A DNA stretch of 64,000 bases from Bordetella sp. 02P26C-1 (lineage in GTDB: Bacteria; Pseudomonadota; Gammaproteobacteria; Burkholderiales; Burkholderiaceae_B). The stretch covers positions 124,001-188,000 of the forward strand of contig NZ_WSJB01000019.1 of assembly GCF_009763255.1 (NCBI RefSeq), written 5' to 3'. The translations under genes were made by a program, and so were the position numbers. Below, piece by piece: positions 1 through 64,000 of the stretch. Position 1 is the stretch's first letter; every line of letters begins with the position of its first letter. The notes beneath the pieces are model-generated. The model saw only the letters and a program-made list of their open reading frames with translations, was not told where the DNA came from and did not search any database.

Positions 1-736
1 CGAGGCCACCACGCACGGTATCGCACGCTTTGCGCCGATCGCCTGCGCCGGCCCGCTGCTCGAAGCCGAACTCGATGCCCTGGGTCGTGCGCTGCATGAG
101 CCCAAGCGTCCGCTGGTTGCCATCGTCGGTGGCTCCAAGGTCTCGACCAAGCTGTCCATTCTTCAGTCCTTGGCCGACAAGGTCGATCAGCTGGTCGTGG
201 GCGGCGGTATCGCCAACACGTTCATGCTGGCGGCTGGCTTGTCGATTGGCAAATCGCTGGCCGAGCCGGATCAGGTCGAAGAGGCTCGCGCCGTCATCGA
301 GATCATGAAAAAGCGCGGCGCCGACGTGCCCATCCCCACGGATGTGGTGTGCGCCAAGTCGTTCGCGGCGGATGCCGAAGCCACCGTCAAGGCGGCCGAC
401 GCAGTTGAAGCCGATGACATGATTCTGGATATCGGTCCTCAGACCGCGCAGCGGCTCGCCGAGATTCTGCAACAGGCTGGCACCATCGTCTGGAACGGTC
501 CGGTAGGCGTGTTCGAGTTCGATGCGTTCGCCAATGGCACCAAGGTGCTGGCTCAGGCCATCGCTGAATCGCCCGCGTTTTCGATCGCGGGTGGCGGCGA
601 TACGCTGGCTGCCATCGCCAAGTACGAGATCGCCGAGCAAGTGGGCTACATCTCGACCGGCGGCGGCGCCTTCCTCGAATTCCTGGAGGGTAAATCCTTG
701 CCCGCCGTGGCGATTCTGGAAGAGCGCGCGGATTGA
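1..736 (+). CDS. pgk: phosphoglycerate kinase, C-terminal part (5' end outside window)
   Basis: Glycolytic/Calvin cycle enzyme that interconverts 1,3-bisphosphoglycerate + ADP and 3-phosphoglycerate + ATP in the cytoplasm. The reading frame is open from base 2 to the TGA at 734-736 and covers roughly the C-terminal 60 percent of a normal protein of about 400 residues. Visible family motifs are [10 protein letters not shown], the GGGIANTF stretch, the nucleotide-site segment [10 protein letters not shown] and the glycine-rich GGGDTLAAI and [13 protein letters not shown] near the end. The true start lies left of the window. A strong hairpin follows at 772-802. In related beta-proteobacteria pgk normally sits near pyk and fba; here fba is 20 kb away. 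Confidence 0.97.
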
Positions 737-771
737 TCGCGCACGGGCGCTTCGAGCGTCCGGCAGGCGTT

Positions 772-802
772 AAAAAACCAGGCACTGTGTGCCTGGTTTT
801 TT
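772..802. terminator. bidirectional intrinsic terminator between pgk and the DUF3141 gene
   Basis: Perfect 14-bp inverted repeat (arms 772-785 and 789-802) with a 3-base loop. It has six A on the left flank and six T on the right, so it can end transcripts from pgk (+) and from the convergent DUF3141 gene (-). Confidence 0.9.
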
Positions 803-817
803 ATTGCGCGCAACGGC

Positions 818-3208
818 CTAACTTTTCGTACGTTTGCGCACTGTCGTCTTACGTGGGGACGCGGATGCGCGGCGCTTGGACACTGCTGCACCCTCGGCCG
901 TGAGTTCCGGGCTGGGCACGGCTTCGGCGGTCTCGGACCCGAGCGGCGCGTTCTTCGTATGACGTGATGCCCGCTTTTTGCCGGTGGGACTGCCACTCGC
1001 CATCTGTTCGCGCGCCAAGGCGCGTTGCGCTGCCTCGCGGAATATCGTCTCGACTTCCTCCAGGCAGGCGCGTGCGCGTTCGCTCAATGGTCCCGTCGCT
1101 TCCAGCACATGACGCATCGTGCCAAACGCATGGCGGATCTCGTCAGCCGACGCACCCTCCAACAGCTTGGGCATCGCTTGCAGCGCGCCCTGACGGTCCA
1201 GGCGCATCATCAGCGCCTGATCGCGTGCCACGTCTTTGAATTCCTGCAGCGCGAGATTGGCATCGGCGTCAGCGCGCATTTTGCGCAGCATCGCGAAACT
1301 GCGTTCGTCGAAGCTGCCCTCCGCGCTGGAGACATAGAGCATCATGCGGATCGCCGCCTCGCGCACGCCACCTTTATCCAGCTGCGAGCGCAATTCGGCC
1401 GCGCGCTGGTCCATGAATTCACGGTGTTCTGGCGAAACGCCTGGATGCCTGCGTGGTGGGTCATCGCGCTTGGCACCGTTCAGGCCGGCCCAATCCTGCA
1501 CCAACGGCGAGCCATAGATGCCCATGAACCATTGTTCGCCCGCCGCATCGCGCAGTTCCTGCCAGAAATTAAGGCCCGTCACGATGCTGTTCGACATCAT
1601 CCGCTCCATGACGACGAACGGGTTGTCGGCTGCCACCGGCCGGCGGTTTTCACGTGCCTGCTGCGCCATCTGGGCGACCGGCGCGACCCACGGGTTGCGA
1701 TCGGAAATCAGTTCATAGGGCAGACGCAGCGGATGCATGCGCTGCATCCATTCCGCGCTTTGCGGCGTGACCATCGCGCGTACCCACGGTTGAACAAAGC
1801 TGCGGTACAGACCCAGGTTGATATCGGAAATCCGCGACACCGCCGCAAAGCGCCGGTCGTCTTCCTCATTCCGATCGACGATGGCACGCACATCGTCGAG
1901 CTTGCGCCGCGCGAACGACACCACGTAATCACCCGGCGCCAGATCGGCATTAAGCGTCTCGGGCGTCTTGTCCGCGATTTCGGCCTGATAAATGCCAGGT
2001 GGCAACACATCGATCAAATCGATGTTCGCGGTGAATTCGGTATGTTCCTTACGCGCGACCGAGCCGGAAACGAAGATGCCCAGGTGGCCAATGCTTTCGT
2101 GAACGGCGTAGACGATGGTCTGCCCATGGGCCACGACTTCCGCATCGTCCTGGTACAGATCGGGGATCCAGCCCAGCGCCTGCGGCGGCGGCGTGATGTT
2201 ATCGCCCTTGGAGCAAAACACGATGATTGGCGACCGGATATTGCGCAGGTCGATGCGGATGCCGTCAGAGGTCACCAGCCCCGCCGTGGACAGACGGTTA
2301 CCGATAAACAGGTTGTCGACGATGTACTGAATCTCGGGGCCATTCAGAAACACATGGCCGCCCCACCAGCGCTCGAAGTCCAGGTATCGCGACGCCTCGG
2401 TGTCCACTTTGGCGTACAGGTTGTACTGTTTACTCCATAGCGTATTGGCCGGATTGAGATTCTCGAAATTTTGTACAAGCCAGGCGCCATCAAACTGGCC
2501 GTTGCCCAGATCGCTGGTCATGGCCGTCAGCCAGCTACCTCCCAGCAACCCGCCGCTATACCGCATCGGGTTCATGCCGCGCCAACCGGCCCAATACGAT
2601 AGGGGCGCCCCCGCGACAATAATTGGCCCAAACAGCTCCGGTCGCATCGCCGCGGTCATCATGATTTGCCAGCCGGCCTGGCAATTCCCGACCACGACAG
2701 GCTTGCCCTCGGATTCGGGGTGCAGTGCGATGATTTCCTCAAGGAATCGCGCTTCTGCCCGCATGACATCCTCGACCGTCTGGGTTTCGGTGGGCTGCGG
2801 CAGAAACGAGGCGAAATAGCAGGGGTGACCTGCTCGCACCGCGACGCCGATTTCGCTTTCCGGTTTGAACCCCCCAATGCCCGGGCCGTGCCCCGCGCGC
2901 GGGTCCACCACCAAGAAGGGCCGTTTCAGCGGATCGGCCGGCACGTCATCAGGCGGCACGATGCGCAGGAGTCCATAATTCACCGGTCGCTCGAATTCCC
3001 GGGCATCCAGCACCAGCTCGGACTTCATACTCAGCACGTTGGGATGACGCTTGGCCATGTGGCGCTGATACTGATTGCCGCGCTGACGCATGACATCGGC
3101 GTACAGCACACTGCGTTGCAGCGTATCTACTGTGTAATCGTAGGCGGCCGTCCAAGGATTGGCGGACGGCGAGGCAGGAGACTGTTGATCGTTGGTGGGT
3201 TTGGCCAC
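818..3208 (-). CDS. DUF3141 alpha/beta-hydrolase-fold protein (PHA-synthase-like)
   Basis: Large protein of about 796 residues resembling the DUF3141 family, distantly related to class I poly(3-hydroxyalkanoate) synthases and lipases. The nucleophile elbow reads GNCQAGW around residue 174, with Cys in the position of the PhaC Cys. Downstream are a conserved block containing FCSKGDNITPPPQAL and a possible catalytic His in HESIGHLGIFVSG. The C-terminus is a Lys/Arg/Ser/Thr-rich tail that looks disordered. An upstream in-frame start at 3271 is possible, but I prefer the GTG at 3208 because a GGAG sits a few bases upstream and the protein then begins VAKPTND. No signal peptide is seen, so it is probably cytoplasmic. 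The biochemical role is unproven. No phaC or phaA neighbour is present. Confidence 0.85.
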   Translation of the reverse strand: MAKPTNDQQSPASPSANPWTAAYDYTVDTLQRSVLYADVMRQRGNQYQRHMAKRHPNVLSMKSELVLDAREFERPVNYGLLRIVPPDDVPADPLKRPFLVVDPRAGHGPGIGGFKPESEIGVAVRAGHPCYFASFLPQPTETQTVEDVMRAEARFLEEIIALHPESEGKPVVVGNCQAGWQIMMTAAMRPELFGPIIVAGAPLSYWAGWRGMNPMRYSGGLLGGSWLTAMTSDLGNGQFDGAWLVQNFENLNPANTLWSKQYNLYAKVDTEASRYLDFERWWGGHVFLNGPEIQYIVDNLFIGNRLSTAGLVTSDGIRIDLRNIRSPIIVFCSKGDNITPPPQALGWIPDLYQDDAEVVAHGQTIVYAVHESIGHLGIFVSGSVARKEHTEFTANIDLIDVLPPGIYQAEIADKTPETLNADLAPGDYVVSFARRKLDDVRAIVDRNEEDDRRFAAVSRISDINLGLYRSFVQPWVRAMVTPQSAEWMQRMHPLRLPYELISDRNPWVAPVAQMAQQARENRRPVAADNPFVVMERMMSNSIVTGLNFWQELRDAAGEQWFMGIYGSPLVQDWAGLNGAKRDDPPRRHPGVSPEHREFMDQRAAELRSQLDKGGVREAAIRMMLYVSSAEGSFDERSFAMLRKMRADADANLALQEFKDVARDQALMMRLDRQGALQAMPKLLEGASADEIRHAFGTMRHVLEATGPLSERARACLEEVETIFREAAQRALAREQMASGSPTGKKRASRHTKNAPLGSETAEAVPSPELTAEGAAVSKRRASASPRKTTVRKRTKS

Positions 3209-3418
3209 GGCGATCTCCGATTGGTATAGACGCGGGACGCGGCTATAGGGGGATGGACACTTTACGGACAAACACCATTACAGCGCAATAAATGCTGCGT
3301 TGCAACATGGGGGTGAGGCAGGTATCGCAGAGCGCCATCGGCGTCGCGAAGGGGCGCCGCTCTGAGGCGCGGCGCGCACGCGCTCCCGGGCTTAGCGGGT
3401 GGAGGATTGAGCTCCGGC

Positions 3419-4057
3419 TTACCGGGCTTCCTGATTGAGCTTCAGCCAAGCCTGAACGGGCGGACGCTGCCATTGCTCGTCGGCATAACGCTGCAATGCA
3501 GGGGGCAGCTCATCGTCGCCTGCGAGGCGTCGCAGCATAAGGGCGAGTTCGGTATCGGCGATGGTCCACCGATCGAATAACGACGGCTGGCCCTCCGGCA
3601 ACAGCGTCTGGGCCACGCGCAGCAGCTTCGCGGCCGCCGCTTCGGCCGCAGCGCTCAGTGGCTCGACAGCTGCGCCGTGAAACACCACCTCCGTCGGCCG
3701 TTCCTCGCGTAGCGCGCCCAGATCGCTGCGCAACCAGGCTTGAATCTGACGCATACGGGCGCGTGCCTGGGCACTGTCCGGGAATAGCGCCGCATATTGC
3801 GGAGCCGGGAATACCTCTTCCACGTACTCGATGATCGCGCTCGATTCGGTCAGATGAAACCCCTGGTGCGTCAACGCTGGCACACGCGCCGTCAGGGCGC
3901 GGCTCGCATACGGCCGCAGCCGCTGTTCGCCGGCTTGCAGATCGATCATCCGCAGTTCCACGGGCAGTCCTTTTCCGGCCAGCGCGACGTAAGCGCTCAT
4001 GGCATAAGGACTGAGCAATCGGGCATCCACGTAAAGCGTCAAGGGCGCATCAGACAT
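3419..4057 (-). CDS. yfcF: glutathione S-transferase, YfcF-like
   Basis: About 212 residues with a thioredoxin-fold N-terminal domain and an all-alpha C-terminal domain. LYVDARLLSPYAMSAYVALAGKGL marks the G-site region, VPALTHQGFHLTESSAIIEYVEEVFP is the usual cis-Pro and ESxAI glutathione gamma-glutamyl contact, and SLFDRWTIADTELALMLRRL is the C-terminal N-capping motif. This is closest to E. coli YfcF-type GSTs, for which glutathione peroxidase/transferase activity is known. The in-frame codon at 4066 is TTG; the ATG at 4057 gives MSDAPLTL and is the better start. It stands alone between the DUF3141 gene and the cupin-GNAT pair. Confidence 0.88.
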   Translation of the reverse strand: MSDAPLTLYVDARLLSPYAMSAYVALAGKGLPVELRMIDLQAGEQRLRPYASRALTARVPALTHQGFHLTESSAIIEYVEEVFPAPQYAALFPDSAQARARMRQIQAWLRSDLGALREERPTEVVFHGAAVEPLSAAAEAAAAKLLRVAQTLLPEGQPSLFDRWTIADTELALMLRRLAGDDELPPALQRYADEQWQRPPVQAWLKLNQEAR

Positions 4058-4162
4058 TTCAGGCAAAGTTACCGTATCGTTCGCGGCGAGGTCCCCTCAT
4101 GGCCGCGAGACGGCCGCATCCGTCTCGCGCGCTAAGTTAGAGGGTAAACGAAAATGCCTGTG

Positions 4163-4492
4163 TCAATCTACGATGAATAGACGCGCGCCGATGGGCGTGG
4201 ACGAACGGTGTGCCTCGGCCTCATCGGCGACTTGGTAGCTCATGCCGGGCACCAGCACGAAACGGCGGCCATCTTCGAGCTCGGTGTGCAGCTCGCCCTC
4301 CAGGCAAAACAAAATGTGTCCCTTGCTGCACCAGTGATCCGCCAGATAACCGGCGGAATAGTCCACCATGCGCACGCGGATATCGCCGAACTGGCAAGTC
4401 CGCCAATACGCCATGCCGGTTTGGCCGGGGTGCTCAGTGGGTTCGATCGTGTGCCAGTCCGTCGTGCCGAACGGAATTTCTTGCATTTTCAT
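4163..4492 (-). CDS. DHCW-motif small cupin
   Basis: Single-domain cupin of 109 residues. It carries the segment DHWCSKGHILFCLEGELHTEL, matching the family named for its DHCW motif, followed by a second cupin strand block around LVPGMSYQVADEAEAHRSS. The His residues of these two segments could bind a metal, as in other cupins, but the substrate is unknown. It lies 15 bases downstream of the GNAT gene on the same strand, so the two are probably co-transcribed. Start ATG at 4492; a second ATG two codons later is equally possible. Confidence 0.82.
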   Translation of the reverse strand: MKMQEIPFGTTDWHTIEPTEHPGQTGMAYWRTCQFGDIRVRMVDYSAGYLADHWCSKGHILFCLEGELHTELEDGRRFVLVPGMSYQVADEAEAHRSSTPIGARLFIVD

Positions 4493-4507
4493 GTTGCGAT
4501 TCCAAAG

Positions 4508-4993
4508 TTATGCGGGAAATTTCTTTTGCCAGAACATGGCTTGTCCGGTTTCCTCGGCCAGGGCATAGCCTTCAAAGCCTGCCTTGCGATACAGCGCTTT
4601 GGCAGGTTCATTACCTTGCAGGACTTCGAGCGTGATCTTGCAGCAGCCACGGGCTTGCGCGACCTCGTCCAACTTCGACAGTAGCGCTTGAGCAATTCCC
4701 ATGCCCCGAAAGCGCGTGGCTACCATGAAGTCATGCAGGTTCAACAACGGCCGGCAAGCAAACGTCGAGAAACCCTCGAAATAGATGGCCAGGCCTGCCG
4801 GTTCGCCGTTTTGCAAGGCGATCAGTGCGCCCGCGGTGGGGCGTTTCGCCAGCTCCTGGATCAGGTTTGCGCGTGCATAGTCCGACAGCGGCTCGCTGCC
4901 GCCCATGGGATCGCGCGCGTACTCGTCGAGCAAGGCCAGCACCATGTCGCCATGGGCGCGAAGATTGAAATCAGCGTGAATAATGGTGAGCAA
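4508..4993 (-). CDS. GNAT-family N-acetyltransferase
   Basis: 161-residue protein with the GNAT fold. The acetyl-CoA binding motif A is seen as TRFRGMGIAQALLSKLDEVAQARGC (Q/RxxGxA), followed by motif B with EVLQGNEPAKALYRKAGFEGY, where the Tyr of the AxxLYxKxGF stretch is the usual general acid. The start codon is TTG with a weak purine-rich site upstream. It is the first gene of a two-gene unit with the DHCW cupin. The acceptor substrate (small molecule or protein) cannot be told from sequence. Confidence 0.88.
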   Translation of the reverse strand: MLTIIHADFNLRAHGDMVLALLDEYARDPMGGSEPLSDYARANLIQELAKRPTAGALIALQNGEPAGLAIYFEGFSTFACRPLLNLHDFMVATRFRGMGIAQALLSKLDEVAQARGCCKITLEVLQGNEPAKALYRKAGFEGYALAEETGQAMFWQKKFPA

Positions 4994-5172
4994 GATGAAA
5001 TCCGAAATAACAGCCGCGTACGCGAAAATCCGCTAGTGGGGCAGAGCGCGTATTATGCCGCCCCTGGCGGGTAAACTGCTTGTGACCGTATGCCTCGCAT
5101 GTTCAGGTCGATCATCCGTGCGTGTCCCGGATCGTACCTGTCCGTTTGCTTCTGTTGTGCCTGGAGTGTTTC

Positions 5173-5892
5173 ATGTCTCGATCGCCTGCCCGGCAGCCGC
5201 AGCCCGCCGTGCCGGTAACCGGCCCTGGCTGGTCCGGACTCAAAGCCTGTGTGCCCATCATGATCGGCTACTTTCCCGTGGCGGTGACGTTCGGTATCGC
5301 GGGTTCCGCCACCGGGTTGTCGCCGCTACAAGTGGTGTTGATCTCGGTCATCGTCTATGCCGGGGCGAGTCAGTTTTTGCTGCTGGCGTCGATCAAAGCC
5401 GGCACGCCGTGGCTATGGGTGGTGGCATTGTGCTCGCTCTTGAACGCGCGCCACTTGCTATATGGGCCGTTGTTGTCGCGGTTCCTGCCCCCACGGCTCG
5501 CCACGCGGCTGCGGATCGCTTTTCTGTTGACCGATGAGGTCTTTGCCACGGCCTTGCACCGCTTAGAACACGTGACGCCTGAGCATCGAGGACGCTGGAT
5601 GGTGATGCTCGGGTTGGGCGCATGGCTGACTTGGATCACCGGAACGGCCGTGGGTGTGTTTGCCGGCGACAGTCTGGAACACCACTTCCCGGTGGTGGCT
5701 CAGGTGATGCGATTTGCCTTGCCCGCCTTGTTCATGGCCCTGGTTTGCCAGACGGTCACACGCGAGTTGCGCGCCTCGATTTTGGCGGCCCTGGCGGTGG
5801 GTGCTGTGTGCGCGGCGCTGGGATACACCACGCTGGGCATCGTGGCCGCGGCTATCGCGGGCTGCGTGACTTTCCGTTTGCAAAACGCATGA
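5173..5892 (+). CDS. azlC: AzlC-family branched-chain amino acid exporter, large subunit
   Basis: Inner-membrane protein of 239 residues with about six or seven hydrophobic segments. The family hallmark PVAVTFGIAGSATGLSPLQVVLISVIVYAGASQFLLL lies in the N-terminal third, and the LNARHLLYG and LTDEVFA motifs follow. AzlCD pairs export branched-chain amino acids and analogues. The start at 5173 is preferred over in-frame codons further upstream because GGAG lies six bases before it. The stop overlaps the azlD start (ATGA), so the two are translationally coupled. Confidence 0.93.
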   Translation: MSRSPARQPQPAVPVTGPGWSGLKACVPIMIGYFPVAVTFGIAGSATGLSPLQVVLISVIVYAGASQFLLLASIKAGTPWLWVVALCSLLNARHLLYGPLLSRFLPPRLATRLRIAFLLTDEVFATALHRLEHVTPEHRGRWMVMLGLGAWLTWITGTAVGVFAGDSLEHHFPVVAQVMRFALPALFMALVCQTVTRELRASILAALAVGAVCAALGYTTLGIVAAAIAGCVTFRLQNA

Positions 5893-6233
5893 TGATGGGC
5901 AATACGCTTGAATTCTGGGTCGCGGTGGTCGCGATGGCCGTGATCACGTATCTGACGCGTTCGCTGCCTTTTTTGTTATCGCGGCGCCGCCAGCCGCTGC
6001 CTGGCGCGGCTGGACGCTCTATGTTCACCGCGTTAGGTCCGGCCCTGCTAGCGGGCATCGCGACCGCGGTCATCGTGCCGGATATTCTCGCGCTCGAACC
6101 GGGTGGCGAGATTCTGCCCTATGTGGGCGGACTGCTCGCCACAGCGCTGTGCGTCAAGCGCTTGGGAAACGCCGGGCTGGCCGTGATCTTTGGCGTGATC
6201 GTCTACGGCGTCCTGGTGGTGCTGGCGAGCTGA
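5889..6233 (+). CDS. azlD: AzlD-family small subunit of branched-chain amino acid exporter
   Basis: Small membrane protein of 114 residues with four hydrophobic helices. The TYLTRSLPFLL motif near the N-terminus and the central ALGPALLAGIATAVIVPD segment are typical of AzlD, the partner of AzlC. The ATG at 5889 overlaps the azlC stop by four bases. A hairpin follows the stop, before the convergent pitA gene. Confidence 0.93.
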   Translation: MMMGNTLEFWVAVVAMAVITYLTRSLPFLLSRRRQPLPGAAGRSMFTALGPALLAGIATAVIVPDILALEPGGEILPYVGGLLATALCVKRLGNAGLAVIFGVIVYGVLVVLAS

Positions 6234-6242
6234 GTGCCGCGC

Positions 6243-6262
6243 GGCGGGCAGATTCGCCCGCC
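6243..6262. terminator. hairpin between azlD and pitA
   Basis: Inverted repeat GGCGGGC/GCCCGCC with a 6-base loop, in the 34-base gap between two convergent genes. There is no T-run, so it is a plausible but weak terminator for either strand. Confidence 0.5.
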
Positions 6263-6267
6263 CATTG

Positions 6268-7746
6268 CTAGCCCGCGATCTGCAAACCGACCCAGAACAA
6301 GCCGGCGGCCAGCAGCATCGACGCCGGTAAGGTCAACACCCAAGCCAGCAGGATGGTGCGTATCGTGCTGCTATGCAGACCGCTCTTGTTGGCGACCATG
6401 GTGCCGGCCACGCCCGAAGACAAGACGTGCGTGGTCGAAACCGGCAGGCTGAATACGTTCGCCAATCCGATGGCGCCCACGGCAGTCAGTTGTGCCGACA
6501 TACCTTGCGCGTAGGTCATACCCTGTTTGCCAATTTTCTCGCCCACGGTCAGCACCACACGGCGCCAGCCGACCATGGTGCCGCTTCCGAGCGCCAGCGC
6601 GACGGCGACGATCACCCAAAACGGCGCATACTCGGTGGTCGCCGTCAGATCGGCGCGCAGACGGTTCAGGTCCTCGCGGTCATGGCTTTCCAGGCCTTCG
6701 AGCGAGGCGACTTTCTTGGCGGTGTCATCCAGGCACAGCAGGTAGCGACGAACGGTGATGCGCTTGTCGGCGGGTAGCTCTTGATAACGTGTGACCCCCG
6801 TCAGCTCTTTACGCAGCGCGTCGATCGTCGCCAGTGTAAGCTGAGGATCGCAATGAAACTGCTCCGGCAGATGGCTGCTGTCGTGACGGTTGCTCGACAC
6901 CGCGAGCAAGTGGTCGACGGCGTTCTGATTGCGCATGTAAAACGCCTGTAAGTGTGTGGCGGCATCGCGCGTACGGTCGATCTGATACGACGTGCTGTTT
7001 TCGTTCAGCACAAACTGCGCCGGCACGATCCCAATCAGCACCAACATGATCAGGCCGATCCCTTTCTGACCGTCGTTCGATCCGTGCACAAAGCTCACGC
7101 CCATGGCGGACAACACCAGCACCAGGCGGTTCCAGAATGGTGGGTGTTTTTTGGAATCCATTTGCTTGCGCTGCTCGGGCGTCTTGTGCATTTTGGACGT
7201 TGGCCACCAGCGTTTGAACAGCAGCAGCAGGCAGCCGGCCACCAGGAATCCGGCAATTGGCGAGACGACCAGGGACAGGCCGATGTCCATGGCCTTGCCC
7301 CAATTCACCCCATCTGCGATGGGCACATCGGTGATCAGCGCATTCGCCAGGCCCACGCCCAGAATCGAGCCGATCAACGTGTGCGAGCTGGAGGCCGGGA
7401 TACCGAAATACCACGTGCCCAGATTCCACGCGATCGCCGCGGCCAGCATCGCGAACACCATCGCCAGTCCGCGGCCTGTGTCCACGTTGATAAGCAGCTC
7501 CACGGGTAGCAAATGCACAATCGCATAAGCCACGCCGACGCCACCCAACAACACGCCCAGAAAGTTAAAAATCCCGGACATCATCACCGCCAGATGCGGT
7601 GGCATCGCCTTGGTGTAAATCACAGTGGCCACAGCGTTCGCCGTGTCGTGAAAACCATTAATGAATTCGAAGGCCAGGACGAAAGTGAGGGCTAGGACCA
7701 GGCTGACGCCAATCCAGAACTCTAAGCCGGAGAAGAGATGAAACAT
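6268..7746 (-). CDS. pitA: low-affinity inorganic phosphate transporter, PitA type
   Basis: PiT-family integral membrane symporter of metal-phosphate with protons, about 492 residues. The N-terminal signature FEFINGFHDTANAVATVIYTKAM and the C-terminal repeat SLPVSTTHVLSSGVAGTM are both present, with the WYFGIPASSSHTLIGSILG block and a long hydrophilic central insertion as in E. coli PitA. The protein beginning MFHLFSGL at 7746 aligns with the MLHLF start of E. coli PitA, but no Shine-Dalgarno precedes it. An in-frame GTG at 7809 with a GGAA site is an alternative that adds 21 residues. Constitutive Pi uptake fits well near a phosphonate locus but no shared regulation is visible. Confidence 0.94.
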   Translation of the reverse strand: MFHLFSGLEFWIGVSLVLALTFVLAFEFINGFHDTANAVATVIYTKAMPPHLAVMMSGIFNFLGVLLGGVGVAYAIVHLLPVELLINVDTGRGLAMVFAMLAAAIAWNLGTWYFGIPASSSHTLIGSILGVGLANALITDVPIADGVNWGKAMDIGLSLVVSPIAGFLVAGCLLLLFKRWWPTSKMHKTPEQRKQMDSKKHPPFWNRLVLVLSAMGVSFVHGSNDGQKGIGLIMLVLIGIVPAQFVLNENSTSYQIDRTRDAATHLQAFYMRNQNAVDHLLAVSSNRHDSSHLPEQFHCDPQLTLATIDALRKELTGVTRYQELPADKRITVRRYLLCLDDTAKKVASLEGLESHDREDLNRLRADLTATTEYAPFWVIVAVALALGSGTMVGWRRVVLTVGEKIGKQGMTYAQGMSAQLTAVGAIGLANVFSLPVSTTHVLSSGVAGTMVANKSGLHSSTIRTILLAWVLTLPASMLLAAGLFWVGLQIAG

Positions 7747-7894
7747 GGGGGAGGGGGATGATCGGGCGGTGAGCGTAGGCTGAATTATTGCAGATTTATG
7801 GGCAGTCACTTACGGTTTCCTGACTCAGAACGAGCCGCTGACCCGCTGCCCGGATAATGCGCTAGCATTTCGTTTTCGATTTTTTACGCTGGCT

Positions 7895-8530
7895 ATGTCA
7901 TTGACCACACAACCGTTAGTCCGCCGCCATCCCGACGACCTTCTGGTGGGGCTGGTCTCGATTTCCGATCGTGCCACCTCAGGCGTGTATCAAGATGAGG
8001 GCATTCCAGCCTTGAAATCGTGGCTGGGAACTGCTCTGTCGTCGTCCTGGCAGGCCAGTGAACGTCTGGTGCCCGACGAGGCCTCGGCCATTTCGGCGGC
8101 CCTGATCGAGCTTGTCGATGTAGTTGGCTGCGACCTGGTGCTGACTACCGGGGGCACCGGCCCCGCGCGCCGCGACGTGACGCCCGAGGCGACGCTGGCG
8201 GTAGCGACCAAAGAAATGCCGGGATTTGGCGAACAAATGCGGCAAGTCAGCCTGCATTTTGTCCCCACCGCCATTTTGTCGCGGCAGGTGGCCGTGATAC
8301 GTGAGACGGCCGACCATGCGGCCCTGATCATCAATTTGCCCGGCCAACCCAAGGCCATCCGCGAGACGCTAGAGGGCCTGCGAGATGCCGAGGGCAATGT
8401 GCTGGTGCAAGGCGTGTTCGCCGCGGTGCCATACTGTATTGATCTTATTGGCGGGCCTTATTCGGAAACGCATGACGCTGTGGTCAAGGCCTTCCGCCCG
8501 AAGTCCGCGCGTCGCCCGCCGGCGCAGTGA
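7895..8530 (+). CDS. mog: molybdopterin adenylyltransferase
   Basis: MoCF/MogA-fold protein of 211 residues that adenylylates molybdopterin before molybdenum insertion. The substrate-binding motif TTGGTGPARRDVTPEAT is clear, preceded by LVSISDRATSGVYQDEGIPAL, and the C-terminal LPGQPKAIRE segment is conserved. The length fits single-domain MogA rather than two-domain MoeA. It is transcribed away from pitA and appears monocistronic, with a possible hairpin at 8540-8569. Confidence 0.93.
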   Translation: MSLTTQPLVRRHPDDLLVGLVSISDRATSGVYQDEGIPALKSWLGTALSSSWQASERLVPDEASAISAALIELVDVVGCDLVLTTGGTGPARRDVTPEATLAVATKEMPGFGEQMRQVSLHFVPTAILSRQVAVIRETADHAALIINLPGQPKAIRETLEGLRDAEGNVLVQGVFAAVPYCIDLIGGPYSETHDAVVKAFRPKSARRPPAQ

Positions 8531-8539
8531 TCCACGCCA

Positions 8540-8569
8540 GTGCCCGGCCGGCTGACCGGCGTGGGGCAC
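8540..8569. terminator. possible mog terminator hairpin
   Basis: Nested arms GTGCCC/GGGCAC and GCCGG/CCGGC with a CTGA loop directly after mog. No T-run follows, so confidence is low. Confidence 0.35.
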
Positions 8570-8642
8570 GTCCCCCGTGCGCTATAGTTGGCCGGATGGC
8601 CATTTTGGACCGCGCCGCCACATCCATTGGGAAGACTGCTTT

Positions 8643-8981
8643 ATGAATTTCAGAGCCCCTGTCGCCATCGCCGGCTTGCTGATCCTGGCCGGTTGCGCTT
8701 CGGTCAAAGACGTCGCCAAACGCGAACCCGTGTTTTTTGGCTCCACCACGCGGACTGCTGCCGACTATGTGCAGTGCGTGGATTCAGCCTGGAAGGGGCT
8801 GGATACTCAGGCCATACGCCAGCCTATCCATAATGGTTACCAGCTCGTCGTGGAAGGCATGGCGGGCGTCGAGGTTGTGTTGAAGGCCGAGACATGGAAG
8901 GGCAAGACCGAGGCCAAGATGTACACCCGCGTTCCGCGTCTGAGCACGGCCTTGGCCGAGGCGGCAAACCTGTGTCTGTGA
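8643..8981 (+). CDS. small putative lipoprotein
   Basis: 112-residue protein with a type II signal peptide: a hydrophobic stretch and lipobox LAGC with Cys18, followed by ASVKDVAK. The mature part of about 95 residues includes ADYVQCVDSAWKGLD and a C-terminal Cys, and has no catalytic motif I recognise. The in-frame region upstream of 8643 is not needed because the signal peptide begins at this ATG. The stop overlaps or abuts the next gene (M23 peptidase), so the two may be co-translated. It is probably anchored to the outer membrane; function unknown. Confidence 0.82.
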   Translation: MNFRAPVAIAGLLILAGCASVKDVAKREPVFFGSTTRTAADYVQCVDSAWKGLDTQAIRQPIHNGYQLVVEGMAGVEVVLKAETWKGKTEAKMYTRVPRLSTALAEAANLCL

Positions 8982-8986
8982 GCCGA

Positions 8987-9856
8987 ATGCGCGCGACGAC
9001 GGTCAGTAAACGATTCGCTTGGCTGGCGCGGGCGCTGGTGGGATTGACGCTGCTGACGTCTACGACAGCGGCGCTGGCCGAAGGCTATATCAGCCGCAAG
9101 CTCAATACGCCGGTGCCTGGGGGCGTGGCCGTCGTGCCGTTGGGCGCGGCGCCGCATGCGCCGACCGTCAACTATGACGGCCGCCGCGTGATGGTGCTGC
9201 GCGATAGCGACGAGCAATGGATCGCGGTCGTTGGCATTCCATTAAGCGTGCGCCCGGGACGGCAGACTGTGCAGGTTCAGGGCGGCAGCGCATTGCCCTT
9301 CGACGTGCGCGCCAAGGAATATGTCGCGCAGCACATCAAACTAAAGAATAAGCGGCAGGTCTCGCCCGATCCCGAAGATCTCAAGCGTATTGAACGCGAA
9401 CTTCACGCGCAGTTGGCCGCGTATCGCACCTTCAGGGACGGGGTCACGCCTAGCAACGTGATATTGGACCGGCCCGTGGAGGGCGGACGGCTGTCGAGCC
9501 CGTTCGGGCTACGGCGGTTTTTCAACGGCGAGGAACGCAATCCTCATTCAGGGCTGGACTTCGCCGTGCCCACCGGTACGCCCGTCAAAGCGCCCGCGGC
9601 CGGGCGGGTCGTGCTGGTCGGCGATTATTTCTTCAACGGGAAAACCGTTTTCGTCGACCATGGCCAGGGCTTTATCAGCATGTTCTGCCACTTGTCCGCG
9701 ATCGACGTGAGGGTCGGCGACGAGGTCGCTCGCGGGCAGACCATAGCGAAAGTCGGCGCCACCGGTCGCGCGACCGGGCCGCATTTGCATTGGAACGTGA
9801 GCTTGAATGACGCGCGGGTGGATCCCGCGATTTTCATCGGCGCGTGGAAACCCTAG
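8987..9856 (+). CDS. M23-family murein endopeptidase (LytM domain)
   Basis: 289-residue exported peptidase. Residues 1-30 form a signal peptide ending at LAEG. The middle resembles an N-terminal peptidase-inhibitor or prodomain, and the C-terminal LytM domain carries the zinc ligands H187 and D191 (HSGLD) and the HLH pair H266/H268 in GPHLHWNV. Such enzymes cut peptide crosslinks in peptidoglycan. Because all zinc residues are present it should be catalytically active, unlike EnvC/NlpD-type activators. The ATG at 8987 is chosen; an in-frame GTG at 8978 overlaps the lipoprotein stop. Confidence 0.9.
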   Translation: MRATTVSKRFAWLARALVGLTLLTSTTAALAEGYISRKLNTPVPGGVAVVPLGAAPHAPTVNYDGRRVMVLRDSDEQWIAVVGIPLSVRPGRQTVQVQGGSALPFDVRAKEYVAQHIKLKNKRQVSPDPEDLKRIERELHAQLAAYRTFRDGVTPSNVILDRPVEGGRLSSPFGLRRFFNGEERNPHSGLDFAVPTGTPVKAPAAGRVVLVGDYFFNGKTVFVDHGQGFISMFCHLSAIDVRVGDEVARGQTIAKVGATGRATGPHLHWNVSLNDARVDPAIFIGAWKP

Positions 9857-9926
9857 CAGGGCGCTTGAGCCTCGCCGATGTGTGAGGTGCGCCCGCGTCG
9901 CCGGGCCACCGTCACGACGCCCGAGA

Positions 9927-10196
9927 TTAACGATGGGGGCGGTGGTGCGCGGGACGCGGGGTGCTGGGCGCGCGCTCGTCTTTGTGACGGAAATTAATGC
10001 GGCCCTTGGTCAAATCGTAGGGCGACATTTCTAGCGTGACGCGATCGCCAGCCAGGATACGAATACGGTGTTTACGGATACGGCCCGAGGCGTAAGCGCC
10101 GACTTCGATACCATTGTCCAGTTTCACGCGATAGCGGCTATCAGGCAGAACTTCGTCCACAATGCCGTCAAGTTCGATCAGTTCTTCTTTTGCCAT
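9927..10196 (-). CDS. infA: translation initiation factor IF-1, C-terminally extended
   Basis: S1/OB-fold protein that binds the 30S A site and helps IF2/IF3 in initiation. The first 70 or so residues match IF-1 ([50 protein letters not shown]). The protein is 89 residues against the usual 72 and ends in a Pro/His/Arg-rich tail. An AAGGAG site precedes the ATG. It stands alone rather than in the ribosomal protein cluster, which fits the second infA copy typical of beta-proteobacteria. It converges on the M23 gene. Confidence 0.93.
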
Positions 10197-10720
10197 GTAT
10201 GAATCTCCTTGGTCTATACGCGCGTAGGCCGCGTAATCGGCTGTGAACGCGTGGGCCCGAACAAGCTCGGGCTAAATGGGACAGCTATCGTCCCGGCAGG
10301 TCGGGTACGGGCCGGAATTCCTGGCGGAACCCGGGGCGGGTACACACGTCCGTCTAGGGCGAAACGCGCGAAATGCGCGGCTTGGTCGCGATGGCACTAA
10401 AGAGGCGCGTCATCGGAAGAAGCGGGGTCGAACGCCCTGTGTGGTACCCATACCGCCATTCGCGGGGCTGAAAATCCAGCCGGGACGCTTTCACACAGAA
10501 CACTGCTAATGGTACCGCGATCCTGGCTTTTTGACCAGGGTTTTCCCGTATTTGCTGCCTGTTTGTCGTTTTTATGGCGGGGCACTACGCCGGAACTATG
10601 ACAGTGATGTGGCGGCGGAGGAGCCGCGCAGCCGAATTTGCCTTGCCGGCCCCATGCGTCGGTCATCACCTTGTCACGCCGGCTGAACAGACTACCGCCA
10701 TGGTTCAAACGGGGGTTCAT
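10197..10720. other. intergenic region infA-phnC
   Basis: About 520 bases between divergent genes. I see no convincing gene. The left part must hold the infA promoter and the AAGGAG site next to it. The right part contains a Pho-box-like sequence at 10660-10677. Open frames here lack ribosome sites or recognisable motifs. Confidence 0.6.
10660..10677 (+). promoter_or_regulatory. Pho-box-like element upstream of phnC
   Basis: CGGTCATCACCTTGTCAC fits the PhoB box pattern CTGTCAT-N4-CTGTCAC with two mismatches and correct 11-base phasing. It lies 43 bases upstream of the phnC start, where a PhoB site controlling phosphate-starvation expression would be expected. PhoB control is an inference. 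Confidence 0.5.
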
Positions 10721-11563
10721 ATGATCGATGCGATCGAGGTGCGCGGCCTCAGCAAGTCTTTCCGCGCCGGCCACAAGGCTTTGGACGAGGTGAATCTGAG
10801 CGTGGCACCCGGGGAAATGGTGGCCCTGCTCGGCGCTTCGGGGTCTGGCAAGTCGACCTTGCTGCGGCATTTGGCCGGTTTTGTGGCGGCCGACCGAGGT
10901 GACAGCTACGTGCGCGTCAATGGTCGCGAGGTGCAGCGAAACGGCCGGATCCACCCGAAGGTGCGTCAGGTCCGAGCGGAGATCGGGTTTGTCTTTCAAC
11001 AGTTCAACCTGGTGGGGCGTCTGCCCGTCATCACCAATGTGTTGGTGGGCATGCTGCCACGCGTGCCGATGTGGCGCAGTCTGCTGCGCCATTTCCGCCA
11101 TGACGAGGTGCGGGTCGGAATGGAAGCGCTGGCTCAGGTCGGCATTGATCACTACGCACGCCAACGCGCCTCAACGCTATCGGGCGGACAACAGCAACGC
11201 GCGGCGATTGCGCGCACCTTGGTGCAAAACGCGGGCGTCATTTTGGCCGATGAGCCGATTGCTTCGCTCGATCCGGAGTCGTCTCGCAAGGTGATGGACA
11301 CGCTCGCGCATATCAATCGCACGCGCAAGGTGGCCGTGGTGGTGTCGTTGCATCAAGTGGATGTCGCGCTGCGATATTGCCCTCGTGTAGTCGCCCTGCG
11401 TCACGGCCGTGTGGTGTACGACGGCCCGGCCGCGGCGTTGACCGAATCGATGCTACGTCAACTGTATGGCGCGGATGTCGCCGAGTTGCTGCCCGTGGAA
11501 GGCGGGCGGCTCGTGGCTTCGCCTCCCTCTTTGGCCGCGCAGCCGATGGCTGCTGCGGCGTGA
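10721..11563 (+). CDS. phnC: phosphonate ABC transporter ATP-binding protein
   Basis: 280-residue ABC ATPase that powers phosphonate import with PhnD and PhnE. Walker A is GASGSGKST at residues 38-46, the signature is LSGGQQQR, Walker B is [13 protein letters not shown], and the switch His lies in [32 protein letters not shown] is the Q-loop region typical of PhnC. Start at 10721 (MIDAIEV) is supported by a GGGGG ribosome site and by family length; longer in-frame starts would add unrelated residues. It is the first gene of phnCDE. Confidence 0.95.
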
Positions 11564-11592
11564 ACGTCAATTTATTCCCGGAGCTCAATTCC

Positions 11593-12570
11593 ATGCTACG
11601 CAGGACTTTCCTCGCCCTGACCGCGGCCGCCACATTCTCTTCGGCCGCGTGGTCGGCAGATGTCAAGCCCTTGAATTTCGGCTTCATTTCCACCGAGTCG
11701 TCGACCAACTTGAAATCGGCATGGCAACCTTTGCTCGACGATTTGAGCCAAGCGTTGGGTGTGCCGGTGGTTCCATTCTTCGCCTCCGACTATGCCGGCA
11801 TCATCGAGGGCATGCGATTCAACAAGGTGCAGCTGGCTTGGTTTGGCAACAAGTCGGCGATGGAAGCGGTCGACCGCGCCCAGGGCGAGGTATTCGCCTC
11901 GGTGATCGACGGGGATGGCAACCCGGGATACTGGTCGCTGCTGCTGGTGCATCAGGACAGTGATCTGCACACCTTGGAAGATGTGCTCAAGAAGGGCGGG
12001 CAACTGAGCTACGGCGCGGGCGATCCGAATTCCACCTCTGGCTCGCTGGTGCCGGGCTACTTCCTGTGGGCCGCCAATGGCATTGATCCAAAGAAATTCT
12101 TTAAATCCGTGCGCGCGGCCAACCACGAGGCGAACTTGCTTTCCGTCATCAACAAGCAGGTAGATGTCGCCGTCAACAATACGGAGATGCTGGAGCGGTA
12201 TCACCGCAGTACAGGCAGAGATGCTCGCGACAGCGTGCGTGTGTTATGGACATCGCCCTTGATTCCGGCCGATCCCATCGTGATACGCCGCGACGTCCCG
12301 GCTGACCTGAAAAATCGGATTCAGCAGTTTCTCGTCAACTATGGAAAGGGCGTCAACGCCCAGCACGAACAGCAAGTTCTCGCCAAGCTCACGTATCAGG
12401 GCTTTCGCGAGTCGAGCAATGCACAGTTGATCCCCATTCGCCAGATGGAGCTGGCCAAGCTCAAATTGGCGATAGAAAAAGACACCACCTTAAGCGCGTC
12501 CGACAAGCAAGTTCGCCTGGCCGAGCTGGATCAACGCCTGGCCGCGCTGAATCAGACTGCCGCACCGTAG
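11593..12570 (+). CDS. phnD: phosphonate ABC transporter periplasmic binding protein
   Basis: 325-residue periplasmic solute receptor. The signal peptide is MLRRTFLALTAAATFSSAAWSAD, followed by LNFGFISTESSTNLKSAW, the PhnD-type start of the mature domain. VPFFASDYAGIIEGMRFNKVQLAWFGNKSAMEAV and GDPNSTSGSLVPGYFLW are the family ligand-loop segments, the latter contacting the phosphonate group in E. coli PhnD. GGAG lies a few bases before the ATG. The gap to phnC is 29 bases and phnE follows at 12613. Confidence 0.95.
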   Translation: MLRRTFLALTAAATFSSAAWSADVKPLNFGFISTESSTNLKSAWQPLLDDLSQALGVPVVPFFASDYAGIIEGMRFNKVQLAWFGNKSAMEAVDRAQGEVFASVIDGDGNPGYWSLLLVHQDSDLHTLEDVLKKGGQLSYGAGDPNSTSGSLVPGYFLWAANGIDPKKFFKSVRAANHEANLLSVINKQVDVAVNNTEMLERYHRSTGRDARDSVRVLWTSPLIPADPIVIRRDVPADLKNRIQQFLVNYGKGVNAQHEQQVLAKLTYQGFRESSNAQLIPIRQMELAKLKLAIEKDTTLSASDKQVRLAELDQRLAALNQTAAP

Positions 12571-12612
12571 CTGGCGGTGGTGTCTGGCTAACTCTTTCTA
12601 CGGATATCTTCT

Positions 12613-13407
12613 ATGAGCGTTGTTCTGACTCCCGCGCGGGCGCCTGGTGGCGCGCGGTCTTCTCTGCCGAGCTTACTGGTGTGGGCAGTGGTGCTGGGGC
12701 TGTTGATGCTGTCCTGGCGCGGCGCGGATATGCGGCCGCTGGACCTGGTGGCCGAATCCGGCAACATGGCGGCATATGCGGCGGATTTCTTTCCGCCGAA
12801 TTTTCGCGATTGGCGTATGTACATGAGCGAAATGCTGGTGACCGTGCAGATCGCACTGTGGGGGACTTTTCTCGCGATTGTCGTGGCTGTTCCATTGGGG
12901 CTGCTGTGCTCGGCCAATATCGTGCCCGCCTGGATCTATCAGCCGGTGCGTCGCCTGATGGATGCTTGTCGCGCCATCAACGAAATGGTGTTCGCGATGC
13001 TGTTTATCGTGGCGGTGGGCCTGGGGCCCTTCGCCGGCGTGCTTGCGCTGTGGGTGCACACTACGGGCGTTCTGGCCAAGCTCTTTGCGGAAGCCGTGGA
13101 AGCCATTGATCCGCGTCCGGTCGAGGGTGTGCGCGCGACCGGGGCGAACGCGCTGGAGGAAATCGTATACGGTGTCATTCCTCAAGTGCTGCCGTTGTGG
13201 ACCTCTTTCGCGCTGTACCGATTTGAATCCAATGTGCGATCGGCCTCCGTCGTCGGCATTGTGGGCGCAGGCGGTATAGGCACTGTCTTGTGGGAGATCA
13301 TACGCAGTTTTCAGTATGCCGAAACCTGCGCAGTGATGATCATCATTATCGCGTTTGTCGTGGCGATTGACCTTTTGTCGGCGCAGATCCGCAAAGCGTT
13401 GATATGA
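12613..13407 (+). CDS. phnE: phosphonate ABC transporter permease
   Basis: 264-residue inner-membrane permease with about six transmembrane helices. The cytoplasmic coupling loop [35 protein letters not shown] (EAA loop) and the [19 protein letters not shown] segment are typical of PhnE. It closes the phnCDE transport unit. A 14-bp perfect hairpin follows within a few bases of the stop. The ribosome site is weak. Confidence 0.95.
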
Positions 13408-13410
13408 ACG

Positions 13411-13442
13411 CCATACGCGCAGGCGGATGCCTGCGCGTATGG
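13411..13442. terminator. hairpin between phnE and phnN
   Basis: Perfect 14-bp stem (arms 13411-13424 and 13429-13442) with a GGAT loop, immediately after phnE and 14 bases before the end of convergent phnN. No T-run; it is probably a shared stop or stabilising 3' structure for both transcripts. Confidence 0.65.
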
Positions 13443-13456
13443 CCGAAAATTTGCCT

Positions 13457-14068
13457 TCAGGTGGCGAGGAGGTGTCGGACGGTCGTCAGCAACCGTTGCG
13501 CCGCGTCTTGTGGCGAGCCCTCATTCGCCAACCGGTTGATCCGACAACCCTCGGGCGCTCGGTACGGATGGATCCCCTGCCGCAGACGCGAGGCGATCTG
13601 TTCGGGGTTTTCGCGCGCTCGGTGGGCAAGGCGCGAGGCGAGAATTTCGGGGCTTGCGGTGATCTCGATGGCGTTCAGGCGGGGGTAGCGCGCATGCGCG
13701 ATCGGCAAATGATGACGAGATCCGTTGACGATCACCAAGGCTTTGCTTGCCAGCCACGCGTCGATTTCGATGCCTATGCCGTAATGCAGTCCATGGCTTT
13801 GCCAGTGCAAGGCGAAACAGCCTAACTCCCTTCGGCGTTGAAACTCCGAAGGGGTGAGCGGAACCGAAGATTCATCGTCGCTGCTGGCACGCGTGATGTA
13901 GCGATGCGCAGTGAGCACAGGCTCATCGGGTTGCAGCATCGCGCGCATCAGACGCAGCAGCGTATCTTTGCCGCTACCGGAAGCGCCCATGAGGTAAATC
14001 AGGCGCTGCCCCTGGCCGGCCAGCGAACGCGCTGGCGCATGCGACACGGAGAAACCGGTAATCGACAT
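13457..14068 (-). CDS. phnN: ribose 1,5-bisphosphate phosphokinase
   Basis: 203-residue P-loop kinase that phosphorylates ribose 1,5-bisphosphate to PRPP, the last step for the ribose part in the C-P lyase route. Walker A is GASGSGKDT near residue 30, followed by TAHRYITRASS, which resembles the guanylate-kinase-like PhnN family. The C-terminal SRLAHRARENPEQIASRLRQ is the lid-like segment. It starts two bases after the stop of the DUF1045 gene and is co-transcribed with it, divergent from phnG. Confidence 0.93.
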   Translation of the reverse strand: MSITGFSVSHAPARSLAGQGQRLIYLMGASGSGKDTLLRLMRAMLQPDEPVLTAHRYITRASSDDESSVPLTPSEFQRRRELGCFALHWQSHGLHYGIGIEIDAWLASKALVIVNGSRHHLPIAHARYPRLNAIEITASPEILASRLAHRARENPEQIASRLRQGIHPYRAPEGCRINRLANEGSPQDAAQRLLTTVRHLLAT

Positions 14069-14070
14069 TT

Positions 14071-14808
14071 CTAAACGTCCCCCATAAAACGCGCGCCCGA
14101 ACCGTCGCGGATCGACCCATCGAATCCATAGTGCCTGGCGACGATGAAATCGGCTCCGGGCTCAGGTTCGACATAGACACTGATCGCGTTGACATGCATG
14201 GGTATTTGTAAGGTGGAACCGCCTAGTGCGGCTAATTGCGTTTGCGCTGCGTGCATCGATCTGTCGTCCAGGAGATCGGTTAGCGTAATGTGAAAGGTGA
14301 ACATATCGAAGACGTATGGATATCCCCAGCGCTCCAGCATTTTGCGTTGTTGTGGGCTGAGCCTCAGGGAATTGCGTCGGGCCAGTTCATTAGCGTCGGC
14401 TGGCGCACGGAAGTCGTCCAATTCGGCGACCACGGTTTGCGCCAGTGCGTTGACGCGACAACGGCCTCGCAAATCCGCGCAGCACCACGCGAGAAAGCCG
14501 CGCAAAGCCTGAAGTTGCAAGGGCAGGCCGAAGGGTGCCTGGCGTCGCGCGAGCGCCCCGACAGCACGGTTTAACGCGCCCGGTGTTTGATCGTCGCGCA
14601 GCCGGAAAGGGGGCTTGAGCGTGGCATGCAAGCCATAGCGGCGCGGCGTGCGTGTCCAACTGTCGATGCGAGGGTCGGCTTCAACCATGCGAGAAAGGAC
14701 TGTGCCGGTTTCCTCGCAACGGCCGAGCCATCGGCGCCCCAGGTCCCGCCATGCTCCCGTTGGAGCCAAATAGACGGCATAGCGATATGCGGATAGAGGT
14801 GTATTCAT
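14071..14808 (-). CDS. DUF1045 phosphonate-locus protein, 2H-phosphoesterase-like
   Basis: 245-residue protein of the DUF1045 family repeatedly found beside C-P lyase genes. Two HxTL motifs are visible: HATL at residue 61 and HITL at residue 173, with the spacing expected of the 2H phosphoesterase fold, which acts on cyclic phosphates. Known from the pathway: PhnP opens 5-phosphoribosyl 1,2-cyclic phosphate to ribose 1,5-bisphosphate. I see no phnP here, and this gene directly precedes phnN, which uses that product, so a PhnP-replacing role is my inference. The start at 14808 (MNTPLSAYRYAVYLAP) is preferred over upstream in-frame codons. Confidence 0.88.
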   Translation of the reverse strand: MNTPLSAYRYAVYLAPTGAWRDLGRRWLGRCEETGTVLSRMVEADPRIDSWTRTPRRYGLHATLKPPFRLRDDQTPGALNRAVGALARRQAPFGLPLQLQALRGFLAWCCADLRGRCRVNALAQTVVAELDDFRAPADANELARRNSLRLSPQQRKMLERWGYPYVFDMFTFHITLTDLLDDRSMHAAQTQLAALGGSTLQIPMHVNAISVYVEPEPGADFIVARHYGFDGSIRDGSGARFMGDV

Positions 14809-14822
14809 GTGCGCCACCATAT

Positions 14823-14840
14823 CGCTGTCGTATGACAGCG
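14823..14840. promoter_or_regulatory. inverted repeat in the phnG/DUF1045 divergent promoter region
   Basis: Perfect 7-bp arms CGCTGTC/GACAGCG with a GTAT spacer, 15 bases upstream of the DUF1045 start and 163 bases upstream of phnG. It looks like a dimer-binding operator. CTGTC and GACAG also resemble Pho half-sites in opposed orientation. The binding protein is unknown; no phnF is in the window. Confidence 0.4.
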
Positions 14841-14892
14841 GGATGTCCGAATGACGGTTATGCCACGCACGGCACAGCATCGCTCTGAATCG

Positions 14893-14910
14893 ATGTCATG
14901 AAAGCTTCAC
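14893..14910 (+). promoter_or_regulatory. weak Pho-box-like element upstream of phnG
   Basis: ATGTCATGAAAGCTTCAC has the 7-4-7 layout of a PhoB box. The first half-site has one mismatch and the second has three. It sits about 95 bases before phnG. Suggestive only. Confidence 0.25.
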
Positions 14911-15002
14911 GTCGCGGTGATGTACTAAGCGCCGTTCGTCATTGTTCGGCACTCATCATCACCGCGATGATGCAAGCCGACTTCACAGAGGAAGCACCTG
15001 TC

Positions 15003-15482
15003 ATGCATCCGTCGACCGGCCACACCGCCGTTTCCGATCCATCGCACACCGCGCGCGCATCCTGGATGCGCGTGCTCGCCCTGGCTGATTCCCACGCGCT
15101 GAACCATGCCATGCAGTCCCTGGGGGCATTGCCCACGCATCACACATTGCGCGCGCCGGAGGCGGGCATGGTGATGGTGCGGGCCCGCGCGGGCGGGACG
15201 GGGGCGCAATTCAATCTTGGCGAGATGAGCGTGACGCGCTGCGCGATCAAGCTCGAGGACGACACCATGGGTGTGGCCTACGTGCAAGGACGAGGGCACC
15301 GTCATGCCGAACAGGCCGCCTTGTTGGATGCGTTATTGCAACGCGCCGATTGGCATGATCGCGTACAGGCCATGGTCGTCGAACCGCTGGCGCGCGCGCA
15401 TCAAGATCGCCAGATTCATCGTGGCCGTCTGGCCGCACAAACCCAGGTGGAATTCTTCACCATGGTTCGAGGAGAGGATTGA
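15003..15482 (+). CDS. phnG: C-P lyase core subunit PhnG
   Basis: 159-residue subunit of the PhnGHIJ core complex, which with PhnI makes the ribose-triphosphate-phosphonate adduct from ATP. LEAPEAGMV-type strand LRAPEAGMVMVRARAGGTGAQFNLGEMSVTRCAI and AYVQGRGHRHAEQAALLDALLQ are the typical PhnG blocks. The ATG at 15003 follows an AGGAA site, although earlier in-frame ATGs exist. It is the first gene of phnGHIJKLM, separated from phnH by one base. Confidence 0.94.
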   Translation: MHPSTGHTAVSDPSHTARASWMRVLALADSHALNHAMQSLGALPTHHTLRAPEAGMVMVRARAGGTGAQFNLGEMSVTRCAIKLEDDTMGVAYVQGRGHRHAEQAALLDALLQRADWHDRVQAMVVEPLARAHQDRQIHRGRLAAQTQVEFFTMVRGED

Positions 15483-15483
15483 T

Positions 15484-16098
15484 ATGTTGAGCACTCAGAC
15501 CTCGGTGGCGCCGCCGCCCGTGGCGGGTTTTGTCGATACCGTGGCGCAGTCACAGCAGACCTTTCGGTCGGCGTTGCAGGCGCTGGCTTATCCCGGGCGC
15601 GTTGTCGATATCGCTTCGCCACCCGCTGTGCCGCCGGGCCTCTCGCCCGCGATGGCGGCGCTATTGTTGACCTTGGCCGACGCCGATACCCCGGTCTGGC
15701 TGCCTGCTGGCATCAGCGAGTCGGTACATCAGTATCTGCGTTTTCATTGCGGCTGCCCGCTGGTCAGCGAACCGTTACAAGCGCGCTTCGTCGCGGTGCC
15801 CTCTGGGTATGAGATGCCCGAGTTGGCACATTGCTATCCCGGCGTTGCAGCCTATCCGGATACCTCCGCAACCGTGCTACTGGATGTCGAGTCGTTCAGC
15901 GCGACAGATGGGGCGATGGTCTCGCTTAAAGGGCCTGGGATCGAGAGCTGTCAGCGTCTTGCCGTACGCGGGCTTCCCGTTGATTTTTGGGATCAATGGC
16001 AAGACAACCGGCGTCTGTTTCCCATGGGCGTGGATATTTTCCTGACCCAAGGCGACTGTCTATGCGGCCTGCCGCGAACCGTCAGCCTGGAGGCTTGA
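15484..16098 (+). CDS. phnH: C-P lyase core subunit PhnH
   Basis: 204-residue subunit of the C-P lyase core complex; a PLP-transferase-like fold without catalytic Lys. The N-terminal FRSALQALAYPGRVVDI and C-terminal FPMGVDIFLTQGDCLCGLPRTV segments are characteristic of PhnH. The start is one base after the phnG stop and the TGA is one base before phnI, so it is tightly coupled to both neighbours. Confidence 0.94.
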   Translation: MLSTQTSVAPPPVAGFVDTVAQSQQTFRSALQALAYPGRVVDIASPPAVPPGLSPAMAALLLTLADADTPVWLPAGISESVHQYLRFHCGCPLVSEPLQARFVAVPSGYEMPELAHCYPGVAAYPDTSATVLLDVESFSATDGAMVSLKGPGIESCQRLAVRGLPVDFWDQWQDNRRLFPMGVDIFLTQGDCLCGLPRTVSLEA

Positions 16099-16099
16099 T

Positions 16100-17227
16100 A
16101 TGTACGTTGCCGTAAAAGGGGGTGAACGGGCGATCCTCAACTCCTACCGTCTGCTCGATGCCTATCGTCGGGGCGATACTGATGTGCCCGAACTCAGCGT
16201 GACGCAGATTCAGGAGCAAATGCCCTTGGCTGTCTCGCGTGTGATGTCGGAGGGCGCACTCTACGACCCCGAGCTGGCTGCATTGGCCATCAAACAGGCC
16301 GCAGGCGATTTAATAGAAGCCGTGTTTTTGCTGCGCGCCTATCGCACGACGTTGCCCAGATTTGGCTACTCGCAAGCGATAGACACGGCACGCATGTGCT
16401 TGTCTCGTCGGATCTCTTCGACATTCAAGGATGTGCCGGGCGGGCAGATCCTTGGGCCCACTTATGACTATACGCAGCGACTGTTGGACTTCACGCTGCT
16501 TGCCAACGGCAACGCGTCATCTGCCAGCCCGTTGCCGCCGGCCAGCCAACCGGTGGCGGCTTCAATGCCCCGGGTCACCGATCTACTTCAGCACGAAGCA
16601 CTGATCGATCAAGAGTCTCGACCAGCGAACGACGCAGAACCTTTTGATCTGACCCGGCAGCCGCTGAGCTTTCCCGCCGGGCGCGATGCCCGTTTGCAAA
16701 ATCTGGCGCGCGCCGACGAAGGCTTTCTACTGTCCATGGGCTATTCCACACAGCGTGGCTATGGCAACACGCATCCTTTCGCCGCCGAGATCCGCTACGG
16801 ATCCCTGGAAGTGGAGCTCTTTGTCGAAGAGCTCGGGTTGACGGTCACGATTGGCCAGATTGAAGTGACCGAATGCCAGATGGTCAGTCAGTTCAGCGGC
16901 AATCATCAAGAGGCGCCAAAGTTCACCCGGGGGTATGGATTGACGTTTGGCTATGGCGAGCGCAAAGCCATGTCCATGGCACTGATGGACCGAGCGCTCA
17001 AAGCGGCTGACTTGGGCGAGGCGGCCGACTCACCCGCTAATGATCACGAATTCGTGCTTTATCACAGCGATAACGTCGAAGCGTCTGGGTTCGTTCAGCA
17101 CTTGAAGCTGCCGCACTACGTGGACTTTCAGGCCAACCTCGAATTGCTGCGCCGATTGCGCGCCGAGCATACCGCCGCGCAGGCAACGGCCACGCCCAAC
17201 GTTCTAGTCGATGAGGTTTCAACATGA
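16100..17227 (+). CDS. phnI: C-P lyase core subunit PhnI
   Basis: 375-residue subunit with nucleosidase activity that, with PhnG, H and L, displaces adenine from ATP by phosphonate. MYVAVKGGERAILNSYRLLD is the typical N-terminus; GFLLSMGYSTQRGYGNTHPFAAEIRYG and LTFGYGERKAMSMALMDRAL are conserved blocks. A GGAGG site lies just upstream. The stop overlaps the phnJ start (ATGA). Confidence 0.95.
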   Translation: MYVAVKGGERAILNSYRLLDAYRRGDTDVPELSVTQIQEQMPLAVSRVMSEGALYDPELAALAIKQAAGDLIEAVFLLRAYRTTLPRFGYSQAIDTARMCLSRRISSTFKDVPGGQILGPTYDYTQRLLDFTLLANGNASSASPLPPASQPVAASMPRVTDLLQHEALIDQESRPANDAEPFDLTRQPLSFPAGRDARLQNLARADEGFLLSMGYSTQRGYGNTHPFAAEIRYGSLEVELFVEELGLTVTIGQIEVTECQMVSQFSGNHQEAPKFTRGYGLTFGYGERKAMSMALMDRALKAADLGEAADSPANDHEFVLYHSDNVEASGFVQHLKLPHYVDFQANLELLRRLRAEHTAAQATATPNVLVDEVST

Positions 17228-18117
17228 GCACTGTCAGCACGCCGGTGGCGCGCGATCCCCATTACAACTTCGCCTATCTGGATGAATCGACCAAGCGCAT
17301 GCTGCGCCGCGCGCTGTTGAAGGCGGTGGCGATCCCCGGCTATCAAGTGCCCTTCGGCAGTCGTGAAATGCCACTGCCCTATGGTTGGGGCACAGGCGGC
17401 ATTCAGGTCACGGCCGCGATCATAGGCGCGGATGATGTGTTGAAAGTCATTGACCAAGGGTCCGACGACACGACGAACGCCATCAATATACGACGCTTTT
17501 TTGGTCGTGTGACGGGCGTGCGCACCACTGAGTCCACCCGCGACGCCACGATTGTGCAGACGCGGCATAGGATTCCCGAAACCCCGCTGCGCGAAGGGCA
17601 GATCATGGTGTATCAGGTGCCTATCCCGGAGCCCCTGCGTTGGCTCGAACCCAGTGAAAGTGAGACGCGTACCATGCACGCGCTGGCGGAATACGGGGGC
17701 ATGCATGTCAAGCTGTACGAGGATATCGCTCAGTACGGACACATCGCCACGACTTACGACTATCCCGTCATCGTCAATGGCCGCTACATGATGCGGCCGT
17801 CGCCCATCCCGAAGTTCGATAACCCCAAGCTGCACCGCAACCCGGCCTTGATGCTGTTTGGCGCCGGGCGCGAAAAGCGCGTGTACGCCGTGCCTCCCTA
17901 CACCGATGTGAAAAGCCTGGACTTCGAAGATCACCCGTTTGACGTCGGGCAATGGGATCAGTGTTGCGATCTTTGCGGCTCGACGCACAGTTTCTTGGAC
18001 GAAATCATTCTCGACGATCGTGGCACGCGCCGATTCGTATGTTCGGACACGGAGTTTTGTGCGGGACGACGTGCACAGGGGCATACCGGTGCGCAACAGG
18101 CGGAGGTCGCGCGATGA
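17224..18117 (+). CDS. phnJ: C-P lyase catalytic subunit, radical SAM (PhnJ)
   Basis: 297-residue radical SAM enzyme that cleaves the carbon-phosphorus bond of ribose 1-phosphonate 5-phosphate, giving the hydrocarbon and the 1,2-cyclic phosphate. The unusual C-terminal Fe-S motif is intact: C248-x2-C251-x21-C273 for the cluster and C279 at the position of the catalytic thiyl-forming Cys272 of E. coli. An additional Cys247 stands beside the first ligand. The N-terminal NFAYLDESTKRMLRRALLKAVAIPGYQVPFGSREMPLPYGWGTGG region is highly conserved. Overlaps phnI and phnK by four bases each. Confidence 0.97.
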   Translation: MSTVSTPVARDPHYNFAYLDESTKRMLRRALLKAVAIPGYQVPFGSREMPLPYGWGTGGIQVTAAIIGADDVLKVIDQGSDDTTNAINIRRFFGRVTGVRTTESTRDATIVQTRHRIPETPLREGQIMVYQVPIPEPLRWLEPSESETRTMHALAEYGGMHVKLYEDIAQYGHIATTYDYPVIVNGRYMMRPSPIPKFDNPKLHRNPALMLFGAGREKRVYAVPPYTDVKSLDFEDHPFDVGQWDQCCDLCGSTHSFLDEIILDDRGTRRFVCSDTEFCAGRRAQGHTGAQQAEVAR

Positions 18118-18890
18118 ACGCACAGCCTTTGCTTTCCGTTCGCGACATGACCTGCACCTGGGATGGGCTACATGGTTGCCACAACGTCCATTTCGATCTA
18201 CATCCCGGCGAAGTGCTGTGCGTGGTGGGCGAATCCGGCTCAGGCAAAAGCACTTTGCTGCAAGCCGTATCCTGGCAGGTGCAGCCCGAATCCGGCAGCG
18301 TCTGGTACGACACCCGCGAACGCGGTTTCGTGGACCTGGCGTCTCTGTCGGCCGCGCATCTGCGTATGCTGGCACGCACGGACTGGGGTTTTGTGCGCCA
18401 GAATGCGCGCGACGGCCTGCGCATGCAAGTCAGCGCTGGCGCCAATATCGCTGAACGCCTCATGGCAGTAGGGCAACGCCACTATGGCGGACTGCGCGAT
18501 ACCGCCAGCACCTGGCTAGAAAAAATGGAGATCGATGCGGCGCGTTTGGATGATGCGCCGGCGGCTTTTTCCGGAGGCATGCAGCAGCGTCTGCAGATCG
18601 CAAGAAATCTGGTGACCTCGCCTCGCCTGGTCTATATGGACGAGCCCACCGCGTCGCTGGACGTCTCGGTGCAAGCCCGTTTACTCGACCTGCTGCGTCA
18701 TCTGGTCGCCGATCTGAGTCTGGCCGCCATCGTGGTCACGCACGATCTCGCTGTCGCGCGTCTGCTGGCGCATCGCACGCTGGTCATGCGACAGGGACGT
18801 GTGGTCGAAAGCGGGCTTACCGACCAGATTCTGGATGATCCACAGCATCCCTATACCCAATTGCTCGTGTCTTCGATTCTACAGAGCTGA
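18114..18890 (+). CDS. phnK: C-P lyase ABC-type ATPase PhnK
   Basis: 258-residue ABC ATPase that docks on the core complex at PhnJ and is required for phosphonate breakdown rather than transport. Walker A GESGSGKST, signature FSGGMQQR, Walker B LVYMDEPTASLD and switch segment VVTHDLAVARLLAHR are intact. GFVRQNARDGLRMQVSAGANIAERLMA is the PhnK-typical Q-loop region. The ATG at 18114 overlaps the phnJ stop. Confidence 0.95.
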   Translation: MNAQPLLSVRDMTCTWDGLHGCHNVHFDLHPGEVLCVVGESGSGKSTLLQAVSWQVQPESGSVWYDTRERGFVDLASLSAAHLRMLARTDWGFVRQNARDGLRMQVSAGANIAERLMAVGQRHYGGLRDTASTWLEKMEIDAARLDDAPAAFSGGMQQRLQIARNLVTSPRLVYMDEPTASLDVSVQARLLDLLRHLVADLSLAAIVVTHDLAVARLLAHRTLVMRQGRVVESGLTDQILDDPQHPYTQLLVSSILQS

Positions 18891-18893
18891 CCC

Positions 18894-19712
18894 ATGATCG
18901 AATCCCTTTCCCTATCGAACGGGCCCGCCAATGCAATGGCCCCAATCGGTGAGCCAATGCCGCGCTCAACGCCGATGACCGCGGCGCGAACGCCGATGAC
19001 CGCGGCGCGAACGCTGGTGCAAGTCGCGGGGCTGACCAAGACGTTCACCTTGCACAATCAAGGCGGCCTCCAGCTCCCCGTGTTGAATTCGGTCGACTTC
19101 CAAGTGGGATCGGGCGAATGCCTGGTGCTTTCCGGCCCGTCCGGCACAGGCAAAAGCACCTTGTTGCGCTGCCTCTACGGTAACTACTTGGCCACCCAAG
19201 GCAGCATTCGCGTGCGCGATGGCGGTCAATGGTGCGACCTGACCACCGCGCCTGAACACCAGATCCTGCGACTGCGCCGGTACGTCATTGGATATGTGAG
19301 TCAGTTCTTACGGGTTATCCCGCGCGTCAGGACCTTGGACATCGTGGCCGAGCCCTTGCGTGATCGCGGCGTGGACGCCGATACGGCCAGGGACGAGGCG
19401 GCCGTTTTACTGCGCCGATTGAATGTGCCTGCACGGCTGTGGGACTTGCCGCCCGCGACGTTTTCCGGGGGGGAACAACAGCGCGTGAATATTGCGCGCG
19501 GCTTGGTTGGCGGACACGCCGTCCTGTTACTCGATGAACCCACGGCTTCATTGGATGCGGATAACCGCGCCGTCGTCGTCTCCCTCATCCGCGAAGCTGT
19601 CGCCGCTGGCCGCTGCCTGATCGGCATCTTCCACGATGAGGCGGTTCGCGACGCCGTCGCGACCCGTGTCCTGCCCATACAGCCCGCCCTTGCCGCGCCC
19701 AACCTGGATTAA
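18894..19712 (+). CDS. phnL: C-P lyase ABC-type ATPase PhnL
   Basis: 272-residue ABC ATPase associated with the C-P lyase complex. Walker A GPSGTGKST, signature FSGGEQQR, Walker B VLLLDEPTASLD and the His of GIFHDEAVRDAV are present; IGYVSQFLRVIPRV is the PhnL-type Q-loop. The N-terminus is longer than usual by about 35 residues and includes two perfect copies of TPMTAAR encoded by a 21-bp tandem repeat (18970-19011). The real start may therefore be downstream, near the LVQVAGLTKTF segment, although no better ATG is available; a GTG at 19017 is possible. Confidence 0.93.
   Translation: MIESLSLSNGPANAMAPIGEPMPRSTPMTAARTPMTAARTLVQVAGLTKTFTLHNQGGLQLPVLNSVDFQVGSGECLVLSGPSGTGKSTLLRCLYGNYLATQGSIRVRDGGQWCDLTTAPEHQILRLRRYVIGYVSQFLRVIPRVRTLDIVAEPLRDRGVDADTARDEAAVLLRRLNVPARLWDLPPATFSGGEQQRVNIARGLVGGHAVLLLDEPTASLDADNRAVVVSLIREAVAAGRCLIGIFHDEAVRDAVATRVLPIQPALAAPNLD
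18970..19011 (+). repeat. 21-bp perfect tandem duplication in phnL 5' region
   Basis: Two identical adjacent 21-base units (18970-18990 and 18991-19011) encode TPMTAAR twice. The reading frame is kept. It lies in the poorly conserved N-terminal extension of PhnL, before the nucleotide-binding domain. Confidence 0.9.
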
Positions 19713-19715
19713 GCC

Positions 19716-20903
19716 ATGTCCTCCTTGTATCTGACTCATGCCCGGATCGTTCTGCCCGATAGCGTGCTCGAAGACAGCGCGTTGCTGATCGAAGACGGCT
19801 TCATCAAGGCCATCGAGCCGCAAACCGTGCGCGGTGCAACGATGCTCGATATGCGCGGGCAGACCCTGTTGCCGGGCCTGATCGATGTGCACTGCGACGC
19901 CATCGAGAAAGAGGCCGAACCCCGCTCGAAAGTCCTGTTTCCGCTGGATTTCGCGGTGGCGCAAGTCGACCGCCGCAATGCGGCAGCCGGGATCATGACC
20001 CCCTACCATGCGCTGTCTTTTTCCAACAGCGAATGGGGCGTGCGCAATAACGAGACAGCGGCCCGCGTTGTGCGGGCGATACGCGCCTTTCGCGGCCAGG
20101 GCCTGGTGGACAACCGCGTGCATTGCCGCTACGAAATTACCGACGCCGCGGCGTTGCCGGTGCTGGAGCGTCTTCTGGAGGAGGGCGCCGTCGATCTGTT
20201 GTCTGTCATGGATCATTCTCCCGGGCAGGGGCAGTTCAAATCGCTGGAATCCTATGTGCAGTACATGATGGGCAACCACGCGTACAGCCGCGATGAGGCC
20301 GAACAAGTGGCGCGCGAGAAATTGCAATCGCGTGACGGGGCAGCGGAGCGCGTCAAGGTTCTGCTGGCGCACGCGCAGGGCCGGGGCGTGCCGACCGCCA
20401 GCCATGACGACGATACCGTGCAGCGCGTGGTCGCCATGCGCAGTCTGGGCGTATCAATGAGCGAATTTCCCATCAACCTGGATACCGCCAAAGCCGCCGT
20501 CTCTTGCGGCCTGCCCACGGTCCTGGGCGCGCCGAATATCCTGCGCGGCCAGAGCCAGAGCGGTTCCATGCGGGCGATCGATGCGGTCCGCGCTGGCGTG
20601 GCCGGCATTCTGTGCTCGGATTATCAGCCTTCGACCCTCATCGCCGCGGCTTTTCTGGTCGCCGCGCACACCGACCTGACACTGCCGCAGGCGGTCGCCC
20701 TGGTTACGGCCAATCCAGCCGACGCCTGCAGGCTCAACGATCGTGGCCGGGTGGCGGTCGGGTTGCGCGCCGATCTGGTGGCTGTGACGCTGCTACGGGA
20801 TCTGCCGATGGTGACGCACGCCTGGTCAGCCGGGCGGCTGGTGTTTTCCTCGCACTACCGTGTGCCGGTGCGCCAAATGGCCCCGGAGCTGGTCCCGGCC
20901 TGA
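19716..20903 (+). CDS. phnM: ribose 1-methylphosphonate 5-triphosphate diphosphatase
   Basis: 395-residue amidohydrolase-fold enzyme that removes pyrophosphate from the ribose-triphosphate phosphonate intermediate, giving the PhnJ substrate. Metal-site motifs are LIDVHCDAIEKEAEPR (a HxD variant with the PhnM-specific acidic run), ASHDDDT and the late LCSDYQPST Asp. The C-terminal NPADACRLNDRGRVAVGLRADLVAV is the small beta domain. It is the last gene of phnGHIJKLM, starting three bases after phnL. Confidence 0.96.
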   Translation: MSSLYLTHARIVLPDSVLEDSALLIEDGFIKAIEPQTVRGATMLDMRGQTLLPGLIDVHCDAIEKEAEPRSKVLFPLDFAVAQVDRRNAAAGIMTPYHALSFSNSEWGVRNNETAARVVRAIRAFRGQGLVDNRVHCRYEITDAAALPVLERLLEEGAVDLLSVMDHSPGQGQFKSLESYVQYMMGNHAYSRDEAEQVAREKLQSRDGAAERVKVLLAHAQGRGVPTASHDDDTVQRVVAMRSLGVSMSEFPINLDTAKAAVSCGLPTVLGAPNILRGQSQSGSMRAIDAVRAGVAGILCSDYQPSTLIAAAFLVAAHTDLTLPQAVALVTANPADACRLNDRGRVAVGLRADLVAVTLLRDLPMVTHAWSAGRLVFSSHYRVPVRQMAPELVPA

Positions 20904-21023
20904 CAATTTTCCAGATTTGACACCTCCAGTGACACGCGGTCTGCCGTGGACGACGCAATCCCAGCTAAAATCCCGGTATTCCGCAAGGCTTCCCACTTAT
21001 TTTTATCACTCAGGAGGACCACA

Positions 21024-22088
21024 ATGGCCCTAGTCTCCATGCGCCAGCTGCTCGATCACGCTGCTGAGCACGGTTATGGCATTCCCGCTTTCAACGTCAA
21101 TAACCTGGAACAAGTTCAGGCCATTATGGAAGCGGCTGCCGAGACCGACAGCCCGGTGATCATGCAGGCTTCCGCCGGCGCGCGTAAGTACGCGGGTGAA
21201 GGCTTCCTGAAGTACCTGATCCAGGCCGCCGTGGAATCGTATCCGCACATCCCCGTGGTGATGCACCAGGATCACGGCCAGTCGCCCAAAGTCTGTCAGG
21301 GTGCCATCGACCTGGGGTTCTCCAGCGTCATGATGGACGGTTCGTTGAAAGAAGACGGCAAAACCATCGCCGACTACGACTACAACGTTGACGTGACCAA
21401 GCAGGTCGTCGATATGGCGCACAAGCTGGGCGTGACGGTCGAAGGCGAACTGGGCTGCCTGGGCTCGCTCGAAACCATGATGGGCGACAAGGAAGACGGC
21501 CACGGCGCCGAGGGCACCATGACCCGCGAACAGCTGCTGACCGACCCCGAGCAAGCCGCCGATTTCGTGCGCAAGACGCAACTGGACGCGCTGGCCATCG
21601 CCATCGGTACCAGCCACGGCGCCTACAAGTTCACCCGCAAGCCCACCGGCGACATCCTGTCGATCGCTCGCATCAAGGAAATCCACAAGCGCCTGCCGAA
21701 CACCCATCTGGTGATGCACGGCAGCTCCAGCGTGCCGCAAGAGCTGCTGGCCGAGATCCGTGAATTTGGCGGCGACATGAAGGAAACCTACGGCGTGCCG
21801 GTCGAGGAAATCCAAGAAGCCATCAAATACGGCGTGCGCAAGGTCAATATCGATACCGATATCCGCCTGGCCATGACCGGCGCGATCCGTCGCTTCTTTG
21901 CCGAGAACCCCAGCAAGTTCGACCCGCGTGAATACCTCAAGCCCGCCCGCGCCGCCGCCAAGGCGATCTGCGTGCAGCGTTACACGCAGTTCGGCACCGC
22001 CGGCAACGCCAGCAAGATCAAGGTCAAGCCCTTGACCGAGATGGCCGAGCTGTACGCGGCAGGCAAGTTGGCGCAAGTCGTACAATAA
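21024..22088 (+). CDS. fba: class II fructose-1,6-bisphosphate aldolase, Calvin-cycle subtype
   Basis: 354-residue zinc-dependent aldolase that cleaves or forms fructose 1,6-bisphosphate in glycolysis and gluconeogenesis. Zinc and substrate motifs are [10 protein letters not shown], the conserved [17 protein letters not shown] and [18 protein letters not shown]. The length and the [19 protein letters not shown] segment fit the CbbA/Calvin subtype. A perfect AGGAGG stands nine bases before the ATG, fitting high expression. It is followed by a GC-rich hairpin and then purC. Confidence 0.96.
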
Positions 22089-22104
22089 GCCCGTAGCTGT
22101 TCGT

Positions 22105-22136
22105 CGCAGACGCCGCCCAGCTGGGCGGCGTCTGCG
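22105..22136. terminator. palindromic hairpin after fba
   Basis: Perfect 16-bp inverted repeat centred between 22120 and 22121, directly after fba and followed by TTTA. It could terminate or partly attenuate transcription between fba and purC. Confidence 0.6.
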
Positions 22137-22176
22137 TTTACAGTAATCTATGCTTCTTTCGCCATAGGCCCGATCC

Positions 22177-23058
22177 GTGACTTCCGCTTTGCACCAATCC
22201 AGCATCAAATCCCTGCCGCTCCTGGGTCGCGGCAAGGTCCGCGATATGTACGCCGTGGGCGACGACAAACTGTTGATCGTTGCTTCCGACCGTATTTCGG
22301 CGTTCGATGTGATTCTCGACGACCCGATTCCCGGAAAGGGCCAGGTTCTGACCGAGCTGACCGACTTCTGGCTCGGCAAGCTCGCGCATATCCTGCCGAA
22401 CCATTCGACCGGTGTGAAACCGGAGGACGTGGTGGCCACCGATGAGCTGGACCAGGTGCGTGGTCGTGCGGTGGTGGTCAAGCGTCTGAAGCCGATCCTG
22501 GTCGAGGCCGTGGCGCGCGGTTACCTGATCGGCTCCGGCTGGAAAGACTACCAAGCCACGGGCGCGGTGTGCGGCATCAAGCTGCCGGCAGGTTTGCAGC
22601 AGGCCAGCAAGCTGCCCGAGCCCATCTTCACGCCCGCCGCCAAGGCTGAGTTTGGCCTGCATGACGAGAATGTCGACTTCGCGCACGTGGTCAACGAAGT
22701 TGGCCAGGAAATGGCCGAACGTATCCGTGATGTCACGCTGCGCTTGTACACCGAGGCCGCCGAGTTCGCCGCGACCAAGGGCATCATCATCGCCGACACG
22801 AAGTTCGAATTCGGTCTGGATGAGGATGGCACGCTGCACCTGATGGACGAAGTGCTCACGCCGGATTCGTCGCGTTTCTGGCCGGCCGACGGCTATCGTG
22901 AAGGCATCAGCCCCCCGTCGTTCGACAAGCAGTTCGTGCGCGACTGGCTGGAAACCCAACCCTGGGACAAGACCCCGCCCGCACCGCGCCTGCCGCAGGA
23001 CGTGATGGAAAAAACCGCCGCGAAATACCGCGAGGCGCTGGATCGTCTGGTGGCCTGA
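22177..23058 (+). CDS. purC: phosphoribosylaminoimidazole-succinocarboxamide synthase
   Basis: 293-residue SAICAR synthetase that joins CAIR and aspartate with ATP in purine synthesis. [33 protein letters not shown] is the ATP-binding N-terminal signature; [19 protein letters not shown] and [31 protein letters not shown] are further PurC motifs. The start codon is GTG. The gene order purC-purE-purK-sua5 is common in related beta-proteobacteria. A strong terminator follows. Confidence 0.96.
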
Positions 23059-23102
23059 CGGGGCAGTGGAGGGCGGCTGACGTTCCTTCCGTTTGAACGC
23101 AC

Positions 23103-23129
23103 AAAAACAGGGCTGCGCGCCCTGTTTTT
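23103..23129 (+). terminator. intrinsic terminator after purC
   Basis: 11-bp perfect stem AAAAACAGGGC/GCCCTGTTTTT with a 5-base loop, ending in a run of T. Confidence 0.88.
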
Positions 23130-23255
23130 ATTGGTGGCGGTCAGAGGGTGAAAAAATCTCTGACTGGCTGCTGCGCACGCACACGGCATGCCGCACTATG
23201 GCGTCCCTCGGCCGAGGTTTATTGCCGGCGCGCATGGTCGCTCCGCATTGGCGGG

Positions 23256-23261
23256 TAAAAT
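23256..23261 (+). promoter_or_regulatory. candidate -10 element for purE
   Basis: TAAAAT in the context GCGGGTAAAATACG, 62 bases before the purE ATG and after the purC terminator. No clear -35 is seen. Confidence 0.35.
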
Positions 23262-23322
23262 ACGCGGTTTCCCGCCGCATCGCGCTTTCGCGCGGCATCT
23301 TCTGGCTCTGCCACTTTCAGCT

Positions 23323-23844
23323 ATGACGACGACTTCTTCTGCCTCCGCACCCGCGACGCCTGTGGTGGGCGTGATCATGGGTTCCTCCAGTGATTGGGAC
23401 ATCATGAAAAACGCCGTGGACATGCTCGAGGCTTTTGGCGTGCCTCATGAAACGCGCGTGATTTCCGCGCACCGCATGCCCGAGGATATGGCGCAGTACG
23501 GCGCGGCCGCGCGATCGCGTGGCCTGCGCGGCATTATCGCTGGCGCCGGCGGCGCGGCACACTTGCCCGGCATGATGGCGGCACTGACCGAAGTGCCCGT
23601 GTTCGGCGTACCCGTGCCGTCGCGCTATCTGCGCGGCGAGGATTCCCTCTTGTCCATCGTGCAGATGCCTAAAGGCGTTCCGGTTGCCACCTTCGCCATC
23701 GGCGAAGCGGGCGCTGCCAACGCGGCTTTGCACCTGATCGCGACCCTGGCAACCACCGATGATGAGCTGCATCGCAAACTGGTCGCCTTCCGCGCCCGCC
23801 AGACCGAGGCCGCCCGTAACATGGTGGTTCCCCCTCAGCCCTGA
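23323..23844 (+). CDS. purE: 5-(carboxyamino)imidazole ribonucleotide mutase
   Basis: 173-residue class I PurE that converts N5-CAIR to CAIR. The [29 protein letters not shown]-terminus, SAHRMPEDM with the catalytic His, [13 protein letters not shown] and [31 protein letters not shown] are all intact. The ATG at 23323 gives the normal family length; a longer frame upstream is not needed. It acts with PurK, whose gene follows 35 bases later. Confidence 0.96.
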
Positions 23845-23879
23845 CCTTGCCACTGCCCGTATCTGGGCGAGCTACGTAT

Positions 23880-25073
23880 ATGACGACTTCTACTGAAACT
23901 TTTTCGATTGCTCCCGGTGACTGGCTGGGAATGCTGGGTGGCGGCCAACTCGGACGCATGTTCTGTCATGCGGCGCAAGCCATGGGTTACCGCGTCGTGG
24001 TGCTGGACCCGGCCGCTGACGGCCCGGCCGCTGTCGTGGCGGATCGCCATATTCAGGCCGCCTATGACGATCCCGAGGGGCTGGCTGAACTGGCGCGCTC
24101 GTGCCGCGCGGTGACCACCGAGTTCGAGAATGTGCCGGCCGACAGCCTGCGTGCGCTAGCCGCCGCTGGCTGCCGCGTGAGCCCCAAGGGCGATGCGGTA
24201 GCAGTCGTGCAGGATCGTATCGCCGAAAAAACCTTTATCGCCTCGCAGGGCATCCGGGTCGCTCCGCATGCCGCGATCCGTGCCGAGCAAGATCTGATCG
24301 ACGCGCCGGACAGCCTGTTCCCCGGTATCTTGAAGGTTGCTCGTCTGGGCTATGACGGCAAAGGCCAAGCGCGCGTTGCCAGTCGTGCCGAGGCACAAGC
24401 CGCATTCGCTCAGTTCGAAGGCGTGCCGTGCGTGCTCGAAGCCCTGATGCCGCTGGACTACGAAATCTCCGTGGTGCTGGCACGTGGTTTCGATGGCCAG
24501 GACGTGGTGTTCCCGGTGGCGCGTAACCTGCATCGTGACGGCATCCTGGCGGTTTCTACCGTGGCTGCCGTGGACCACGATCCCGCTCATCTGCAACGTC
24601 AGGCGCAGGCGACCGAGGCCGCCCGCGCTATCGCGCAGGGTCTGGGTTACCACGGCGTGCTCTGTGTGGAATTCTTTGTCCTGACCGACGGTAGCCTCGT
24701 CGTCAATGAAATCGCGCCGCGTCCGCATAACAGCGGTCACTACACGATCGATGCCTGCGTGAGCAGCCAGTTCGAACAACAAGCCCGTGTCATGGCCGGC
24801 TTGCCGCTGGGTAGCACTGATCTGCTGGCGCCGGCGGTCATGCTCAATATCCTGGGCGATATCTGGTTCGAACCCGGCTCGAACACGCCGCGCGAGCCCA
24901 ACTGGGCCGCTGCGCTGGCCGTACCGAATGCAAAGCTGCATTTGTACGCCAAGCACGAAGCCCGCCGCGCACGCAAGATGGGCCATATCACCGTGGTCGG
25001 CGCGACGCTGGAACAGGCGCGCGCCGATGCGGCTCGCGTGGCCGCAGCGCTGGGTATGGTTGCTCCCGAGTAA
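23880..25073 (+). CDS. purK: 5-(carboxyamino)imidazole ribonucleotide synthase
   Basis: 397-residue ATP-grasp enzyme that makes N5-CAIR from AIR, bicarbonate and ATP. The N-terminal [19 protein letters not shown]-grasp segments [17 protein letters not shown] and [20 protein letters not shown], and the metal/ATP site [31 protein letters not shown] are present. The ATG at 23880 gives MTTSTETF; an upstream in-frame start is less likely. It ends five bases before the sua5 start. Confidence 0.96.
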
Positions 25074-25078
25074 ACACG

Positions 25079-26140
25079 ATGACGACACCCGCCACGCCCC
25101 TATCTGGTGACGCGCATATTACCGATAACGAATCGGTTATCGAGGCAGCGGCTGCGCGTCTGCTGGCGGGTGAACTCGTTGCATTTCCGACCGAAACCGT
25201 CTATGGGCTCGGCGCGGACGCCGATAACGCCGACGCCGTGGCGCGTATTTATGCAGCCAAGGGACGCCCCGCCAACCACCCGGTGATTGTGCATGTCGCG
25301 CCCGGCGCAGACCTGCATTATTGGGCGAGCGAGGTGCCGCCGCAGGCGCTGCGGCTGATCGATGCTTTCTGGCCGGGGCCGCTCACGCTGATCCTGCCGC
25401 GTAGGTCGGGGCGGGGCGAAGCCGTCAGCGGCGGCCAAGACAGCATCGGGCTGCGTTGCCCCTCTCACCCCGTCGCGCAGGCGCTGTTGCGTGCTTTCGC
25501 TGCCGGTAAACCCGGCGGCCACGGTGGCGTTGCCGCGCCTTCGGCAAACAAATTCGGACAAGTGTCGCCTACGCATGCCGACCATGTGCGTAGCGAGTTT
25601 CCGGACGAAGTGGCACGGGGCATGCCGGTCCTCGATGGCGGCCCCTCGGAGGTTGGCATTGAGTCCACGATTCTGGACTTGTCCCGCCTGTCGCAAGGGC
25701 TGGGCCCAGTGCTGCTGCGTCCAGGGCATATCACGCCCGCGCAGATCGAGGCCGTGCTTGGCGAACCTGTTGGCTCGCCAGACGCGGCCGCGCCACGTGC
25801 ATCGGGCACCTTAAAAGCGCACTACGCGCCGCATACGCCGCTAGAGCTGGTGTCCGAGCAACGCCTCAATGACCTGATCCAGGGTGTGGATCTGCCTCAG
25901 GGCCACATCGCCATCGTGGCTTTCGACGCAGCGCCCGACCAGCTGGACCGGCGAGTGGACTGGCATACGGTGGGCAATGACGCGGCGCGCTATGCCCGAT
26001 CGCTCTATGCCATGCTGCGCGATCTGGACCGCCGCGGTTACGCACGCATTTTGGTGCAAGCGCCGCCCACTGACGCGGCCTGGCGCGCGGTGAATGATCG
26101 GATTGGCCGCGCGGCGGCGGCGTTTTCGTCAGCCACATAG
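25079..26140 (+). CDS. sua5: L-threonylcarbamoyladenylate synthase, Sua5 type
   Basis: 353-residue Sua5 enzyme for the first step of tRNA t6A37 formation: threonine + bicarbonate + ATP to threonylcarbamoyl-AMP. The N-terminal YrdC domain shows ELVAFPTETVYGLGADA, the catalytic-loop KGRPANHPVIVHV and APSANKFGQVSPTHADHV. A linker GTLKAHYAPHTPLELV leads to the C-terminal Sua5 domain, so this is the two-domain form and not the short TsaC. It appears co-transcribed with purE and purK. Confidence 0.95.
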   Translation: MTTPATPLSGDAHITDNESVIEAAAARLLAGELVAFPTETVYGLGADADNADAVARIYAAKGRPANHPVIVHVAPGADLHYWASEVPPQALRLIDAFWPGPLTLILPRRSGRGEAVSGGQDSIGLRCPSHPVAQALLRAFAAGKPGGHGGVAAPSANKFGQVSPTHADHVRSEFPDEVARGMPVLDGGPSEVGIESTILDLSRLSQGLGPVLLRPGHITPAQIEAVLGEPVGSPDAAAPRASGTLKAHYAPHTPLELVSEQRLNDLIQGVDLPQGHIAIVAFDAAPDQLDRRVDWHTVGNDAARYARSLYAMLRDLDRRGYARILVQAPPTDAAWRAVNDRIGRAAAAFSSAT

Positions 26141-26183
26141 AACGTAATCCGAAGCAGATTGTGCGCCCCGGGGGAGTCGGTGC

Positions 26184-27092
26184 ATGAAGCTTGACCCAAC
26201 GTCATTGAGACTGTTCATCGCAGTGGTCGAGGAGGGCAGCATTGCCCAGGCCGCGCGCAGAGAGCATCTGGTCGCCGCCGCCGTCAGTAAACGGGTGGCC
26301 GAGTTGGAAGCGATCTTGCGGGCGCCTTTGTTAAAGCGCAGCCATCGCGGCGTGGTTCCCACCGAGGCGGGCCTGACCTTGCTAAGACTCGCGCGGCACG
26401 TGGTGCATACCCTGGAAGACACCTACGCGCAAATGGTCGATTTTGCGGTCGGGGTGCGCGGTCAGGTTCGGGTATTTGCGAACATCTCCGCGATCACGCA
26501 GTTTTTGCCCGAAGATCTGGCCACGTTCAGCCGCTTGCACCCTCAGGTCCAGATCGCGCTCGAGGAGCGTAACAGCGCGGATATTCTCAAGGCCGTGGCG
26601 CAAAACGAGGCCGATGTGGGCATCTACACTGCCTTGGCGCATAACGAAGACGTTGAAACGCTGGACTATGAGCATGACGACCTTGTGCTCGTCGTCCGCA
26701 AAGACCATCCGCTGGCCCGGCGTAGCAACGTCAAATTCGATGATCTGCTGGATTGGGATTTGGTCGGATTGAGAGAAGGCAGCGCCATAAACAAGGCGCT
26801 GGAAGAAGGTGCCGCACGATTGGGCAAATCGTTGCGAATCAAAGTGCACGTCACCGGCTACGATGCGTTGTGCCTCATGGTCGGAGCAGGAATGGGTATT
26901 GCTGTCGCCCCGCGACACTGCGCGCGGTTCTATGCCGCTGAATTGAATCTGCTCGAAGTTGCGCTTGACGATCCCTGGTCGCGGCGCAAGCTCAGCATAT
27001 GCGTGCGTGCTCTGGCCAGCCTGCCGCCGGTGGCTAGACTGCTGGTGGATCATCTTCAGGATTGCTCCGCAGCCAGGAGAGGTTCGCTCTAG
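26184..27092 (+). CDS. LysR-family transcriptional regulator
   Basis: 302-residue LTTR. The N-terminal winged helix-turn-helix is LRLFIAVVEEGSIAQAARREHLVAAAVSKRVAELEAIL and the remaining part is a periplasmic-binding-like effector domain with the C-terminal GMGIAVAPRHC segment. A GGGGGAG site precedes the ATG. It is co-directional with the dehydrogenase, ketopantoate-reductase-like and Bug genes that follow 130 bases downstream and likely controls them. The effector is unknown. Confidence 0.92.
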   Translation: MKLDPTSLRLFIAVVEEGSIAQAARREHLVAAAVSKRVAELEAILRAPLLKRSHRGVVPTEAGLTLLRLARHVVHTLEDTYAQMVDFAVGVRGQVRVFANISAITQFLPEDLATFSRLHPQVQIALEERNSADILKAVAQNEADVGIYTALAHNEDVETLDYEHDDLVLVVRKDHPLARRSNVKFDDLLDWDLVGLREGSAINKALEEGAARLGKSLRIKVHVTGYDALCLMVGAGMGIAVAPRHCARFYAAELNLLEVALDDPWSRRKLSICVRALASLPPVARLLVDHLQDCSAARRGSL

Positions 27093-27223
27093 GCCGCCTG
27101 GCCGATACGTGGAGGCCATCACGTTTGGTGATGCCCCCTCGAACGAAGTATTGCTTTTCAGATTCCCGTGCGGATCCGATGATTTCGATGGGCCACACAA
27201 GGGGTGTGGCATCGGAGAATCGG

Positions 27224-28330
27224 ATGAGCAAGACAAACTACAAGATCGTGCTGTTGCCGGGAGACGGTATTGGCCCCGAGGTGACCCACGCGGCCGTCAA
27301 GGTCCTCGATCGCGCATCGGCGCTGCATGGCATTAAGCTGGACTACACGACCTATCGCGCCGGCGCGGATTACTATCGCGAGACCGGCAAATCGATGGAT
27401 GAAACCGACATGGCGGCCCTGGCCGATGCGCACGCCATTCTGCTCGGTGCCATGGGGCTGCCGAGCATTCGCAAACCCGACGGTACCGAGATCGCCCCGC
27501 AGATCGATATCCGTGAAAAATATGGCTTGGTGGCGAGCCTGCGCCCCTGCAAGTATTTCCCCGGGGTGCCGTCACGCATACAAGCCGACAAGGTCGACAT
27601 GCTGGTCATCCGCGAGCTGACCGAAGGCTTGTTCGCCGGTCGGCATGATCCGATACCCGAGAGTAACGAGTCGATGAGCGACCGGCTCGTGATCACGCGA
27701 CAAGGGTGCGAGAAATTATTCAAAGTCGCCTTTGAACAGGCTCGATTCCGTCGCAAAACCCACGGCACGCCAGGACATGTGACCCTATTGGATAAGGCCA
27801 ATGTGCTGCGTAGCAATGCCTTCATGCGCAAGGTATTCGATGAGGTGGCGCAGCGTTATCCGGATGTGCAGACGGATCGCATTTACATCGATGCGGGCTC
27901 CATGATGTTTGTCACGCAACCCGAGCGGTTCGATGTGGTCGTGACCGAAAACGTGTTCGGCGATATCACCTCCGAGATAGGCGCGGGCGTGGTCGGTGGA
28001 CTCGGCGTGGCGCCCTCGGCCGATGTGAATGACGAGATGGCGGTGTTCCAGCCTAGCCATGGCACGGCTCCCGACATTGCGGGTAAAGGCCTAGCAAATC
28101 CGGTCGCGATGATTCTGTCAGCGGTGATGATGTTGGACTGGCTTTCCGACAAACATGATGACGTGCGCTGCGCGCAGGCGGCTGCTTCATTGCGCGAGGC
28201 GGTGGCACAGGTGCTGAAATCGGGTCCTAAAACGCGCGACATCGGCGGGCAGGCCTCGACGGAGGAGGTCACGGCCGCCATCGTCGAACAACTCGGCGCT
28301 GCCTCGAATCAAGGAGCTCAACATGGCTAA
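27224..28330 (+). CDS. isocitrate/isopropylmalate dehydrogenase-family enzyme
   Basis: 368-residue NAD(P)-dependent beta-decarboxylating dehydrogenase. LLPGDGIGPEV is the N-terminal motif, VIRELTEGLFAGRHD carries the substrate Arg and catalytic Tyr-region, TLLDKANVL has the catalytic Lys, and FGDITSEIGAGVVGGLGVAPSADVN plus PSHGTAPDIAGKGLANPVAMILSAVMML are the metal and cofactor segments. It is not in a leu operon, and its neighbours (LysR, KPR-like, Bug) suggest a catabolic role on a 2-hydroxy acid such as a malate or tartrate derivative; the substrate is not known. It overlaps the next gene by eight bases. Confidence 0.9.
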   Translation: MSKTNYKIVLLPGDGIGPEVTHAAVKVLDRASALHGIKLDYTTYRAGADYYRETGKSMDETDMAALADAHAILLGAMGLPSIRKPDGTEIAPQIDIREKYGLVASLRPCKYFPGVPSRIQADKVDMLVIRELTEGLFAGRHDPIPESNESMSDRLVITRQGCEKLFKVAFEQARFRRKTHGTPGHVTLLDKANVLRSNAFMRKVFDEVAQRYPDVQTDRIYIDAGSMMFVTQPERFDVVVTENVFGDITSEIGAGVVGGLGVAPSADVNDEMAVFQPSHGTAPDIAGKGLANPVAMILSAVMMLDWLSDKHDDVRCAQAAASLREAVAQVLKSGPKTRDIGGQASTEEVTAAIVEQLGAASNQGAQHG

Positions 28331-29252
28331 AGTCGCGATCGTAGGGTGTGGCGCAATGGGCTCGGTCTACGCCGGGCTCATGGTAGACGCAGGTCATGAG
28401 GTCTACGCGGTGACCTTGTGGGAAGACCATGTCAAAGCGATGAATGAAAATGGCTTGCGTGTGGAGGGCGCGAGCGGCGACCGCACGGTAAAGATCAAGG
28501 CCAGCACGACCACGGAGGGCATAGGGGTCTGCGACCTGGTCATCATCGCCGCGAAGTCCTTCGACGTGGAGTCGGCGGCTATGGCGAGCCGGTCTTTGGT
28601 GGGGCCCGAGACCGTCATCCAGACGATACAAAACGGGCTAGGATCGCCAGAAATCGCGGCATCGATTTTGCCCGAGGACCGTATCGCCGTGGGTGTCGTG
28701 GGAGGCTTTGGCGCCTCGATCAAGGCCTCGGGTCACGCCCATCATAACGGCATGGAGATGATTCGCTTTGGCGCTTACGCGGGCCTGCCACGTCAAGACC
28801 TTGAGCGTTCAGCCGATGTCTGGCGCACCTCTGGCTTTGAAGTGAAACTGTTTGACGACGTCAATCAGATGGTCTGGGAAAAGCTCATCATGAATGTCGC
28901 GTTTTCCGGCACCACCTGCGCGACGGGATTGACGATCGGACAGGTCATGGCCAATGCGGATGCATGGCGCATCGCCGAAGCGTGCTCTCGCGAGGCCATC
29001 GCCGTGGCGCGCGCCATGAATATTCGCCTGGACGTCGGGCATGATCCGATCGAGCATGTGAAGGCGCTGGGAAGCAAAATCCCCAACGCGCGTCCGTCCA
29101 TGCTGCTCGATCACCTCGCGCATCGCAAATCCGAGATCGACGCGATTAACGGCTATATCCCCGTGCTGGGAGCCAGGGTCGGTGTCCCCACGCCTACCAA
29201 CGAAACGCTGGTCGCCATTATCCGGGCGCGAGAAAGCGGTTTTGCTGCTTAA
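28323..29252 (+). CDS. ketopantoate reductase-family (ApbA/PanE) oxidoreductase
   Basis: 309-residue NAD(P)H-dependent reductase. The Rossmann motif is GCGAMGS at residues 8-14; the catalytic Lys lies in MVWEKLIMNVAFS and the substrate segment in RPSMLLDHLAHRKSEIDAINGYI. It belongs to the ApbA/PanE family, but the context (downstream of a decarboxylating dehydrogenase, upstream of a Bug receptor) argues for a 2-oxo-acid or related substrate in a catabolic set rather than pantothenate synthesis. A second member of the family lies at 43395. Eight-base overlap with the preceding gene. Confidence 0.9.
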   Translation: MAKVAIVGCGAMGSVYAGLMVDAGHEVYAVTLWEDHVKAMNENGLRVEGASGDRTVKIKASTTTEGIGVCDLVIIAAKSFDVESAAMASRSLVGPETVIQTIQNGLGSPEIAASILPEDRIAVGVVGGFGASIKASGHAHHNGMEMIRFGAYAGLPRQDLERSADVWRTSGFEVKLFDDVNQMVWEKLIMNVAFSGTTCATGLTIGQVMANADAWRIAEACSREAIAVARAMNIRLDVGHDPIEHVKALGSKIPNARPSMLLDHLAHRKSEIDAINGYIPVLGARVGVPTPTNETLVAIIRARESGFAA

Positions 29253-29270
29253 ACATACGTAGTGAATAAG

Positions 29271-29295
29271 AAAGGCCAAATTTATTTGGCCTTTT
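29271..29295 (+). terminator. hairpin between KPR-like gene and Bug gene
   Basis: AAAGGCCAAA/TTTGGCCTTT perfect 10-bp stem with a TTTA loop, 20 bases before the Bug gene. It could end the upstream transcript or limit readthrough into the Bug gene. Confidence 0.65.
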
Positions 29296-29315
29296 GCTAT
29301 TAACAAGGAGACAGT

Positions 29316-30293
29316 ATGTTCAGATTTAAAAAGACCCTCACGGCGGCATTCGCCGTTCTCGCTATCAGCGTCGTCGGCTCATCCGCTGCCGCCACTTATC
29401 CCGATAAGCCGATACGTATCGTCGTGGGCTTCGCGCCGGGCGGCTTTACCGATGTTGCGGCGCGTCTCGTGGCAGAGGGTTTGCAAAAGGAGCTGGGGCA
29501 GCCCGTCATTGTCGAAAACCGGCCTGGCGCCACGGGCACGATAGGCGCCGACGCCGTGGCCAGAGCCGCCCCGGATGGATATACCTTGCTCCTCGCCCAC
29601 CAAAACTCCAACGCCGTGGCGCCGGCGATGTACCCGAAGCTGTCCTATGACGTGGTCAAGGACTTCACGCCCATCGCGCGCGTGGCGAGTACTGCCTTGT
29701 TATTGGTCGTGGGTCCCGCGATCAAGGCGAAAACGGTGGAAGAGCTCGTGCAAGTCGCCAAGCAACAACCCGGCGGCTTACGGCATGGCTCTTCCGGTGT
29801 GGGCAGCTCCCAGCATTTTGGCGCCGCGATGTTCTCGCAAGCCGTGGGCGTGCCGATGCTACATGTTCCCTATAAGGGCAGCGCGCAGGCAGTCACCGAT
29901 CTCTTGTCTGGTCAGATCGACATCAATTTCGATTCACCGCCTCCGACGCTCAGCTTTATCCAGGCTGGCAAGCTTCGCGCGCTCGCCATCACGAGCGATG
30001 AGCGTTCGCCCTTGCTGCCTGACGTCCCCACGATGGCGGAAGTCGGCGTGCCCGGCTTCGAATTCACGCAGTGGTTCGGACTGGTGGGACCGGCCGGGCT
30101 GCCCGATAACATCGTCCAGACGCTCAATAAAGCTTTGAATGCGGCCTTGACCACGCCAGAAGTGCGTGAAAAGCTGATTTCGCTGGGCGCGACTCCGCTG
30201 GGAGGGACGTCGGAACAGTTCGCCACGGTGATCAAAAACGACACCAAAAGGTTTGCCGAGCTGGTCAAACAACTGAATATCTCTGTGGAGTAG
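29316..30293 (+). CDS. Bug/TctC-family periplasmic binding protein
   Basis: 325-residue extracytoplasmic receptor of the tripartite tricarboxylate transporter type. The signal peptide runs to about residue 26 (SSAAA), followed by the family start TYPDKPIRIVVGFAPGGFTDVAARLVAEGL, ENRPGATGTIGADAVARAAPDGYTLLL and HGSSGVGSSQHFGAAMF. Bug proteins bind organic acids such as dicarboxylates or amino acids in a closed cavity. No TctA or TctB membrane partners are encoded nearby, so it is an orphan receptor. It is likely the uptake component for the preceding dehydrogenase pair. Confidence 0.93.
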   Translation: MFRFKKTLTAAFAVLAISVVGSSAAATYPDKPIRIVVGFAPGGFTDVAARLVAEGLQKELGQPVIVENRPGATGTIGADAVARAAPDGYTLLLAHQNSNAVAPAMYPKLSYDVVKDFTPIARVASTALLLVVGPAIKAKTVEELVQVAKQQPGGLRHGSSGVGSSQHFGAAMFSQAVGVPMLHVPYKGSAQAVTDLLSGQIDINFDSPPPTLSFIQAGKLRALAITSDERSPLLPDVPTMAEVGVPGFEFTQWFGLVGPAGLPDNIVQTLNKALNAALTTPEVREKLISLGATPLGGTSEQFATVIKNDTKRFAELVKQLNISVE

Positions 30294-30438
30294 CTGCTAC
30301 GGTTTGTCCCGAGTGGGCTGTGCGCGGCGCTGGCGCGGTTGCCGGCGCCGAGGCGGGTGGCATTGCGAGCAGCCCATACTGGTCGCACCCATAAAGGGAG
30401 CTAGAGGCGACGGGCATGGCTAGATCGATATCGACTAG

Positions 30439-30484
30439 GCTCGGACATTGGCGTCTGGCTTGTTGCAGACGCCAATGTCCGAGC
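30439..30484. terminator. 19-bp perfect hairpin between convergent genes
   Basis: Arms 30439-30457 and 30466-30484 are perfectly complementary over 19 bp with an 8-base loop. The structure sits 145 bases after the Bug gene and directly beside the stop of the convergent hypothetical gene. There is no T-run. It could end both transcripts or stabilise their 3' ends. Confidence 0.6.
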
Positions 30485-30485
30485 G

Positions 30486-30989
30486 TCAGCGCGGTTTGCA
30501 AAAGCCGCCGGCCGCCCATTCCGAAGCGCTCTGGACATTGAGTTTGTACGTCGGGGGGACCTGGACCTGCGCCAGTTGCTCTCCCAATTCGTCGTAAGCG
30601 CTGAGCACCGCATAGGGCTCGTATTCGTCCGGCACGATATCCAGCTTGACGGTGAGCCGGCCGCCCGCCGCGTCGATTTTCACACTCTTGTGCAGCGAGG
30701 CGTGTAGCTGTTGCTCGTGACGGCGCAGCACTTCGTTGGCGGTCTTCACCAGTGTGAAAAAAGCGGGCGGGTCCAGCGGCTTCGGATTTTTCTTGTCACG
30801 TCCCATCGTCCAGGGGCCCACCAGTGCGGGCTCGCTTTGCCCGTCTTGGATCATTTCGACCGCCCAGCCATCGTCGTCCTCGTTTTTGATCACGCGGGCG
30901 GTCCAGCCGTCATCGCACCAGAGCCGTGGCTCGTGGATCTTGCGGTCTTCCTCGACGTCATGTTGCGTTGTCGCTTTCAATTCTTTCAC
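30486..30989 (-). CDS. conserved hypothetical protein
   Basis: 167-residue acidic cytoplasmic protein with no signal peptide or membrane segment. It is rich in charged residues and contains RLWCDDGWTARVIKNEDDDGWAVEMI and GPWTMGRDKKNPKPLDPPAF. I recognise no domain. The GTG start at 30989 has a GGAGA site about ten bases upstream, and the gene ends at a strong hairpin, so I think it is genuinely expressed. Its frame is intact and base composition matches its neighbours. Confidence 0.7.
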   Translation of the reverse strand: MKELKATTQHDVEEDRKIHEPRLWCDDGWTARVIKNEDDDGWAVEMIQDGQSEPALVGPWTMGRDKKNPKPLDPPAFFTLVKTANEVLRRHEQQLHASLHKSVKIDAAGGRLTVKLDIVPDEYEPYAVLSAYDELGEQLAQVQVPPTYKLNVQSASEWAAGGFCKPR

Positions 30990-31229
30990 TGCTGGTTTCT
31001 CCAGGCGCCACTAGGTTTAGGCACCGTCCCCCATCATACCTACAGTGCAATTGAGGATAGAGTCGTCTATCCTAGCTGCATAGATTGAGTCGGGGGACAG
31101 TTTGGGGCAAGCGGCTGCGGTCTAGCACTCTATGCCGGTTTTGCCGAGTCGTCGTAGCTCAGTGCGGGCGCGCCATTTGCCGTACTTTACCGTCCAGCGC
31201 GCATTGGCTGGTTTTATGAAGGACCGATC

Positions 31230-31676
31230 ATGAAGTTCGCAGAATTCAAGGAAGGCATGGTGATCAAAGGCGGACCGGTCACCGTTACCGAAGAGGAAAT
31301 TCTCACGTTTGCCCGCCAATACGATCCTCAGTGGTTCCATACCGATCCCGAAAGGGCAACGCAGGGCCGGTGGGGCGGGCTGATTGCCAGTGGCTGGCAC
31401 ACCTGTGCGCTGGCCATGCGGATGGCGGTCGATTCGATGCTGCATGATTCCGAATCGTTTGGCTCGCCCGGTCTAGGCGCAGTGCGCTGGCGGGTGCCCG
31501 TACGGCCGGGCGACACTTTGCGGCTAGACGCACGTGTCCAGGGCGTGCGGCGGTCCACTTCGCGCCACGATTTAGGCATCATCACCTGGAGCTGGAATGT
31601 CTTGAATCAGCACGACGAAATCGTGCTGGAACTTGATGCAACCAGTTTGTTTGAATTGAATTCGGTGACGGAATAG
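31230..31676 (+). CDS. MaoC-family (R)-hydratase-like protein
   Basis: 148-residue hot-dog-fold protein. The hydratase-2 motif is visible as FARQYDPQWFHTDPERA followed by GLIASGWHT, with Asp and His of the catalytic dyad in YDPQWFH. Family members hydrate trans-2-enoyl-CoA to (R)-3-hydroxyacyl-CoA. An AAGGA site precedes the ATG. It has no obvious operon partner here: the ankyrin gene follows after 130 bases. Confidence 0.88.
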   Translation: MKFAEFKEGMVIKGGPVTVTEEEILTFARQYDPQWFHTDPERATQGRWGGLIASGWHTCALAMRMAVDSMLHDSESFGSPGLGAVRWRVPVRPGDTLRLDARVQGVRRSTSRHDLGIITWSWNVLNQHDEIVLELDATSLFELNSVTE

Positions 31677-31806
31677 GCGGTATCTGCAGCGAAGATTCGA
31701 CTGGGGGGATTAAAGGGGGAACGTAGGACTACCCGGCGTTGCTTCGTGGCTGAGGGCTGAAGGGCCTCGGGTCAATGGAACTCAGAGGAGACGGATTGGT
31801 ACTGGT

Positions 31807-32889
31807 ATGGATCGCCATCCATTTCCCAGAGCTACCATGACCATTATTTCTGCGGGTACGCAACTTCTGTATTACACCTGGAATTACTTATCCGGCAATC
31901 TGGCCGAGTCTCGCAAACAGTTATTTCCAGCACTCAACGACGCCGACGCCATCCGGCGCCTCGCCGCCGAGCGGCCCGGCTTTGATTTCAGCATCTGGGA
32001 CGAGGAAGGACGCTCGGCCTATCATGTGGCGGTATTGAACAATAATGCCGATGTGATCAGGGCTCTCAAAGAGGTCGCCCCGTACCTCGATATCAATAGG
32101 ATTGACGCCGAGGGGATCACTGCATTAATGCGGGCCATACAAAGCGCGGACGTCGAGGTGATCAACGCCTTGATCGATGCCAAGGCCAACGTTGACGCTC
32201 CTGTTTACTCTCAAACCCCCTTGTTTCACGCAATCACCAGGGGCCGTCTTGATGCCGTCACGGCCCTGTTGGGGGCCGGCGCGAAGCCGGATACTAAATG
32301 CGCCTACGGCAGGACTGCGCTTATGGAAGCCGGCTGGAACGGCTATACCCATATCGCGCGAGCGCTGCTCGACCACGGGGCTGATGTCAATGCGCGCGAT
32401 GACATGGGGATGACCGCATTGGCCTACGCATGCAGTCCCAGACATACTGAGACATTTATCCTGCTGTTAGACCGAGGGGCAGATATCGAAATCGCGGACA
32501 ACGCTGGCCATACGGTCCTGATGGAGGCGGCGTCGGAAAATGCACTGGAAATCGTGATGCAACTGATCGCACGCGGCGTCGATGTGAATCGCGAGAGCGA
32601 TGGGCGGCGTGCCCTCATGGCGGCAGTCGAGGAGCAGCATGTCGAGATTGCCGCCGCGCTTTGTGAGAATGGCGCGGAAGTGAACTTCGCGCGAGGAGAT
32701 GGCATGACCCCCTTAATGGTGGCCGGCCGTCGCGGAAATATCGGGTTGTTGGCATTGCTCATGACGCGGCCCGTGGACGTATATGCCACGGACAACGACG
32801 GGCGCGACTTTTGGGCTCACGTGGCGGAATCGGAGCGAGCCGAGGAGGTCATCGCCTGGTTGCGCACGCAAAAGAGTAACGCGGGGTAA
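31807..32889 (+). CDS. ankyrin-repeat protein
   Basis: 360-residue protein made of about seven to eight ankyrin repeats; recognisable units include GRTALMEAGWNGYTHIARALLDHGADVNARDD, GMTALAYACSPRHTETFILLLDRGADIEIAD and GMTPLMVAGRRGNIGLLALLM. No signal peptide or transmembrane helix is obvious, so it is likely cytoplasmic and acts by protein binding. Start is uncertain: GTACTGGTATGG at 31807 or the ATG at 31837 (MTIISAGTQ), which removes ten residues. A strong bidirectional terminator follows. Confidence 0.85.
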   Translation: MDRHPFPRATMTIISAGTQLLYYTWNYLSGNLAESRKQLFPALNDADAIRRLAAERPGFDFSIWDEEGRSAYHVAVLNNNADVIRALKEVAPYLDINRIDAEGITALMRAIQSADVEVINALIDAKANVDAPVYSQTPLFHAITRGRLDAVTALLGAGAKPDTKCAYGRTALMEAGWNGYTHIARALLDHGADVNARDDMGMTALAYACSPRHTETFILLLDRGADIEIADNAGHTVLMEAASENALEIVMQLIARGVDVNRESDGRRALMAAVEEQHVEIAAALCENGAEVNFARGDGMTPLMVAGRRGNIGLLALLMTRPVDVYATDNDGRDFWAHVAESERAEEVIAWLRTQKSNAG

Positions 32890-32919
32890 TGCCACCAACC
32901 ACGCTGGCTGAAATAATTA

Positions 32920-32951
32920 AAAGCCCTCCGCTCAAAAAAGCGGAGGGCTTT
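32920..32951. terminator. bidirectional intrinsic terminator between ankyrin gene and gcdH
   Basis: 13-bp perfect stem (arms 32920-32932 and 32939-32951), A-rich 6-base loop, with T residues at one end and A residues at the other. It separates two convergent genes. Confidence 0.88.
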
Positions 32952-33013
32952 ATGCTGGATGAATCACTGAGCAGGCAGTGAATTCATCCGAATGCCATGA
33001 CAGACGACTACGA

Positions 33014-34207
33014 TTAGCAGAACGCCTGAAGGCCTGTTTGTGCACGACCCAGAATCAGGGCGTGAACATCATGGGTGCCTTCGTAGGTGTTGACGACTTC
33101 GAGGTTGACCAGGTGACGGGCCACGCCGAATTCGTCGGAGATGCCGTTGCCGCCCAGCATGTCACGCGCCAGTCGCGCGATGTCCAGCGCCTTGCCGCAG
33201 GAGTTGCGCTTCATGATGGAGGTGATTTCGACAGCGGCGGTGCCTTCGTCCTTCATGCGGCCCAGACGCAGGCAGCCTTGCAGGCCGAGCGTGATCTCGG
33301 TCTGCATGTCGGCCAGCTTCTTCTGGATCAGCTGATTGGCAGCCAGCGGGCGGCCGAACTGCTTGCGATCCAGGGTGTATTGGCGGGCGGTATGCCAGCA
33401 GGCTTCCGCGGCGCCCAGGGCACCCCAGGCGATACCGTAGCGAGCCGAGTTCAGGCAGGTGAAGGGACCGCGCAGGCCGGACACGCCCGGCATCATTTGG
33501 TCGACGGACACTTCGACTTCGTCCATCACGATTTCGCCGGTGATCGAGGCACGCAGACCCACCTTGCCGTGGATCGCGGGGGCGGACAGACCCTTCATGC
33601 CTTTTTCGAGGATGAAGCCGCGGATCTTGCCGTCGAACTCACCGCCCACGGCCTTGGCCCACACCACGAACACGTCAGCGATCGGCGAGTTGGTGATCCA
33701 CATCTTGTTGCCGGTCAGCTTGTAGCTGTCGCCGGTGAACACGGCGCGGGTTTCCATGCCGTTGGGATCGGAACCATGGTTCGGCTCGGTCAAGCCAAAG
33801 CAGCCGATCCATTCGCCAGCGGCCAGCTTGGGCAGGTATTTCTGCTTTTGGGCTTCGCTGCCGAATTCATTGATCGGCACCATCACCAGCGACGATTGCA
33901 CGCTCATCATCGAACGATAGCCCGAGTCCACGCGCTCGACTTCGCGGGCGATCAGACCGTAGCTGACGTAGTTCAGGCCAGCGCCGCCGTATTCGGTCGG
34001 GATGGTCACGCCGAGCAGGCCGAGTTCGCCCATTTCAGCGAAGATCGCCGGGTCGGTCTTTTCGTGACGGAAGGCTTCGAGCACGCGCGGAGCCAGCTTG
34101 TCTTGCGCATAGGCCAGGGCGGCGTCGCGCACCATGCGCTCTTCGTCGGTCAGTTGCTGATCCAGCAACAGAGGGTCTTGCCAGTGAAAAGAAGGATTCG
34201 AGGACAT
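33014..34207 (-). CDS. gcdH: glutaryl-CoA dehydrogenase
   Basis: 397-residue FAD enzyme that oxidises and decarboxylates glutaryl-CoA to crotonyl-CoA in lysine, tryptophan and glutarate breakdown. [62 protein letters not shown] is typical of GcdH rather than of short-chain acyl-CoA dehydrogenases, and the catalytic Glu376 lies in [12 protein letters not shown]. It is 70 bases downstream of the TPP enzyme on the same strand; a LysR regulator is divergent from the pair. Confidence 0.93.
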
Positions 34208-34277
34208 AAGGGTCTCCGGTATGTAGCGCGATACGGAATTCGTAAGCTGGGTTAATACGTCAATGCGAAGACGACGT

Positions 34278-35972
34278 TCAGGCTTTCGCCTTGAGCGCGG
34301 CGTCGCGAATATTGTCCAAAGTGGTCGAAGGCGTAATCGTTTGCGGATCGATCAGGCAGTGCAGAATCGCCGGCTTGCCGCTGGCGACTGCGCGTTCGAA
34401 CGCTGGCCCGAATTGTTCGGTCGTCTCGACACGCTCGCCATAGCCGCCAAAGGCCTGCGCATAGGCGGCGAAATCGGGGTTCTTCAACTGCGTTGCGGAG
34501 ATGCGGCCTGGATAATGCTTTTCCTGGTGCATGCGGATCGTGCCATACATGCCGTTGTCGATCAGAACGACGATGATGGGCAGGTCGTACTGAACCGCCG
34601 TTGCGAACTCCTGACCGTGCATCATGAAGCAACCATCGCCAGCGAAGCACACCACGGTCTTTTCAGGCTGTACGCGCTTGGCGCCGACTGCCGCCGGCAA
34701 GCCATAGCCCATCGAGCCCGAGGTTGGGGCCAATTGCGTGCCATAGCGGGTAAAGCGGTGGAAGCGATGCAGCCAGGTGGCATAGTTGCCCGCGCCGTTG
34801 GTCATGATCGCGTCGGCCGGCAACGCCTTTTCCAGATACGCCATCACGCCGCCGAGTTGCAGCTGACCCGGGGTTTGAATCGTCGTCGGATCGCTCCAAC
34901 GCAGATACGATTCGCGCGCGGCGGGCGTATCGGCGGCCCAGGCGGGCTGCGACGGGCCTTTCACGTTGGCCAATGCCTCGGCGAACGAGGCCGGCGAGGT
35001 GTTGATCGCCAGCGTGGGGCGATAGACGCGGCCCAGCTCGGCGCTGTCGGGGTGGACGTGCACCAGTTTCTGACGCGGCACGGGAATGTCGAGCAGGGTG
35101 TAGGCTTGGCTCGGGTTCTCCGACATACGGCCGCCGACGAGCAAAACCAGATCCGCATCGGCCACGCGCTTGAGCAGCGCGGGATTGATGCCCAGGCCAA
35201 CGTCACCGATAAAGCAGGGGTGATCGGCCGGGAACAGCATTTGGCGGCGGAACGACACCGCGGTCGGCAGCGACAGGCGTTCGGCAAACGCGGCGAATTG
35301 TTCGACAGCCTCGGCGCTCCAGCGCGTGCCGCCCAGAATGGCGACCGGCGAGCGGGCCTCGGCGAGCAATTGTTCGAGCTGCTTGAGTTGCCCCGCGGTC
35401 GGTGCGCTGTCGATGACTTCATAGCGCGGCGCGTCCGGCACGGTCGCGGTTTCGGTCAGCATGTCTTCGGGCAGCGCGATCACAACCGGACCGGGGCGGC
35501 CCGAGGTGGCGATGTGAAAGGCGCGCGAAATCAGCTCGGGGATACGCTCGATCTGATCGATTTCCGTGACCCACTTGGCCTGCGTGCCGAAGACGGCGCG
35601 ATAATCCATTTCCTGGAACGCTTCGCGCTCGCGCATGCCGCGTTCGATCTGGCCGACGAACAGAATCATCGGCGTGGAGTCTTGCTTGGCGATATGCACG
35701 CCCGCCATCGCGTTGGTCGCACCCGGGCCGCGGGTGACCATGCAGATGCCGGGCTCGCCCGTCAGCTTGCCGTGGGCGTCGGCCATCATGGCGGCGCCGC
35801 CTTCCTGGCGGCAGACGGTCACATCGATCTTGGCGTCGTGCAAGCCGTCCAGCACGGCCAGATAGCTTTCTCCCGGCACGCAGAACACGTGTTTGACGCC
35901 GTGAGCGGCCAGCTGATCGACCAGAATATGTCCGCCCAGCCGGGCTTGTGCAGTAGAAGTCGAAGTAGTCAT
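34278..35972 (-). CDS. thiamine-pyrophosphate-dependent enzyme, acetolactate-synthase-like
   Basis: 564-residue TPP enzyme with three domains. The catalytic Glu57 is in [19 protein letters not shown]; the central domain follows; the C-terminal TPP-binding motif is [34 protein letters not shown] (GDG-x25-N). It is like catalytic subunits of the acetolactate synthase/benzoylformate decarboxylase/glyoxylate carboligase superfamily, but without an adjacent regulatory subunit, and its exact reaction cannot be assigned. Together with gcdH it may act in a 2-oxoacid or glutarate-type pathway controlled by the divergent LysR gene. Confidence 0.9.
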
Positions 35973-36142
35973 AGCAAGCTGAAAAAAGGTAACGGGCTAA
36001 TAAAACAGCCCGATTGTAGGCTGTTGAGCATAATGTTCCTCGCTTGCACATGGCAATTGATAAAATTGCACAACAAATTGATTTGGCGGCACGTTCTATT
36101 GCCCGACTGGCAGTCGCGCCACCGCTGCTTTTTACTCTACTC

Positions 36143-37018
36143 ATGCGCAATGGCATACCGAATCTGAGCGCCCTGCAGGCGTTCGAAGCCTCCGCCCGGC
36201 TGGGAAGCTTTTCCCGCGCCGCGGAGGAGCTTTCATTGACGCATAGCGCGGTGTACCGCCAGGTCGCGAGCCTGGAGGCTCGTCTGGGGGTGCAGCTATT
36301 CACCCGGGTGCGGCGGCGAATTGTGCTGACCGAGCATGGCGCGGAGTACGCCGGCCGCATTCGCCACCATCTGGATCAGATTGAAAAGGATACGTTTGGC
36401 CTGGTCAGCCGCACCGGCATGGGCCGCAGTATTCATATTGCCGTGGTCCCGACACTGGCGACGACTTGGTTGATTCCGCGTCTGCCCGCATTCCAGCAGC
36501 AGCACCCCGACATCACCGTGAGCCTGTCGGTGCGCACCTTGCCGTTTCAGTTCAAGGATCAGCCGTTTGATGGGGCCATCTATCACGCCAGCAGTCTGTG
36601 GCCGGGCACCCAAGGCGTGCTGCTATTCCCTGAAAAAGAATTGGTGCCGGTTTGCGCACCGCATTTGCCGCGCCGCGAGGAAGACGGTCTGACGGGTCTG
36701 ACGCACCTGCACTTGAGCTCACGCCCGGATGCCTGGCGGCTTTGGTATAGCGCGAATCATCTGAATTACGGGCCGCACGCCGCGGGGGGGCCCCGCTATG
36801 ACTTGTTTACCATGATGTTGGCGGCGGCAGAAGCGGGGCTGGGTGTGGGGTTGGTGCCGTATTTTCTCGCGCAGCCCGCGCTCGAAGCCGGCAAGCTCGT
36901 GCAGCCCGTGCCCGAGGTGCTAAGCGTGGTCCAAGGCTATTACTTTGGCTATTCCCAGCGCGATGAACGCTCAGAGGCTTTGAAGCTCTTTGAGCGATGG
37001 TTACGATCGGTGGCCTAG
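36143..37018 (+). CDS. LysR-family regulator, GcvA type
   Basis: 291-residue LTTR with an N-terminal winged HTH (LSALQAFEASARLGSFSRAAEELSLTHSAVYRQVASLEARLGVQLF) and a PBP2-type effector domain. The ATG at 36143 gives the usual N-terminus; a longer frame from 36044 adds 33 unrelated residues. It is divergent from the TPP enzyme-gcdH pair with 170 bases between starts, the classic layout for an LTTR controlling its neighbour. Its stop is three bases before xerD. Confidence 0.9.
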   Translation: MRNGIPNLSALQAFEASARLGSFSRAAEELSLTHSAVYRQVASLEARLGVQLFTRVRRRIVLTEHGAEYAGRIRHHLDQIEKDTFGLVSRTGMGRSIHIAVVPTLATTWLIPRLPAFQQQHPDITVSLSVRTLPFQFKDQPFDGAIYHASSLWPGTQGVLLFPEKELVPVCAPHLPRREEDGLTGLTHLHLSSRPDAWRLWYSANHLNYGPHAAGGPRYDLFTMMLAAAEAGLGVGLVPYFLAQPALEAGKLVQPVPEVLSVVQGYYFGYSQRDERSEALKLFERWLRSVA

Positions 37019-37021
37019 ACG

Positions 37022-37969
37022 ATGTCGCCCACGCCTCTGAATTCGCAAGCGGACATCGACGCCTTTATCGATGCGGTGTGGCTGGAAGATGGCCTGGCGA
37101 AAAACACGCTGTCGGCGTACCGGCGCGATCTGACTGCCTTTGCGCAATGGCTGGAAGATCCCGCGCAACACGCCGGTGCTACCCAAGCAACTCAACTCGC
37201 CGAGGTAAAAGCCGAGGATATCCAAGCATGGTTCGCCGCCCGGCATGAGGACAGCCGGGCCACTACCGCCAACCGGCGTCTGGCGGCGCTGCGGCGGTTT
37301 TATGCCTGGGCATTCCGTGAAAAGCGCACGGACAAAGATCCTTGTTTGACGCTTAGTGCAGCGAAGCAGCCGCCTCGCACACCCAAAACGCTCTCAGAAG
37401 CCCAGGTCGAAGCCTTGCTCGCGGCGCCGGACTTGAACACGCCTCGTGGGCTACGCGATCGCGCCATGTTGGAAACCTTGTACGCCACTGGCGTACGCGT
37501 GTCCGAACTGGTCTATATCAAAGTGCTAGAGCTCAGCCTCAATGAAGGCGTGCTGCGAGTGGTGATGGGCAAGGGCGGCAAGGACCGACTAGTGCCGCTA
37601 GGCGCGGAGGCAGCGCATTGGATCGCGCGTTACATGCAAACAGCAAGACCCGAACTCGCTGGCGCGCGCGTGAGTGACGCGCTGTTTTTGACTGGGCGCG
37701 GTCAACCCATGTCCCGGCAAGCGTTCTGGCAATTGATCAAAAAATACGCCATCATCGCCGGGATCAACGCGCCGCTTTCGCCGCACGTTGTGCGCCATGC
37801 CTTTGCCACCCATCTACTCAATCATGGCGCTGACCTGCGCGTGGTACAGCTGTTGTTGGGCCATGCCGATATTTCGACAACGCAGATCTACACGCACGTG
37901 GCGCGCGAACGGCTCAAGGCCCTGCACGCGGCCCACCATCCGCGCGCAACTACGCTTCCTCCTACCTGA
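37022..37969 (+). CDS. xerD: tyrosine recombinase XerD
   Basis: 315-residue recombinase that resolves chromosome dimers at dif with XerC. The core-binding domain occupies roughly residues 10-105. The catalytic set is complete: R159, K187, H255, R258, H281 and nucleophile Y290 (STTQIYTHV). SPHVVRHAFATHLLNHGADLRVVQLLLGHADISTTQIY is the XerD signature. The gene is a chromosomal housekeeping copy and not part of an element, judged by its intact length and context. Confidence 0.95.
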   Translation: MSPTPLNSQADIDAFIDAVWLEDGLAKNTLSAYRRDLTAFAQWLEDPAQHAGATQATQLAEVKAEDIQAWFAARHEDSRATTANRRLAALRRFYAWAFREKRTDKDPCLTLSAAKQPPRTPKTLSEAQVEALLAAPDLNTPRGLRDRAMLETLYATGVRVSELVYIKVLELSLNEGVLRVVMGKGGKDRLVPLGAEAAHWIARYMQTARPELAGARVSDALFLTGRGQPMSRQAFWQLIKKYAIIAGINAPLSPHVVRHAFATHLLNHGADLRVVQLLLGHADISTTQIYTHVARERLKALHAAHHPRATTLPPT

Positions 37970-37989
37970 TTTAGATCACGATTTCTGTC

Positions 37990-38478
37990 ATGAGCAAAGC
38001 CCGCCACGTATCCGAAACACCGGCCACGCAGTGGCTGAAAAAGCATAAAGTCGCTTATACCGAACACACCTACGAGTACATCGATCACGGTGGCGCGGGG
38101 GAAGCGGCGCGGCAACTGGGTTTGGAGCCACACGCGGTCGTAAAAACCCTGATCATGGAAGACGAGGCCGCGCATCCGCTGGTCGTGGTGATGCACGGCG
38201 ACCGCGAAGTCTCCACCAAAAATCTCGCGCGCCAGGCGGGACATAAAAAAGTGTCGCCTTGCCATCCAGACGTCGCGCAAAAGCACTCCGGTTATCAGGT
38301 TGGCGGCACCTCGCCATTCGGCACCCGCAAACGGATGCCCGTGTGGGTCGAGGCTAGCGTGCTCGACTACCCGGTTGTCTATATCAATGGTGGCCGACGC
38401 GGGTATCTGGTGGGCATCGATCCCAAAGTATTAACCACGCTGCTCGACGCCAAGCCCGTCTCCGTCGCACTGGAGTAA
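37990..38478 (+). CDS. ybaK: YbaK/EbsC-family Cys-tRNA(Pro) deacylase
   Basis: 162-residue single-domain YbaK-like protein that hydrolyses misacylated tRNA. AVVKTLIMEDEAAHPLVVVMHGDREVSTKNLARQ carries the conserved Lys of the active site, and HSGYQVGGTSPFGTRKRMPVWVE matches the GGTSPFG motif. It lies 20 bases after xerD. Confidence 0.93.
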   Translation: MSKARHVSETPATQWLKKHKVAYTEHTYEYIDHGGAGEAARQLGLEPHAVVKTLIMEDEAAHPLVVVMHGDREVSTKNLARQAGHKKVSPCHPDVAQKHSGYQVGGTSPFGTRKRMPVWVEASVLDYPVVYINGGRRGYLVGIDPKVLTTLLDAKPVSVALE

Positions 38479-38526
38479 ACGTTCGCGGGTATGGCCACAG
38501 CATTGGGCGCGCCGCTTGCGGGCATT

Positions 38527-38553
38527 TTGCGATGAGCACGACTGGTATATAAC
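38527..38553 (+). promoter_or_regulatory. candidate promoter for the DJ-1/PfpI gene
   Basis: TTGCGA (38527-38532) and TATAAC (38548-38553) with a 15-base spacer, shorter than ideal, 33 bases before the gene start. Confidence 0.3.
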
Positions 38554-38586
38554 TGGAGTGTGTCGAGATTTCCTTGGGAGACGACG

Positions 38587-39165
38587 ATGGGCAAACAACT
38601 GTTGATGCTGGTGGGTGATTACGCCGAAGACTACGAAACCATGGTGCCGTTCCAGGCCCTGCAGGCAGTCGGACATACCGTCCACGCGGTCTGCCCGGAT
38701 AAAAAAGCCGGGGATAAAGTCGCCACGGCGATTCATGACTTTGAAGGCGACCAGACTTATAGCGAAAAGCCCGGGCACAAGTTCACCCTCACGCATGATT
38801 TTGAGCAGGTGGATGTGGGCGCCTATGATGGGCTGGTCATTCCCGGTGGACGCGCGCCCGAATATCTGCGCTTGAATAAACGCGTGCTGGAAATCATTCA
38901 GCAATTCGATTCAGCGGGCAAGCCAATTGCCGCGGTATGTCATGGCGCGCAGTTGCTCGCGGCTGCCGGTGTACTGAAGGGGCGTACATGCTCGGCGTAT
39001 CCGGCTTGCGCGCCCGAGGTCAAGCTGGCTGGCGGCACCTATGCCGATATCGCTATCGATCAGGCGCACACCGATGGCAACTTGGTCTCCGCGCCCGCCT
39101 GGCCCGCGCATCCGGCGTGGATCGCACAGTTCTTGGAATTGTTAGGAACGAAGATAACCCATTAG
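38587..39165 (+). CDS. DJ-1/PfpI-family protein
   Basis: 192-residue class I glutamine-amidotransferase-like protein. The nucleophile elbow [16 protein letters not shown] holds the conserved Cys followed by His, and the conserved acidic position lies in [12 protein letters not shown]. Homologues include intracellular protease PfpI and stress proteins of the YhbO/YajL type; activity here is not assigned. The ATG at 38587 is supported by GGGAG upstream. Convergent with pbpG. Confidence 0.88.
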
Positions 39166-39244
39166 CGGAAGACGGCGGCTGGCCGATGAGCTGGCGGCAG
39201 GTCGATGTGTTTAGCCGTCAGCCCACGCCGCGCGGTTCGTCGGC

Positions 39245-40369
39245 CTACATGCGTGCCAGTTTCAGCATCGCGACGTCGTTCTGCAGAATGCGGCGCAGTC
39301 GAACCGCGTCGCCAATGCGTGAATACTTGCCTTGCGAATCCAACAGCACGATCGCCAGATCACGGCCATTGATGCGCGTGAGCATCACCAGGCATTCGCC
39401 CGCTTCGTTGATAAAGCCCGTCTTCGATACCTTGATGTCCCAGTCCGGCTTGCGCACGAGCAGATTCGTGTTGCGGAAAATCTGGGTACGATTCGCCACA
39501 TCGACCTCATATTCGTCGTCCGTCGAGTAACGATGAATCAAAGGCCGCTGTGCCGCCGCCCGCAGCAGGCGGGCCAGATCGTGCGGCGATGAGACGTTCT
39601 GGCTGGATAGCCCCGTGGGCTCGATGAAGTACGTGCTCGACATACCCAGCGAGCGCGCTTTGTTGTTCATTGCGCGGACAAAAGCAGGGATGCCGCCAGG
39701 ATAATTGCGCCCCAGCGCATGGGCCGCGCGGTTCTCCGAGGACATCAGCGCCAGATGCAGCATGTCGCCCCGCGTGAGCCGCGTGCCGATCTGCAGGCGC
39801 GACGTCGTGTGCTTGAGCGTATCGACGTCTTCGCTGGTGATCTCCAGCACCTCGTCCATGGGCTGGTTCGAATCGACCACCACGAGCGCGGTCATCAATT
39901 TCGAGATCGAGGCGATCGGGCGCACGACGTCTTCGTTCTTGGCGAACAGGACAGTCGACGTTTCTAGGTCCTGTACATAGGCGGTACTGGAGCGCAGCGC
40001 GCGGATCTCATCGCGGATCGACGCTTCGGCAGCGGGCAGGGCGGCTGCCGCGCTGGCCGCCGCCACCGTACGCTGACGCGCGATGATGGTGCTCTTGTGA
40101 GATTTCTTCTTGGCCGTGTTGGTGGCTGAAGCTATCTTCTTTGTCGGTTTAGCCGAGCCGCTGCTCTTGGTGGCTACGGATTTTGTTGCCTTGCCGCTGG
40201 CCGGTTTGGCGGCGGTCTTTTTACTGGCAGTCTTGCAGTTGGCCGCGCTACTGTTGGTCTTGCATGTCGTGTTTTTGGCCGCCTGCGCGGTATCGGGCAG
40301 GGCGCTGGCGAGCGCCATCGCTAGAGGCACTAAAGACGCTGCAACGGCGCGTTTCCAGAAAAACACCAT
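39245..40369 (-). CDS. pbpG: D-alanyl-D-alanine endopeptidase, PBP7 type
   Basis: 374-residue periplasmic serine hydrolase of the penicillin-binding-protein S11 family that cuts D-Ala crosslinks in peptidoglycan. Catalytic motifs are complete: S154-I-S-K157, S211-E-N213 and K316-T-G318. Residues 1-30 are a signal peptide ending in AQA. Residues 31-95 form a low-complexity Lys/Thr/Ala/Ser-rich linker, longer than in E. coli PbpG. The start has no competing upstream codon. It converges on the DJ-1 gene. Confidence 0.92.
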   Translation of the reverse strand: MVFFWKRAVAASLVPLAMALASALPDTAQAAKNTTCKTNSSAANCKTASKKTAAKPASGKATKSVATKSSGSAKPTKKIASATNTAKKKSHKSTIIARQRTVAAASAAAALPAAEASIRDEIRALRSSTAYVQDLETSTVLFAKNEDVVRPIASISKLMTALVVVDSNQPMDEVLEITSEDVDTLKHTTSRLQIGTRLTRGDMLHLALMSSENRAAHALGRNYPGGIPAFVRAMNNKARSLGMSSTYFIEPTGLSSQNVSSPHDLARLLRAAAQRPLIHRYSTDDEYEVDVANRTQIFRNTNLLVRKPDWDIKVSKTGFINEAGECLVMLTRINGRDLAIVLLDSQGKYSRIGDAVRLRRILQNDVAMLKLARM

Positions 40370-40716
40370 AAGACAACCGAAACAAAAAGGGTGCGCGACC
40401 GGGGCGGGTCAGGGGGGTGGCTTGAGCGGAGCCGGGGAAAATTCAGCCAAATTATAGACTTACGAGCGAAATTTAAACAGTTTTTGGAACTGTAAAGCAA
40501 GTCCTTGTTTGCAACATTTCGAAAGATGGCGTGGCTCGGCGCCAGTTCATTCGGTGGCGCGGTGTCTGAACCGGCAATCGCTTGAGGACGAGGTTCCGGC
40601 TCAGCGGCGACGGACGGCGATCACTTCGCCTGCTATTGTATCTGGCGATTCGTCCGATTCTGAGGAGTTGGATAGTTTTGTTTTGCCGAAAAGCGATACA
40701 ATCCGGCGCTTGGTTC
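40370..40716. other. intergenic region pbpG - tRNA-Arg
   Basis: About 350 bases. It must hold the divergent promoters of pbpG and of the tRNA. I see a TACAAT element before the tRNA but no convincing protein gene or repeat. Confidence 0.6.
40697..40702 (+). promoter_or_regulatory. candidate -10 element for tRNA-Arg
   Basis: TACAAT at 40697-40702, 15 bases before the tRNA 5' end. A TAGTTT sequence 18 bases upstream may serve as a poor -35. Confidence 0.4.
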
Positions 40717-40791
40717 GTCTCCGTAGTTCAATGGATAGAACAAGGACCTCCTAAGTCCTAGATACAGGTTCGATTCCTGTCGGAGACGCCA
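40717..40791 (+). tRNA. tRNA-Arg (anticodon CCT)
   Basis: 75 bases folding into a cloverleaf: acceptor arms GTCTCCG (40717-40723) and CGGAGAC (40781-40787), anticodon stem AGGAC/GTCCT around the 7-base loop CTCCTAA with CCT at 40750-40752, a TTCGATT T-loop, and encoded CCA at 40789-40791. It reads AGG codons. The integrase remnant begins 14 bases downstream, so its 3' end was probably an attachment site. Confidence 0.95.
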
Positions 40792-40804
40792 TAAAAACAG
40801 TCAC

Positions 40805-41206
40805 TTAAGTAAAAATCGGGCCCAAATCATGGTCCCGCCGTGACTCTGGATTGCAGTTTGGCGGCAGTTTTTCTGCCCCGTCGGCCCTGGCGAGCAGGCG
40901 TCGCATCTTGTCCTTTTCGAGCTGATTCGCCGCGCCGTCGATCCACTTCGAGTAGACCTCGAAGAACATTTTCGCGTTCTTGTGGCCCATCTGGCGGGAC
41001 AGGTAACCCGGGTTCAGTGGCTCCCAGCGTTTGAGGCTGTCATCGATGGCCCGCGGCGTACCCGAGCCGTTGGGCACGCGTTGGCGCTGCGCGATCGGCC
41101 ACCGACCCGAGGTGTCTGCGATCGGTTTGGCGCGCGCCTGTCGTGCGCGTTTAAGCTCATCCACTGTCAGGTCGGTCACCTCTCGCTCGATGCCCATACA
41201 AGGCAC
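40805..41206 (-). pseudogene. tyrosine integrase remnant (phage-type), C-terminal fragment
   Basis: The C-terminal portion (about 41008 down to 40805) is clearly the end of a phage-type tyrosine integrase: YLSRQMGHKNAKMFF, then a Tyr-containing YSKWIDG, which matches the GHK box and catalytic Tyr. The upstream part (ERE... KRARQARAKP) is not typical, and the RHTFAS box expected before YLSRQ is missing (here RWEPLNPG). The N-terminal and core-binding domains are absent. It points toward tRNA-Arg, the usual position of an integrase at an attL site. I regard it as the relic of an integrated element. Confidence 0.75.
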
Positions 41207-41496
41207 CGAAAAATTCCAGTGCTTTTGTGGTTCGTCATTGCCGCTCCTTTGTAAACGGACTCTACAACAATTTCGCGCTAATCACGGGGACAGGTCAATG
41301 AGCCAAGGTTGGCGGCTTGCACCTCGCTCTGCCGGCAGCATGGTGGGGGCTATCGCAATCCGCTGCGGATCATCAGGCATATCGTAAAAATAGATTGCAT
41401 CTGCTGGCGCCCTAGACCAAAAAGCGGACTAAAGGAATCTACGTTGACAGAGCGAATGCTGGTGCCGGCGCAAACAAGGCCGGCAGTCATCAATCT
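41207..41496. other. intergenic stretch between integrase remnant and chrA
   Basis: About 290 bases with no recognisable gene; open frames overlap and lack ribosome sites. It may be decayed element DNA, but no inverted repeats or transposase fragments were identified. Confidence 0.4.
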
Positions 41497-42726
41497 TCAA
41501 TTGCCCATCGCCATCATCCACCCCGCCAAACCGGCGACCAGCACGACGATCGCTGGCGGCACGCGACCGATGGTCAGCAGCCCGAACGAGAACAACGCCA
41601 GCCCAAAGTCGGCCCTACTGTGGATCGTGCTTGCCCATACCGGGTCATACAGCGCCGACGCCAGGATACCCACTACGCCGGCATTGATACCCGCCATGAC
41701 CGTCTGAATCCCCGCGCGGTGACGAAGCGCTTCCCAGAACGGTAGTGCGCCGACCAGGATGAGCATTCCTGGGAGGAATATGGTCCCCAACAGAGCCAAG
41801 CCGCCCAGCCAGCCATGCAGGGCGCCATGGGCGACCGCGCCCAGATAAGCCGAAAACGTGAACAGGGGACCCGGCACGGCCTGCGCTGCGCCATAGCCAG
41901 CCAGGAAATCGGCGTTGCTGACGATACCGCTGGGCACTACAGTGGATTGCAGCAGCGGTAGCACGACATGCCCGCCCCCGAAGACCAACGCGCCGGACCG
42001 GTACACGCCGTCCAGCAGCGCGACCACAGAGGAGCCCGTGGCAGCCGCCCACACGGGCAGCGCTAGCAGTAATGCTGCAAACAGCAGCAGCGCGACAACG
42101 CCCAGCTTGCGCGATACCGGGTACCTGTGGGTTTGCACCCCATCAAATTGCGCAATCTTTAGCATCCACGATCCCAGCAGTCCTGCCAACACGATCGCAG
42201 CGATCTGTCCTGCCGCCGAGGGTAGGGCCAGGGTTAGCAGTGCCGCCAACACAGCGATGGCAGCGCGGGGGCGATCGGGACATAAGGACTTGGCCATACC
42301 CCATACCGCTTGCGCCACGATGGCCACGGCGACCACCTTGAGACCATGCACAAATCCGGACTGGGCCAGTTCCTGGTATTGAGCAATGCCGAAGGCGAGC
42401 AGGATCAGGGCGATGGCCGATGGAAAAGTGAATCCTGCCCACGCCGCCATCAACCCCAACCAGCCGGCGCGGCCCAGCCCTAGCGCCATGCCCACTTGGC
42501 TGCTGGCCGGCCCCGGCAAAAACTGGCACAACGCGACCAGATCAGAATAACTGCGGTCATCCAGCCAGCGGCGGCGCTCCACAAACTCCGTACGAAAGTA
42601 GCCCAGATGCGCGATCGGCCCTCCGAAGGAGGTCAACCCCAGCTTCAAAAAGGCGCCAAAGACTTCAGAGGTTGAACCGCGCGGGGCTACAGCTTCGTGC
42701 TGTACGGTGTCGGACGAGCTTGTCAT
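41497..42726 (-). CDS. chrA: chromate efflux transporter ChrA family
   Basis: 409-residue membrane protein with two CHR domains, each with the Gly/Pro-rich signature (FGGPIAHLGYFR in the N-terminal half, FGGGHVVLPLLQ in the C-terminal half) and PGPASSQVGMALG. About ten to twelve transmembrane segments are expected. Long bidomain ChrA proteins export chromate by proton exchange. No chrB or other chr genes are adjacent. Its position after an integrase remnant suggests it may be an accessory gene. Confidence 0.9.
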   Translation of the reverse strand: MTSSSDTVQHEAVAPRGSTSEVFGAFLKLGLTSFGGPIAHLGYFRTEFVERRRWLDDRSYSDLVALCQFLPGPASSQVGMALGLGRAGWLGLMAAWAGFTFPSAIALILLAFGIAQYQELAQSGFVHGLKVVAVAIVAQAVWGMAKSLCPDRPRAAIAVLAALLTLALPSAAGQIAAIVLAGLLGSWMLKIAQFDGVQTHRYPVSRKLGVVALLLFAALLLALPVWAAATGSSVVALLDGVYRSGALVFGGGHVVLPLLQSTVVPSGIVSNADFLAGYGAAQAVPGPLFTFSAYLGAVAHGALHGWLGGLALLGTIFLPGMLILVGALPFWEALRHRAGIQTVMAGINAGVVGILASALYDPVWASTIHSRADFGLALFSFGLLTIGRVPPAIVVLVAGLAGWMMAMGN

Positions 42727-42780
42727 GTGTGTGTGGTCCTGCCAGTGAACTGCCGGATACGGGTCTTGGTCAGTGCCAAT

Positions 42781-43329
42781 TCACCGTCCAGGGTGCTTCT
42801 TTCTATATAAAACATGCTCTCTAAGTTCATGACCTTCAGGGAGAGCAGGATGTTGAAAAGTCAACGCGTCACGGACCATCCCAAGCTTTTGCATAACCCG
42901 TTCCGATCGCTTGTTGTTCAACGAGGTAAAGGAAACAACTTCCGGCAAAGCTAAATCATCAAACGCGAAATCAAGAACCGCTTTAGCCCCTTCGGTCGCA
43001 AGACCATTTCCCCAATGATGGCGTTCGAGCCGCCAGCCTATCTCCACACATGGGGAGAAAGGTAATTCAACCGTTGGAACGTGCAGCCCCAGAAAGCCGA
43101 TGAATTGTTTAGTGGGTTTGTACTCTACTGCCCATAACCCCCAACCGCGCACATCAATGAGTGCGCGGTTGCGCTCGGCCATGCTAAAGCTTTCTTCTTC
43201 TGAAAGAACCCTTGGAAAATAACACATGGTTTCTGCATCAGCACACATGCATGCATAGGGAGGGTAATCCGAATCTCTCCACTGACGCAGCATCAGCCTG
43301 TCTGTCTCGATTTCACGCACGTGGGCCAT
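42781..43329 (-). CDS. GNAT acetyltransferase, RimJ/RimL type
   Basis: 182-residue acetyltransferase starting MAHVREIETDRLMLRQW. Motifs: EIGWRLERHHWGNGLATEGAKAVLDFAF (acetyl-CoA binding) and NKRSERVMQKLGMV. A 24-base longer form from a TTG at 43353 is possible; the ATG at 43329 has a GGAG site about ten bases upstream. Its AT content is visibly higher than that of its neighbours, and it sits near the integrase remnant, so recent transfer is likely. Substrate unknown. Confidence 0.88.
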   Translation of the reverse strand: MAHVREIETDRLMLRQWRDSDYPPYACMCADAETMCYFPRVLSEEESFSMAERNRALIDVRGWGLWAVEYKPTKQFIGFLGLHVPTVELPFSPCVEIGWRLERHHWGNGLATEGAKAVLDFAFDDLALPEVVSFTSLNNKRSERVMQKLGMVRDALTFQHPALPEGHELREHVLYRKKHPGR

Positions 43330-43394
43330 TGATAGTCTGCTCCGGGTAACCAAAATAGAATAGCGCCATATTTAGTGCATGAGATGGGGTCAAA

Positions 43395-44384
43395 ATGAAG
43401 TATTGCATCTATGGTCTCGGTGCGGTCGGGGGGCTCATCGGTGGCCGGTTGGCGAGGGCTGGTCTGCCTGTGTCCGGCCTGGTTCGTGGTGACACATTAA
43501 GCGCCGTTCGCAAGCGCGGGTTGAAGCTGATATGCGACGGACATGAAGAAGTCGCTCGGCTCGAGGTCGCCGACCAACCCGAGGCCCTGGGTCCGCAAGA
43601 CGTTATTTTTCTGACCGTCAAGAACACAGCGATCGCTTCGGTGGCTGAAAACATTGCGGCGCTCATGCACGAACGCACCGTGGTGGTTTCGGCCATGAAC
43701 GGCGTTCCTTGGTGGTTTTATCATGGCTTGGACGTGAGTCCCGCCTATCTCCAGCGCATCGAATCCATTGACCCAGGTGGCTTGGTCAGTCAGGCGATTC
43801 CCGCAGGGCGCGTGGTCGGCTGCGTCAGTAATCTCTCGGCCAGCACGCCGCAACCCGGCACCGTCGTCTACGCGCCCAACCCAAAATTCACGTTCGGTGA
43901 GCCGACGGGCGGCGCACACTCCGACCGATGCGCAGCTATCATGGCCGACATGAAAGCCGCGGGTCTTGATGTTCATGCGGCGCCAAGCATCCAACAAACC
44001 ATTTGGTTCAAGCTCTGGGGCAATATGACGGTCAATCCGATTTCGGCCATCACCGGCGCCACGGGTGACCGGATCGTCGACGATCCGTTGGTGCGCGACT
44101 TCATGGCGCGCTGCATGAACGAGGCCCGTGAAGTTGGCGAGCGCCTGGGTATCTCCCTGAACGCCCAACCGGAGGAGCGGTTCGAGGCGACGCGGCGCCT
44201 CGGAGCGTTTCGCACGTCGATGTTGCAGGACGTGGGCGCGAACAAACCGCTTGAGCTCGATGCGCTAGTGGGCACCGTACGCGAGATCGCAAGCCACGTC
44301 GGGGTCGCGACGCCCAATATCGACGCGCTCTTTGGACTTGCCCGCTTGTTCGCGCGAACTCACGGCCTGTATCCGCAAAGCTAA
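43395..44384 (+). CDS. 2-dehydropantoate 2-reductase-family protein
   Basis: 329-residue ApbA/PanE-like protein. The Rossmann motif GLGAVGGLIGGRLA is at residues 7-20, the catalytic Lys lies in IWFKLWGNMTVNPISAITGA, and ERFEATRRLGAFRTSMLQDVGANKPLELDALVG is the substrate-binding segment. It is divergent from the acetyltransferase and convergent with the MFS gene. It may be the biosynthetic PanE or one of the many paralogues acting on other 2-oxo acids. A second family member lies at 28323. Confidence 0.88.
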   Translation: MKYCIYGLGAVGGLIGGRLARAGLPVSGLVRGDTLSAVRKRGLKLICDGHEEVARLEVADQPEALGPQDVIFLTVKNTAIASVAENIAALMHERTVVVSAMNGVPWWFYHGLDVSPAYLQRIESIDPGGLVSQAIPAGRVVGCVSNLSASTPQPGTVVYAPNPKFTFGEPTGGAHSDRCAAIMADMKAAGLDVHAAPSIQQTIWFKLWGNMTVNPISAITGATGDRIVDDPLVRDFMARCMNEAREVGERLGISLNAQPEERFEATRRLGAFRTSMLQDVGANKPLELDALVGTVREIASHVGVATPNIDALFGLARLFARTHGLYPQS

Positions 44385-44408
44385 TCAGCGACGCGAAGAC
44401 GGCAGGGA

Positions 44409-45635
44409 TTACGCCGGTGCCAGCCGGCGCGGGCGTGTCGCATAGGCAGTCAGTATCTGGACCACCCCAGCGGTAAGGCCTATGCCCGCGCCCACCTGCC
44501 ACGCCAGCGTGTAGTTATGAAGCAGGTCATACGCCAATCCCCCGCCAATGGCGCCGGTAAAGCTGCCAAGCTGATGCAGGCAGAAGGCCACCCCCGAGAG
44601 CATCGCTTGCCATCGCAGCCCAAAAGTCTCGGCGATCCAGCCGGACACCAGGGGCGCCACACCTAACCACAAGAACCCGATCACTGCCGCGAAAACCAGC
44701 GTGGTCGTGGGCGTGGGCACCGCGTAGAAGTACCAGACGAAGGCCAGTGAACGCAGCACATAGATCAGCCCCAACAGGATCAGCTTGTTCCAACGGCCCC
44801 CGGCCCAGCCAAAAAACAGACTGCCCAGGGCGTTGAACGCTCCGATCGTGGCCAACGCCTTCGCCGAGAGCATCGGGTCCAAACCGCATAATTCCAGATA
44901 GGTAGGCAGATGCGTCGTGAGGAATACGAGCTGCATACCGCAGACAAAATACGTGATCGCCATCACGACGAAGGGCAAATTCTTCATGGCGACCGACAGT
45001 GCCTGACCCGCACTGAGATCACCTCCAACAGGTGGTGCGGGCCGAGGCAGACGATCGACCTTGCCTGCGTACCAAGCGGCGGGAATCATAAAGGCGGCCA
45101 AAATCACGAATGACACTGCACCGGCGCGCCAACCCCATCCCTGTATCACGGTCTGGCCGAGGGGCGCGGCGAGCATGGCGCCCAAAGAGCCGGCTGCCGA
45201 GACGATGCCCAATGTCAGGCTTCGCGCCTTCGGTGAAACCGGTCGGGTTGCCGCGGCCATGGCAACCGCACTGCCCGTCGCGGCCAATGCGGCACCGACT
45301 GCCAGACCCGCACCCAGAATCAGGCTGAGTACGCCTTGCGCCGTGGCCAGCAGAATCATGCCCAACAGATAGAGCAGCGCACCGCCTGCCATCATTGGCC
45401 GGAATCCCATCCTCACGATCAGGGCGCCGGCAAATGGCTGAAGAATGCCCCAGGCCAGGTTTTGTACCGAGATGGCGATGGTGAATTCACTGACCGAGAT
45501 GCCCAAGTCCCGGGTCAGCGGTGGCAGGAAGATGCCGAGGCTCTGGCGCAGTCCCATCGACAGGGAGAGCATGACAGACGCGCCAATCAAGATCGGCAGG
45601 GCGGGACGCAGTGCGGAAAAAGGTTTGTCTGACAT
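44409..45635 (-). CDS. MFS transporter
   Basis: 408-residue major facilitator with about 12 transmembrane helices. The A-like motif between helices 2 and 3 is seen as GALIVRMGFRPMMAGGAL, and a second-half cytoplasmic loop as GWAGGRWNKLILLGLIYV. The N-terminal half is typical of organic-acid or aromatic-acid MFS exporters/importers. Substrate cannot be assigned. It is convergent with the KPR-like gene. Confidence 0.9.
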   Translation of the reverse strand: MSDKPFSALRPALPILIGASVMLSLSMGLRQSLGIFLPPLTRDLGISVSEFTIAISVQNLAWGILQPFAGALIVRMGFRPMMAGGALLYLLGMILLATAQGVLSLILGAGLAVGAALAATGSAVAMAAATRPVSPKARSLTLGIVSAAGSLGAMLAAPLGQTVIQGWGWRAGAVSFVILAAFMIPAAWYAGKVDRLPRPAPPVGGDLSAGQALSVAMKNLPFVVMAITYFVCGMQLVFLTTHLPTYLELCGLDPMLSAKALATIGAFNALGSLFFGWAGGRWNKLILLGLIYVLRSLAFVWYFYAVPTPTTTLVFAAVIGFLWLGVAPLVSGWIAETFGLRWQAMLSGVAFCLHQLGSFTGAIGGGLAYDLLHNYTLAWQVGAGIGLTAGVVQILTAYATRPRRLAPA

Positions 45636-45916
45636 GACCGAGGTAGGGGAGGCCGCGCGGATTCATGATGGTGATGACGGCTGCCCATTGGCAACGGAAA
45701 TCGCCATTTGCTGATACGTCGTCAAGCATACCCTTAGCTAGACAGGATTGCATGTGCCGGCGGTGTCTCGTGATCGGCCAACGGGCCGCCGCCCGGTGGC
45801 ACCGCGAAGCGGATGCTGCCCATGGGAGTGCCAAATCTATCCATCCTGACTTTTACTTATTGTGAGCCTGGGCGCGGCTAACCAGAATAACGCTCCACCA
45901 TCTCTCAGGGGGCGTT
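45636..45916. other. intergenic region MFS gene - small ORF
   Basis: About 280 bases that should hold the MFS promoter. I see no convincing gene here. Confidence 0.5.
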
Positions 45917-46117
45917 ATGCCTGCTTACGCTGCGCTGGATGAACTAATGGCCGCGATGAGGCATATCGCTGCGAGCGCCGAACTCGGTTTGGAAATACCT
46001 GCTATGCGTTTTCATGCCCTGTTGGCGATACAGAGACGTTGTGCCGAAGTCGACAACACGGTTCGCGGAATTTTTGGCGGGACGGGCGACGACATTTTTG
46101 GCGGGAGCATCCATTAA
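45917..46117 (+). CDS. small hypothetical protein
   Basis: 66 codons beginning MPAYAALDELMAAMRHIAAS and ending IFGGTGDDIFGGSIH. A GGGGG stretch precedes the ATG, so translation is conceivable. It has an amphipathic, mostly helical look and no recognisable domain. It lies in an otherwise gene-poor gap. Expression is uncertain. Confidence 0.4.
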   Translation: MPAYAALDELMAAMRHIAASAELGLEIPAMRFHALLAIQRRCAEVDNTVRGIFGGTGDDIFGGSIH

Positions 46118-46211
46118 AGGTGGGGCGTTCGTCAGGGTGGGGTCGGTTCAATCGTCAGTTCAATCACGCGCCTAGGCGGACACGGTCATGGCAGATGCAG
46201 ACCCATCCCGC

Positions 46212-47021
46212 TCAGTTGTCTTCGTCTTGCAAATGCGCGCGCAATTTTTGTTGTATCGCGGCGACCGCCTCCTTGATGATCTCGACTTTTTCGAGCATGG
46301 CTTGGCCGTTCAGGCGATTCTGCAGCGCCGATATGCTGATGGCACCCAGTGGCCGGTTGTGCGGGTCGAGAATGGGGACGGCGATGGACCTGACGGATTC
46401 CACTTCCAGGACATGGTTCATCAGGTATCCATTTTGGCGTGCCTGATGGATGCGTTTCCACATCTGATCGCTATCGAAACGCGGATAGTCGCGGATTAGC
46501 TTTTCTTGATTCGCCACGGTGATCCGGGAAATCTCTTCGTCCGTCAGCGCAGAGAGAACCGCTAACGCTCCCGCCCCCACATTGAGTGGTCGGCGCCGCC
46601 CTACATCCAGCACGAAGACTTTGATGGGGAATGCGCCTTCCGCCCGTGCGATGCAGACGCCATCAAACCCCGAACGGATGGTGAGAAAGACCGTGTCGCC
46701 CGTGCGATCGGCCACATCGCGCAAATGTGGCTGACAAGTGTCACGCAGATCGTAGGTATAAGGCGCCGCTGCAGCGACGCCCATCTCGTAGGTGAGCGAT
46801 CCCAGGAAGTATCGCCGGCTGCGTTCGTCCTGACGCACGAACCCTTCGGCCACCAGCGCTTGCAGCAAGCGATGGGTGGTCGGACGGGCCAGGCCGGTAC
46901 TGCGATACAAGTCAACCAGCCGCATCCCGTTGCGGTTATGGGTCGTGATTAGCCTGAGCAACGAGGCACATCGGTGGATGGCTTGCGTACCGGTTCTTTC
47001 TGCGCGTAGTTCGGTGGTCAT
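46212..47021 (-). CDS. IclR-family transcriptional regulator
   Basis: 269-residue regulator with an N-terminal winged HTH (IHRCASLLRLITTHNRNGMRLVDLYRSTGLARPTTHRLLQALVAEGF) and an IclR effector domain (LRDVADRTGDTVFLTIRSG... VPILDPHNRPLGAISISAL). The ATG at 47021 gives MTTELRAERTG; a longer frame from 47093 is less likely. It is divergent from the thiolase-fold gene with 95 bases between them, so it likely controls that cluster. A 7-base motif AGTCCAC occurs upstream of both starts. The effector is unknown. Confidence 0.92.
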   Translation of the reverse strand: MTTELRAERTGTQAIHRCASLLRLITTHNRNGMRLVDLYRSTGLARPTTHRLLQALVAEGFVRQDERSRRYFLGSLTYEMGVAAAAPYTYDLRDTCQPHLRDVADRTGDTVFLTIRSGFDGVCIARAEGAFPIKVFVLDVGRRRPLNVGAGALAVLSALTDEEISRITVANQEKLIRDYPRFDSDQMWKRIHQARQNGYLMNHVLEVESVRSIAVPILDPHNRPLGAISISALQNRLNGQAMLEKVEIIKEAVAAIQQKLRAHLQDEDN

Positions 47022-47032
47022 GAATTTCACAA

Positions 47033-47103
47033 AGTGGACTATTTTGGCGTAGAGGGCAGGAATGTTCGCGCTTAAGATACGACACCAATGCAAAAGAGTC
47101 CAC
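47033..47103. promoter_or_regulatory. mirrored AGTCCAC motifs between iclR and the thiolase-like gene
   Basis: AGTGGACT at 47033-47040 and AGTCCAC at 47097-47103 form an inverted pair. Read outward, AGTCCAC lies 12 bases before the IclR start and 13 bases before the thiolase-like start. It may be the regulator's operator, or half-sites of one. Inference only. Confidence 0.35.
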
Positions 47104-47116
47104 AGTGAGGAATAAG

Positions 47117-48301
47117 GTGAGCACTATTTCACAAGCACGCAGCACGCGTACGTCGGGCGTTTCGGCGGTGGTCGGCATCGGTCATACCGACTGGGTGGAA
47201 GACTACCGTCGCGTCCGCAACGGCGAGAAGCCCTATGACTCCTATGGCTACGCCGCGCAGGCGTTTGCTCGCGCTTTGGCCGACGCCGGGATTGACCGCT
47301 CGGAGGTTGATGGCCTGATCGTTGGCCCGACGACTGCCTACGAACGCATGGGCGAGGTGTTAAACATCGACCCCCGCTGGGGTGGCCAGGCCGATGCGGT
47401 TCAGGCTGTGATGCAGGCCGTGCTCGCGATCCATTCCGGCATGGCGGAAGTCGTGGCGCTTGTATATGGCAACGACCAGCGTTCGGCGGCCGTGCAGTAC
47501 GGCGGTCCCGAGGCAATGGGCGGTGGGGCCTTTCTTTCTTATGTCTACCATAGCCCTTGGGGTTTGACATCCCAGGGGGCGCTGTATGCGCTGATGTTCC
47601 AACGCTACAAAGAACTTTGGGGCGTGACGGACAAGGATCTTGGCCAAGTGGCGGTAGCACAGCGCCAGTGGGCATCCATGAATCCCCACGCGATCATGCG
47701 CAACAAGTTTCTGTCAATCGAAGAGTACTTGGCTGCTAACTACATTGCCGAGCCGCTTCGTCTGAATGATTACTGCTTGATCAACGACGGCGGCGTGGCC
47801 TTGATCATCATGGAAGCCGAGCGCGCTCGCAAGACTTGCCGTCAGCCGGTGATGATCCAAGGTCTGGGCCGCGCGGATCTCAACCATCATGCAACCAGTT
47901 TGGGTCCCCGTCTCATCGATTTCTATCGTCCTGCGCAGCAAAAAGCGGCAGAACAGGTTTATGCAGCTGCCGGCGTGGGGCCCGAAGATATTGATGCACT
48001 GCTGGTGTATGACAGCTTCAGCCCGCATATCTTCTTCGCGCTGGAGGGCTTCGGGTTTTGCGGCCAAGGAGAGGGTGCGCGTTTTATTGCTCAGAACGGT
48101 ATAGGGGTGAACGGAAAGCTACCGGTCAATACCCACGGCGGACATTTGTCGGAATCCTATATGCAGGGGTGGAACCATCAATTAGAGGCCGTGCGTCAGC
48201 TGCGAGGAGGCGAGGGGGATCGGCAAGTGCCTGATTGCCGGTATGTGCAGTACGTGTCGGACGTTGCGGGCAAGGCGATGTCCATCATCTATGGACGCTA
48301 A
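47117..48301 (+). CDS. thiolase-fold protein, lipid-transfer/aldolase-like
   Basis: 394-residue member of the thiolase superfamily subgroup related to SCP2 and Ltp2-type enzymes. The segment where thiolases carry the nucleophilic Cys reads GGQADAVQAVMQAVLAIHSG (Ala/Asp instead of Cys), and the late region LLVYDSFSPHIFFALEGFGFC and VNTHGGHLSESYMQGWNHQLEAVRQLRGG matches the lipid-transfer subgroup. It therefore likely performs aldol-type or otherwise altered chemistry, not classic thiolysis. The GTG at 47117 has AGGA upstream. It is followed after 21 bases by an OB-fold DUF35 gene, the usual partner of such proteins. Confidence 0.87.
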   Translation: MSTISQARSTRTSGVSAVVGIGHTDWVEDYRRVRNGEKPYDSYGYAAQAFARALADAGIDRSEVDGLIVGPTTAYERMGEVLNIDPRWGGQADAVQAVMQAVLAIHSGMAEVVALVYGNDQRSAAVQYGGPEAMGGGAFLSYVYHSPWGLTSQGALYALMFQRYKELWGVTDKDLGQVAVAQRQWASMNPHAIMRNKFLSIEEYLAANYIAEPLRLNDYCLINDGGVALIIMEAERARKTCRQPVMIQGLGRADLNHHATSLGPRLIDFYRPAQQKAAEQVYAAAGVGPEDIDALLVYDSFSPHIFFALEGFGFCGQGEGARFIAQNGIGVNGKLPVNTHGGHLSESYMQGWNHQLEAVRQLRGGEGDRQVPDCRYVQYVSDVAGKAMSIIYGR

Positions 48302-48322
48302 TCAAATTAGGAAAGAGATGCC

Positions 48323-48715
48323 ATGAGCAAGACACCTCGACAATACTCGCCGTACGACGCCCCGATGTGGGAGAGCATTTCCCAGGGTCAACTGAAACTA
48401 CAGCGGTGCCGCGAAACAGGCGTTTTTTATTACCCGCCTGGCCCGATGTGCCCCGAATCGCTGAGCTTTGACGTGGAATGGGCACCCGTCTCGGGCCACG
48501 GGAAAATACTTTCCTGGACGGTGTTTCATCGTCAATACCTTCCTGCCTATCCGGCGCCCCATCTAGTGGTTGCCGTGCAACTGGAAGAAGGGCCCATCAT
48601 GATCGGCTATATGGATCACGTTCATCTGCCGCGGCTGGCCCTTGATCTACCCGTCAGCGTGGAATACGTCGACCATACGGACGGCTACCGGATCACTCGT
48701 TTTCACCCGAACTGA
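48323..48715 (+). CDS. OB-fold nucleic-acid-like domain protein (DUF35), thiolase partner
   Basis: 130-residue protein with the DUF35 layout: a short N-terminal region with the rubredoxin-like zinc-finger segment, then an OB fold (SGHGKILSWTVFHRQYLPAYPAPHLVVAVQLEEGP). Such proteins pair with thiolase-fold enzymes. Of the normal four Cys, only C29 and C43 remain; the positions of the other two read Thr32 and Ser46. Zinc binding is therefore doubtful. It is 21 bases after the thiolase-fold gene. Confidence 0.85.
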   Translation: MSKTPRQYSPYDAPMWESISQGQLKLQRCRETGVFYYPPGPMCPESLSFDVEWAPVSGHGKILSWTVFHRQYLPAYPAPHLVVAVQLEEGPIMIGYMDHVHLPRLALDLPVSVEYVDHTDGYRITRFHPN

Positions 48716-48848
48716 GCACGCTCATAACGCTTCGTCCGTATCACTAATGATGCGTGCCCGGTGAGTGACGGGCAAAACCGATCACAAAAACGATTCAAAG
48801 CCCTGACGCATTCAGGGTGGAATGACAAAAAATATGAGCGGAGGAGAC

Positions 48849-49796
48849 ATGAAATTCGTACTGAAGGCGGCGCTGGCCATATCCATCGCGCTTGGCAGCA
48901 TCACGACCCCAGCATCGAGCAACGAAGTGGACAGCCGCGGCGGAGCGCGAACGGTCGTCGTGCCATTGGCGCCGGGTGGGGCGGGTGACAAACTCGGGCG
49001 CATGCTGGCTCAGCGCCTCACTGAAGAAACCGGTAGGACATATATCGTCGACAACAAACCTGGAGCCGGCGGAAACATTGCAGCCGCGCATGTGGCCAAG
49101 GCAAAGAACGACGGCTCGACCCTGTTATTGACAACGGGCGGGATGCTTACCTTGAACCCTCACATCTATAAAAATATCGCGTTCGATCCGATCAAGGACT
49201 TCACGCATATCGCGAAATGGGTGGACTCTCCCAACATACTCTTCGTCAGGACGGAGACACCAGTCAATAACTTCGATCAGTTCATGACATGGGCCAAGAG
49301 CGGCCCCCAGCCGCTCAAGTATGGCTCTGCGGGTATCGGATCCTCTCAACATTTAGCCGCCGAGCTGTTTCAGACCCGGACCGGGGTGGAGTTTCTGCAT
49401 GTCCCGTACCGAGGCGGCACGCCTGCCGTGCAGGACCTCGTCTCGGGACTGCTCGATTTCTCGTTTTCCACCACGGCAGGGCTCGCGATGATGAACGCCG
49501 GGCGGCTCAAACCCCTGGTAGTGACCTCGACGAAAAGATTGTCCATGCTGCCTGACATTCCCACAATCGCTGAATCCGGCTATCCCGGATTCGACGCGAG
49601 TGCGTGGTATGGCGTGGTCGGACCGGCTGGCATGAGTGACGCGGAAGTGGCGATTGTGCAACGCGCCGTTGAAAAGCTCGCGCGAGATGAGAAACTCGCT
49701 GCCGCGCTGGAAGCCGAGGCCCTGATTGTCGACTACAGAGATCCCGCGGCGTTCAAGCAATACGTGCAACAGGAACTGGATTCCTGGGGGGCGTGA
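48849..49796 (+). CDS. Bug/TctC-family periplasmic binding protein
   Basis: 315-residue orphan receptor. The signal peptide MKFVLKAALAISIALGSITTPASS leads to a mature start without the usual YPxKP motif (here VDSRGGARTVVVPLAPGGAGDKLGRML). DNKPGAGGNIAAAHVAKAKNDGSTLLL and GSAGIGSSQHLAAELFQ are family segments. The ATG at 48849 is preferred because GGAGGAGA lies directly upstream. It would supply the substrate of the neighbouring catabolic genes. Confidence 0.92.
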   Translation: MKFVLKAALAISIALGSITTPASSNEVDSRGGARTVVVPLAPGGAGDKLGRMLAQRLTEETGRTYIVDNKPGAGGNIAAAHVAKAKNDGSTLLLTTGGMLTLNPHIYKNIAFDPIKDFTHIAKWVDSPNILFVRTETPVNNFDQFMTWAKSGPQPLKYGSAGIGSSQHLAAELFQTRTGVEFLHVPYRGGTPAVQDLVSGLLDFSFSTTAGLAMMNAGRLKPLVVTSTKRLSMLPDIPTIAESGYPGFDASAWYGVVGPAGMSDAEVAIVQRAVEKLARDEKLAAALEAEALIVDYRDPAAFKQYVQQELDSWGA

Positions 49797-49866
49797 TCCG
49801 GACTGCTCAGATTTCCAGCCAATAGATCGCGGACTCACTCGACCTCATAACAACAAGGAGTGTGCA

Positions 49867-50664
49867 ATGAAGATAATGCAGTACCACGACACCGAAACCC
49901 GGGTGGAAATTCCCAGCATGCGCGGGATGTGTACCGACATCGAGTGGCAAACTCGCGTCGATCTGGCAGCGTGCTATCGGTTGATAGATTTGTTTGGTAT
50001 GTCGGATCTGATTAGCACCCATATCAGCGCCAGGATCCCCGGCACGGAAGAGTTTCTGATCAACCCCTATGGCTACTTGTTCGAGGAGATCACCGCGTCC
50101 AGCCTGGTGAAGGTGTCGATCGAAGGCGAAATCATTTCGCGAGCTGACGAGTCGCTGCATATCAATCCTGCCGGATACATGGTGCATAGCGCCGTGCATC
50201 AGGGGCGCGAAGACGCGATGTGTGTGCTGCATACCCACACCCGTGCCGGCGCTGCCGTCGCCGCGATGGAATGCGGCTTGTTGCCCTTGAATCAGACTGG
50301 GATGCGATTCTGGAATGCGACGGGGTACCACGACTATGAAGGCCCTGTTGTGGACCTTGATGAGCGTGCCCGTCTGCAAAAAAGTCTGGGCCAACATAAC
50401 GCGTTGATTCTGCGCAATCACGGTCTGTTGACTTGCGGTCCGACGATTGCCGAGGCTTTCTATCTGATGCGCGCGTTGGAGCGGTCCTGCCAGATCCAGA
50501 TCGACGCAATGGCCAGTCAGACCCCGCTGCGTCTTCCCTCTGACGAGGTTCTGGCCAAGACGGCGCACCTTTTCGATCGATCGGTGCGACGTGCTTATGG
50601 CATGAAGGAATGGCCCGCTTTGCTGCGCAAACTCGACAAGATCGACAGCTCATTCCGGCACTGA
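49867..50664 (+). CDS. class II aldolase/adducin-family protein
   Basis: 265-residue protein of the fuculose-aldolase/ribulose-5-phosphate-epimerase-like family. Metal-binding His residues are seen in VLHTHTRAGAAVAAM (HTH) and NHGLLTCG; DLISTHISARIPGTEEFLINPYGYLFEEITASSLVKVS holds the N-terminal binding loop. Such enzymes cleave or epimerise short hydroxy acids using zinc. Start ATG at 49867 with AAGGAG upstream. It is followed by a D-2-hydroxyacid dehydrogenase. Confidence 0.87.
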   Translation: MKIMQYHDTETRVEIPSMRGMCTDIEWQTRVDLAACYRLIDLFGMSDLISTHISARIPGTEEFLINPYGYLFEEITASSLVKVSIEGEIISRADESLHINPAGYMVHSAVHQGREDAMCVLHTHTRAGAAVAAMECGLLPLNQTGMRFWNATGYHDYEGPVVDLDERARLQKSLGQHNALILRNHGLLTCGPTIAEAFYLMRALERSCQIQIDAMASQTPLRLPSDEVLAKTAHLFDRSVRRAYGMKEWPALLRKLDKIDSSFRH

Positions 50665-50720
50665 GTGGCATCGCACCCGCACTTTAATGCTTTCCTTCTT
50701 TCCCTTCGAGTTGTGTAGCC

Positions 50721-51752
50721 ATGGATTCGCAGCACAGCAAACACGCCATAAAAATACTGGCTTCACCACTTGCCAAGAATGCCATGCAGGCCAGGCTCGA
50801 TGCCTTGGCTAAGCGGTTGGATACGACAATAGAAGTCATATCGACGGATCGTGTGGGTGGGGTCCAGACAGTCGCTGATATCGACATCGCATTGTTCAGC
50901 CGAGACATTTACGAGGGATCGAATCAGAAAGGCCTTGCGTCTTCGGCCAGACAGTTCTTTTCGCTGCTCGACGAGGCATCAGGCCTGAAATGGCTGCATA
51001 TATTTTCATCGGGAGCGGACCGGCCAGTCTATTCCGAATTGGCATCCCGAGGCGTTTTGACCACGACCAGCGCTGGGGCCAATAGTAAGTCTGTCGCGCT
51101 GATGGCTTTGACCGGCATTCTGGCGCTCTACAAAAAGTTCCCGCTCTACATCCGCGCCAAGGCCCAAAAGGAGTGGGTCAGGCCCGCCATGGAAGACTTC
51201 CCCCGGGCGCTCGAGGGGCAGCGCATCGTCATCATAGGAACAGGACATGTAGGCTCGGAGCTTGCCAGAATGGCCAGCCTGTTCGGTATGCATACCATCG
51301 GCCTGAACCGTACCGGCAATCTGGTCGAAAGGTTTGACGAAGTTCATGCGATCGACCAGCTCGAACGCATTGCCGCGCGGGTCGAGTGGCTGGTGATCTG
51401 CTGTCCGTTAACTCCCCGTACCCGCGGCTTGGTCGATGCAAAGATTATCGCGGCGCTTGGATCGCATGCGCACATTGTGAATGTGGGACGTGGGGGCGTC
51501 CTCGATGAATCGGCGCTGCTGCATGCGTTGTCCGAAAAACATATCGCTGGTGCATACCTGGATGTGTTTCATAGCGAGCCTCTGCCTTCGGAGTCGCCTT
51601 TGTGGGCATTGGACAACCTGCTCATCACGCCGCACGCCGCCGCGCATAGCGGCGACGTCATGGAGCGCGTGATCGACATTTTTATTCAGAATGTTGAGCA
51701 CTGGTTGATGAGAAAACCCTTGCTGAACATGTTCACACCCCCAGCCGTATAA
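50721..51752 (+). CDS. D-2-hydroxyacid dehydrogenase (NAD(P)-binding)
   Basis: 343-residue oxidoreductase with the D-isomer-specific 2-hydroxyacid dehydrogenase fold. The nucleotide motif is GTGHVG at residues 173-178; catalytic Arg is in VNVGRGGVLDE, Glu in AYLDVFHSEPLP and His in TPHAAAHSGD. The first third (residues 1-100) differs from typical members. Likely substrate is a glyoxylate/hydroxypyruvate-like or larger 2-hydroxy acid, which fits a gene next to a class II aldolase and a GMC oxidoreductase. Stop followed by the GMC gene after ten bases. Confidence 0.88.
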   Translation: MDSQHSKHAIKILASPLAKNAMQARLDALAKRLDTTIEVISTDRVGGVQTVADIDIALFSRDIYEGSNQKGLASSARQFFSLLDEASGLKWLHIFSSGADRPVYSELASRGVLTTTSAGANSKSVALMALTGILALYKKFPLYIRAKAQKEWVRPAMEDFPRALEGQRIVIIGTGHVGSELARMASLFGMHTIGLNRTGNLVERFDEVHAIDQLERIAARVEWLVICCPLTPRTRGLVDAKIIAALGSHAHIVNVGRGGVLDESALLHALSEKHIAGAYLDVFHSEPLPSESPLWALDNLLITPHAAAHSGDVMERVIDIFIQNVEHWLMRKPLLNMFTPPAV

Positions 51753-51762
51753 GGTGCAGCGG

Positions 51763-53382
51763 ATGACCAGAATAGTGGAGGCAGATATCGTCGTGGTTGG
51801 CGCGGGAAGCGCCGGCTGCATCGTTGCTGCACGCGTGTCAGAAGACCCAAACCTTCAGGTCGTGCTGATCGAGAGCGGCGGAGAGGACTCGCATCCGTGG
51901 TTTCATATCCCCGCGGGATATGCCAAGATCATGGAGGCTGGCAAGCACTATTGGAACTACCAGACCGAAGCGGAGCCACACCTGGATAACCGGACCATCG
52001 CCTGGCCCCGTGGAAAAGTGATCGGCGGCTCGGGATCGGTCAATGGGTTGGTCTATTTGCGAGGCTCTCCGTTTGACTATGATCGGTGGGAACAAGCCGG
52101 AGCAAAAGGCTGGTCGTGGGATGCCTGCGTCCCATACTTCCGTAAAGTCGAAAAATGGCAGGGCGACCCTGGGGCAACGCGCGGTCAAACCGGGAAGGTC
52201 GCAATCACCACGCCCAAGGTGTTATCCGAAGGCGCGCAAAGATTCATAAACGCCTGTAACGCAGTGGGCATCGACAATCATATCGATGTGAATGACGGGC
52301 AGTTGAGCGGCGTTTCGCCGGTTCAGTCAAATATCGAGAACGGACGGCGAGCGTCGTCATCCCGTGCCTATCTGAGAGAAGCCAGAAAGCGCGGCAACCT
52401 GACAGTGCTGACGCGCATGACGGCACAACGCGTGATGTTCGATGAGCGCAGAGCAACCGGCATTATTGCCCGCCACGACGGTACGAATGACAGTGTTGTG
52501 ATCCGGGCTAGAAAAGAAGTCGTACTTGCCGCAGGCGCGATCGGAACGCCGCAGTTGCTCATGCTGTCGGGGATTGGAGATGGCACTGCGCTTGCACGCC
52601 TGGGCATTGAGGTGCTGGTGAATCAGCCCGAGGTCGGCCGTAATCTCCAAGACCACTTGCTGGTACGCATGCGATTCCGATCTCGGGAGATCGGCACCCT
52701 GAACGAAAAGATGCGATCGCGGCTGTCGTTGGCCAAGACGGTGGGGGCGTATCTCGTCAAGCGTGACGGACCTCTTGCTATTGGTCCCACCGAGGCTGTG
52801 CTGTTTGCGCGTACGAATCCTGAGGTCGAGGAGGCGAACGTTCAGATCCAGTACATCAATTTCTGTACTGCAACCACGCCGTCCTATCGTTTGCCCCACG
52901 CTGCGGGGTTCATGCTCAACATGAGCCAATGCCGGCCGGCGAGCAAAGGGTCTTTGACTCTCCGGAGCAAGGATTTCAATGAGCCGCCAGTTATTCGGGC
53001 GGCGTATCTATCAGATCCGTTGGATGTGAAAGAAAACATCGAAGGCGTGCGGCTCGCACTAAAAATCGCAAAAGCCCACGCGCTTGCCGAGATTATCACC
53101 GAGAACCAATCCGGATTATCGGAGCATTCGTCCGATGAGGAGATTCTTCGGTATATCAGACAGGTGGCGGGGACGGTTTACCACCCATGCGGAACCTGTC
53201 GAATGGGAGATGATGAGGGCGCCGTGCTCAATAGCGACCTCACCGTCAAGGGCGTGAAATCCTTGCGCGTCGCGGATGCATCCGCGATTCCGGCGATTCC
53301 ATCTTCGAACATTCAGGCTTCGGTCCTGATGATCGCCGAACGCGCCAGCGATTTCATCAAAAACTCAAAGAGCAATTATTAA
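51763..53382 (+). CDS. GMC-family FAD oxidoreductase
   Basis: 539-residue choline/glucose-dehydrogenase-type flavoprotein that oxidises an alcohol. The N-terminal FAD motif is VVVGAGSAGCIVAARVSEDPN, the second GMC motif GRNLQDHLLVRM is present, and the active-site residues are His in TVYHPCGTCRMG and Asn in PSSNIQASVLMIAE. The ATG at 51763 follows a GGTG-rich stretch; an upstream GTG at 51754 is less likely. The base composition of 51-54 kb is somewhat less GC-rich than the surrounding genes. Confidence 0.9.
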   Translation: MTRIVEADIVVVGAGSAGCIVAARVSEDPNLQVVLIESGGEDSHPWFHIPAGYAKIMEAGKHYWNYQTEAEPHLDNRTIAWPRGKVIGGSGSVNGLVYLRGSPFDYDRWEQAGAKGWSWDACVPYFRKVEKWQGDPGATRGQTGKVAITTPKVLSEGAQRFINACNAVGIDNHIDVNDGQLSGVSPVQSNIENGRRASSSRAYLREARKRGNLTVLTRMTAQRVMFDERRATGIIARHDGTNDSVVIRARKEVVLAAGAIGTPQLLMLSGIGDGTALARLGIEVLVNQPEVGRNLQDHLLVRMRFRSREIGTLNEKMRSRLSLAKTVGAYLVKRDGPLAIGPTEAVLFARTNPEVEEANVQIQYINFCTATTPSYRLPHAAGFMLNMSQCRPASKGSLTLRSKDFNEPPVIRAAYLSDPLDVKENIEGVRLALKIAKAHALAEIITENQSGLSEHSSDEEILRYIRQVAGTVYHPCGTCRMGDDEGAVLNSDLTVKGVKSLRVADASAIPAIPSSNIQASVLMIAERASDFIKNSKSNY

Positions 53383-53395
53383 ACAGGAGACTGTC

Positions 53396-54370
53396 TTGCT
53401 GCGTCGTTCTATTTCGGGTTTATTGCTTTCTGCATTGATTGCCGTGGTCCCAGTGGGCAAGGCGTTGGCGGATAACTATCCGTCTAAGCCTGTACGGATC
53501 ATCGTTCCGTATGCACCGGGCGGGTCGTCTGACTCGCTGGCTCGCTTACTCGCGCGCTATCTTGGCGAAAAATTTAACCAAACCTTTGTCGTGGAGAATA
53601 AGTCGGGTGGCGGCACAGTGATCGCTGCGCGTGAGGTCATTTCCTCGGAGCCCAATGGCTACACGATTGCGCTTCTAGATACGTCCACGCCGGCGGTCGC
53701 GCCATTTCTCTACAAGAAGCAGCCATTTGATCCCGCCAATTTGCAGCCGATTACCCGACTGGCGAGTATCCCCCAAGGCTTACTCGTGCCAGCCTCATCC
53801 AAGCTCAACACGTTGGACGACTTCATCAGCTACGTAAAGAGCAACCCCGGTGCTTCCTACGCCAGCTTCGGCAACACCTCGCTGAGTTACTTCTTGTTCG
53901 AAGACTTCCTTAACAAAGCCGGGCTCAAGATGACCCAGGTGGGATATAAGGGTGCGGCGCCAGCGTTGCAAGATCTCATCGGCGACCACATCGGCATTGG
54001 TTTTCTGGACGTCTCTACCTCGACGCCTCATATTCAGGCAGGCAAGCTCAAGGCACTCGCCATTGTGACCGAGGATCGTTTGAACGCCGTTCCTTCCGTG
54101 CCCACGTTCAAGGAATCAGGTTTTCCGGATTATTACCGTACGCCTTGGTTCGGCGTCTTTACGCGCGCGGGGACACCAAAACAAGTCGTCGACAAACTCA
54201 ACGAAGCGGTCATGGAGTTCGGTAAGTCGGAGCTGTTTGCTAAGTGGCTGCGGGATAACAATCTCGTCCTGTCGTTGAGTGATAGCACCGCGGCATTCGA
54301 ATCCGGCATTCAAGCCGACACTCAGGTGTACTCCACTCTGATCAAGCAACTCGGCGTCTCCCTCGATTGA
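53396..54370 (+). CDS. Bug/TctC-family periplasmic binding protein
   Basis: 324-residue orphan receptor with signal peptide (about 25 residues, ending LADN). The TTG start at 53396 is preceded by an AGGAGA site; no better ATG is available. The mature start YPSKPVRIIVPYAPGGSSDSLARLLARYLGEK matches the family. ENKSGGGTVIAAREVISSEPNGYTIALL and SYASFGNTSLSYFLFEDFLNKAGLKMTQVGYKGAAPALQDLIG are its other segments. It follows the GMC gene by 13 bases, suggesting co-transcription. Confidence 0.92.
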   Translation: MLRRSISGLLLSALIAVVPVGKALADNYPSKPVRIIVPYAPGGSSDSLARLLARYLGEKFNQTFVVENKSGGGTVIAAREVISSEPNGYTIALLDTSTPAVAPFLYKKQPFDPANLQPITRLASIPQGLLVPASSKLNTLDDFISYVKSNPGASYASFGNTSLSYFLFEDFLNKAGLKMTQVGYKGAAPALQDLIGDHIGIGFLDVSTSTPHIQAGKLKALAIVTEDRLNAVPSVPTFKESGFPDYYRTPWFGVFTRAGTPKQVVDKLNEAVMEFGKSELFAKWLRDNNLVLSLSDSTAAFESGIQADTQVYSTLIKQLGVSLD

Positions 54371-54583
54371 TATCGCATGGCGGGCGCGGCACTCGCGCCC
54401 GCTTCCAAAAAAGTCCGTATAGCGATACTAATAAAAGAAAATATTGTCCCGTATATTCTATTTAGTTCGCATTATGGACGTTTCAGCGTTGACCCTCTCA
54501 TCCTCGCACTTCTAAGATTCCACAACAAAACGGCGAGCTCAACACTCGCGATACTGAATCGCTAAGACAAAGGGAGACCGAGG
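54371..54583. other. AT-rich gap between two Bug genes
   Basis: About 210 bases, AT-richer than the surrounding genes, without a convincing ORF. It probably holds the promoter for the 54584 gene and the following CoA-transferase block, but I cannot fix a -35/-10 pair with confidence. Confidence 0.4.
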
Positions 54584-55558
54584 ATGAGACTAAAGAAACT
54601 GGCCAACATGCTGGTTGTCGCTGTTGCCGCCGTCGTCACGACCAGCGTGCACGCCAAACCAGACTTTCCTAATGGACCGATGAAGCTCATCGTCCCGTAC
54701 GCGGCAGGCGCGAGTACCGACACGCTGGCGAGAATGGTTGGACAAGCGGTGGCTGAAGACTTAAAGCAAAGCGTGATTGTCGAGAATCACGCCGGGGCAG
54801 GGGGCACGATCGCGGCCGATTATGTCAAGCGCCAAAAGCCGGATGGCTATACCTGGATGTTGACGACGGACGGCATCTTGTCGGTGAACCCCTCCATCTA
54901 CAAAAAGCTCAATTACGACTCGTTGAAGGACTTCACACCTTTGTCGGTCGCTGTCGCTGCGCCGCTGGTGCTGGCTGTCCGCGCGGACTCTCCGTATACG
55001 TCCATGCAGGCGCTCATTGATTTCGCAAAGGCCAATCCTCAAAAACTCTCGTATGGATCAGCAGGCGTAGGCAGTTCCCAGCACATGGCTGGTGAACTGA
55101 TGAAGGAAATGGCCAAGGTAGACATTACGCACGTGCCCTACCGAGGTGGTGCGCCGGCGATGGCGGATCTGCTGGGTGGACACATCGACATGATGTTTGT
55201 GCAGAGCGCCTCGGCAAAAGATCTGGCGGACCAAGGAAAGCTTCGGTTATTGGGTATCGGCAGCCCTAAGCGCGTGGCGGCGCTACCGGATGTGGCGACT
55301 TTTGACGAGCTTGGTTTGAAAGGCTATGACTCCGACACCTGGTACGGCTTCAACATGCCGGCCGGCGCAGATGAAGCGGTCGTCAAAAAGCTCAACGATT
55401 CGATCACCAAAGCGCTCCAAAAGAATCGTAAGACGCTGGAGCAGCAGGGCTTCACCGTGGTGGCTAGCACCCCCGAGGAAATGCGAATCAGCACCGAAAA
55501 CAACATCACGAAATGGCGCGATCTGGCCAAGAAGGCCGGCATCTATCAGATGCAGTAG
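54584..55558 (+). CDS. Bug/TctC-family periplasmic binding protein
   Basis: 324-residue orphan receptor; signal peptide of about 24 residues ending VHA. The mature start is KPDFPNGPMKLIVPYAAGASTDTLARMVGQAVAEDLK, followed by ENHAGAGGTIAADYVKRQKPDGYTWMLTTDGILSVNPSIYKK and GSAGVGSSQHMAGELMKEMAKVDITHVPYRGG. AGGGAGA precedes the ATG. It is the third of four Bugs inside the catabolic island. Confidence 0.93.
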   Translation: MRLKKLANMLVVAVAAVVTTSVHAKPDFPNGPMKLIVPYAAGASTDTLARMVGQAVAEDLKQSVIVENHAGAGGTIAADYVKRQKPDGYTWMLTTDGILSVNPSIYKKLNYDSLKDFTPLSVAVAAPLVLAVRADSPYTSMQALIDFAKANPQKLSYGSAGVGSSQHMAGELMKEMAKVDITHVPYRGGAPAMADLLGGHIDMMFVQSASAKDLADQGKLRLLGIGSPKRVAALPDVATFDELGLKGYDSDTWYGFNMPAGADEAVVKKLNDSITKALQKNRKTLEQQGFTVVASTPEEMRISTENNITKWRDLAKKAGIYQMQ

Positions 55559-55625
55559 TGCCGTCGGTACGGCAGTAGCTCAGGCGTCTTAACCGACATA
55601 TTCATACAAGCGCGAACTTTATTTC

Positions 55626-56870
55626 ATGCAGATATCCACACATGACTGTTTTGGGGCATTGGACGGAATCACCGTACTCGATTTGGGCGGACCGTTGGGC
55701 AACTATTGCGGCAAGCTCTTCGCCGACCTTGGGGCTGACGTCATTCTGATAGAGCCGCCGCAAGGCTCTTCCACGCGGCATGTTGGTCCCTATGTCCGAG
55801 GCGGCGAGTCACCCGAGCACAGTTTGCGTTATCAGTACGAGAACACCAACAAACGTAGTGTGGTACTCGATTTCGAAGACCCGGCGGATCGCGAGACGTT
55901 CTTGCGGCTTGCCGCCAAAGCATCCGTGGTGCTCGAAAGTGAGGCGCCTGGCACGATGCGGCGCTATGGCTTGGACTATGCCGCGCTCCGGGCCGTGAAT
56001 CCGGCGATCGTCATGACCAGCATCACGCCGTTTGGGCAGGAAGGCCCCTATGCGGAATGGCTGGCCACCGATCTGACAGTGATGGCGATGGGCGGCATGA
56101 TGTACCTCGCGGGTTATCCCGACACTGCACCCATGGTCGCCTGCGGGGAGCAGGCGGTCGGTGCAGCCAATCTGTTTGCAGCGGTAGCCACGCTCGCAGC
56201 CGTCTACGACGCAGAGGTGAGCGGGGCTGGCCAACATATCGATGTCGCCATGCAGGAGTGCGTGGTCATGGGGTTAGAAAACGCGGTGCAGTTCTATGAC
56301 CTTGAGGGCACGATACGCAAACGCAACGCCGGTACGCAACGACTGGCCGGCACGGGGGCATTTCTCTGCCAGGATGGATATGTGTATTTGATGGCCGGAG
56401 GCATTGGGAGCAACCGCTTCTGGAGCGTAACCACGGAATGGCTGATTTCCGAAGGCTTAAAGGAGGCCGAGCAATTCCGCGATTCGCGCTGGAGTGACCA
56501 GACCTTCTTGGCCACCGATGAAGCAAAGCGCATCTTCCGTGATGTGTTTGCTCCCTTTGCGTTACGGCACACCAAAGAACAGCTTCAAGCGAAAGGCCGC
56601 GAGCATCGTATTCCTATCGCGCCTATATGCGACGCCAGTGATATTGCCGCGGATCCGCAACGGGCGCATCGGGATTATTTCGTCAACATCAATGCCGCGG
56701 ATGGGACTGAGCTTCGTATGCCAGGTGCTCCCTATCAATTGAGCGCCACGCCCTGGCGTTTGCGAGTCGGAGCGCCCACGCTGGGGCAACACACCCAAGA
56801 GGTCCTGTCCAGTTTGAATCGCGATGCCCGCACTTGTGGCCTGTCCGCCGCCACCGAGGAACACCAATGA
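55626..56870 (+). CDS. class III (CaiB/BaiF) CoA-transferase, non-catalytic-type subunit
   Basis: 414-residue CoA-transferase-fold protein with N-terminal DLGGPLGNYCGKLFADLGADVILIEPP. In the position of the catalytic Asp (Asp169 in formyl-CoA transferase) the sequence reads CGEQAVGAANLF around residues 173-184, with Glu175/Gln176 and no Asp. It overlaps the next gene, which has that Asp, by four bases (ATGA). I infer that the two form a heteromeric CoA-transferase, with this chain as the non-catalytic partner, as described for BbsEF. Confidence 0.87.
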   Translation: MQISTHDCFGALDGITVLDLGGPLGNYCGKLFADLGADVILIEPPQGSSTRHVGPYVRGGESPEHSLRYQYENTNKRSVVLDFEDPADRETFLRLAAKASVVLESEAPGTMRRYGLDYAALRAVNPAIVMTSITPFGQEGPYAEWLATDLTVMAMGGMMYLAGYPDTAPMVACGEQAVGAANLFAAVATLAAVYDAEVSGAGQHIDVAMQECVVMGLENAVQFYDLEGTIRKRNAGTQRLAGTGAFLCQDGYVYLMAGGIGSNRFWSVTTEWLISEGLKEAEQFRDSRWSDQTFLATDEAKRIFRDVFAPFALRHTKEQLQAKGREHRIPIAPICDASDIAADPQRAHRDYFVNINAADGTELRMPGAPYQLSATPWRLRVGAPTLGQHTQEVLSSLNRDARTCGLSAATEEHQ

Positions 56871-58075
56871 AACGATTACTCAATGGCATTCGCGTGATTG
56901 ACTTCTCGTGGATCGGCGCGGGTTCCTACACGACCAAAATCCTGGCTGATCTTGGCGCGGATGTTATCAAGATTGAAAGTCATCAGCGCCTGGACACGCT
57001 GCGGGTCACCAAGCCATTTAAAGACAAGGTCCCCGGCGTCAATCGCAGCGGCTATTTCGCTGATCGCAACTCCAGTAAGCGCAGCGTCACCCTGAACGTC
57101 AAGGACGAACGCGGGCTGGCGATGGTTAAACGGCTGATCGCTGACGCGCATTTGGTCTGCAATAACTTCACGCCAGGCGTGATGGACAAGCTCGGTCTGG
57201 GCTATGAGGTGCTCAAAGAGATCAAACCGGATCTGGTCTTCGTCGCCATGTCCATGCAGGGTGCCAGTGGACCGGCGCGCGCGGATCTCGGGTATGGCTT
57301 GACCATTGCAGCGCTTACCGGGTTTATGCATCTGACCGGCTTGCCTGAGCGCGAACCGGCGGGCACTGGCACAAATTATCCCGACCATATACCCAATCCC
57401 GGCCATGCCGCGTTTGCCATTCTGGCCGCGTTGCGTCATCAGCGACGTACGGGCATAGGCCAACTGATAGACCTCGCCCAGATGGAGCCCACCCTGGCCA
57501 TGTTGGGGCCCACGATGATGAATTATTTCGTCAATGAGGTCGTGGAACAGCGCGCGGGAAACACACATCCTGAATACGCGCCCTATGGGGTGTATCGATG
57601 CTCGGGCGATGATCGCTGGATTGCGATTTCCGTTTGTTGTGACGAGCAATGGCAGGCGCTTTCCACCGAGTTAGGGTTGGAGCAAAAACCCCAGTGGGCT
57701 GGCGTGGAAGGGCGGTTGAAGGATCGGCAGCAAATTGACGAGGCCATTACCCGTCACACGGTTGAGCGTGATGCAATGGCTTTGGCTCAGGCACTTCAGC
57801 GTGCCGGCGTTACGGCGGGTCCCGTGCAAGATGCCCGCGACGTGCTCGAGCGTGATCCGCAACTGGCTGCCCGTGGCCACTGGGTCACATTGAATCATCC
57901 CGAGATGGGGCCCAGCACCTATAACAGCGCCCCTTACCGATACTCCGATGCCGAATCGGCGCCTACTGCTCCTGCACCGTTGCTCGGTCAGCACACGCGA
58001 GAAGTCTGTCGTGAACTGCTGGGGCTCCAAGAAGAAGACATCGACCGGCTCGAGGCGGACGGCGTCCTCTCGTGA
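56867..58075 (+). CDS. class III (CaiB/BaiF) CoA-transferase, catalytic-type subunit
   Basis: 402-residue protein beginning MKRLLNGIRVIDFSWIGAGSYTTKILADLGADVIKIES. The likely catalytic Asp173 lies in TNYPDHIPNPGHAAFAILAAL, the variant motif of succinyl-CoA:benzylsuccinate-type enzymes rather than of formyl-CoA transferase. It moves CoA between acids without ATP. Start at 56867 overlaps the preceding stop. Partner of the 55626 product. The ECH gene follows 30 bases later. Confidence 0.9.
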   Translation: MKRLLNGIRVIDFSWIGAGSYTTKILADLGADVIKIESHQRLDTLRVTKPFKDKVPGVNRSGYFADRNSSKRSVTLNVKDERGLAMVKRLIADAHLVCNNFTPGVMDKLGLGYEVLKEIKPDLVFVAMSMQGASGPARADLGYGLTIAALTGFMHLTGLPEREPAGTGTNYPDHIPNPGHAAFAILAALRHQRRTGIGQLIDLAQMEPTLAMLGPTMMNYFVNEVVEQRAGNTHPEYAPYGVYRCSGDDRWIAISVCCDEQWQALSTELGLEQKPQWAGVEGRLKDRQQIDEAITRHTVERDAMALAQALQRAGVTAGPVQDARDVLERDPQLAARGHWVTLNHPEMGPSTYNSAPYRYSDAESAPTAPAPLLGQHTREVCRELLGLQEEDIDRLEADGVLS

Positions 58076-58105
58076 GCCGGATTACCCAGGATTGAAGGAG
58101 TTCTT

Positions 58106-58882
58106 ATGACGCTATTGTTCGATGTTCAAGACCATATCGCCACCATTACGCTGAACCGGCCAGAGGCCATGAATAGCATCGATCCGGAAACACGGGCTGA
58201 ACTACATGACGCATGGAAACGGATCAAACACGATGACAGTATCCGCGTGGCGATTCTCACGGGTAACGGGGACAAGGCGTTTTGCACAGGGTCGGATCTG
58301 AAGAAAACCATGCCCCCCAAGGAGAGCTTCGCCGAACTCACCTTCGGCCGATCCGAATCCGATCACTTGCTCGCTGGTCTTGATACCGACAAACCCTTGA
58401 TCTGTGCGGTCAACGGTTATGCCATGGGGGGTGGCATGGAGCTGGCCCTCGCATGCGACATACGCATTGCTTCGGAAAATGCCGTCTTCGCGTTGTCGGA
58501 AGTGCGCATCGGCAGTATTCCCGGTGCAGGCGGCACGCAGCGTTTGCCCCGTGCGATTGGCTTATCCAATGCCATGCTGATGCTGCTGACAGGCGACCGT
58601 ATCGATGCGCAAGAAGCCGCCAGAATTGGTTTGGTCAGCCGTGTGGTGCGTCGCGATGATCTGCTTTCCAGCGCCACGGCGATCGCCAGTCGAATTGCAC
58701 GTAATGCGCCGTTATCGGTGCGCGCCGTGAAGCGGTTGGTTTACAACGGCCTCGACATGCCCTTGCCCGCTGCCTTAGAGGCTGAGCGTTACGCGTTCGG
58801 TCTGCTTCGAGATACCGAAGATCGCATCGAGGGCCGCCGCGCCTTTCAGGAAAAGCGCGAACCCAACTACCAAGGCCGCTGA
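58106..58882 (+). CDS. enoyl-CoA hydratase/isomerase (crotonase family)
   Basis: 258-residue crotonase. The oxyanion region and both catalytic acids are intact: Glu112 in GGGMELALACDIR and Glu132 in LSEVRIGSIPGAGG (equivalents of rat Glu144 and Glu164), so hydratase activity is plausible. GTQRLPRAIGLSNAMLMLLTGDRIDAQEAARIGLVSRVV is the rest of the signature. Placed between the CoA-transferase pair and an acyl-CoA dehydrogenase, it likely hydrates the enoyl-CoA made by the latter. Confidence 0.93.
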   Translation: MTLLFDVQDHIATITLNRPEAMNSIDPETRAELHDAWKRIKHDDSIRVAILTGNGDKAFCTGSDLKKTMPPKESFAELTFGRSESDHLLAGLDTDKPLICAVNGYAMGGGMELALACDIRIASENAVFALSEVRIGSIPGAGGTQRLPRAIGLSNAMLMLLTGDRIDAQEAARIGLVSRVVRRDDLLSSATAIASRIARNAPLSVRAVKRLVYNGLDMPLPAALEAERYAFGLLRDTEDRIEGRRAFQEKREPNYQGR

Positions 58883-58937
58883 ATTCCTCCAGGTCTTGCC
58901 CCACTCTATTTAGCCGCTATGCAGCACAGGAAGCATC

Positions 58938-60125
58938 ATGGATTTTGAGTTGCCCGAATCGTCGAAAATGGTCCGCGACACCGTCGCGCGTTTTGTCAAC
59001 GAAGAGCTGATTCCGCTCGAGCCGTTGACCATCCGCCGTGAGGCGGAGCGTGGGTATGAGGACACACCGATCATCCCGCCGGAGATCGAGGCAAAACTCC
59101 AGCAAAAAGCCCGGGACATTGGCCTGTGGGGAATTGACGTCCCGGAGGAATTCGGTGGCCAGGACCTGGGCATGTTCAATAAATGTTTGGTTATCGAACA
59201 GCTCAAGCACAGCGTCGTTCCATTCGTCTTGCCCCCAGAAAGTCCGAATCTGTTTTTACTCAAGGAACTGTGCAAGGGCGATCAGATTGATCGCTATCTA
59301 CTTCCATATTCGCGCGGTGAAAAGAAAAGCTGTTTAGCCCTGTCCGAGCCAGGCGCCGGTTCGGATGCAGCCGCGATCAAGACGCGAGCGGAACGCAAGA
59401 ACGGAAAATGGGTGCTCAATGGCACGAAGCTCTGGATCAGCAATGCACGCCGCTCCGATTTCATGATCGTCATGGCGGTCACCGATCCGAAAGCGGACAA
59501 GCGGTCCGCCTACACGACGTTCCTCGTTGACAAGGGTACGCCGGGGCTCACCATTCCGACTTCATTTCCTATGATTGGGGAATACCATCCGTACGAAGTC
59601 GTATTGGACAACGTAGAACTGGATGATAGCCAGGTACTTGGGGAAGTCGGCAGCGGCTTCGCTCCGATTTCCAAACGCCTGGGAGTTCGCCGGTTGGAGA
59701 TTGCGTCACGCTGCCTCGGCCTTGCCACGCGTTGTCTGAAGATGATGATCGAGCAAGCCAATACCCGTCAGACGTTCGGCGCACCCCTTGCCGATCGTCA
59801 AGCGGTCCAATGGTGGATCGCTGATAGCTACCAGGAAATCGAAATGCTGCGCTGGCTGGTCTATCAGATGGCATGGAAGATGGACACAGGACACGGCAAT
59901 GTGCGTCTGGACGGTTCGATGGTCAAGTTGCAAGGGACCGAAATGATCGCCCGCGTCGTCGATCGAGCGATCCAGTTGTTCGGCGGGATGGGTGTCTCGA
60001 AAGAATTGCCACTGGAATACATCTCGCGCATGTGTCGGGTCATGCGCATCGTGGAGGGGCCCAGCGAGGTGCATCGCTGGGTCATCGCGCGCGATCTCCT
60101 CAAGAACGGCTTGCCTTCAATCTGA
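58938..60125 (+). CDS. acyl-CoA dehydrogenase
   Basis: 395-residue FAD enzyme. LSEPGAGSDAAAIKTRAERKNGKWVLNGTKLWISNARRSDFMIVMA is the FAD/substrate block and the catalytic Glu373 lies in RIVEGPSEVHRWVIARDLL. The sequence resembles the ACAD10/11-like subgroup more than short- or medium-chain enzymes. It would form an enoyl-CoA for the upstream hydratase. It begins 55 bases after the ECH gene and ends 17 bases before the iron-ADH-fold gene. Confidence 0.92.
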   Translation: MDFELPESSKMVRDTVARFVNEELIPLEPLTIRREAERGYEDTPIIPPEIEAKLQQKARDIGLWGIDVPEEFGGQDLGMFNKCLVIEQLKHSVVPFVLPPESPNLFLLKELCKGDQIDRYLLPYSRGEKKSCLALSEPGAGSDAAAIKTRAERKNGKWVLNGTKLWISNARRSDFMIVMAVTDPKADKRSAYTTFLVDKGTPGLTIPTSFPMIGEYHPYEVVLDNVELDDSQVLGEVGSGFAPISKRLGVRRLEIASRCLGLATRCLKMMIEQANTRQTFGAPLADRQAVQWWIADSYQEIEMLRWLVYQMAWKMDTGHGNVRLDGSMVKLQGTEMIARVVDRAIQLFGGMGVSKELPLEYISRMCRVMRIVEGPSEVHRWVIARDLLKNGLPSI

Positions 60126-60142
60126 GTCTCGGATCCGCCTGC

Positions 60143-61342
60143 ATGCAGTTTTTTACTTCCATTAGCCACGCCGTCCGCATCCATGCCGGTACGGGCGCGT
60201 TGGGACAGTTGCCCCGTGAGATCAAGCGAGCGGGGGTGCAGCGCGCGTTTGTCATCTGCGGGCGCAGCGTGGCTACACGCACGCCCTTGACGCAACACGT
60301 CGCTGCTTTGCTGGAAGGGCGTTATGCAGGCGCGTTCACGAATCTCGGCAAGGATGCGCCCGTAGACGACGTGGTGGCTGCGGCCGAGCGGGCGCGTGAG
60401 GCTGACGCGGATGCCCTGATTGCCATTGGGGCGGGCAGTGTGATCAAGGCTACGCGCGTCGTGGCCATTCTGCTGGCGGAATCCGGCTTGCCCGAGACGC
60501 TGTGCACCCAATATCCGGAAGATGGGCCGCCGATTAGCCCGCGGTTATCCAGCCCTAAGGTGCCGATATTTAACGTTCTCACGGCAGCCACCTCCGCGCA
60601 GAATCGCGGCGGGGCAGCGCTAAAACACCCGCGCGGCGGACCGAGACTGGAGTTTTTCGATCCGAAAACCCGGCCCACCGCCATCTTTTGGGACGAGGAT
60701 GCCTTGCTGACCGCACCGCCGTCCTTGGCCATATCGACAGGCCTGGGTGTGTTCTGGCGGGCTCTGATGAACGTCGCCGCGATAGAAAGAGCGAATCCTT
60801 TGGTCCAGGCATCACGGCTCTATGCCTATACGCTCGCGCAAGCGGCGTTGCCCAACATGGGCGATGCGTCGAATGCGCGGGCGCGGGTGGATATGTGCGC
60901 TGCCGCGCTGCTACAGAACCGCGACGAGGATGATGGTGGGCGGCCCTTCGACGCACAATGGATCGCCCGTACGGTATATGCCCTGGGCTCTGCGCTTTTT
61001 AACCAAGCTGATCAGTTGGACCAGGGGCTGACTCATGCCATGCTGACGGGGCCCGCGATCCGGCACTTCGGCCACTTATGCCCGGATACCGTATCTGCAA
61101 TCGCCATGGCGCTGGGAATCGATGGGCGAAATGAGCGCGGTGGCACAGAGCCGGTAGCCGATGCCGTTGATGCGTGGTTCCGGGCGCAGGGGCTGGCCTT
61201 GCGTTTGCGCGATGCCGATCTGCAACCCGAGGCGCTTCGCGCTGTCCTTGATAACGCCACCAAAAACTTCAACGCCGATAGAAACCGAGAATTGACAGCC
61301 TACCGTGACCGCCTCGAAGCTATGCTGCGCGACATCTTCTAA
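60143..61342 (+). CDS. iron-containing alcohol dehydrogenase-fold protein with lost metal/cofactor residues
   Basis: 399-residue protein like maleylacetate reductases and other group III dehydrogenases in length and overall pattern (SISHAVRIHAGTGALGQLPREIKRAG..., ISTGLGVFWRALMN). Expected metal ligands are changed: where the family has GxDxxxH the sequence is GLGVFWR, so Asp is Gly202 and His is Arg206. One later His remains (H298), but the next catalytic His is Thr302. The GGGSxxDxAK nucleotide motif is GAGSVIKATR (Lys102 in place of Asp). Thus the protein may bind a different cofactor or be non-redox. It follows the acyl-CoA dehydrogenase by 17 bases. Confidence 0.82.
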   Translation: MQFFTSISHAVRIHAGTGALGQLPREIKRAGVQRAFVICGRSVATRTPLTQHVAALLEGRYAGAFTNLGKDAPVDDVVAAAERAREADADALIAIGAGSVIKATRVVAILLAESGLPETLCTQYPEDGPPISPRLSSPKVPIFNVLTAATSAQNRGGAALKHPRGGPRLEFFDPKTRPTAIFWDEDALLTAPPSLAISTGLGVFWRALMNVAAIERANPLVQASRLYAYTLAQAALPNMGDASNARARVDMCAAALLQNRDEDDGGRPFDAQWIARTVYALGSALFNQADQLDQGLTHAMLTGPAIRHFGHLCPDTVSAIAMALGIDGRNERGGTEPVADAVDAWFRAQGLALRLRDADLQPEALRAVLDNATKNFNADRNRELTAYRDRLEAMLRDIF

Positions 61343-61372
61343 ATCCTAAACCTCGATATCTCTCCATCTACT

Positions 61373-62773
61373 ATGACAGATCAAACCGTTACGCCCGCGG
61401 CGTTGCGCATTGCGGAGTTCTCCGCCCAGTTCCCTGTCGAACACCTGACCGAAGCCGCTATCCGTACGGTCGGACGCGCGATCGTGGATACGGTGGGCAT
61501 AGGCTTGGCAGCGGTGGACGAGCCTGCAAGTCTGACTGCGCTGCGGTATGTCAGGTCCGCGAACCCGATGACCAACTCGCCGCAAGCCGAGGGGCAAGGC
61601 CGCCTCTGGACGCATGACGAGTCAGCTTCGTTGACCGATGCCGCGTTCTACAACGGGCTGATCGGGCATGTACTGGATTTCGACGATGTCAGCTCTCCAT
61701 TGCGCGGACATCCTAGTGTGGTGATGCTTCCGGCGCTCTTGGCGCTGGGCGCTTCGCGCCGCAGCAGCGGCATCCGGTTGGCCTCGGCCTATGCCGTCGG
61801 TCTGGAAGTGATGGTCAAGATCGCCCGTGCCATGGTGTCTGATCACTACGCACGTGGGTGGCATGCCAGTACGACGATCGGTGTCGTGGGCGCGGCTGCG
61901 GCTTGCAGCCATTTAATCGGGCTATCGGTCGAGCAAACAGCGAACGCCATTGGCCTTGCGGTGGCGCAAGCCTCGGGGACCCAGGCGAGTTTTGGCACGA
62001 TGGCCAAATCTTTTCAGACTGGACACTGCAATGCTTCCGCGTTGCGCGCGGCTTTGCTCGCAGAAGCCGGCATGGACGCCGCCTCGGATGCGTTGGACGG
62101 TCGCCAAGGCTTTATCAAGCTGTATGGCAATGGCGAAAGTCTTGATGAGCAAATGGAAAACCTGGGCTGCGCACCGCTCGAACTGGTCAGTAGCGGTCTG
62201 GAGATCAAGAAGTATCCGATGTGCTATGCGGCCCATCGATCGCTGGACGCCATCCTCGATCTGCGGCGGACGCTTGGATTCAGTGCCGAGGAAATCGCCA
62301 AGATTGAGGTGCGCTCCAACTACCGAGGAATGGTGCCCCTGATCCATCCAGGAGCGGAAACGGGGTTGCAGGCCAAGTTCAGCATGCATTACGCCATGGC
62401 CGCCGCGGCCGTGGATGGGTACGTGCGACTGGCCAGTTTTACCGACGAGGCTGTTCAACGGCCCGCCATTCGCCGACTGATGGCCGCGGTATCGACCGAA
62501 GAAGCGCAGGGGGCGAGCACTCCACGATGGAATGTCGTGAGCGTCACGCTGCGTAATGGACAGCGGCACGAGAAAGAGGTGCGCGTTTTGAGGGGATCCC
62601 ACGCCGATCCGTTATCCGACGCGGAGCTGCAGGAAAAGTGGACTGACTGTCTGAACTTTGGTGGCTATTCGGATCCAGACCAGCGATTCTTCAAGGCGGC
62701 CCTTTCGTTAGAAAGGCATGACATTGCATCCCTCACGGCAGCGATGCCCGCGCCTCGGGATAACACACGGTAA
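61373..62773 (+). CDS. MmgE/PrpD-family protein
   Basis: 466-residue protein of the 2-methylcitrate dehydratase/cis-aconitate decarboxylase family. AFYNGLIGHVLDFDDVSSPLRGHPSVVMLPALLAL is the N-terminal helical-domain signature with the conserved DFDD, and KKYPMCYAAHRSLDAILDLR the conserved Lys/His region. Members dehydrate or decarboxylate short tricarboxylic acids; here the substrate is unknown. It begins 30 bases after the iron-ADH-fold gene. Confidence 0.9.
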   Translation: MTDQTVTPAALRIAEFSAQFPVEHLTEAAIRTVGRAIVDTVGIGLAAVDEPASLTALRYVRSANPMTNSPQAEGQGRLWTHDESASLTDAAFYNGLIGHVLDFDDVSSPLRGHPSVVMLPALLALGASRRSSGIRLASAYAVGLEVMVKIARAMVSDHYARGWHASTTIGVVGAAAACSHLIGLSVEQTANAIGLAVAQASGTQASFGTMAKSFQTGHCNASALRAALLAEAGMDAASDALDGRQGFIKLYGNGESLDEQMENLGCAPLELVSSGLEIKKYPMCYAAHRSLDAILDLRRTLGFSAEEIAKIEVRSNYRGMVPLIHPGAETGLQAKFSMHYAMAAAAVDGYVRLASFTDEAVQRPAIRRLMAAVSTEEAQGASTPRWNVVSVTLRNGQRHEKEVRVLRGSHADPLSDAELQEKWTDCLNFGGYSDPDQRFFKAALSLERHDIASLTAAMPAPRDNTR

Positions 62774-62848
62774 TTCACTGACTAACCGGCCCTCCGTTGC
62801 ACTTATTTCTTCACCGTTTCTTAACAAAACAACCGACGAGACAGAAAA

Positions 62849-63820
62849 ATGAAGTTGAAGTCTTTGTGTATCACCGCCTTTGCTGCCGCCTTGACGGCAC
62901 TCACGCCTGCTTCCCAAGCTGCAGTCACACTGAACGGTCCGGTTAAGCTGGTTGTCACCTTCGGGGCGGGGTCGGGCGGCGACGTGCTCGCGCGTTCTGT
63001 TGCCCAAGGGCTCAGCGAGCGAATCAAGGTGCCCGTGGTAGTCGAAAATCTCCCGGGCGCGGGCGGCAACATCGGCGCTGCCTATGTGGCCCGCTCCAAA
63101 CCCGACGGCCAGACGCTCTTGCTCGTCACGCCGGGCCCGCTGGTCACCAACCGCTACCTGTACAAGACGCTGAACTACAACCCGGAAAAAGACCTGGCGC
63201 CGGTGGCCTTCATCGGCACCTATCCCAACATTCTGACGGCCTCGCCTCAATCGAACATCAAGACGCTTGATCAGTTGCTCGCCGCGGCGAAAGAGACGAA
63301 GGGCGGGCTCTCCTACGCCAGCTCGGGGGTCGGTACGACTCAACACCTCGCCGGTGAATTGCTCGCCAAAGAAACCGGCGCCAATCTGGTGCACGTGCCC
63401 TATAAGGCGACCAGCGCCTATGTCACGGATCTGGCGGGTGGACAACTGCCGTTGGCGTTTGTCGCACAGGCGGGAGTCGGGCTGATCAACGAGGGCAAGA
63501 TCATCCCGATCGCGGTGACTAGTAAACGTCGTTCGGAAACACTGCCCCAGATTCCTACGTTCGAGGAATTGGGATTGAAAGGCTACTCGGCAGATTCCTG
63601 GTTCGCTCTTGCTGCTGCCGCCGCGACGCCTCCCGAAGTGATTGACTATCTTAATCATGAAATCAATGAGGTCATCAAGACGCCCGCATTTCAGGAAAAG
63701 GCCAAGTTGCAGCTAATCGATGTCACGCCGATGTCGCCGTCTGAATTCAAGACATTCATCGATGAAGAGCGGGGAAAATGGACGCCCGTCATCAAGAACC
63801 TTGGGATTTCCTTTGAGTAA
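62849..63820 (+). CDS. Bug/TctC-family periplasmic binding protein
   Basis: 323-residue orphan receptor, signal peptide MKLKSLCITAFAAALTALTPASQA. Mature segment VTLNGPVKLVVTFGAGSGGDVLARSVAQGLSERI and ENLPGAGGNIGAAYVARSKPDGQTLLL, SYASSGVGTTQHLAGELLAKETGANLVHVPYKATSAYVTDLAGG. It is the fifth Bug of the window and the last before the amidohydrolase gene. Confidence 0.93.
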   Translation: MKLKSLCITAFAAALTALTPASQAAVTLNGPVKLVVTFGAGSGGDVLARSVAQGLSERIKVPVVVENLPGAGGNIGAAYVARSKPDGQTLLLVTPGPLVTNRYLYKTLNYNPEKDLAPVAFIGTYPNILTASPQSNIKTLDQLLAAAKETKGGLSYASSGVGTTQHLAGELLAKETGANLVHVPYKATSAYVTDLAGGQLPLAFVAQAGVGLINEGKIIPIAVTSKRRSETLPQIPTFEELGLKGYSADSWFALAAAAATPPEVIDYLNHEINEVIKTPAFQEKAKLQLIDVTPMSPSEFKTFIDEERGKWTPVIKNLGISFE

Positions 63821-63841
63821 GCATCCCTGTTGAGCTTATTT

Positions 63842-64000
63842 ATGCATCTTCCTTATGCGCTGAGCGCTCTCCCTGTGGGGGCGTGCGACTGTCACGCCCA
63901 CATCTTTGGCCCATTCGAACAATATCCGTTGGCGACCACTCGCACCTATACGCCGCAGGAGTCCACGGTGCACGATTTCTATGCGCTGTTGACGCGGCTG
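63842..64000 (+). CDS. amidohydrolase (PDC-hydrolase-like), 5' part, cut by window end
   Basis: The ATG at 63842 opens a frame to the window end (53 codons) encoding MHLPYALSALPVGACDCHAHIFGPFEQYPL. DCHAHIFGP is the metal-binding start typical of amidohydrolase-2 family members such as 2-pyrone-4,6-dicarboxylate hydrolase. The rest is outside the window. It follows the Bug gene by 21 bases. Confidence 0.8.
   Translation, partial: MHLPYALSALPVGACDCHAHIFGPFEQYPLATTRTYTPQESTVHDFYALLTRL

Follow-up and report, generated by a model that had tools for sequence, protein, structure and literature searches.

A conserved Bordetella gene core with a BbsEF-type CoA-transferase and a predicted Ltp2-type aldolase suggests a catabolic module for dicarboxylic acids

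Gene content of the locus

The window analyzed here, a 64,000-nucleotide stretch of DNA from Bordetella sp. 02P26C-1, carries 16 co-directional genes (g1 to g16) that extend from 47117 to beyond 64000, as identified from open reading frames and Pfam and NCBIfam models (Table 1). This inventory confirmed the parts list of the original prediction, namely CoA-transferases, an enoyl-CoA hydratase, an acyl-CoA dehydrogenase (ACAD), a thiolase-fold/OB-fold pair, a GMC oxidoreductase, a class II aldolase, a D-2-hydroxyacid dehydrogenase, an MmgE/PrpD protein, four Bug receptors, and an amidohydrolase, and added two genes that it had not listed, encoding an iron-ADH-fold protein and a divergently oriented IclR-family regulator. 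The original observation that no benzylsuccinate synthase is seen was also borne out: a search of the whole genome gave no glycyl-radical enzyme (PF02901), and the control was positive in three of the 14 known genomes used, E. coli among them. A genomic island at tRNA-Arg was considered and rejected because no repeat of the tRNA 3′ region of at least 13 nt was found from the start of the window to the end of the contig.

Table 1. Genes and predicted operator sites of the locus, in window coordinates
Feature	Position	Strand	Details
IclR-family regulator	46212..47021	-	ATG at 47021, start codon checked; PF01614 1.9e-23, PF09339; divergent from g1
Predicted left operator half, GTGGACT type	47029..47040	-	Score 17.7; 7 bp from iclR ATG; pairs with 47097 at 68 bp
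Predicted right operator half (AGTCCACAGTGA)	47097..47108	+	8 bp before g1 GTG at 47117
g1, thiolase-fold, predicted Ltp2-type retro-aldolase	47117..48301	+	GTG start; TcLtp2 188 bits
g2, DUF35/OB-fold partner of g1	48323..48715	+	PF01796, PF12172; only 2 Cys
g3, Bug receptor, outside core, between OB gene and transferase unit	48822..49796	+	PF03401
g4, class II aldolase/adducin family	49867..50664	+	PRK07044 334 bits, over cut-off
g5, D-2-hydroxyacid dehydrogenase	50721..51752	+	PF02826
g6, GMC oxidoreductase	51754..53382	+	PF00732, PF05199
g7, Bug receptor, outside core	53396..54370	+	PF03401
g8, Bug receptor, part of conserved core	54584..55558	+	PF03401
g9, BbsE-type CoA-transferase chain, catalytic Asp lost	55626..56870	+	9fn0_A 279 bits
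g10, BbsF-type CoA-transferase chain, catalytic Asp kept	56867..58075	+	9fn0_B 307 bits; 4 bp overlap with g9
g11, crotonase-type enoyl-CoA hydratase	58106..58882	+	PF00378 2e-74
g12, ACAD, VEGPSE motif	58938..60125	+	PF00441/02770/02771
g13, iron-ADH-fold protein without usual first metal ligands	60143..61342	+	PF00465 1.7e-24 for 60137-61342
g14, MmgE/PrpD family protein	61373..62773	+	PF03972/PF19305
g15, Bug receptor, outside core	62849..63820	+	PF03401
g16, amidohydrolase, truncated by window end	~63830..64000	+	PF04909 in L009:1830-2720, where the gene is complete

A BbsEF-type CoA-transferase

The tree places g9 and g10 each with its own chain of BbsEF (9fn0), with support of 100/100 in both cases, and separately from 21 further paralogues encoded in the genome. 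The position of the catalytic aspartate is Asp in g10 and Val in g9, matching the one-chain-only pattern of BbsEF, and this residue is kept in all F-type rows (19/19) and all own-genome paralogues (21/21) and is missing from all E-type rows (18/18). In one relative (G015), the E and F chains are fused in a single unbroken ORF of 825 residues. By phylogeny and aspartate pattern, the two-chain class III CoA-transferase is of the BbsEF type, as originally predicted.

The thiolase-fold protein and its OB-fold partner

The best PDB match of g1 is the steroid aldolase TcLtp2, at 188 bits compared with 76.5 bits for BbsB, and in the tree it joins Ltp2 on long branches with moderate support (90/85). 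Residues Y302 and Y352 of g1, counted from a longer ORF start at 47105, align with TcLtp2 Tyr294 and Tyr344, whose roles are described in PMC12329534, and both tyrosines are thus kept. Among the 28 non-PDB rows of the g1 alignment, two of which are one sequence, YD[SN]F is present in all and the second tyrosine in 27. The histidine of the TcLtp2 YDHF motif is serine in g1. Of the thiolase motifs, neither HDxF nor GHP, both found in BbsB and acetoacetyl-CoA thiolase, is present, and YDSF and SESY replace HDAF and GHP. The stretch that corresponds to the Cys-bearing loop is deleted, as judged against acetoacetyl-CoA thiolase because the BbsB alignment row spans the His motifs only. No NCBIfam model for g1 exceeded its cut-off; the lipid-transfer model PRK07855 reached 264 bits against a cut-off of 469, which is a curated score and not a biochemical feature.

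The DUF35 partner is present as g2, and an OB match occurs in 79 of 80 loci. Relatives of g1/g2 are encoded by 427 of 433 pattern-matched stretches in the genome collection, and such genes carry the public annotation acetyl-CoA acetyltransferase or thiolase. Judged by its sequence, g1 is closest to the Ltp2 aldolase and not to BbsB, and the original description of g1/g2 as a BbsAB-type thiolase was rejected on the active-site residues. The predicted retro-aldol step is best assigned to g1 and not to the class II aldolase g4, which was rejected as the core cleavage enzyme because it is missing from the loci of the 11 mapped relatives.

Other enzymes of the core

The glutamate motif of the ACAD, VEGPSE, is kept in all ten rows of the g12 alignment, and none of 22 NCBIfam families gave an equivalog over cut-off. 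The same holds for g11 among 25 of 73 families listed, where the top score, below its cut-off, belonged to EchA19. The Asp and His of the first ligand helix are absent from g13 in all eight aligned rows (the window and seven relatives), and this group has its own conserved motif, NRDE.DGGRP. The nearest PDB structures to g14 are IDS-epimerase (219 bits) and then Bacillus IRG1 (181 bits), and no NCBIfam model matched it at E≤1e-20.

Conservation, linkage, and predicted regulation

The aldolase, OB protein, both transferase chains, hydratase, ACAD, Fe-ADH-fold protein, and MmgE/PrpD protein occur together in six of 11 mapped relatives, and in a seventh the core genes are present but split. A g8 homologue (66-84%) is found in five of the six core relatives and in L049-L053, and the module of G141 has a diverged g1-like gene (40-44%). 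The genes g4 and g6 are missing from the loci of all 11 mapped relatives and are thus unlikely to be core steps; their best matches elsewhere in the family are 60% for g4 and 42% for g6 (among matches at E≤1e-120). D-2-hydroxyacid dehydrogenases of the g5 family occur at several relatives' loci with 29-49% identity. From this comparison of gene content, the run does not go back to a single ancestral unit, and g3-g7 were probably acquired at least partly separately.

The IclR gene stands divergently beside the aldolase gene in seven of 80 named loci. A paired operator is predicted between these two genes in eight loci, which are those that define the motif, and AGTCCAC is invariant in all eight aligned intergenic regions. 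No operator pair of that kind arose when the window, which belonged to the training set of the motif, was resampled 40 times under a Markov model. The pair is also present at G089, a locus outside the training set. Of four further core loci, one has a paired operator upstream of the aldolase gene, and the standard arrangement was not seen in G087, G013, G021, G063, G100, or G141. In three relatives, single operator sites are found close to where the CoA-transferase unit begins, and these relatives thus have the motif at both units. The question of co-regulation, raised with the original prediction, is partly addressed by these predicted sites.

These data bear on whether the run is made up of neighboring but unrelated catabolic operons, with a different substrate for each of three parts: the g3-g7 block, the E/F-hydratase-ACAD-MmgE unit, and the aldolase pair. 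Such an arrangement is probably real in part, for the g3-g7 block, given the absence of g4 and g6 from relatives' loci, and as an account of the whole run it is unlikely. It would fit G100, where the ACAD/Fe-ADH/MmgE half lies ~20 kb from the aldolase, and the finding that only about half of the best 80 g1 loci (42, or 43 when the fused chain is counted) score as carrying E- and/or F-type chains, which means that the aldolase is not confined to a single activating enzyme. However, among 151 genomes of the family, 14 of 15 E-chain matches have a g1 match no more than 10 kb away, and the shared operator motif at both units in three relatives also argues for a connection.

Proposed pathway

The core is interpreted as serving the breakdown of a dicarboxylic acid through CoA activation, dehydrogenation, hydration, and retro-aldol cleavage, with a 2-substituted succinate or other branched diacid as the simplest candidate substrate (probability roughly 0.6). 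The sequence itself gives the family memberships, active-site residues, conservation, linkage, and operator, whereas every reaction, the order of the steps, and the substrate are inferred. In step 1, g9/g10 would transfer CoA from succinyl-CoA to the diacid; in step 2, the ACAD g12 would form the α,β-enoyl-CoA; in step 3, the crotonase g11 would hydrate this to the 3-hydroxyacyl-CoA; and in step 4, g1 with its OB partner g2 would cleave the 3-hydroxyacyl-CoA to an aldehyde or ketone and an acyl-CoA. The MmgE/PrpD protein g14, in some relatives together with a PrpF-type isomerase encoded there, probably readies the free acid by dehydration, epimerization, or isomerization. The carbonyl product may be the substrate of the Fe-ADH-fold protein g13, the Bug protein g8 would be the uptake receptor, and the IclR protein would be the regulator. 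The original proposal of dicarboxylate activation and β-oxidation ending in retro-aldol-type cleavage thus stands as plausible for a CoA route that runs through ACAD and hydratase to a retro-aldol cleavage, with activation supported by the BbsEF-type transferase.

If CoA adjoins the substituted carbon, as in Bbs, step 4 would give back succinyl-CoA, which step 1 uses as donor, and neither a 3-hydroxyacyl-CoA dehydrogenase nor a thiolase would be needed. This leads to a more tentative proposal, held at somewhat worse than even odds, of an undescribed aldolytic β-oxidation of 2-substituted succinates in which succinyl-CoA activates the acid and an Ltp2-type aldolase frees succinyl-CoA again along with an aldehyde or ketone. 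A 3-hydroxyacyl-CoA dehydrogenase gene directly after the OB gene in Bordetella genomosp. 7 (L022:11890-12837) counts against the aldolytic reading of the core as a whole, since such an enzyme would belong to a thiolytic or oxidative route.

That gene in one relative, and the presence of a BbsEF-type CoA-transferase, an ACAD, and a hydratase, would suit a true Bbs-like thiolytic β-oxidation of a substituted succinate, with g1/g2 as the thiolase and the dehydrogenase encoded elsewhere in the genome. This route is improbable given the deleted Cys-loop segment, absent HDxF and GHP motifs, and weaker BbsB score of g1, and given that no SDR (BbsCD) occurs among the 16 genes of the run and that the genome has no BbsB-model match at E≤1e-100. 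In a search for true bbs operons to serve as controls across 300 genomes of the order, the BbsB model matched in seven genomes of one genus, none over cut-off, and regions from two of these, mapped against the window proteins, held no E/F-type pair and were set aside. An Ltp2/Sal-like module for steroid or bile-acid side chains, suggested by the resemblance of g1/g2 to Ltp2/ChsH2-DUF35 and by the EchA19 score of g11, was rejected as very improbable because the 3-ketosteroid dehydrogenase model NF009478 had eight weak matches in the genome and none over cut-off (only the cut-off counts, as control genomes also match weakly), the hydratase is a separate crotonase and not MaoC-DUF35, activation is by a CoA-transferase and not a ligase, and the Bug receptors and MmgE/PrpD protein point to small polycarboxylates.

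If the aldolytic proposal is true, it would be the first non-steroid role shown for the Ltp2-type aldolase family, as far as the literature search reaches, and would account for a large proteobacterial family of "thiolase/OB-fold" pairs. If g1/g2-like proteins are aldolases, predicted β-oxidation routes that use them err at the cleavage step. The module offers a concrete gene set in named strains, some with a common operator, as an entry point to the substrate and to non-steroid use of these aldolases.

Comparison with known systems

No description of a BbsEF-type CoA-transferase combined with an Ltp2-type aldolase was found in the literature, which is weak evidence of absence because subscription papers were mostly outside the search. 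The Bbs pathway, the steps of which are given in PMC10818641, shares with the module a two-chain class III CoA-transferase with one Asp-less chain, an ACAD, an enoyl-CoA hydratase, and, likely, succinyl-CoA as donor. Unlike Bbs, the module lacks Bss and has no BbsCD pair within the run, and the active site of its thiolase-fold protein is of the aldolase type. It also adds the MmgE/PrpD protein, Fe-ADH-fold protein, Bug receptor, and IclR regulator. The original view that the same protein types are present stands for the CoA-transferase and fails at the last step, and the Bbs analogy is shown for the first step only.

The Ltp2-ChsH2(DUF35) and Sal-Shy steroid side-chain aldolases resemble the module in having a thiolase-fold protein beside a DUF35/OB partner, the paired tyrosines of TcLtp2, and the ACAD-hydratase-aldolase logic; the second catalytic residue is Cys in Sal-type aldolases and Tyr in Ltp2-type aldolases, and Y352 of g1 aligns with the latter. 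In contrast to these systems, the module has a separate crotonase, a single ACAD, CoA-transferase activation, YDSF rather than YDHF, and no steroid context seen. The g13 protein shares its fold, by Pfam and weak PDB matches, with maleylacetate reductase and group III iron alcohol dehydrogenases but differs in its missing first-helix ligands and its own motif, and g14 falls with IDS-epimerase and cis-aconitate decarboxylase in the MmgE/PrpD fold, nearest to the epimerase.

Gene run and conservation across the family

Sixteen open reading frames run in one direction from 47117 to beyond 64000 in a genome of 4.1 Mb. The original prediction listed them correctly except that it left out an iron-alcohol-dehydrogenase (Fe-ADH)-fold protein, g13, and the iclR gene divergent from g1, the first gene of the run.

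Coordinates of features in the window and in two fetched loci of relatives
Feature	Location	Remark
tRNA-Arg (CCT) and short ORF	40717-41206	upstream of the run
Operator sites	47029 and 47097	divergent promoter
g1, thiolase-fold protein	47117-48301	
g2, DUF35/OB partner	48323-48715	directly after g1
Bug, class II aldolase (g4), 2-hydroxyacid dehydrogenase (g5), GMC (g6), Bug	48822-54370	five-gene block inside module
g8, Bug receptor	54584-55558	
g9, E-type CoA-transferase chain	55626-56870	
g10, F-type CoA-transferase chain	56867-58075	
g13, Fe-ADH-fold protein	60143-61342	
E/F fusion	L022:788-3265	same-genus relative G015
PrpF-family proteins	L022:8035-9177; L025:6102-7268	beside MmgE/PrpD

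The short ORF beside the tRNA-Arg gene has a partial IS66 transposase match and, judged by eye, an integrase-like tail, and no repeat of at least 13 nt matching the tRNA-Arg region was found as far as the contig end. This neighbourhood is a remnant of mobile DNA.

Among 151 family genomes, g1 is matched in 16 (E≤1e-60), g9 in 13, and g13 in 10 (E≤1e-40), and a g1 match no more than 10 kb away accompanies 14 of 15 g9 matches (exception, G098). A comparison of gene order across relatives had been proposed in the original prediction, and it places the core genes side by side in 6 of 11 mapped loci (G015, G133, G087, G089, G013, and G021), where aldolase, OB, E/F chains, hydratase, acyl-CoA dehydrogenase (ACAD), Fe-ADH, and MmgE/PrpD occur together. 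Five of these six also carry a g8-like Bug gene and an IclR gene; neither was seen in G087, whose mapped region starts at the E gene. All or most of the core is found in Bordetella genomosp. 7 and 13, B. petrii, Achromobacter sp. RTa, A. veterisilvae, A. agilis, and Pollutimonas subterranea, with some of these loci ending at contig ends and none of the three Achromobacter loci showing MmgE.

Elsewhere the set is divided or altered. The ACAD/Fe-ADH/MmgE half lies ∼20 kb away in G100, and G063 has no g13 match in its genome (E≤1e-40) and no homolog of the ACAD gene, g12, in its mapped region. The aldolase gene of G141 is diverged, and its cleavage enzyme has possibly been replaced. At the locus of this same-genus relative (L150), hydratase and ACAD stand at 74-76% and the strongly diverged aldolase gene at 40%.

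A PrpF-family gene lies within the module of five relatives, called by HMM in G015 and G087 and by motif or BLAST in G013, G021, and G141. The G015 protein is nearest to the 4-oxalomesaconate tautomerase model, below cut-off. PrpF is absent from the window's run, and the genome's only PrpF gene is on another contig.

A BbsEF-type CoA-transferase

Against the solved benzylsuccinate CoA-transferase, g9 matches chain A with 279 bits (38% identity; next match 155) and g10 matches chain B with 307 bits (42% identity; next match 194). In a class III transferase tree of 60 rows, g9 groups with chain A in an 18-row clade and g10 with chain B in a 19-row clade, both with support of 100/100. The genome contains 25 class III matches, two of them partial; the tree included 21 of the 23 other than g9 and g10, omitting the partial ones, and a length limit of 480 aa on module rows kept out the fused or mis-called ORFs of G015 and L051. 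Nine distant loci were tried; filtering by position and length left an F row from six of them and an E row from five. The catalytic Asp is present in 19/19 F-type rows, 0/18 E-type rows, and 21/21 other paralogs of the genome. By sequence, g9/g10 is a BbsEF-type CoA-transferase, and the grouping of each clade with its own BbsEF chain, together with the Asp pattern, argues that the split into catalytic and non-catalytic chains is older than the separation from Bbs. The E and F chains of G015 form one unbroken ORF of 825 residues, a natural fusion whose first half is 73% identical to g9 and second half 81% identical to g10, which supports a predicted joint action of the two chains.

The thiolase-fold protein as a predicted aldolase

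The thiolase-fold protein had been proposed as the BbsB equivalent, a reading displaced by the best PDB match of g1, the aldolase TcLtp2 (188 bits, versus 76.5 for BbsB). NCBIfam models rank likewise, with lipid-transfer protein at 264 bits and BbsB at 84.5, none over cut-off. In TcLtp2, an excerpt of PMC12329534 gives Tyr294 of the YDHF motif as base and Tyr344 as acid. Tyr302 (YDSF) and Tyr352 of g1 align with these residues; YD[SN]F is kept in 28/28 non-PDB rows and the second Tyr in 27/28, Variovorax having Phe (two rows are the same sequence). In the alignment, g1 has a deletion where acetoacetyl-CoA thiolase has its Cys loop, and it lacks the HDxF and GHP motifs. The protein is thus aldolase-like, with a predicted Ltp2-type function.

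Three observations were counted against this reading and the pathway built on it. The His of YDHF is Ser in g1; g2 has only two cysteines, whereas TcChsH2 has four zinc ligands (PMC12329534, excerpt), so the zinc ribbon of g2 is probably metal-free; and the next gene after OB in Bordetella genomosp. 7 encodes a 3-hydroxyacyl-CoA dehydrogenase.

Among the 80 best named g1 loci, 79 have an OB match. E- and/or F-type chains were scored in 42, of which 28 have a strictly adjacent pair, and carriers reach 43 with L046 (Bordetella genomosp. 7), missed in scoring because the two models give its fused chain similar scores. Recurrent clusters, with families assigned from one member each, include SMP-30 lactonases (8 loci), Amidohydro_2 (10), dienelactone hydrolases (7), class I CoA-transferase subunits (8), and GntR and other regulators. 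Several CoA pathways seem to draw on the aldolase/OB pair as a cassette, which is probably of general use and mis-annotated as "thiolases". In L043, L044, and L045, too, the pair has lactonases, amidohydrolases, dienelactone hydrolases, and class I CoA-transferases nearby.

Accompanying enzymes and a proposed pathway

The enzyme set would allow CoA transfer, dehydrogenation, hydration, and retro-aldol cleavage, in that order. By analogy with the Bbs step order (PMC10818641, excerpt), the products from a 2-substituted succinate would be succinyl-CoA and an aldehyde or ketone.

The MmgE/PrpD protein, g14, is nearest to IDS-epimerase, and for this reason may act on a free polycarboxylate. The ACAD retains its glutamate motif in 10/10 rows, and the two crotonase glutamates were picked out by eye in the hydratase, g11. 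Of the metal-ligand positions of iron ADHs, g13 has neither the Asp nor the His on the first ligand helix in 8/8 aligned rows (window and seven relatives), and all eight share a strictly conserved motif of their own, NRDE.DGGRP; g13 is an unusual, degenerate member of the iron-ADH family.

The five-gene block looks like an at least partly separate acquisition, because g4 and g6 are not at the mapped relatives' loci. Relatives of g4 occur in 88/151 genomes, the best 60% identical and located elsewhere, and g6 has no match above 42% apart from itself (E≤1e-120). Dehydrogenases of the g5 family stand beside MmgE in G087 (family confirmed), G013, and G021 (29-32%), and three Achromobacter loci have one near the Bug gene (46-49%); the wider gene set may thus include this type of enzyme. 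GMC-like genes and amidohydrolases like g16 occur in 4 and 6 of the 80 wider loci, respectively.

Regulation

The module is probably regulated by IclR. Two inverted sites 68 bp apart occupy the divergent promoter, with 7 bp separating the first from iclR and 8 bp the second from the g1 start. The pair was defined from eight intergenic regions, including the window's, and is present in all eight. Of four core loci outside this set, G089 has the pair with a spacing of 78, two sites separated by 78 bp stand in opposite order in G021, and G013 has a single site; no pair was found in the fourth, G087, or in G063, G100, or G141. At a threshold of 11, the pair appeared in 0/40 resamples of the window, although chance alone produces single strong sites in shuffled windows. 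In G133, B. genomosp. 13, and B. petrii, single sites are also found close to where the Bug-E-F unit begins; the only sites at this place in the window are weak (6.3 and 5.6).

Comparison with known pathways

The Bbs-like parts list of the original prediction held for the CoA-transferase but not for the thiolase active site in g1, BbsCD among the 16 genes, or benzylsuccinate synthase in the genome, none of which was found; a Bbs pathway was rejected on these grounds, and the module, as judged from its encoded proteins, is not one. It joins a BbsEF-type CoA-transferase and a predicted Ltp2-type aldolase, the latter related to enzymes of steroid side-chain cleavage, in one conserved module.
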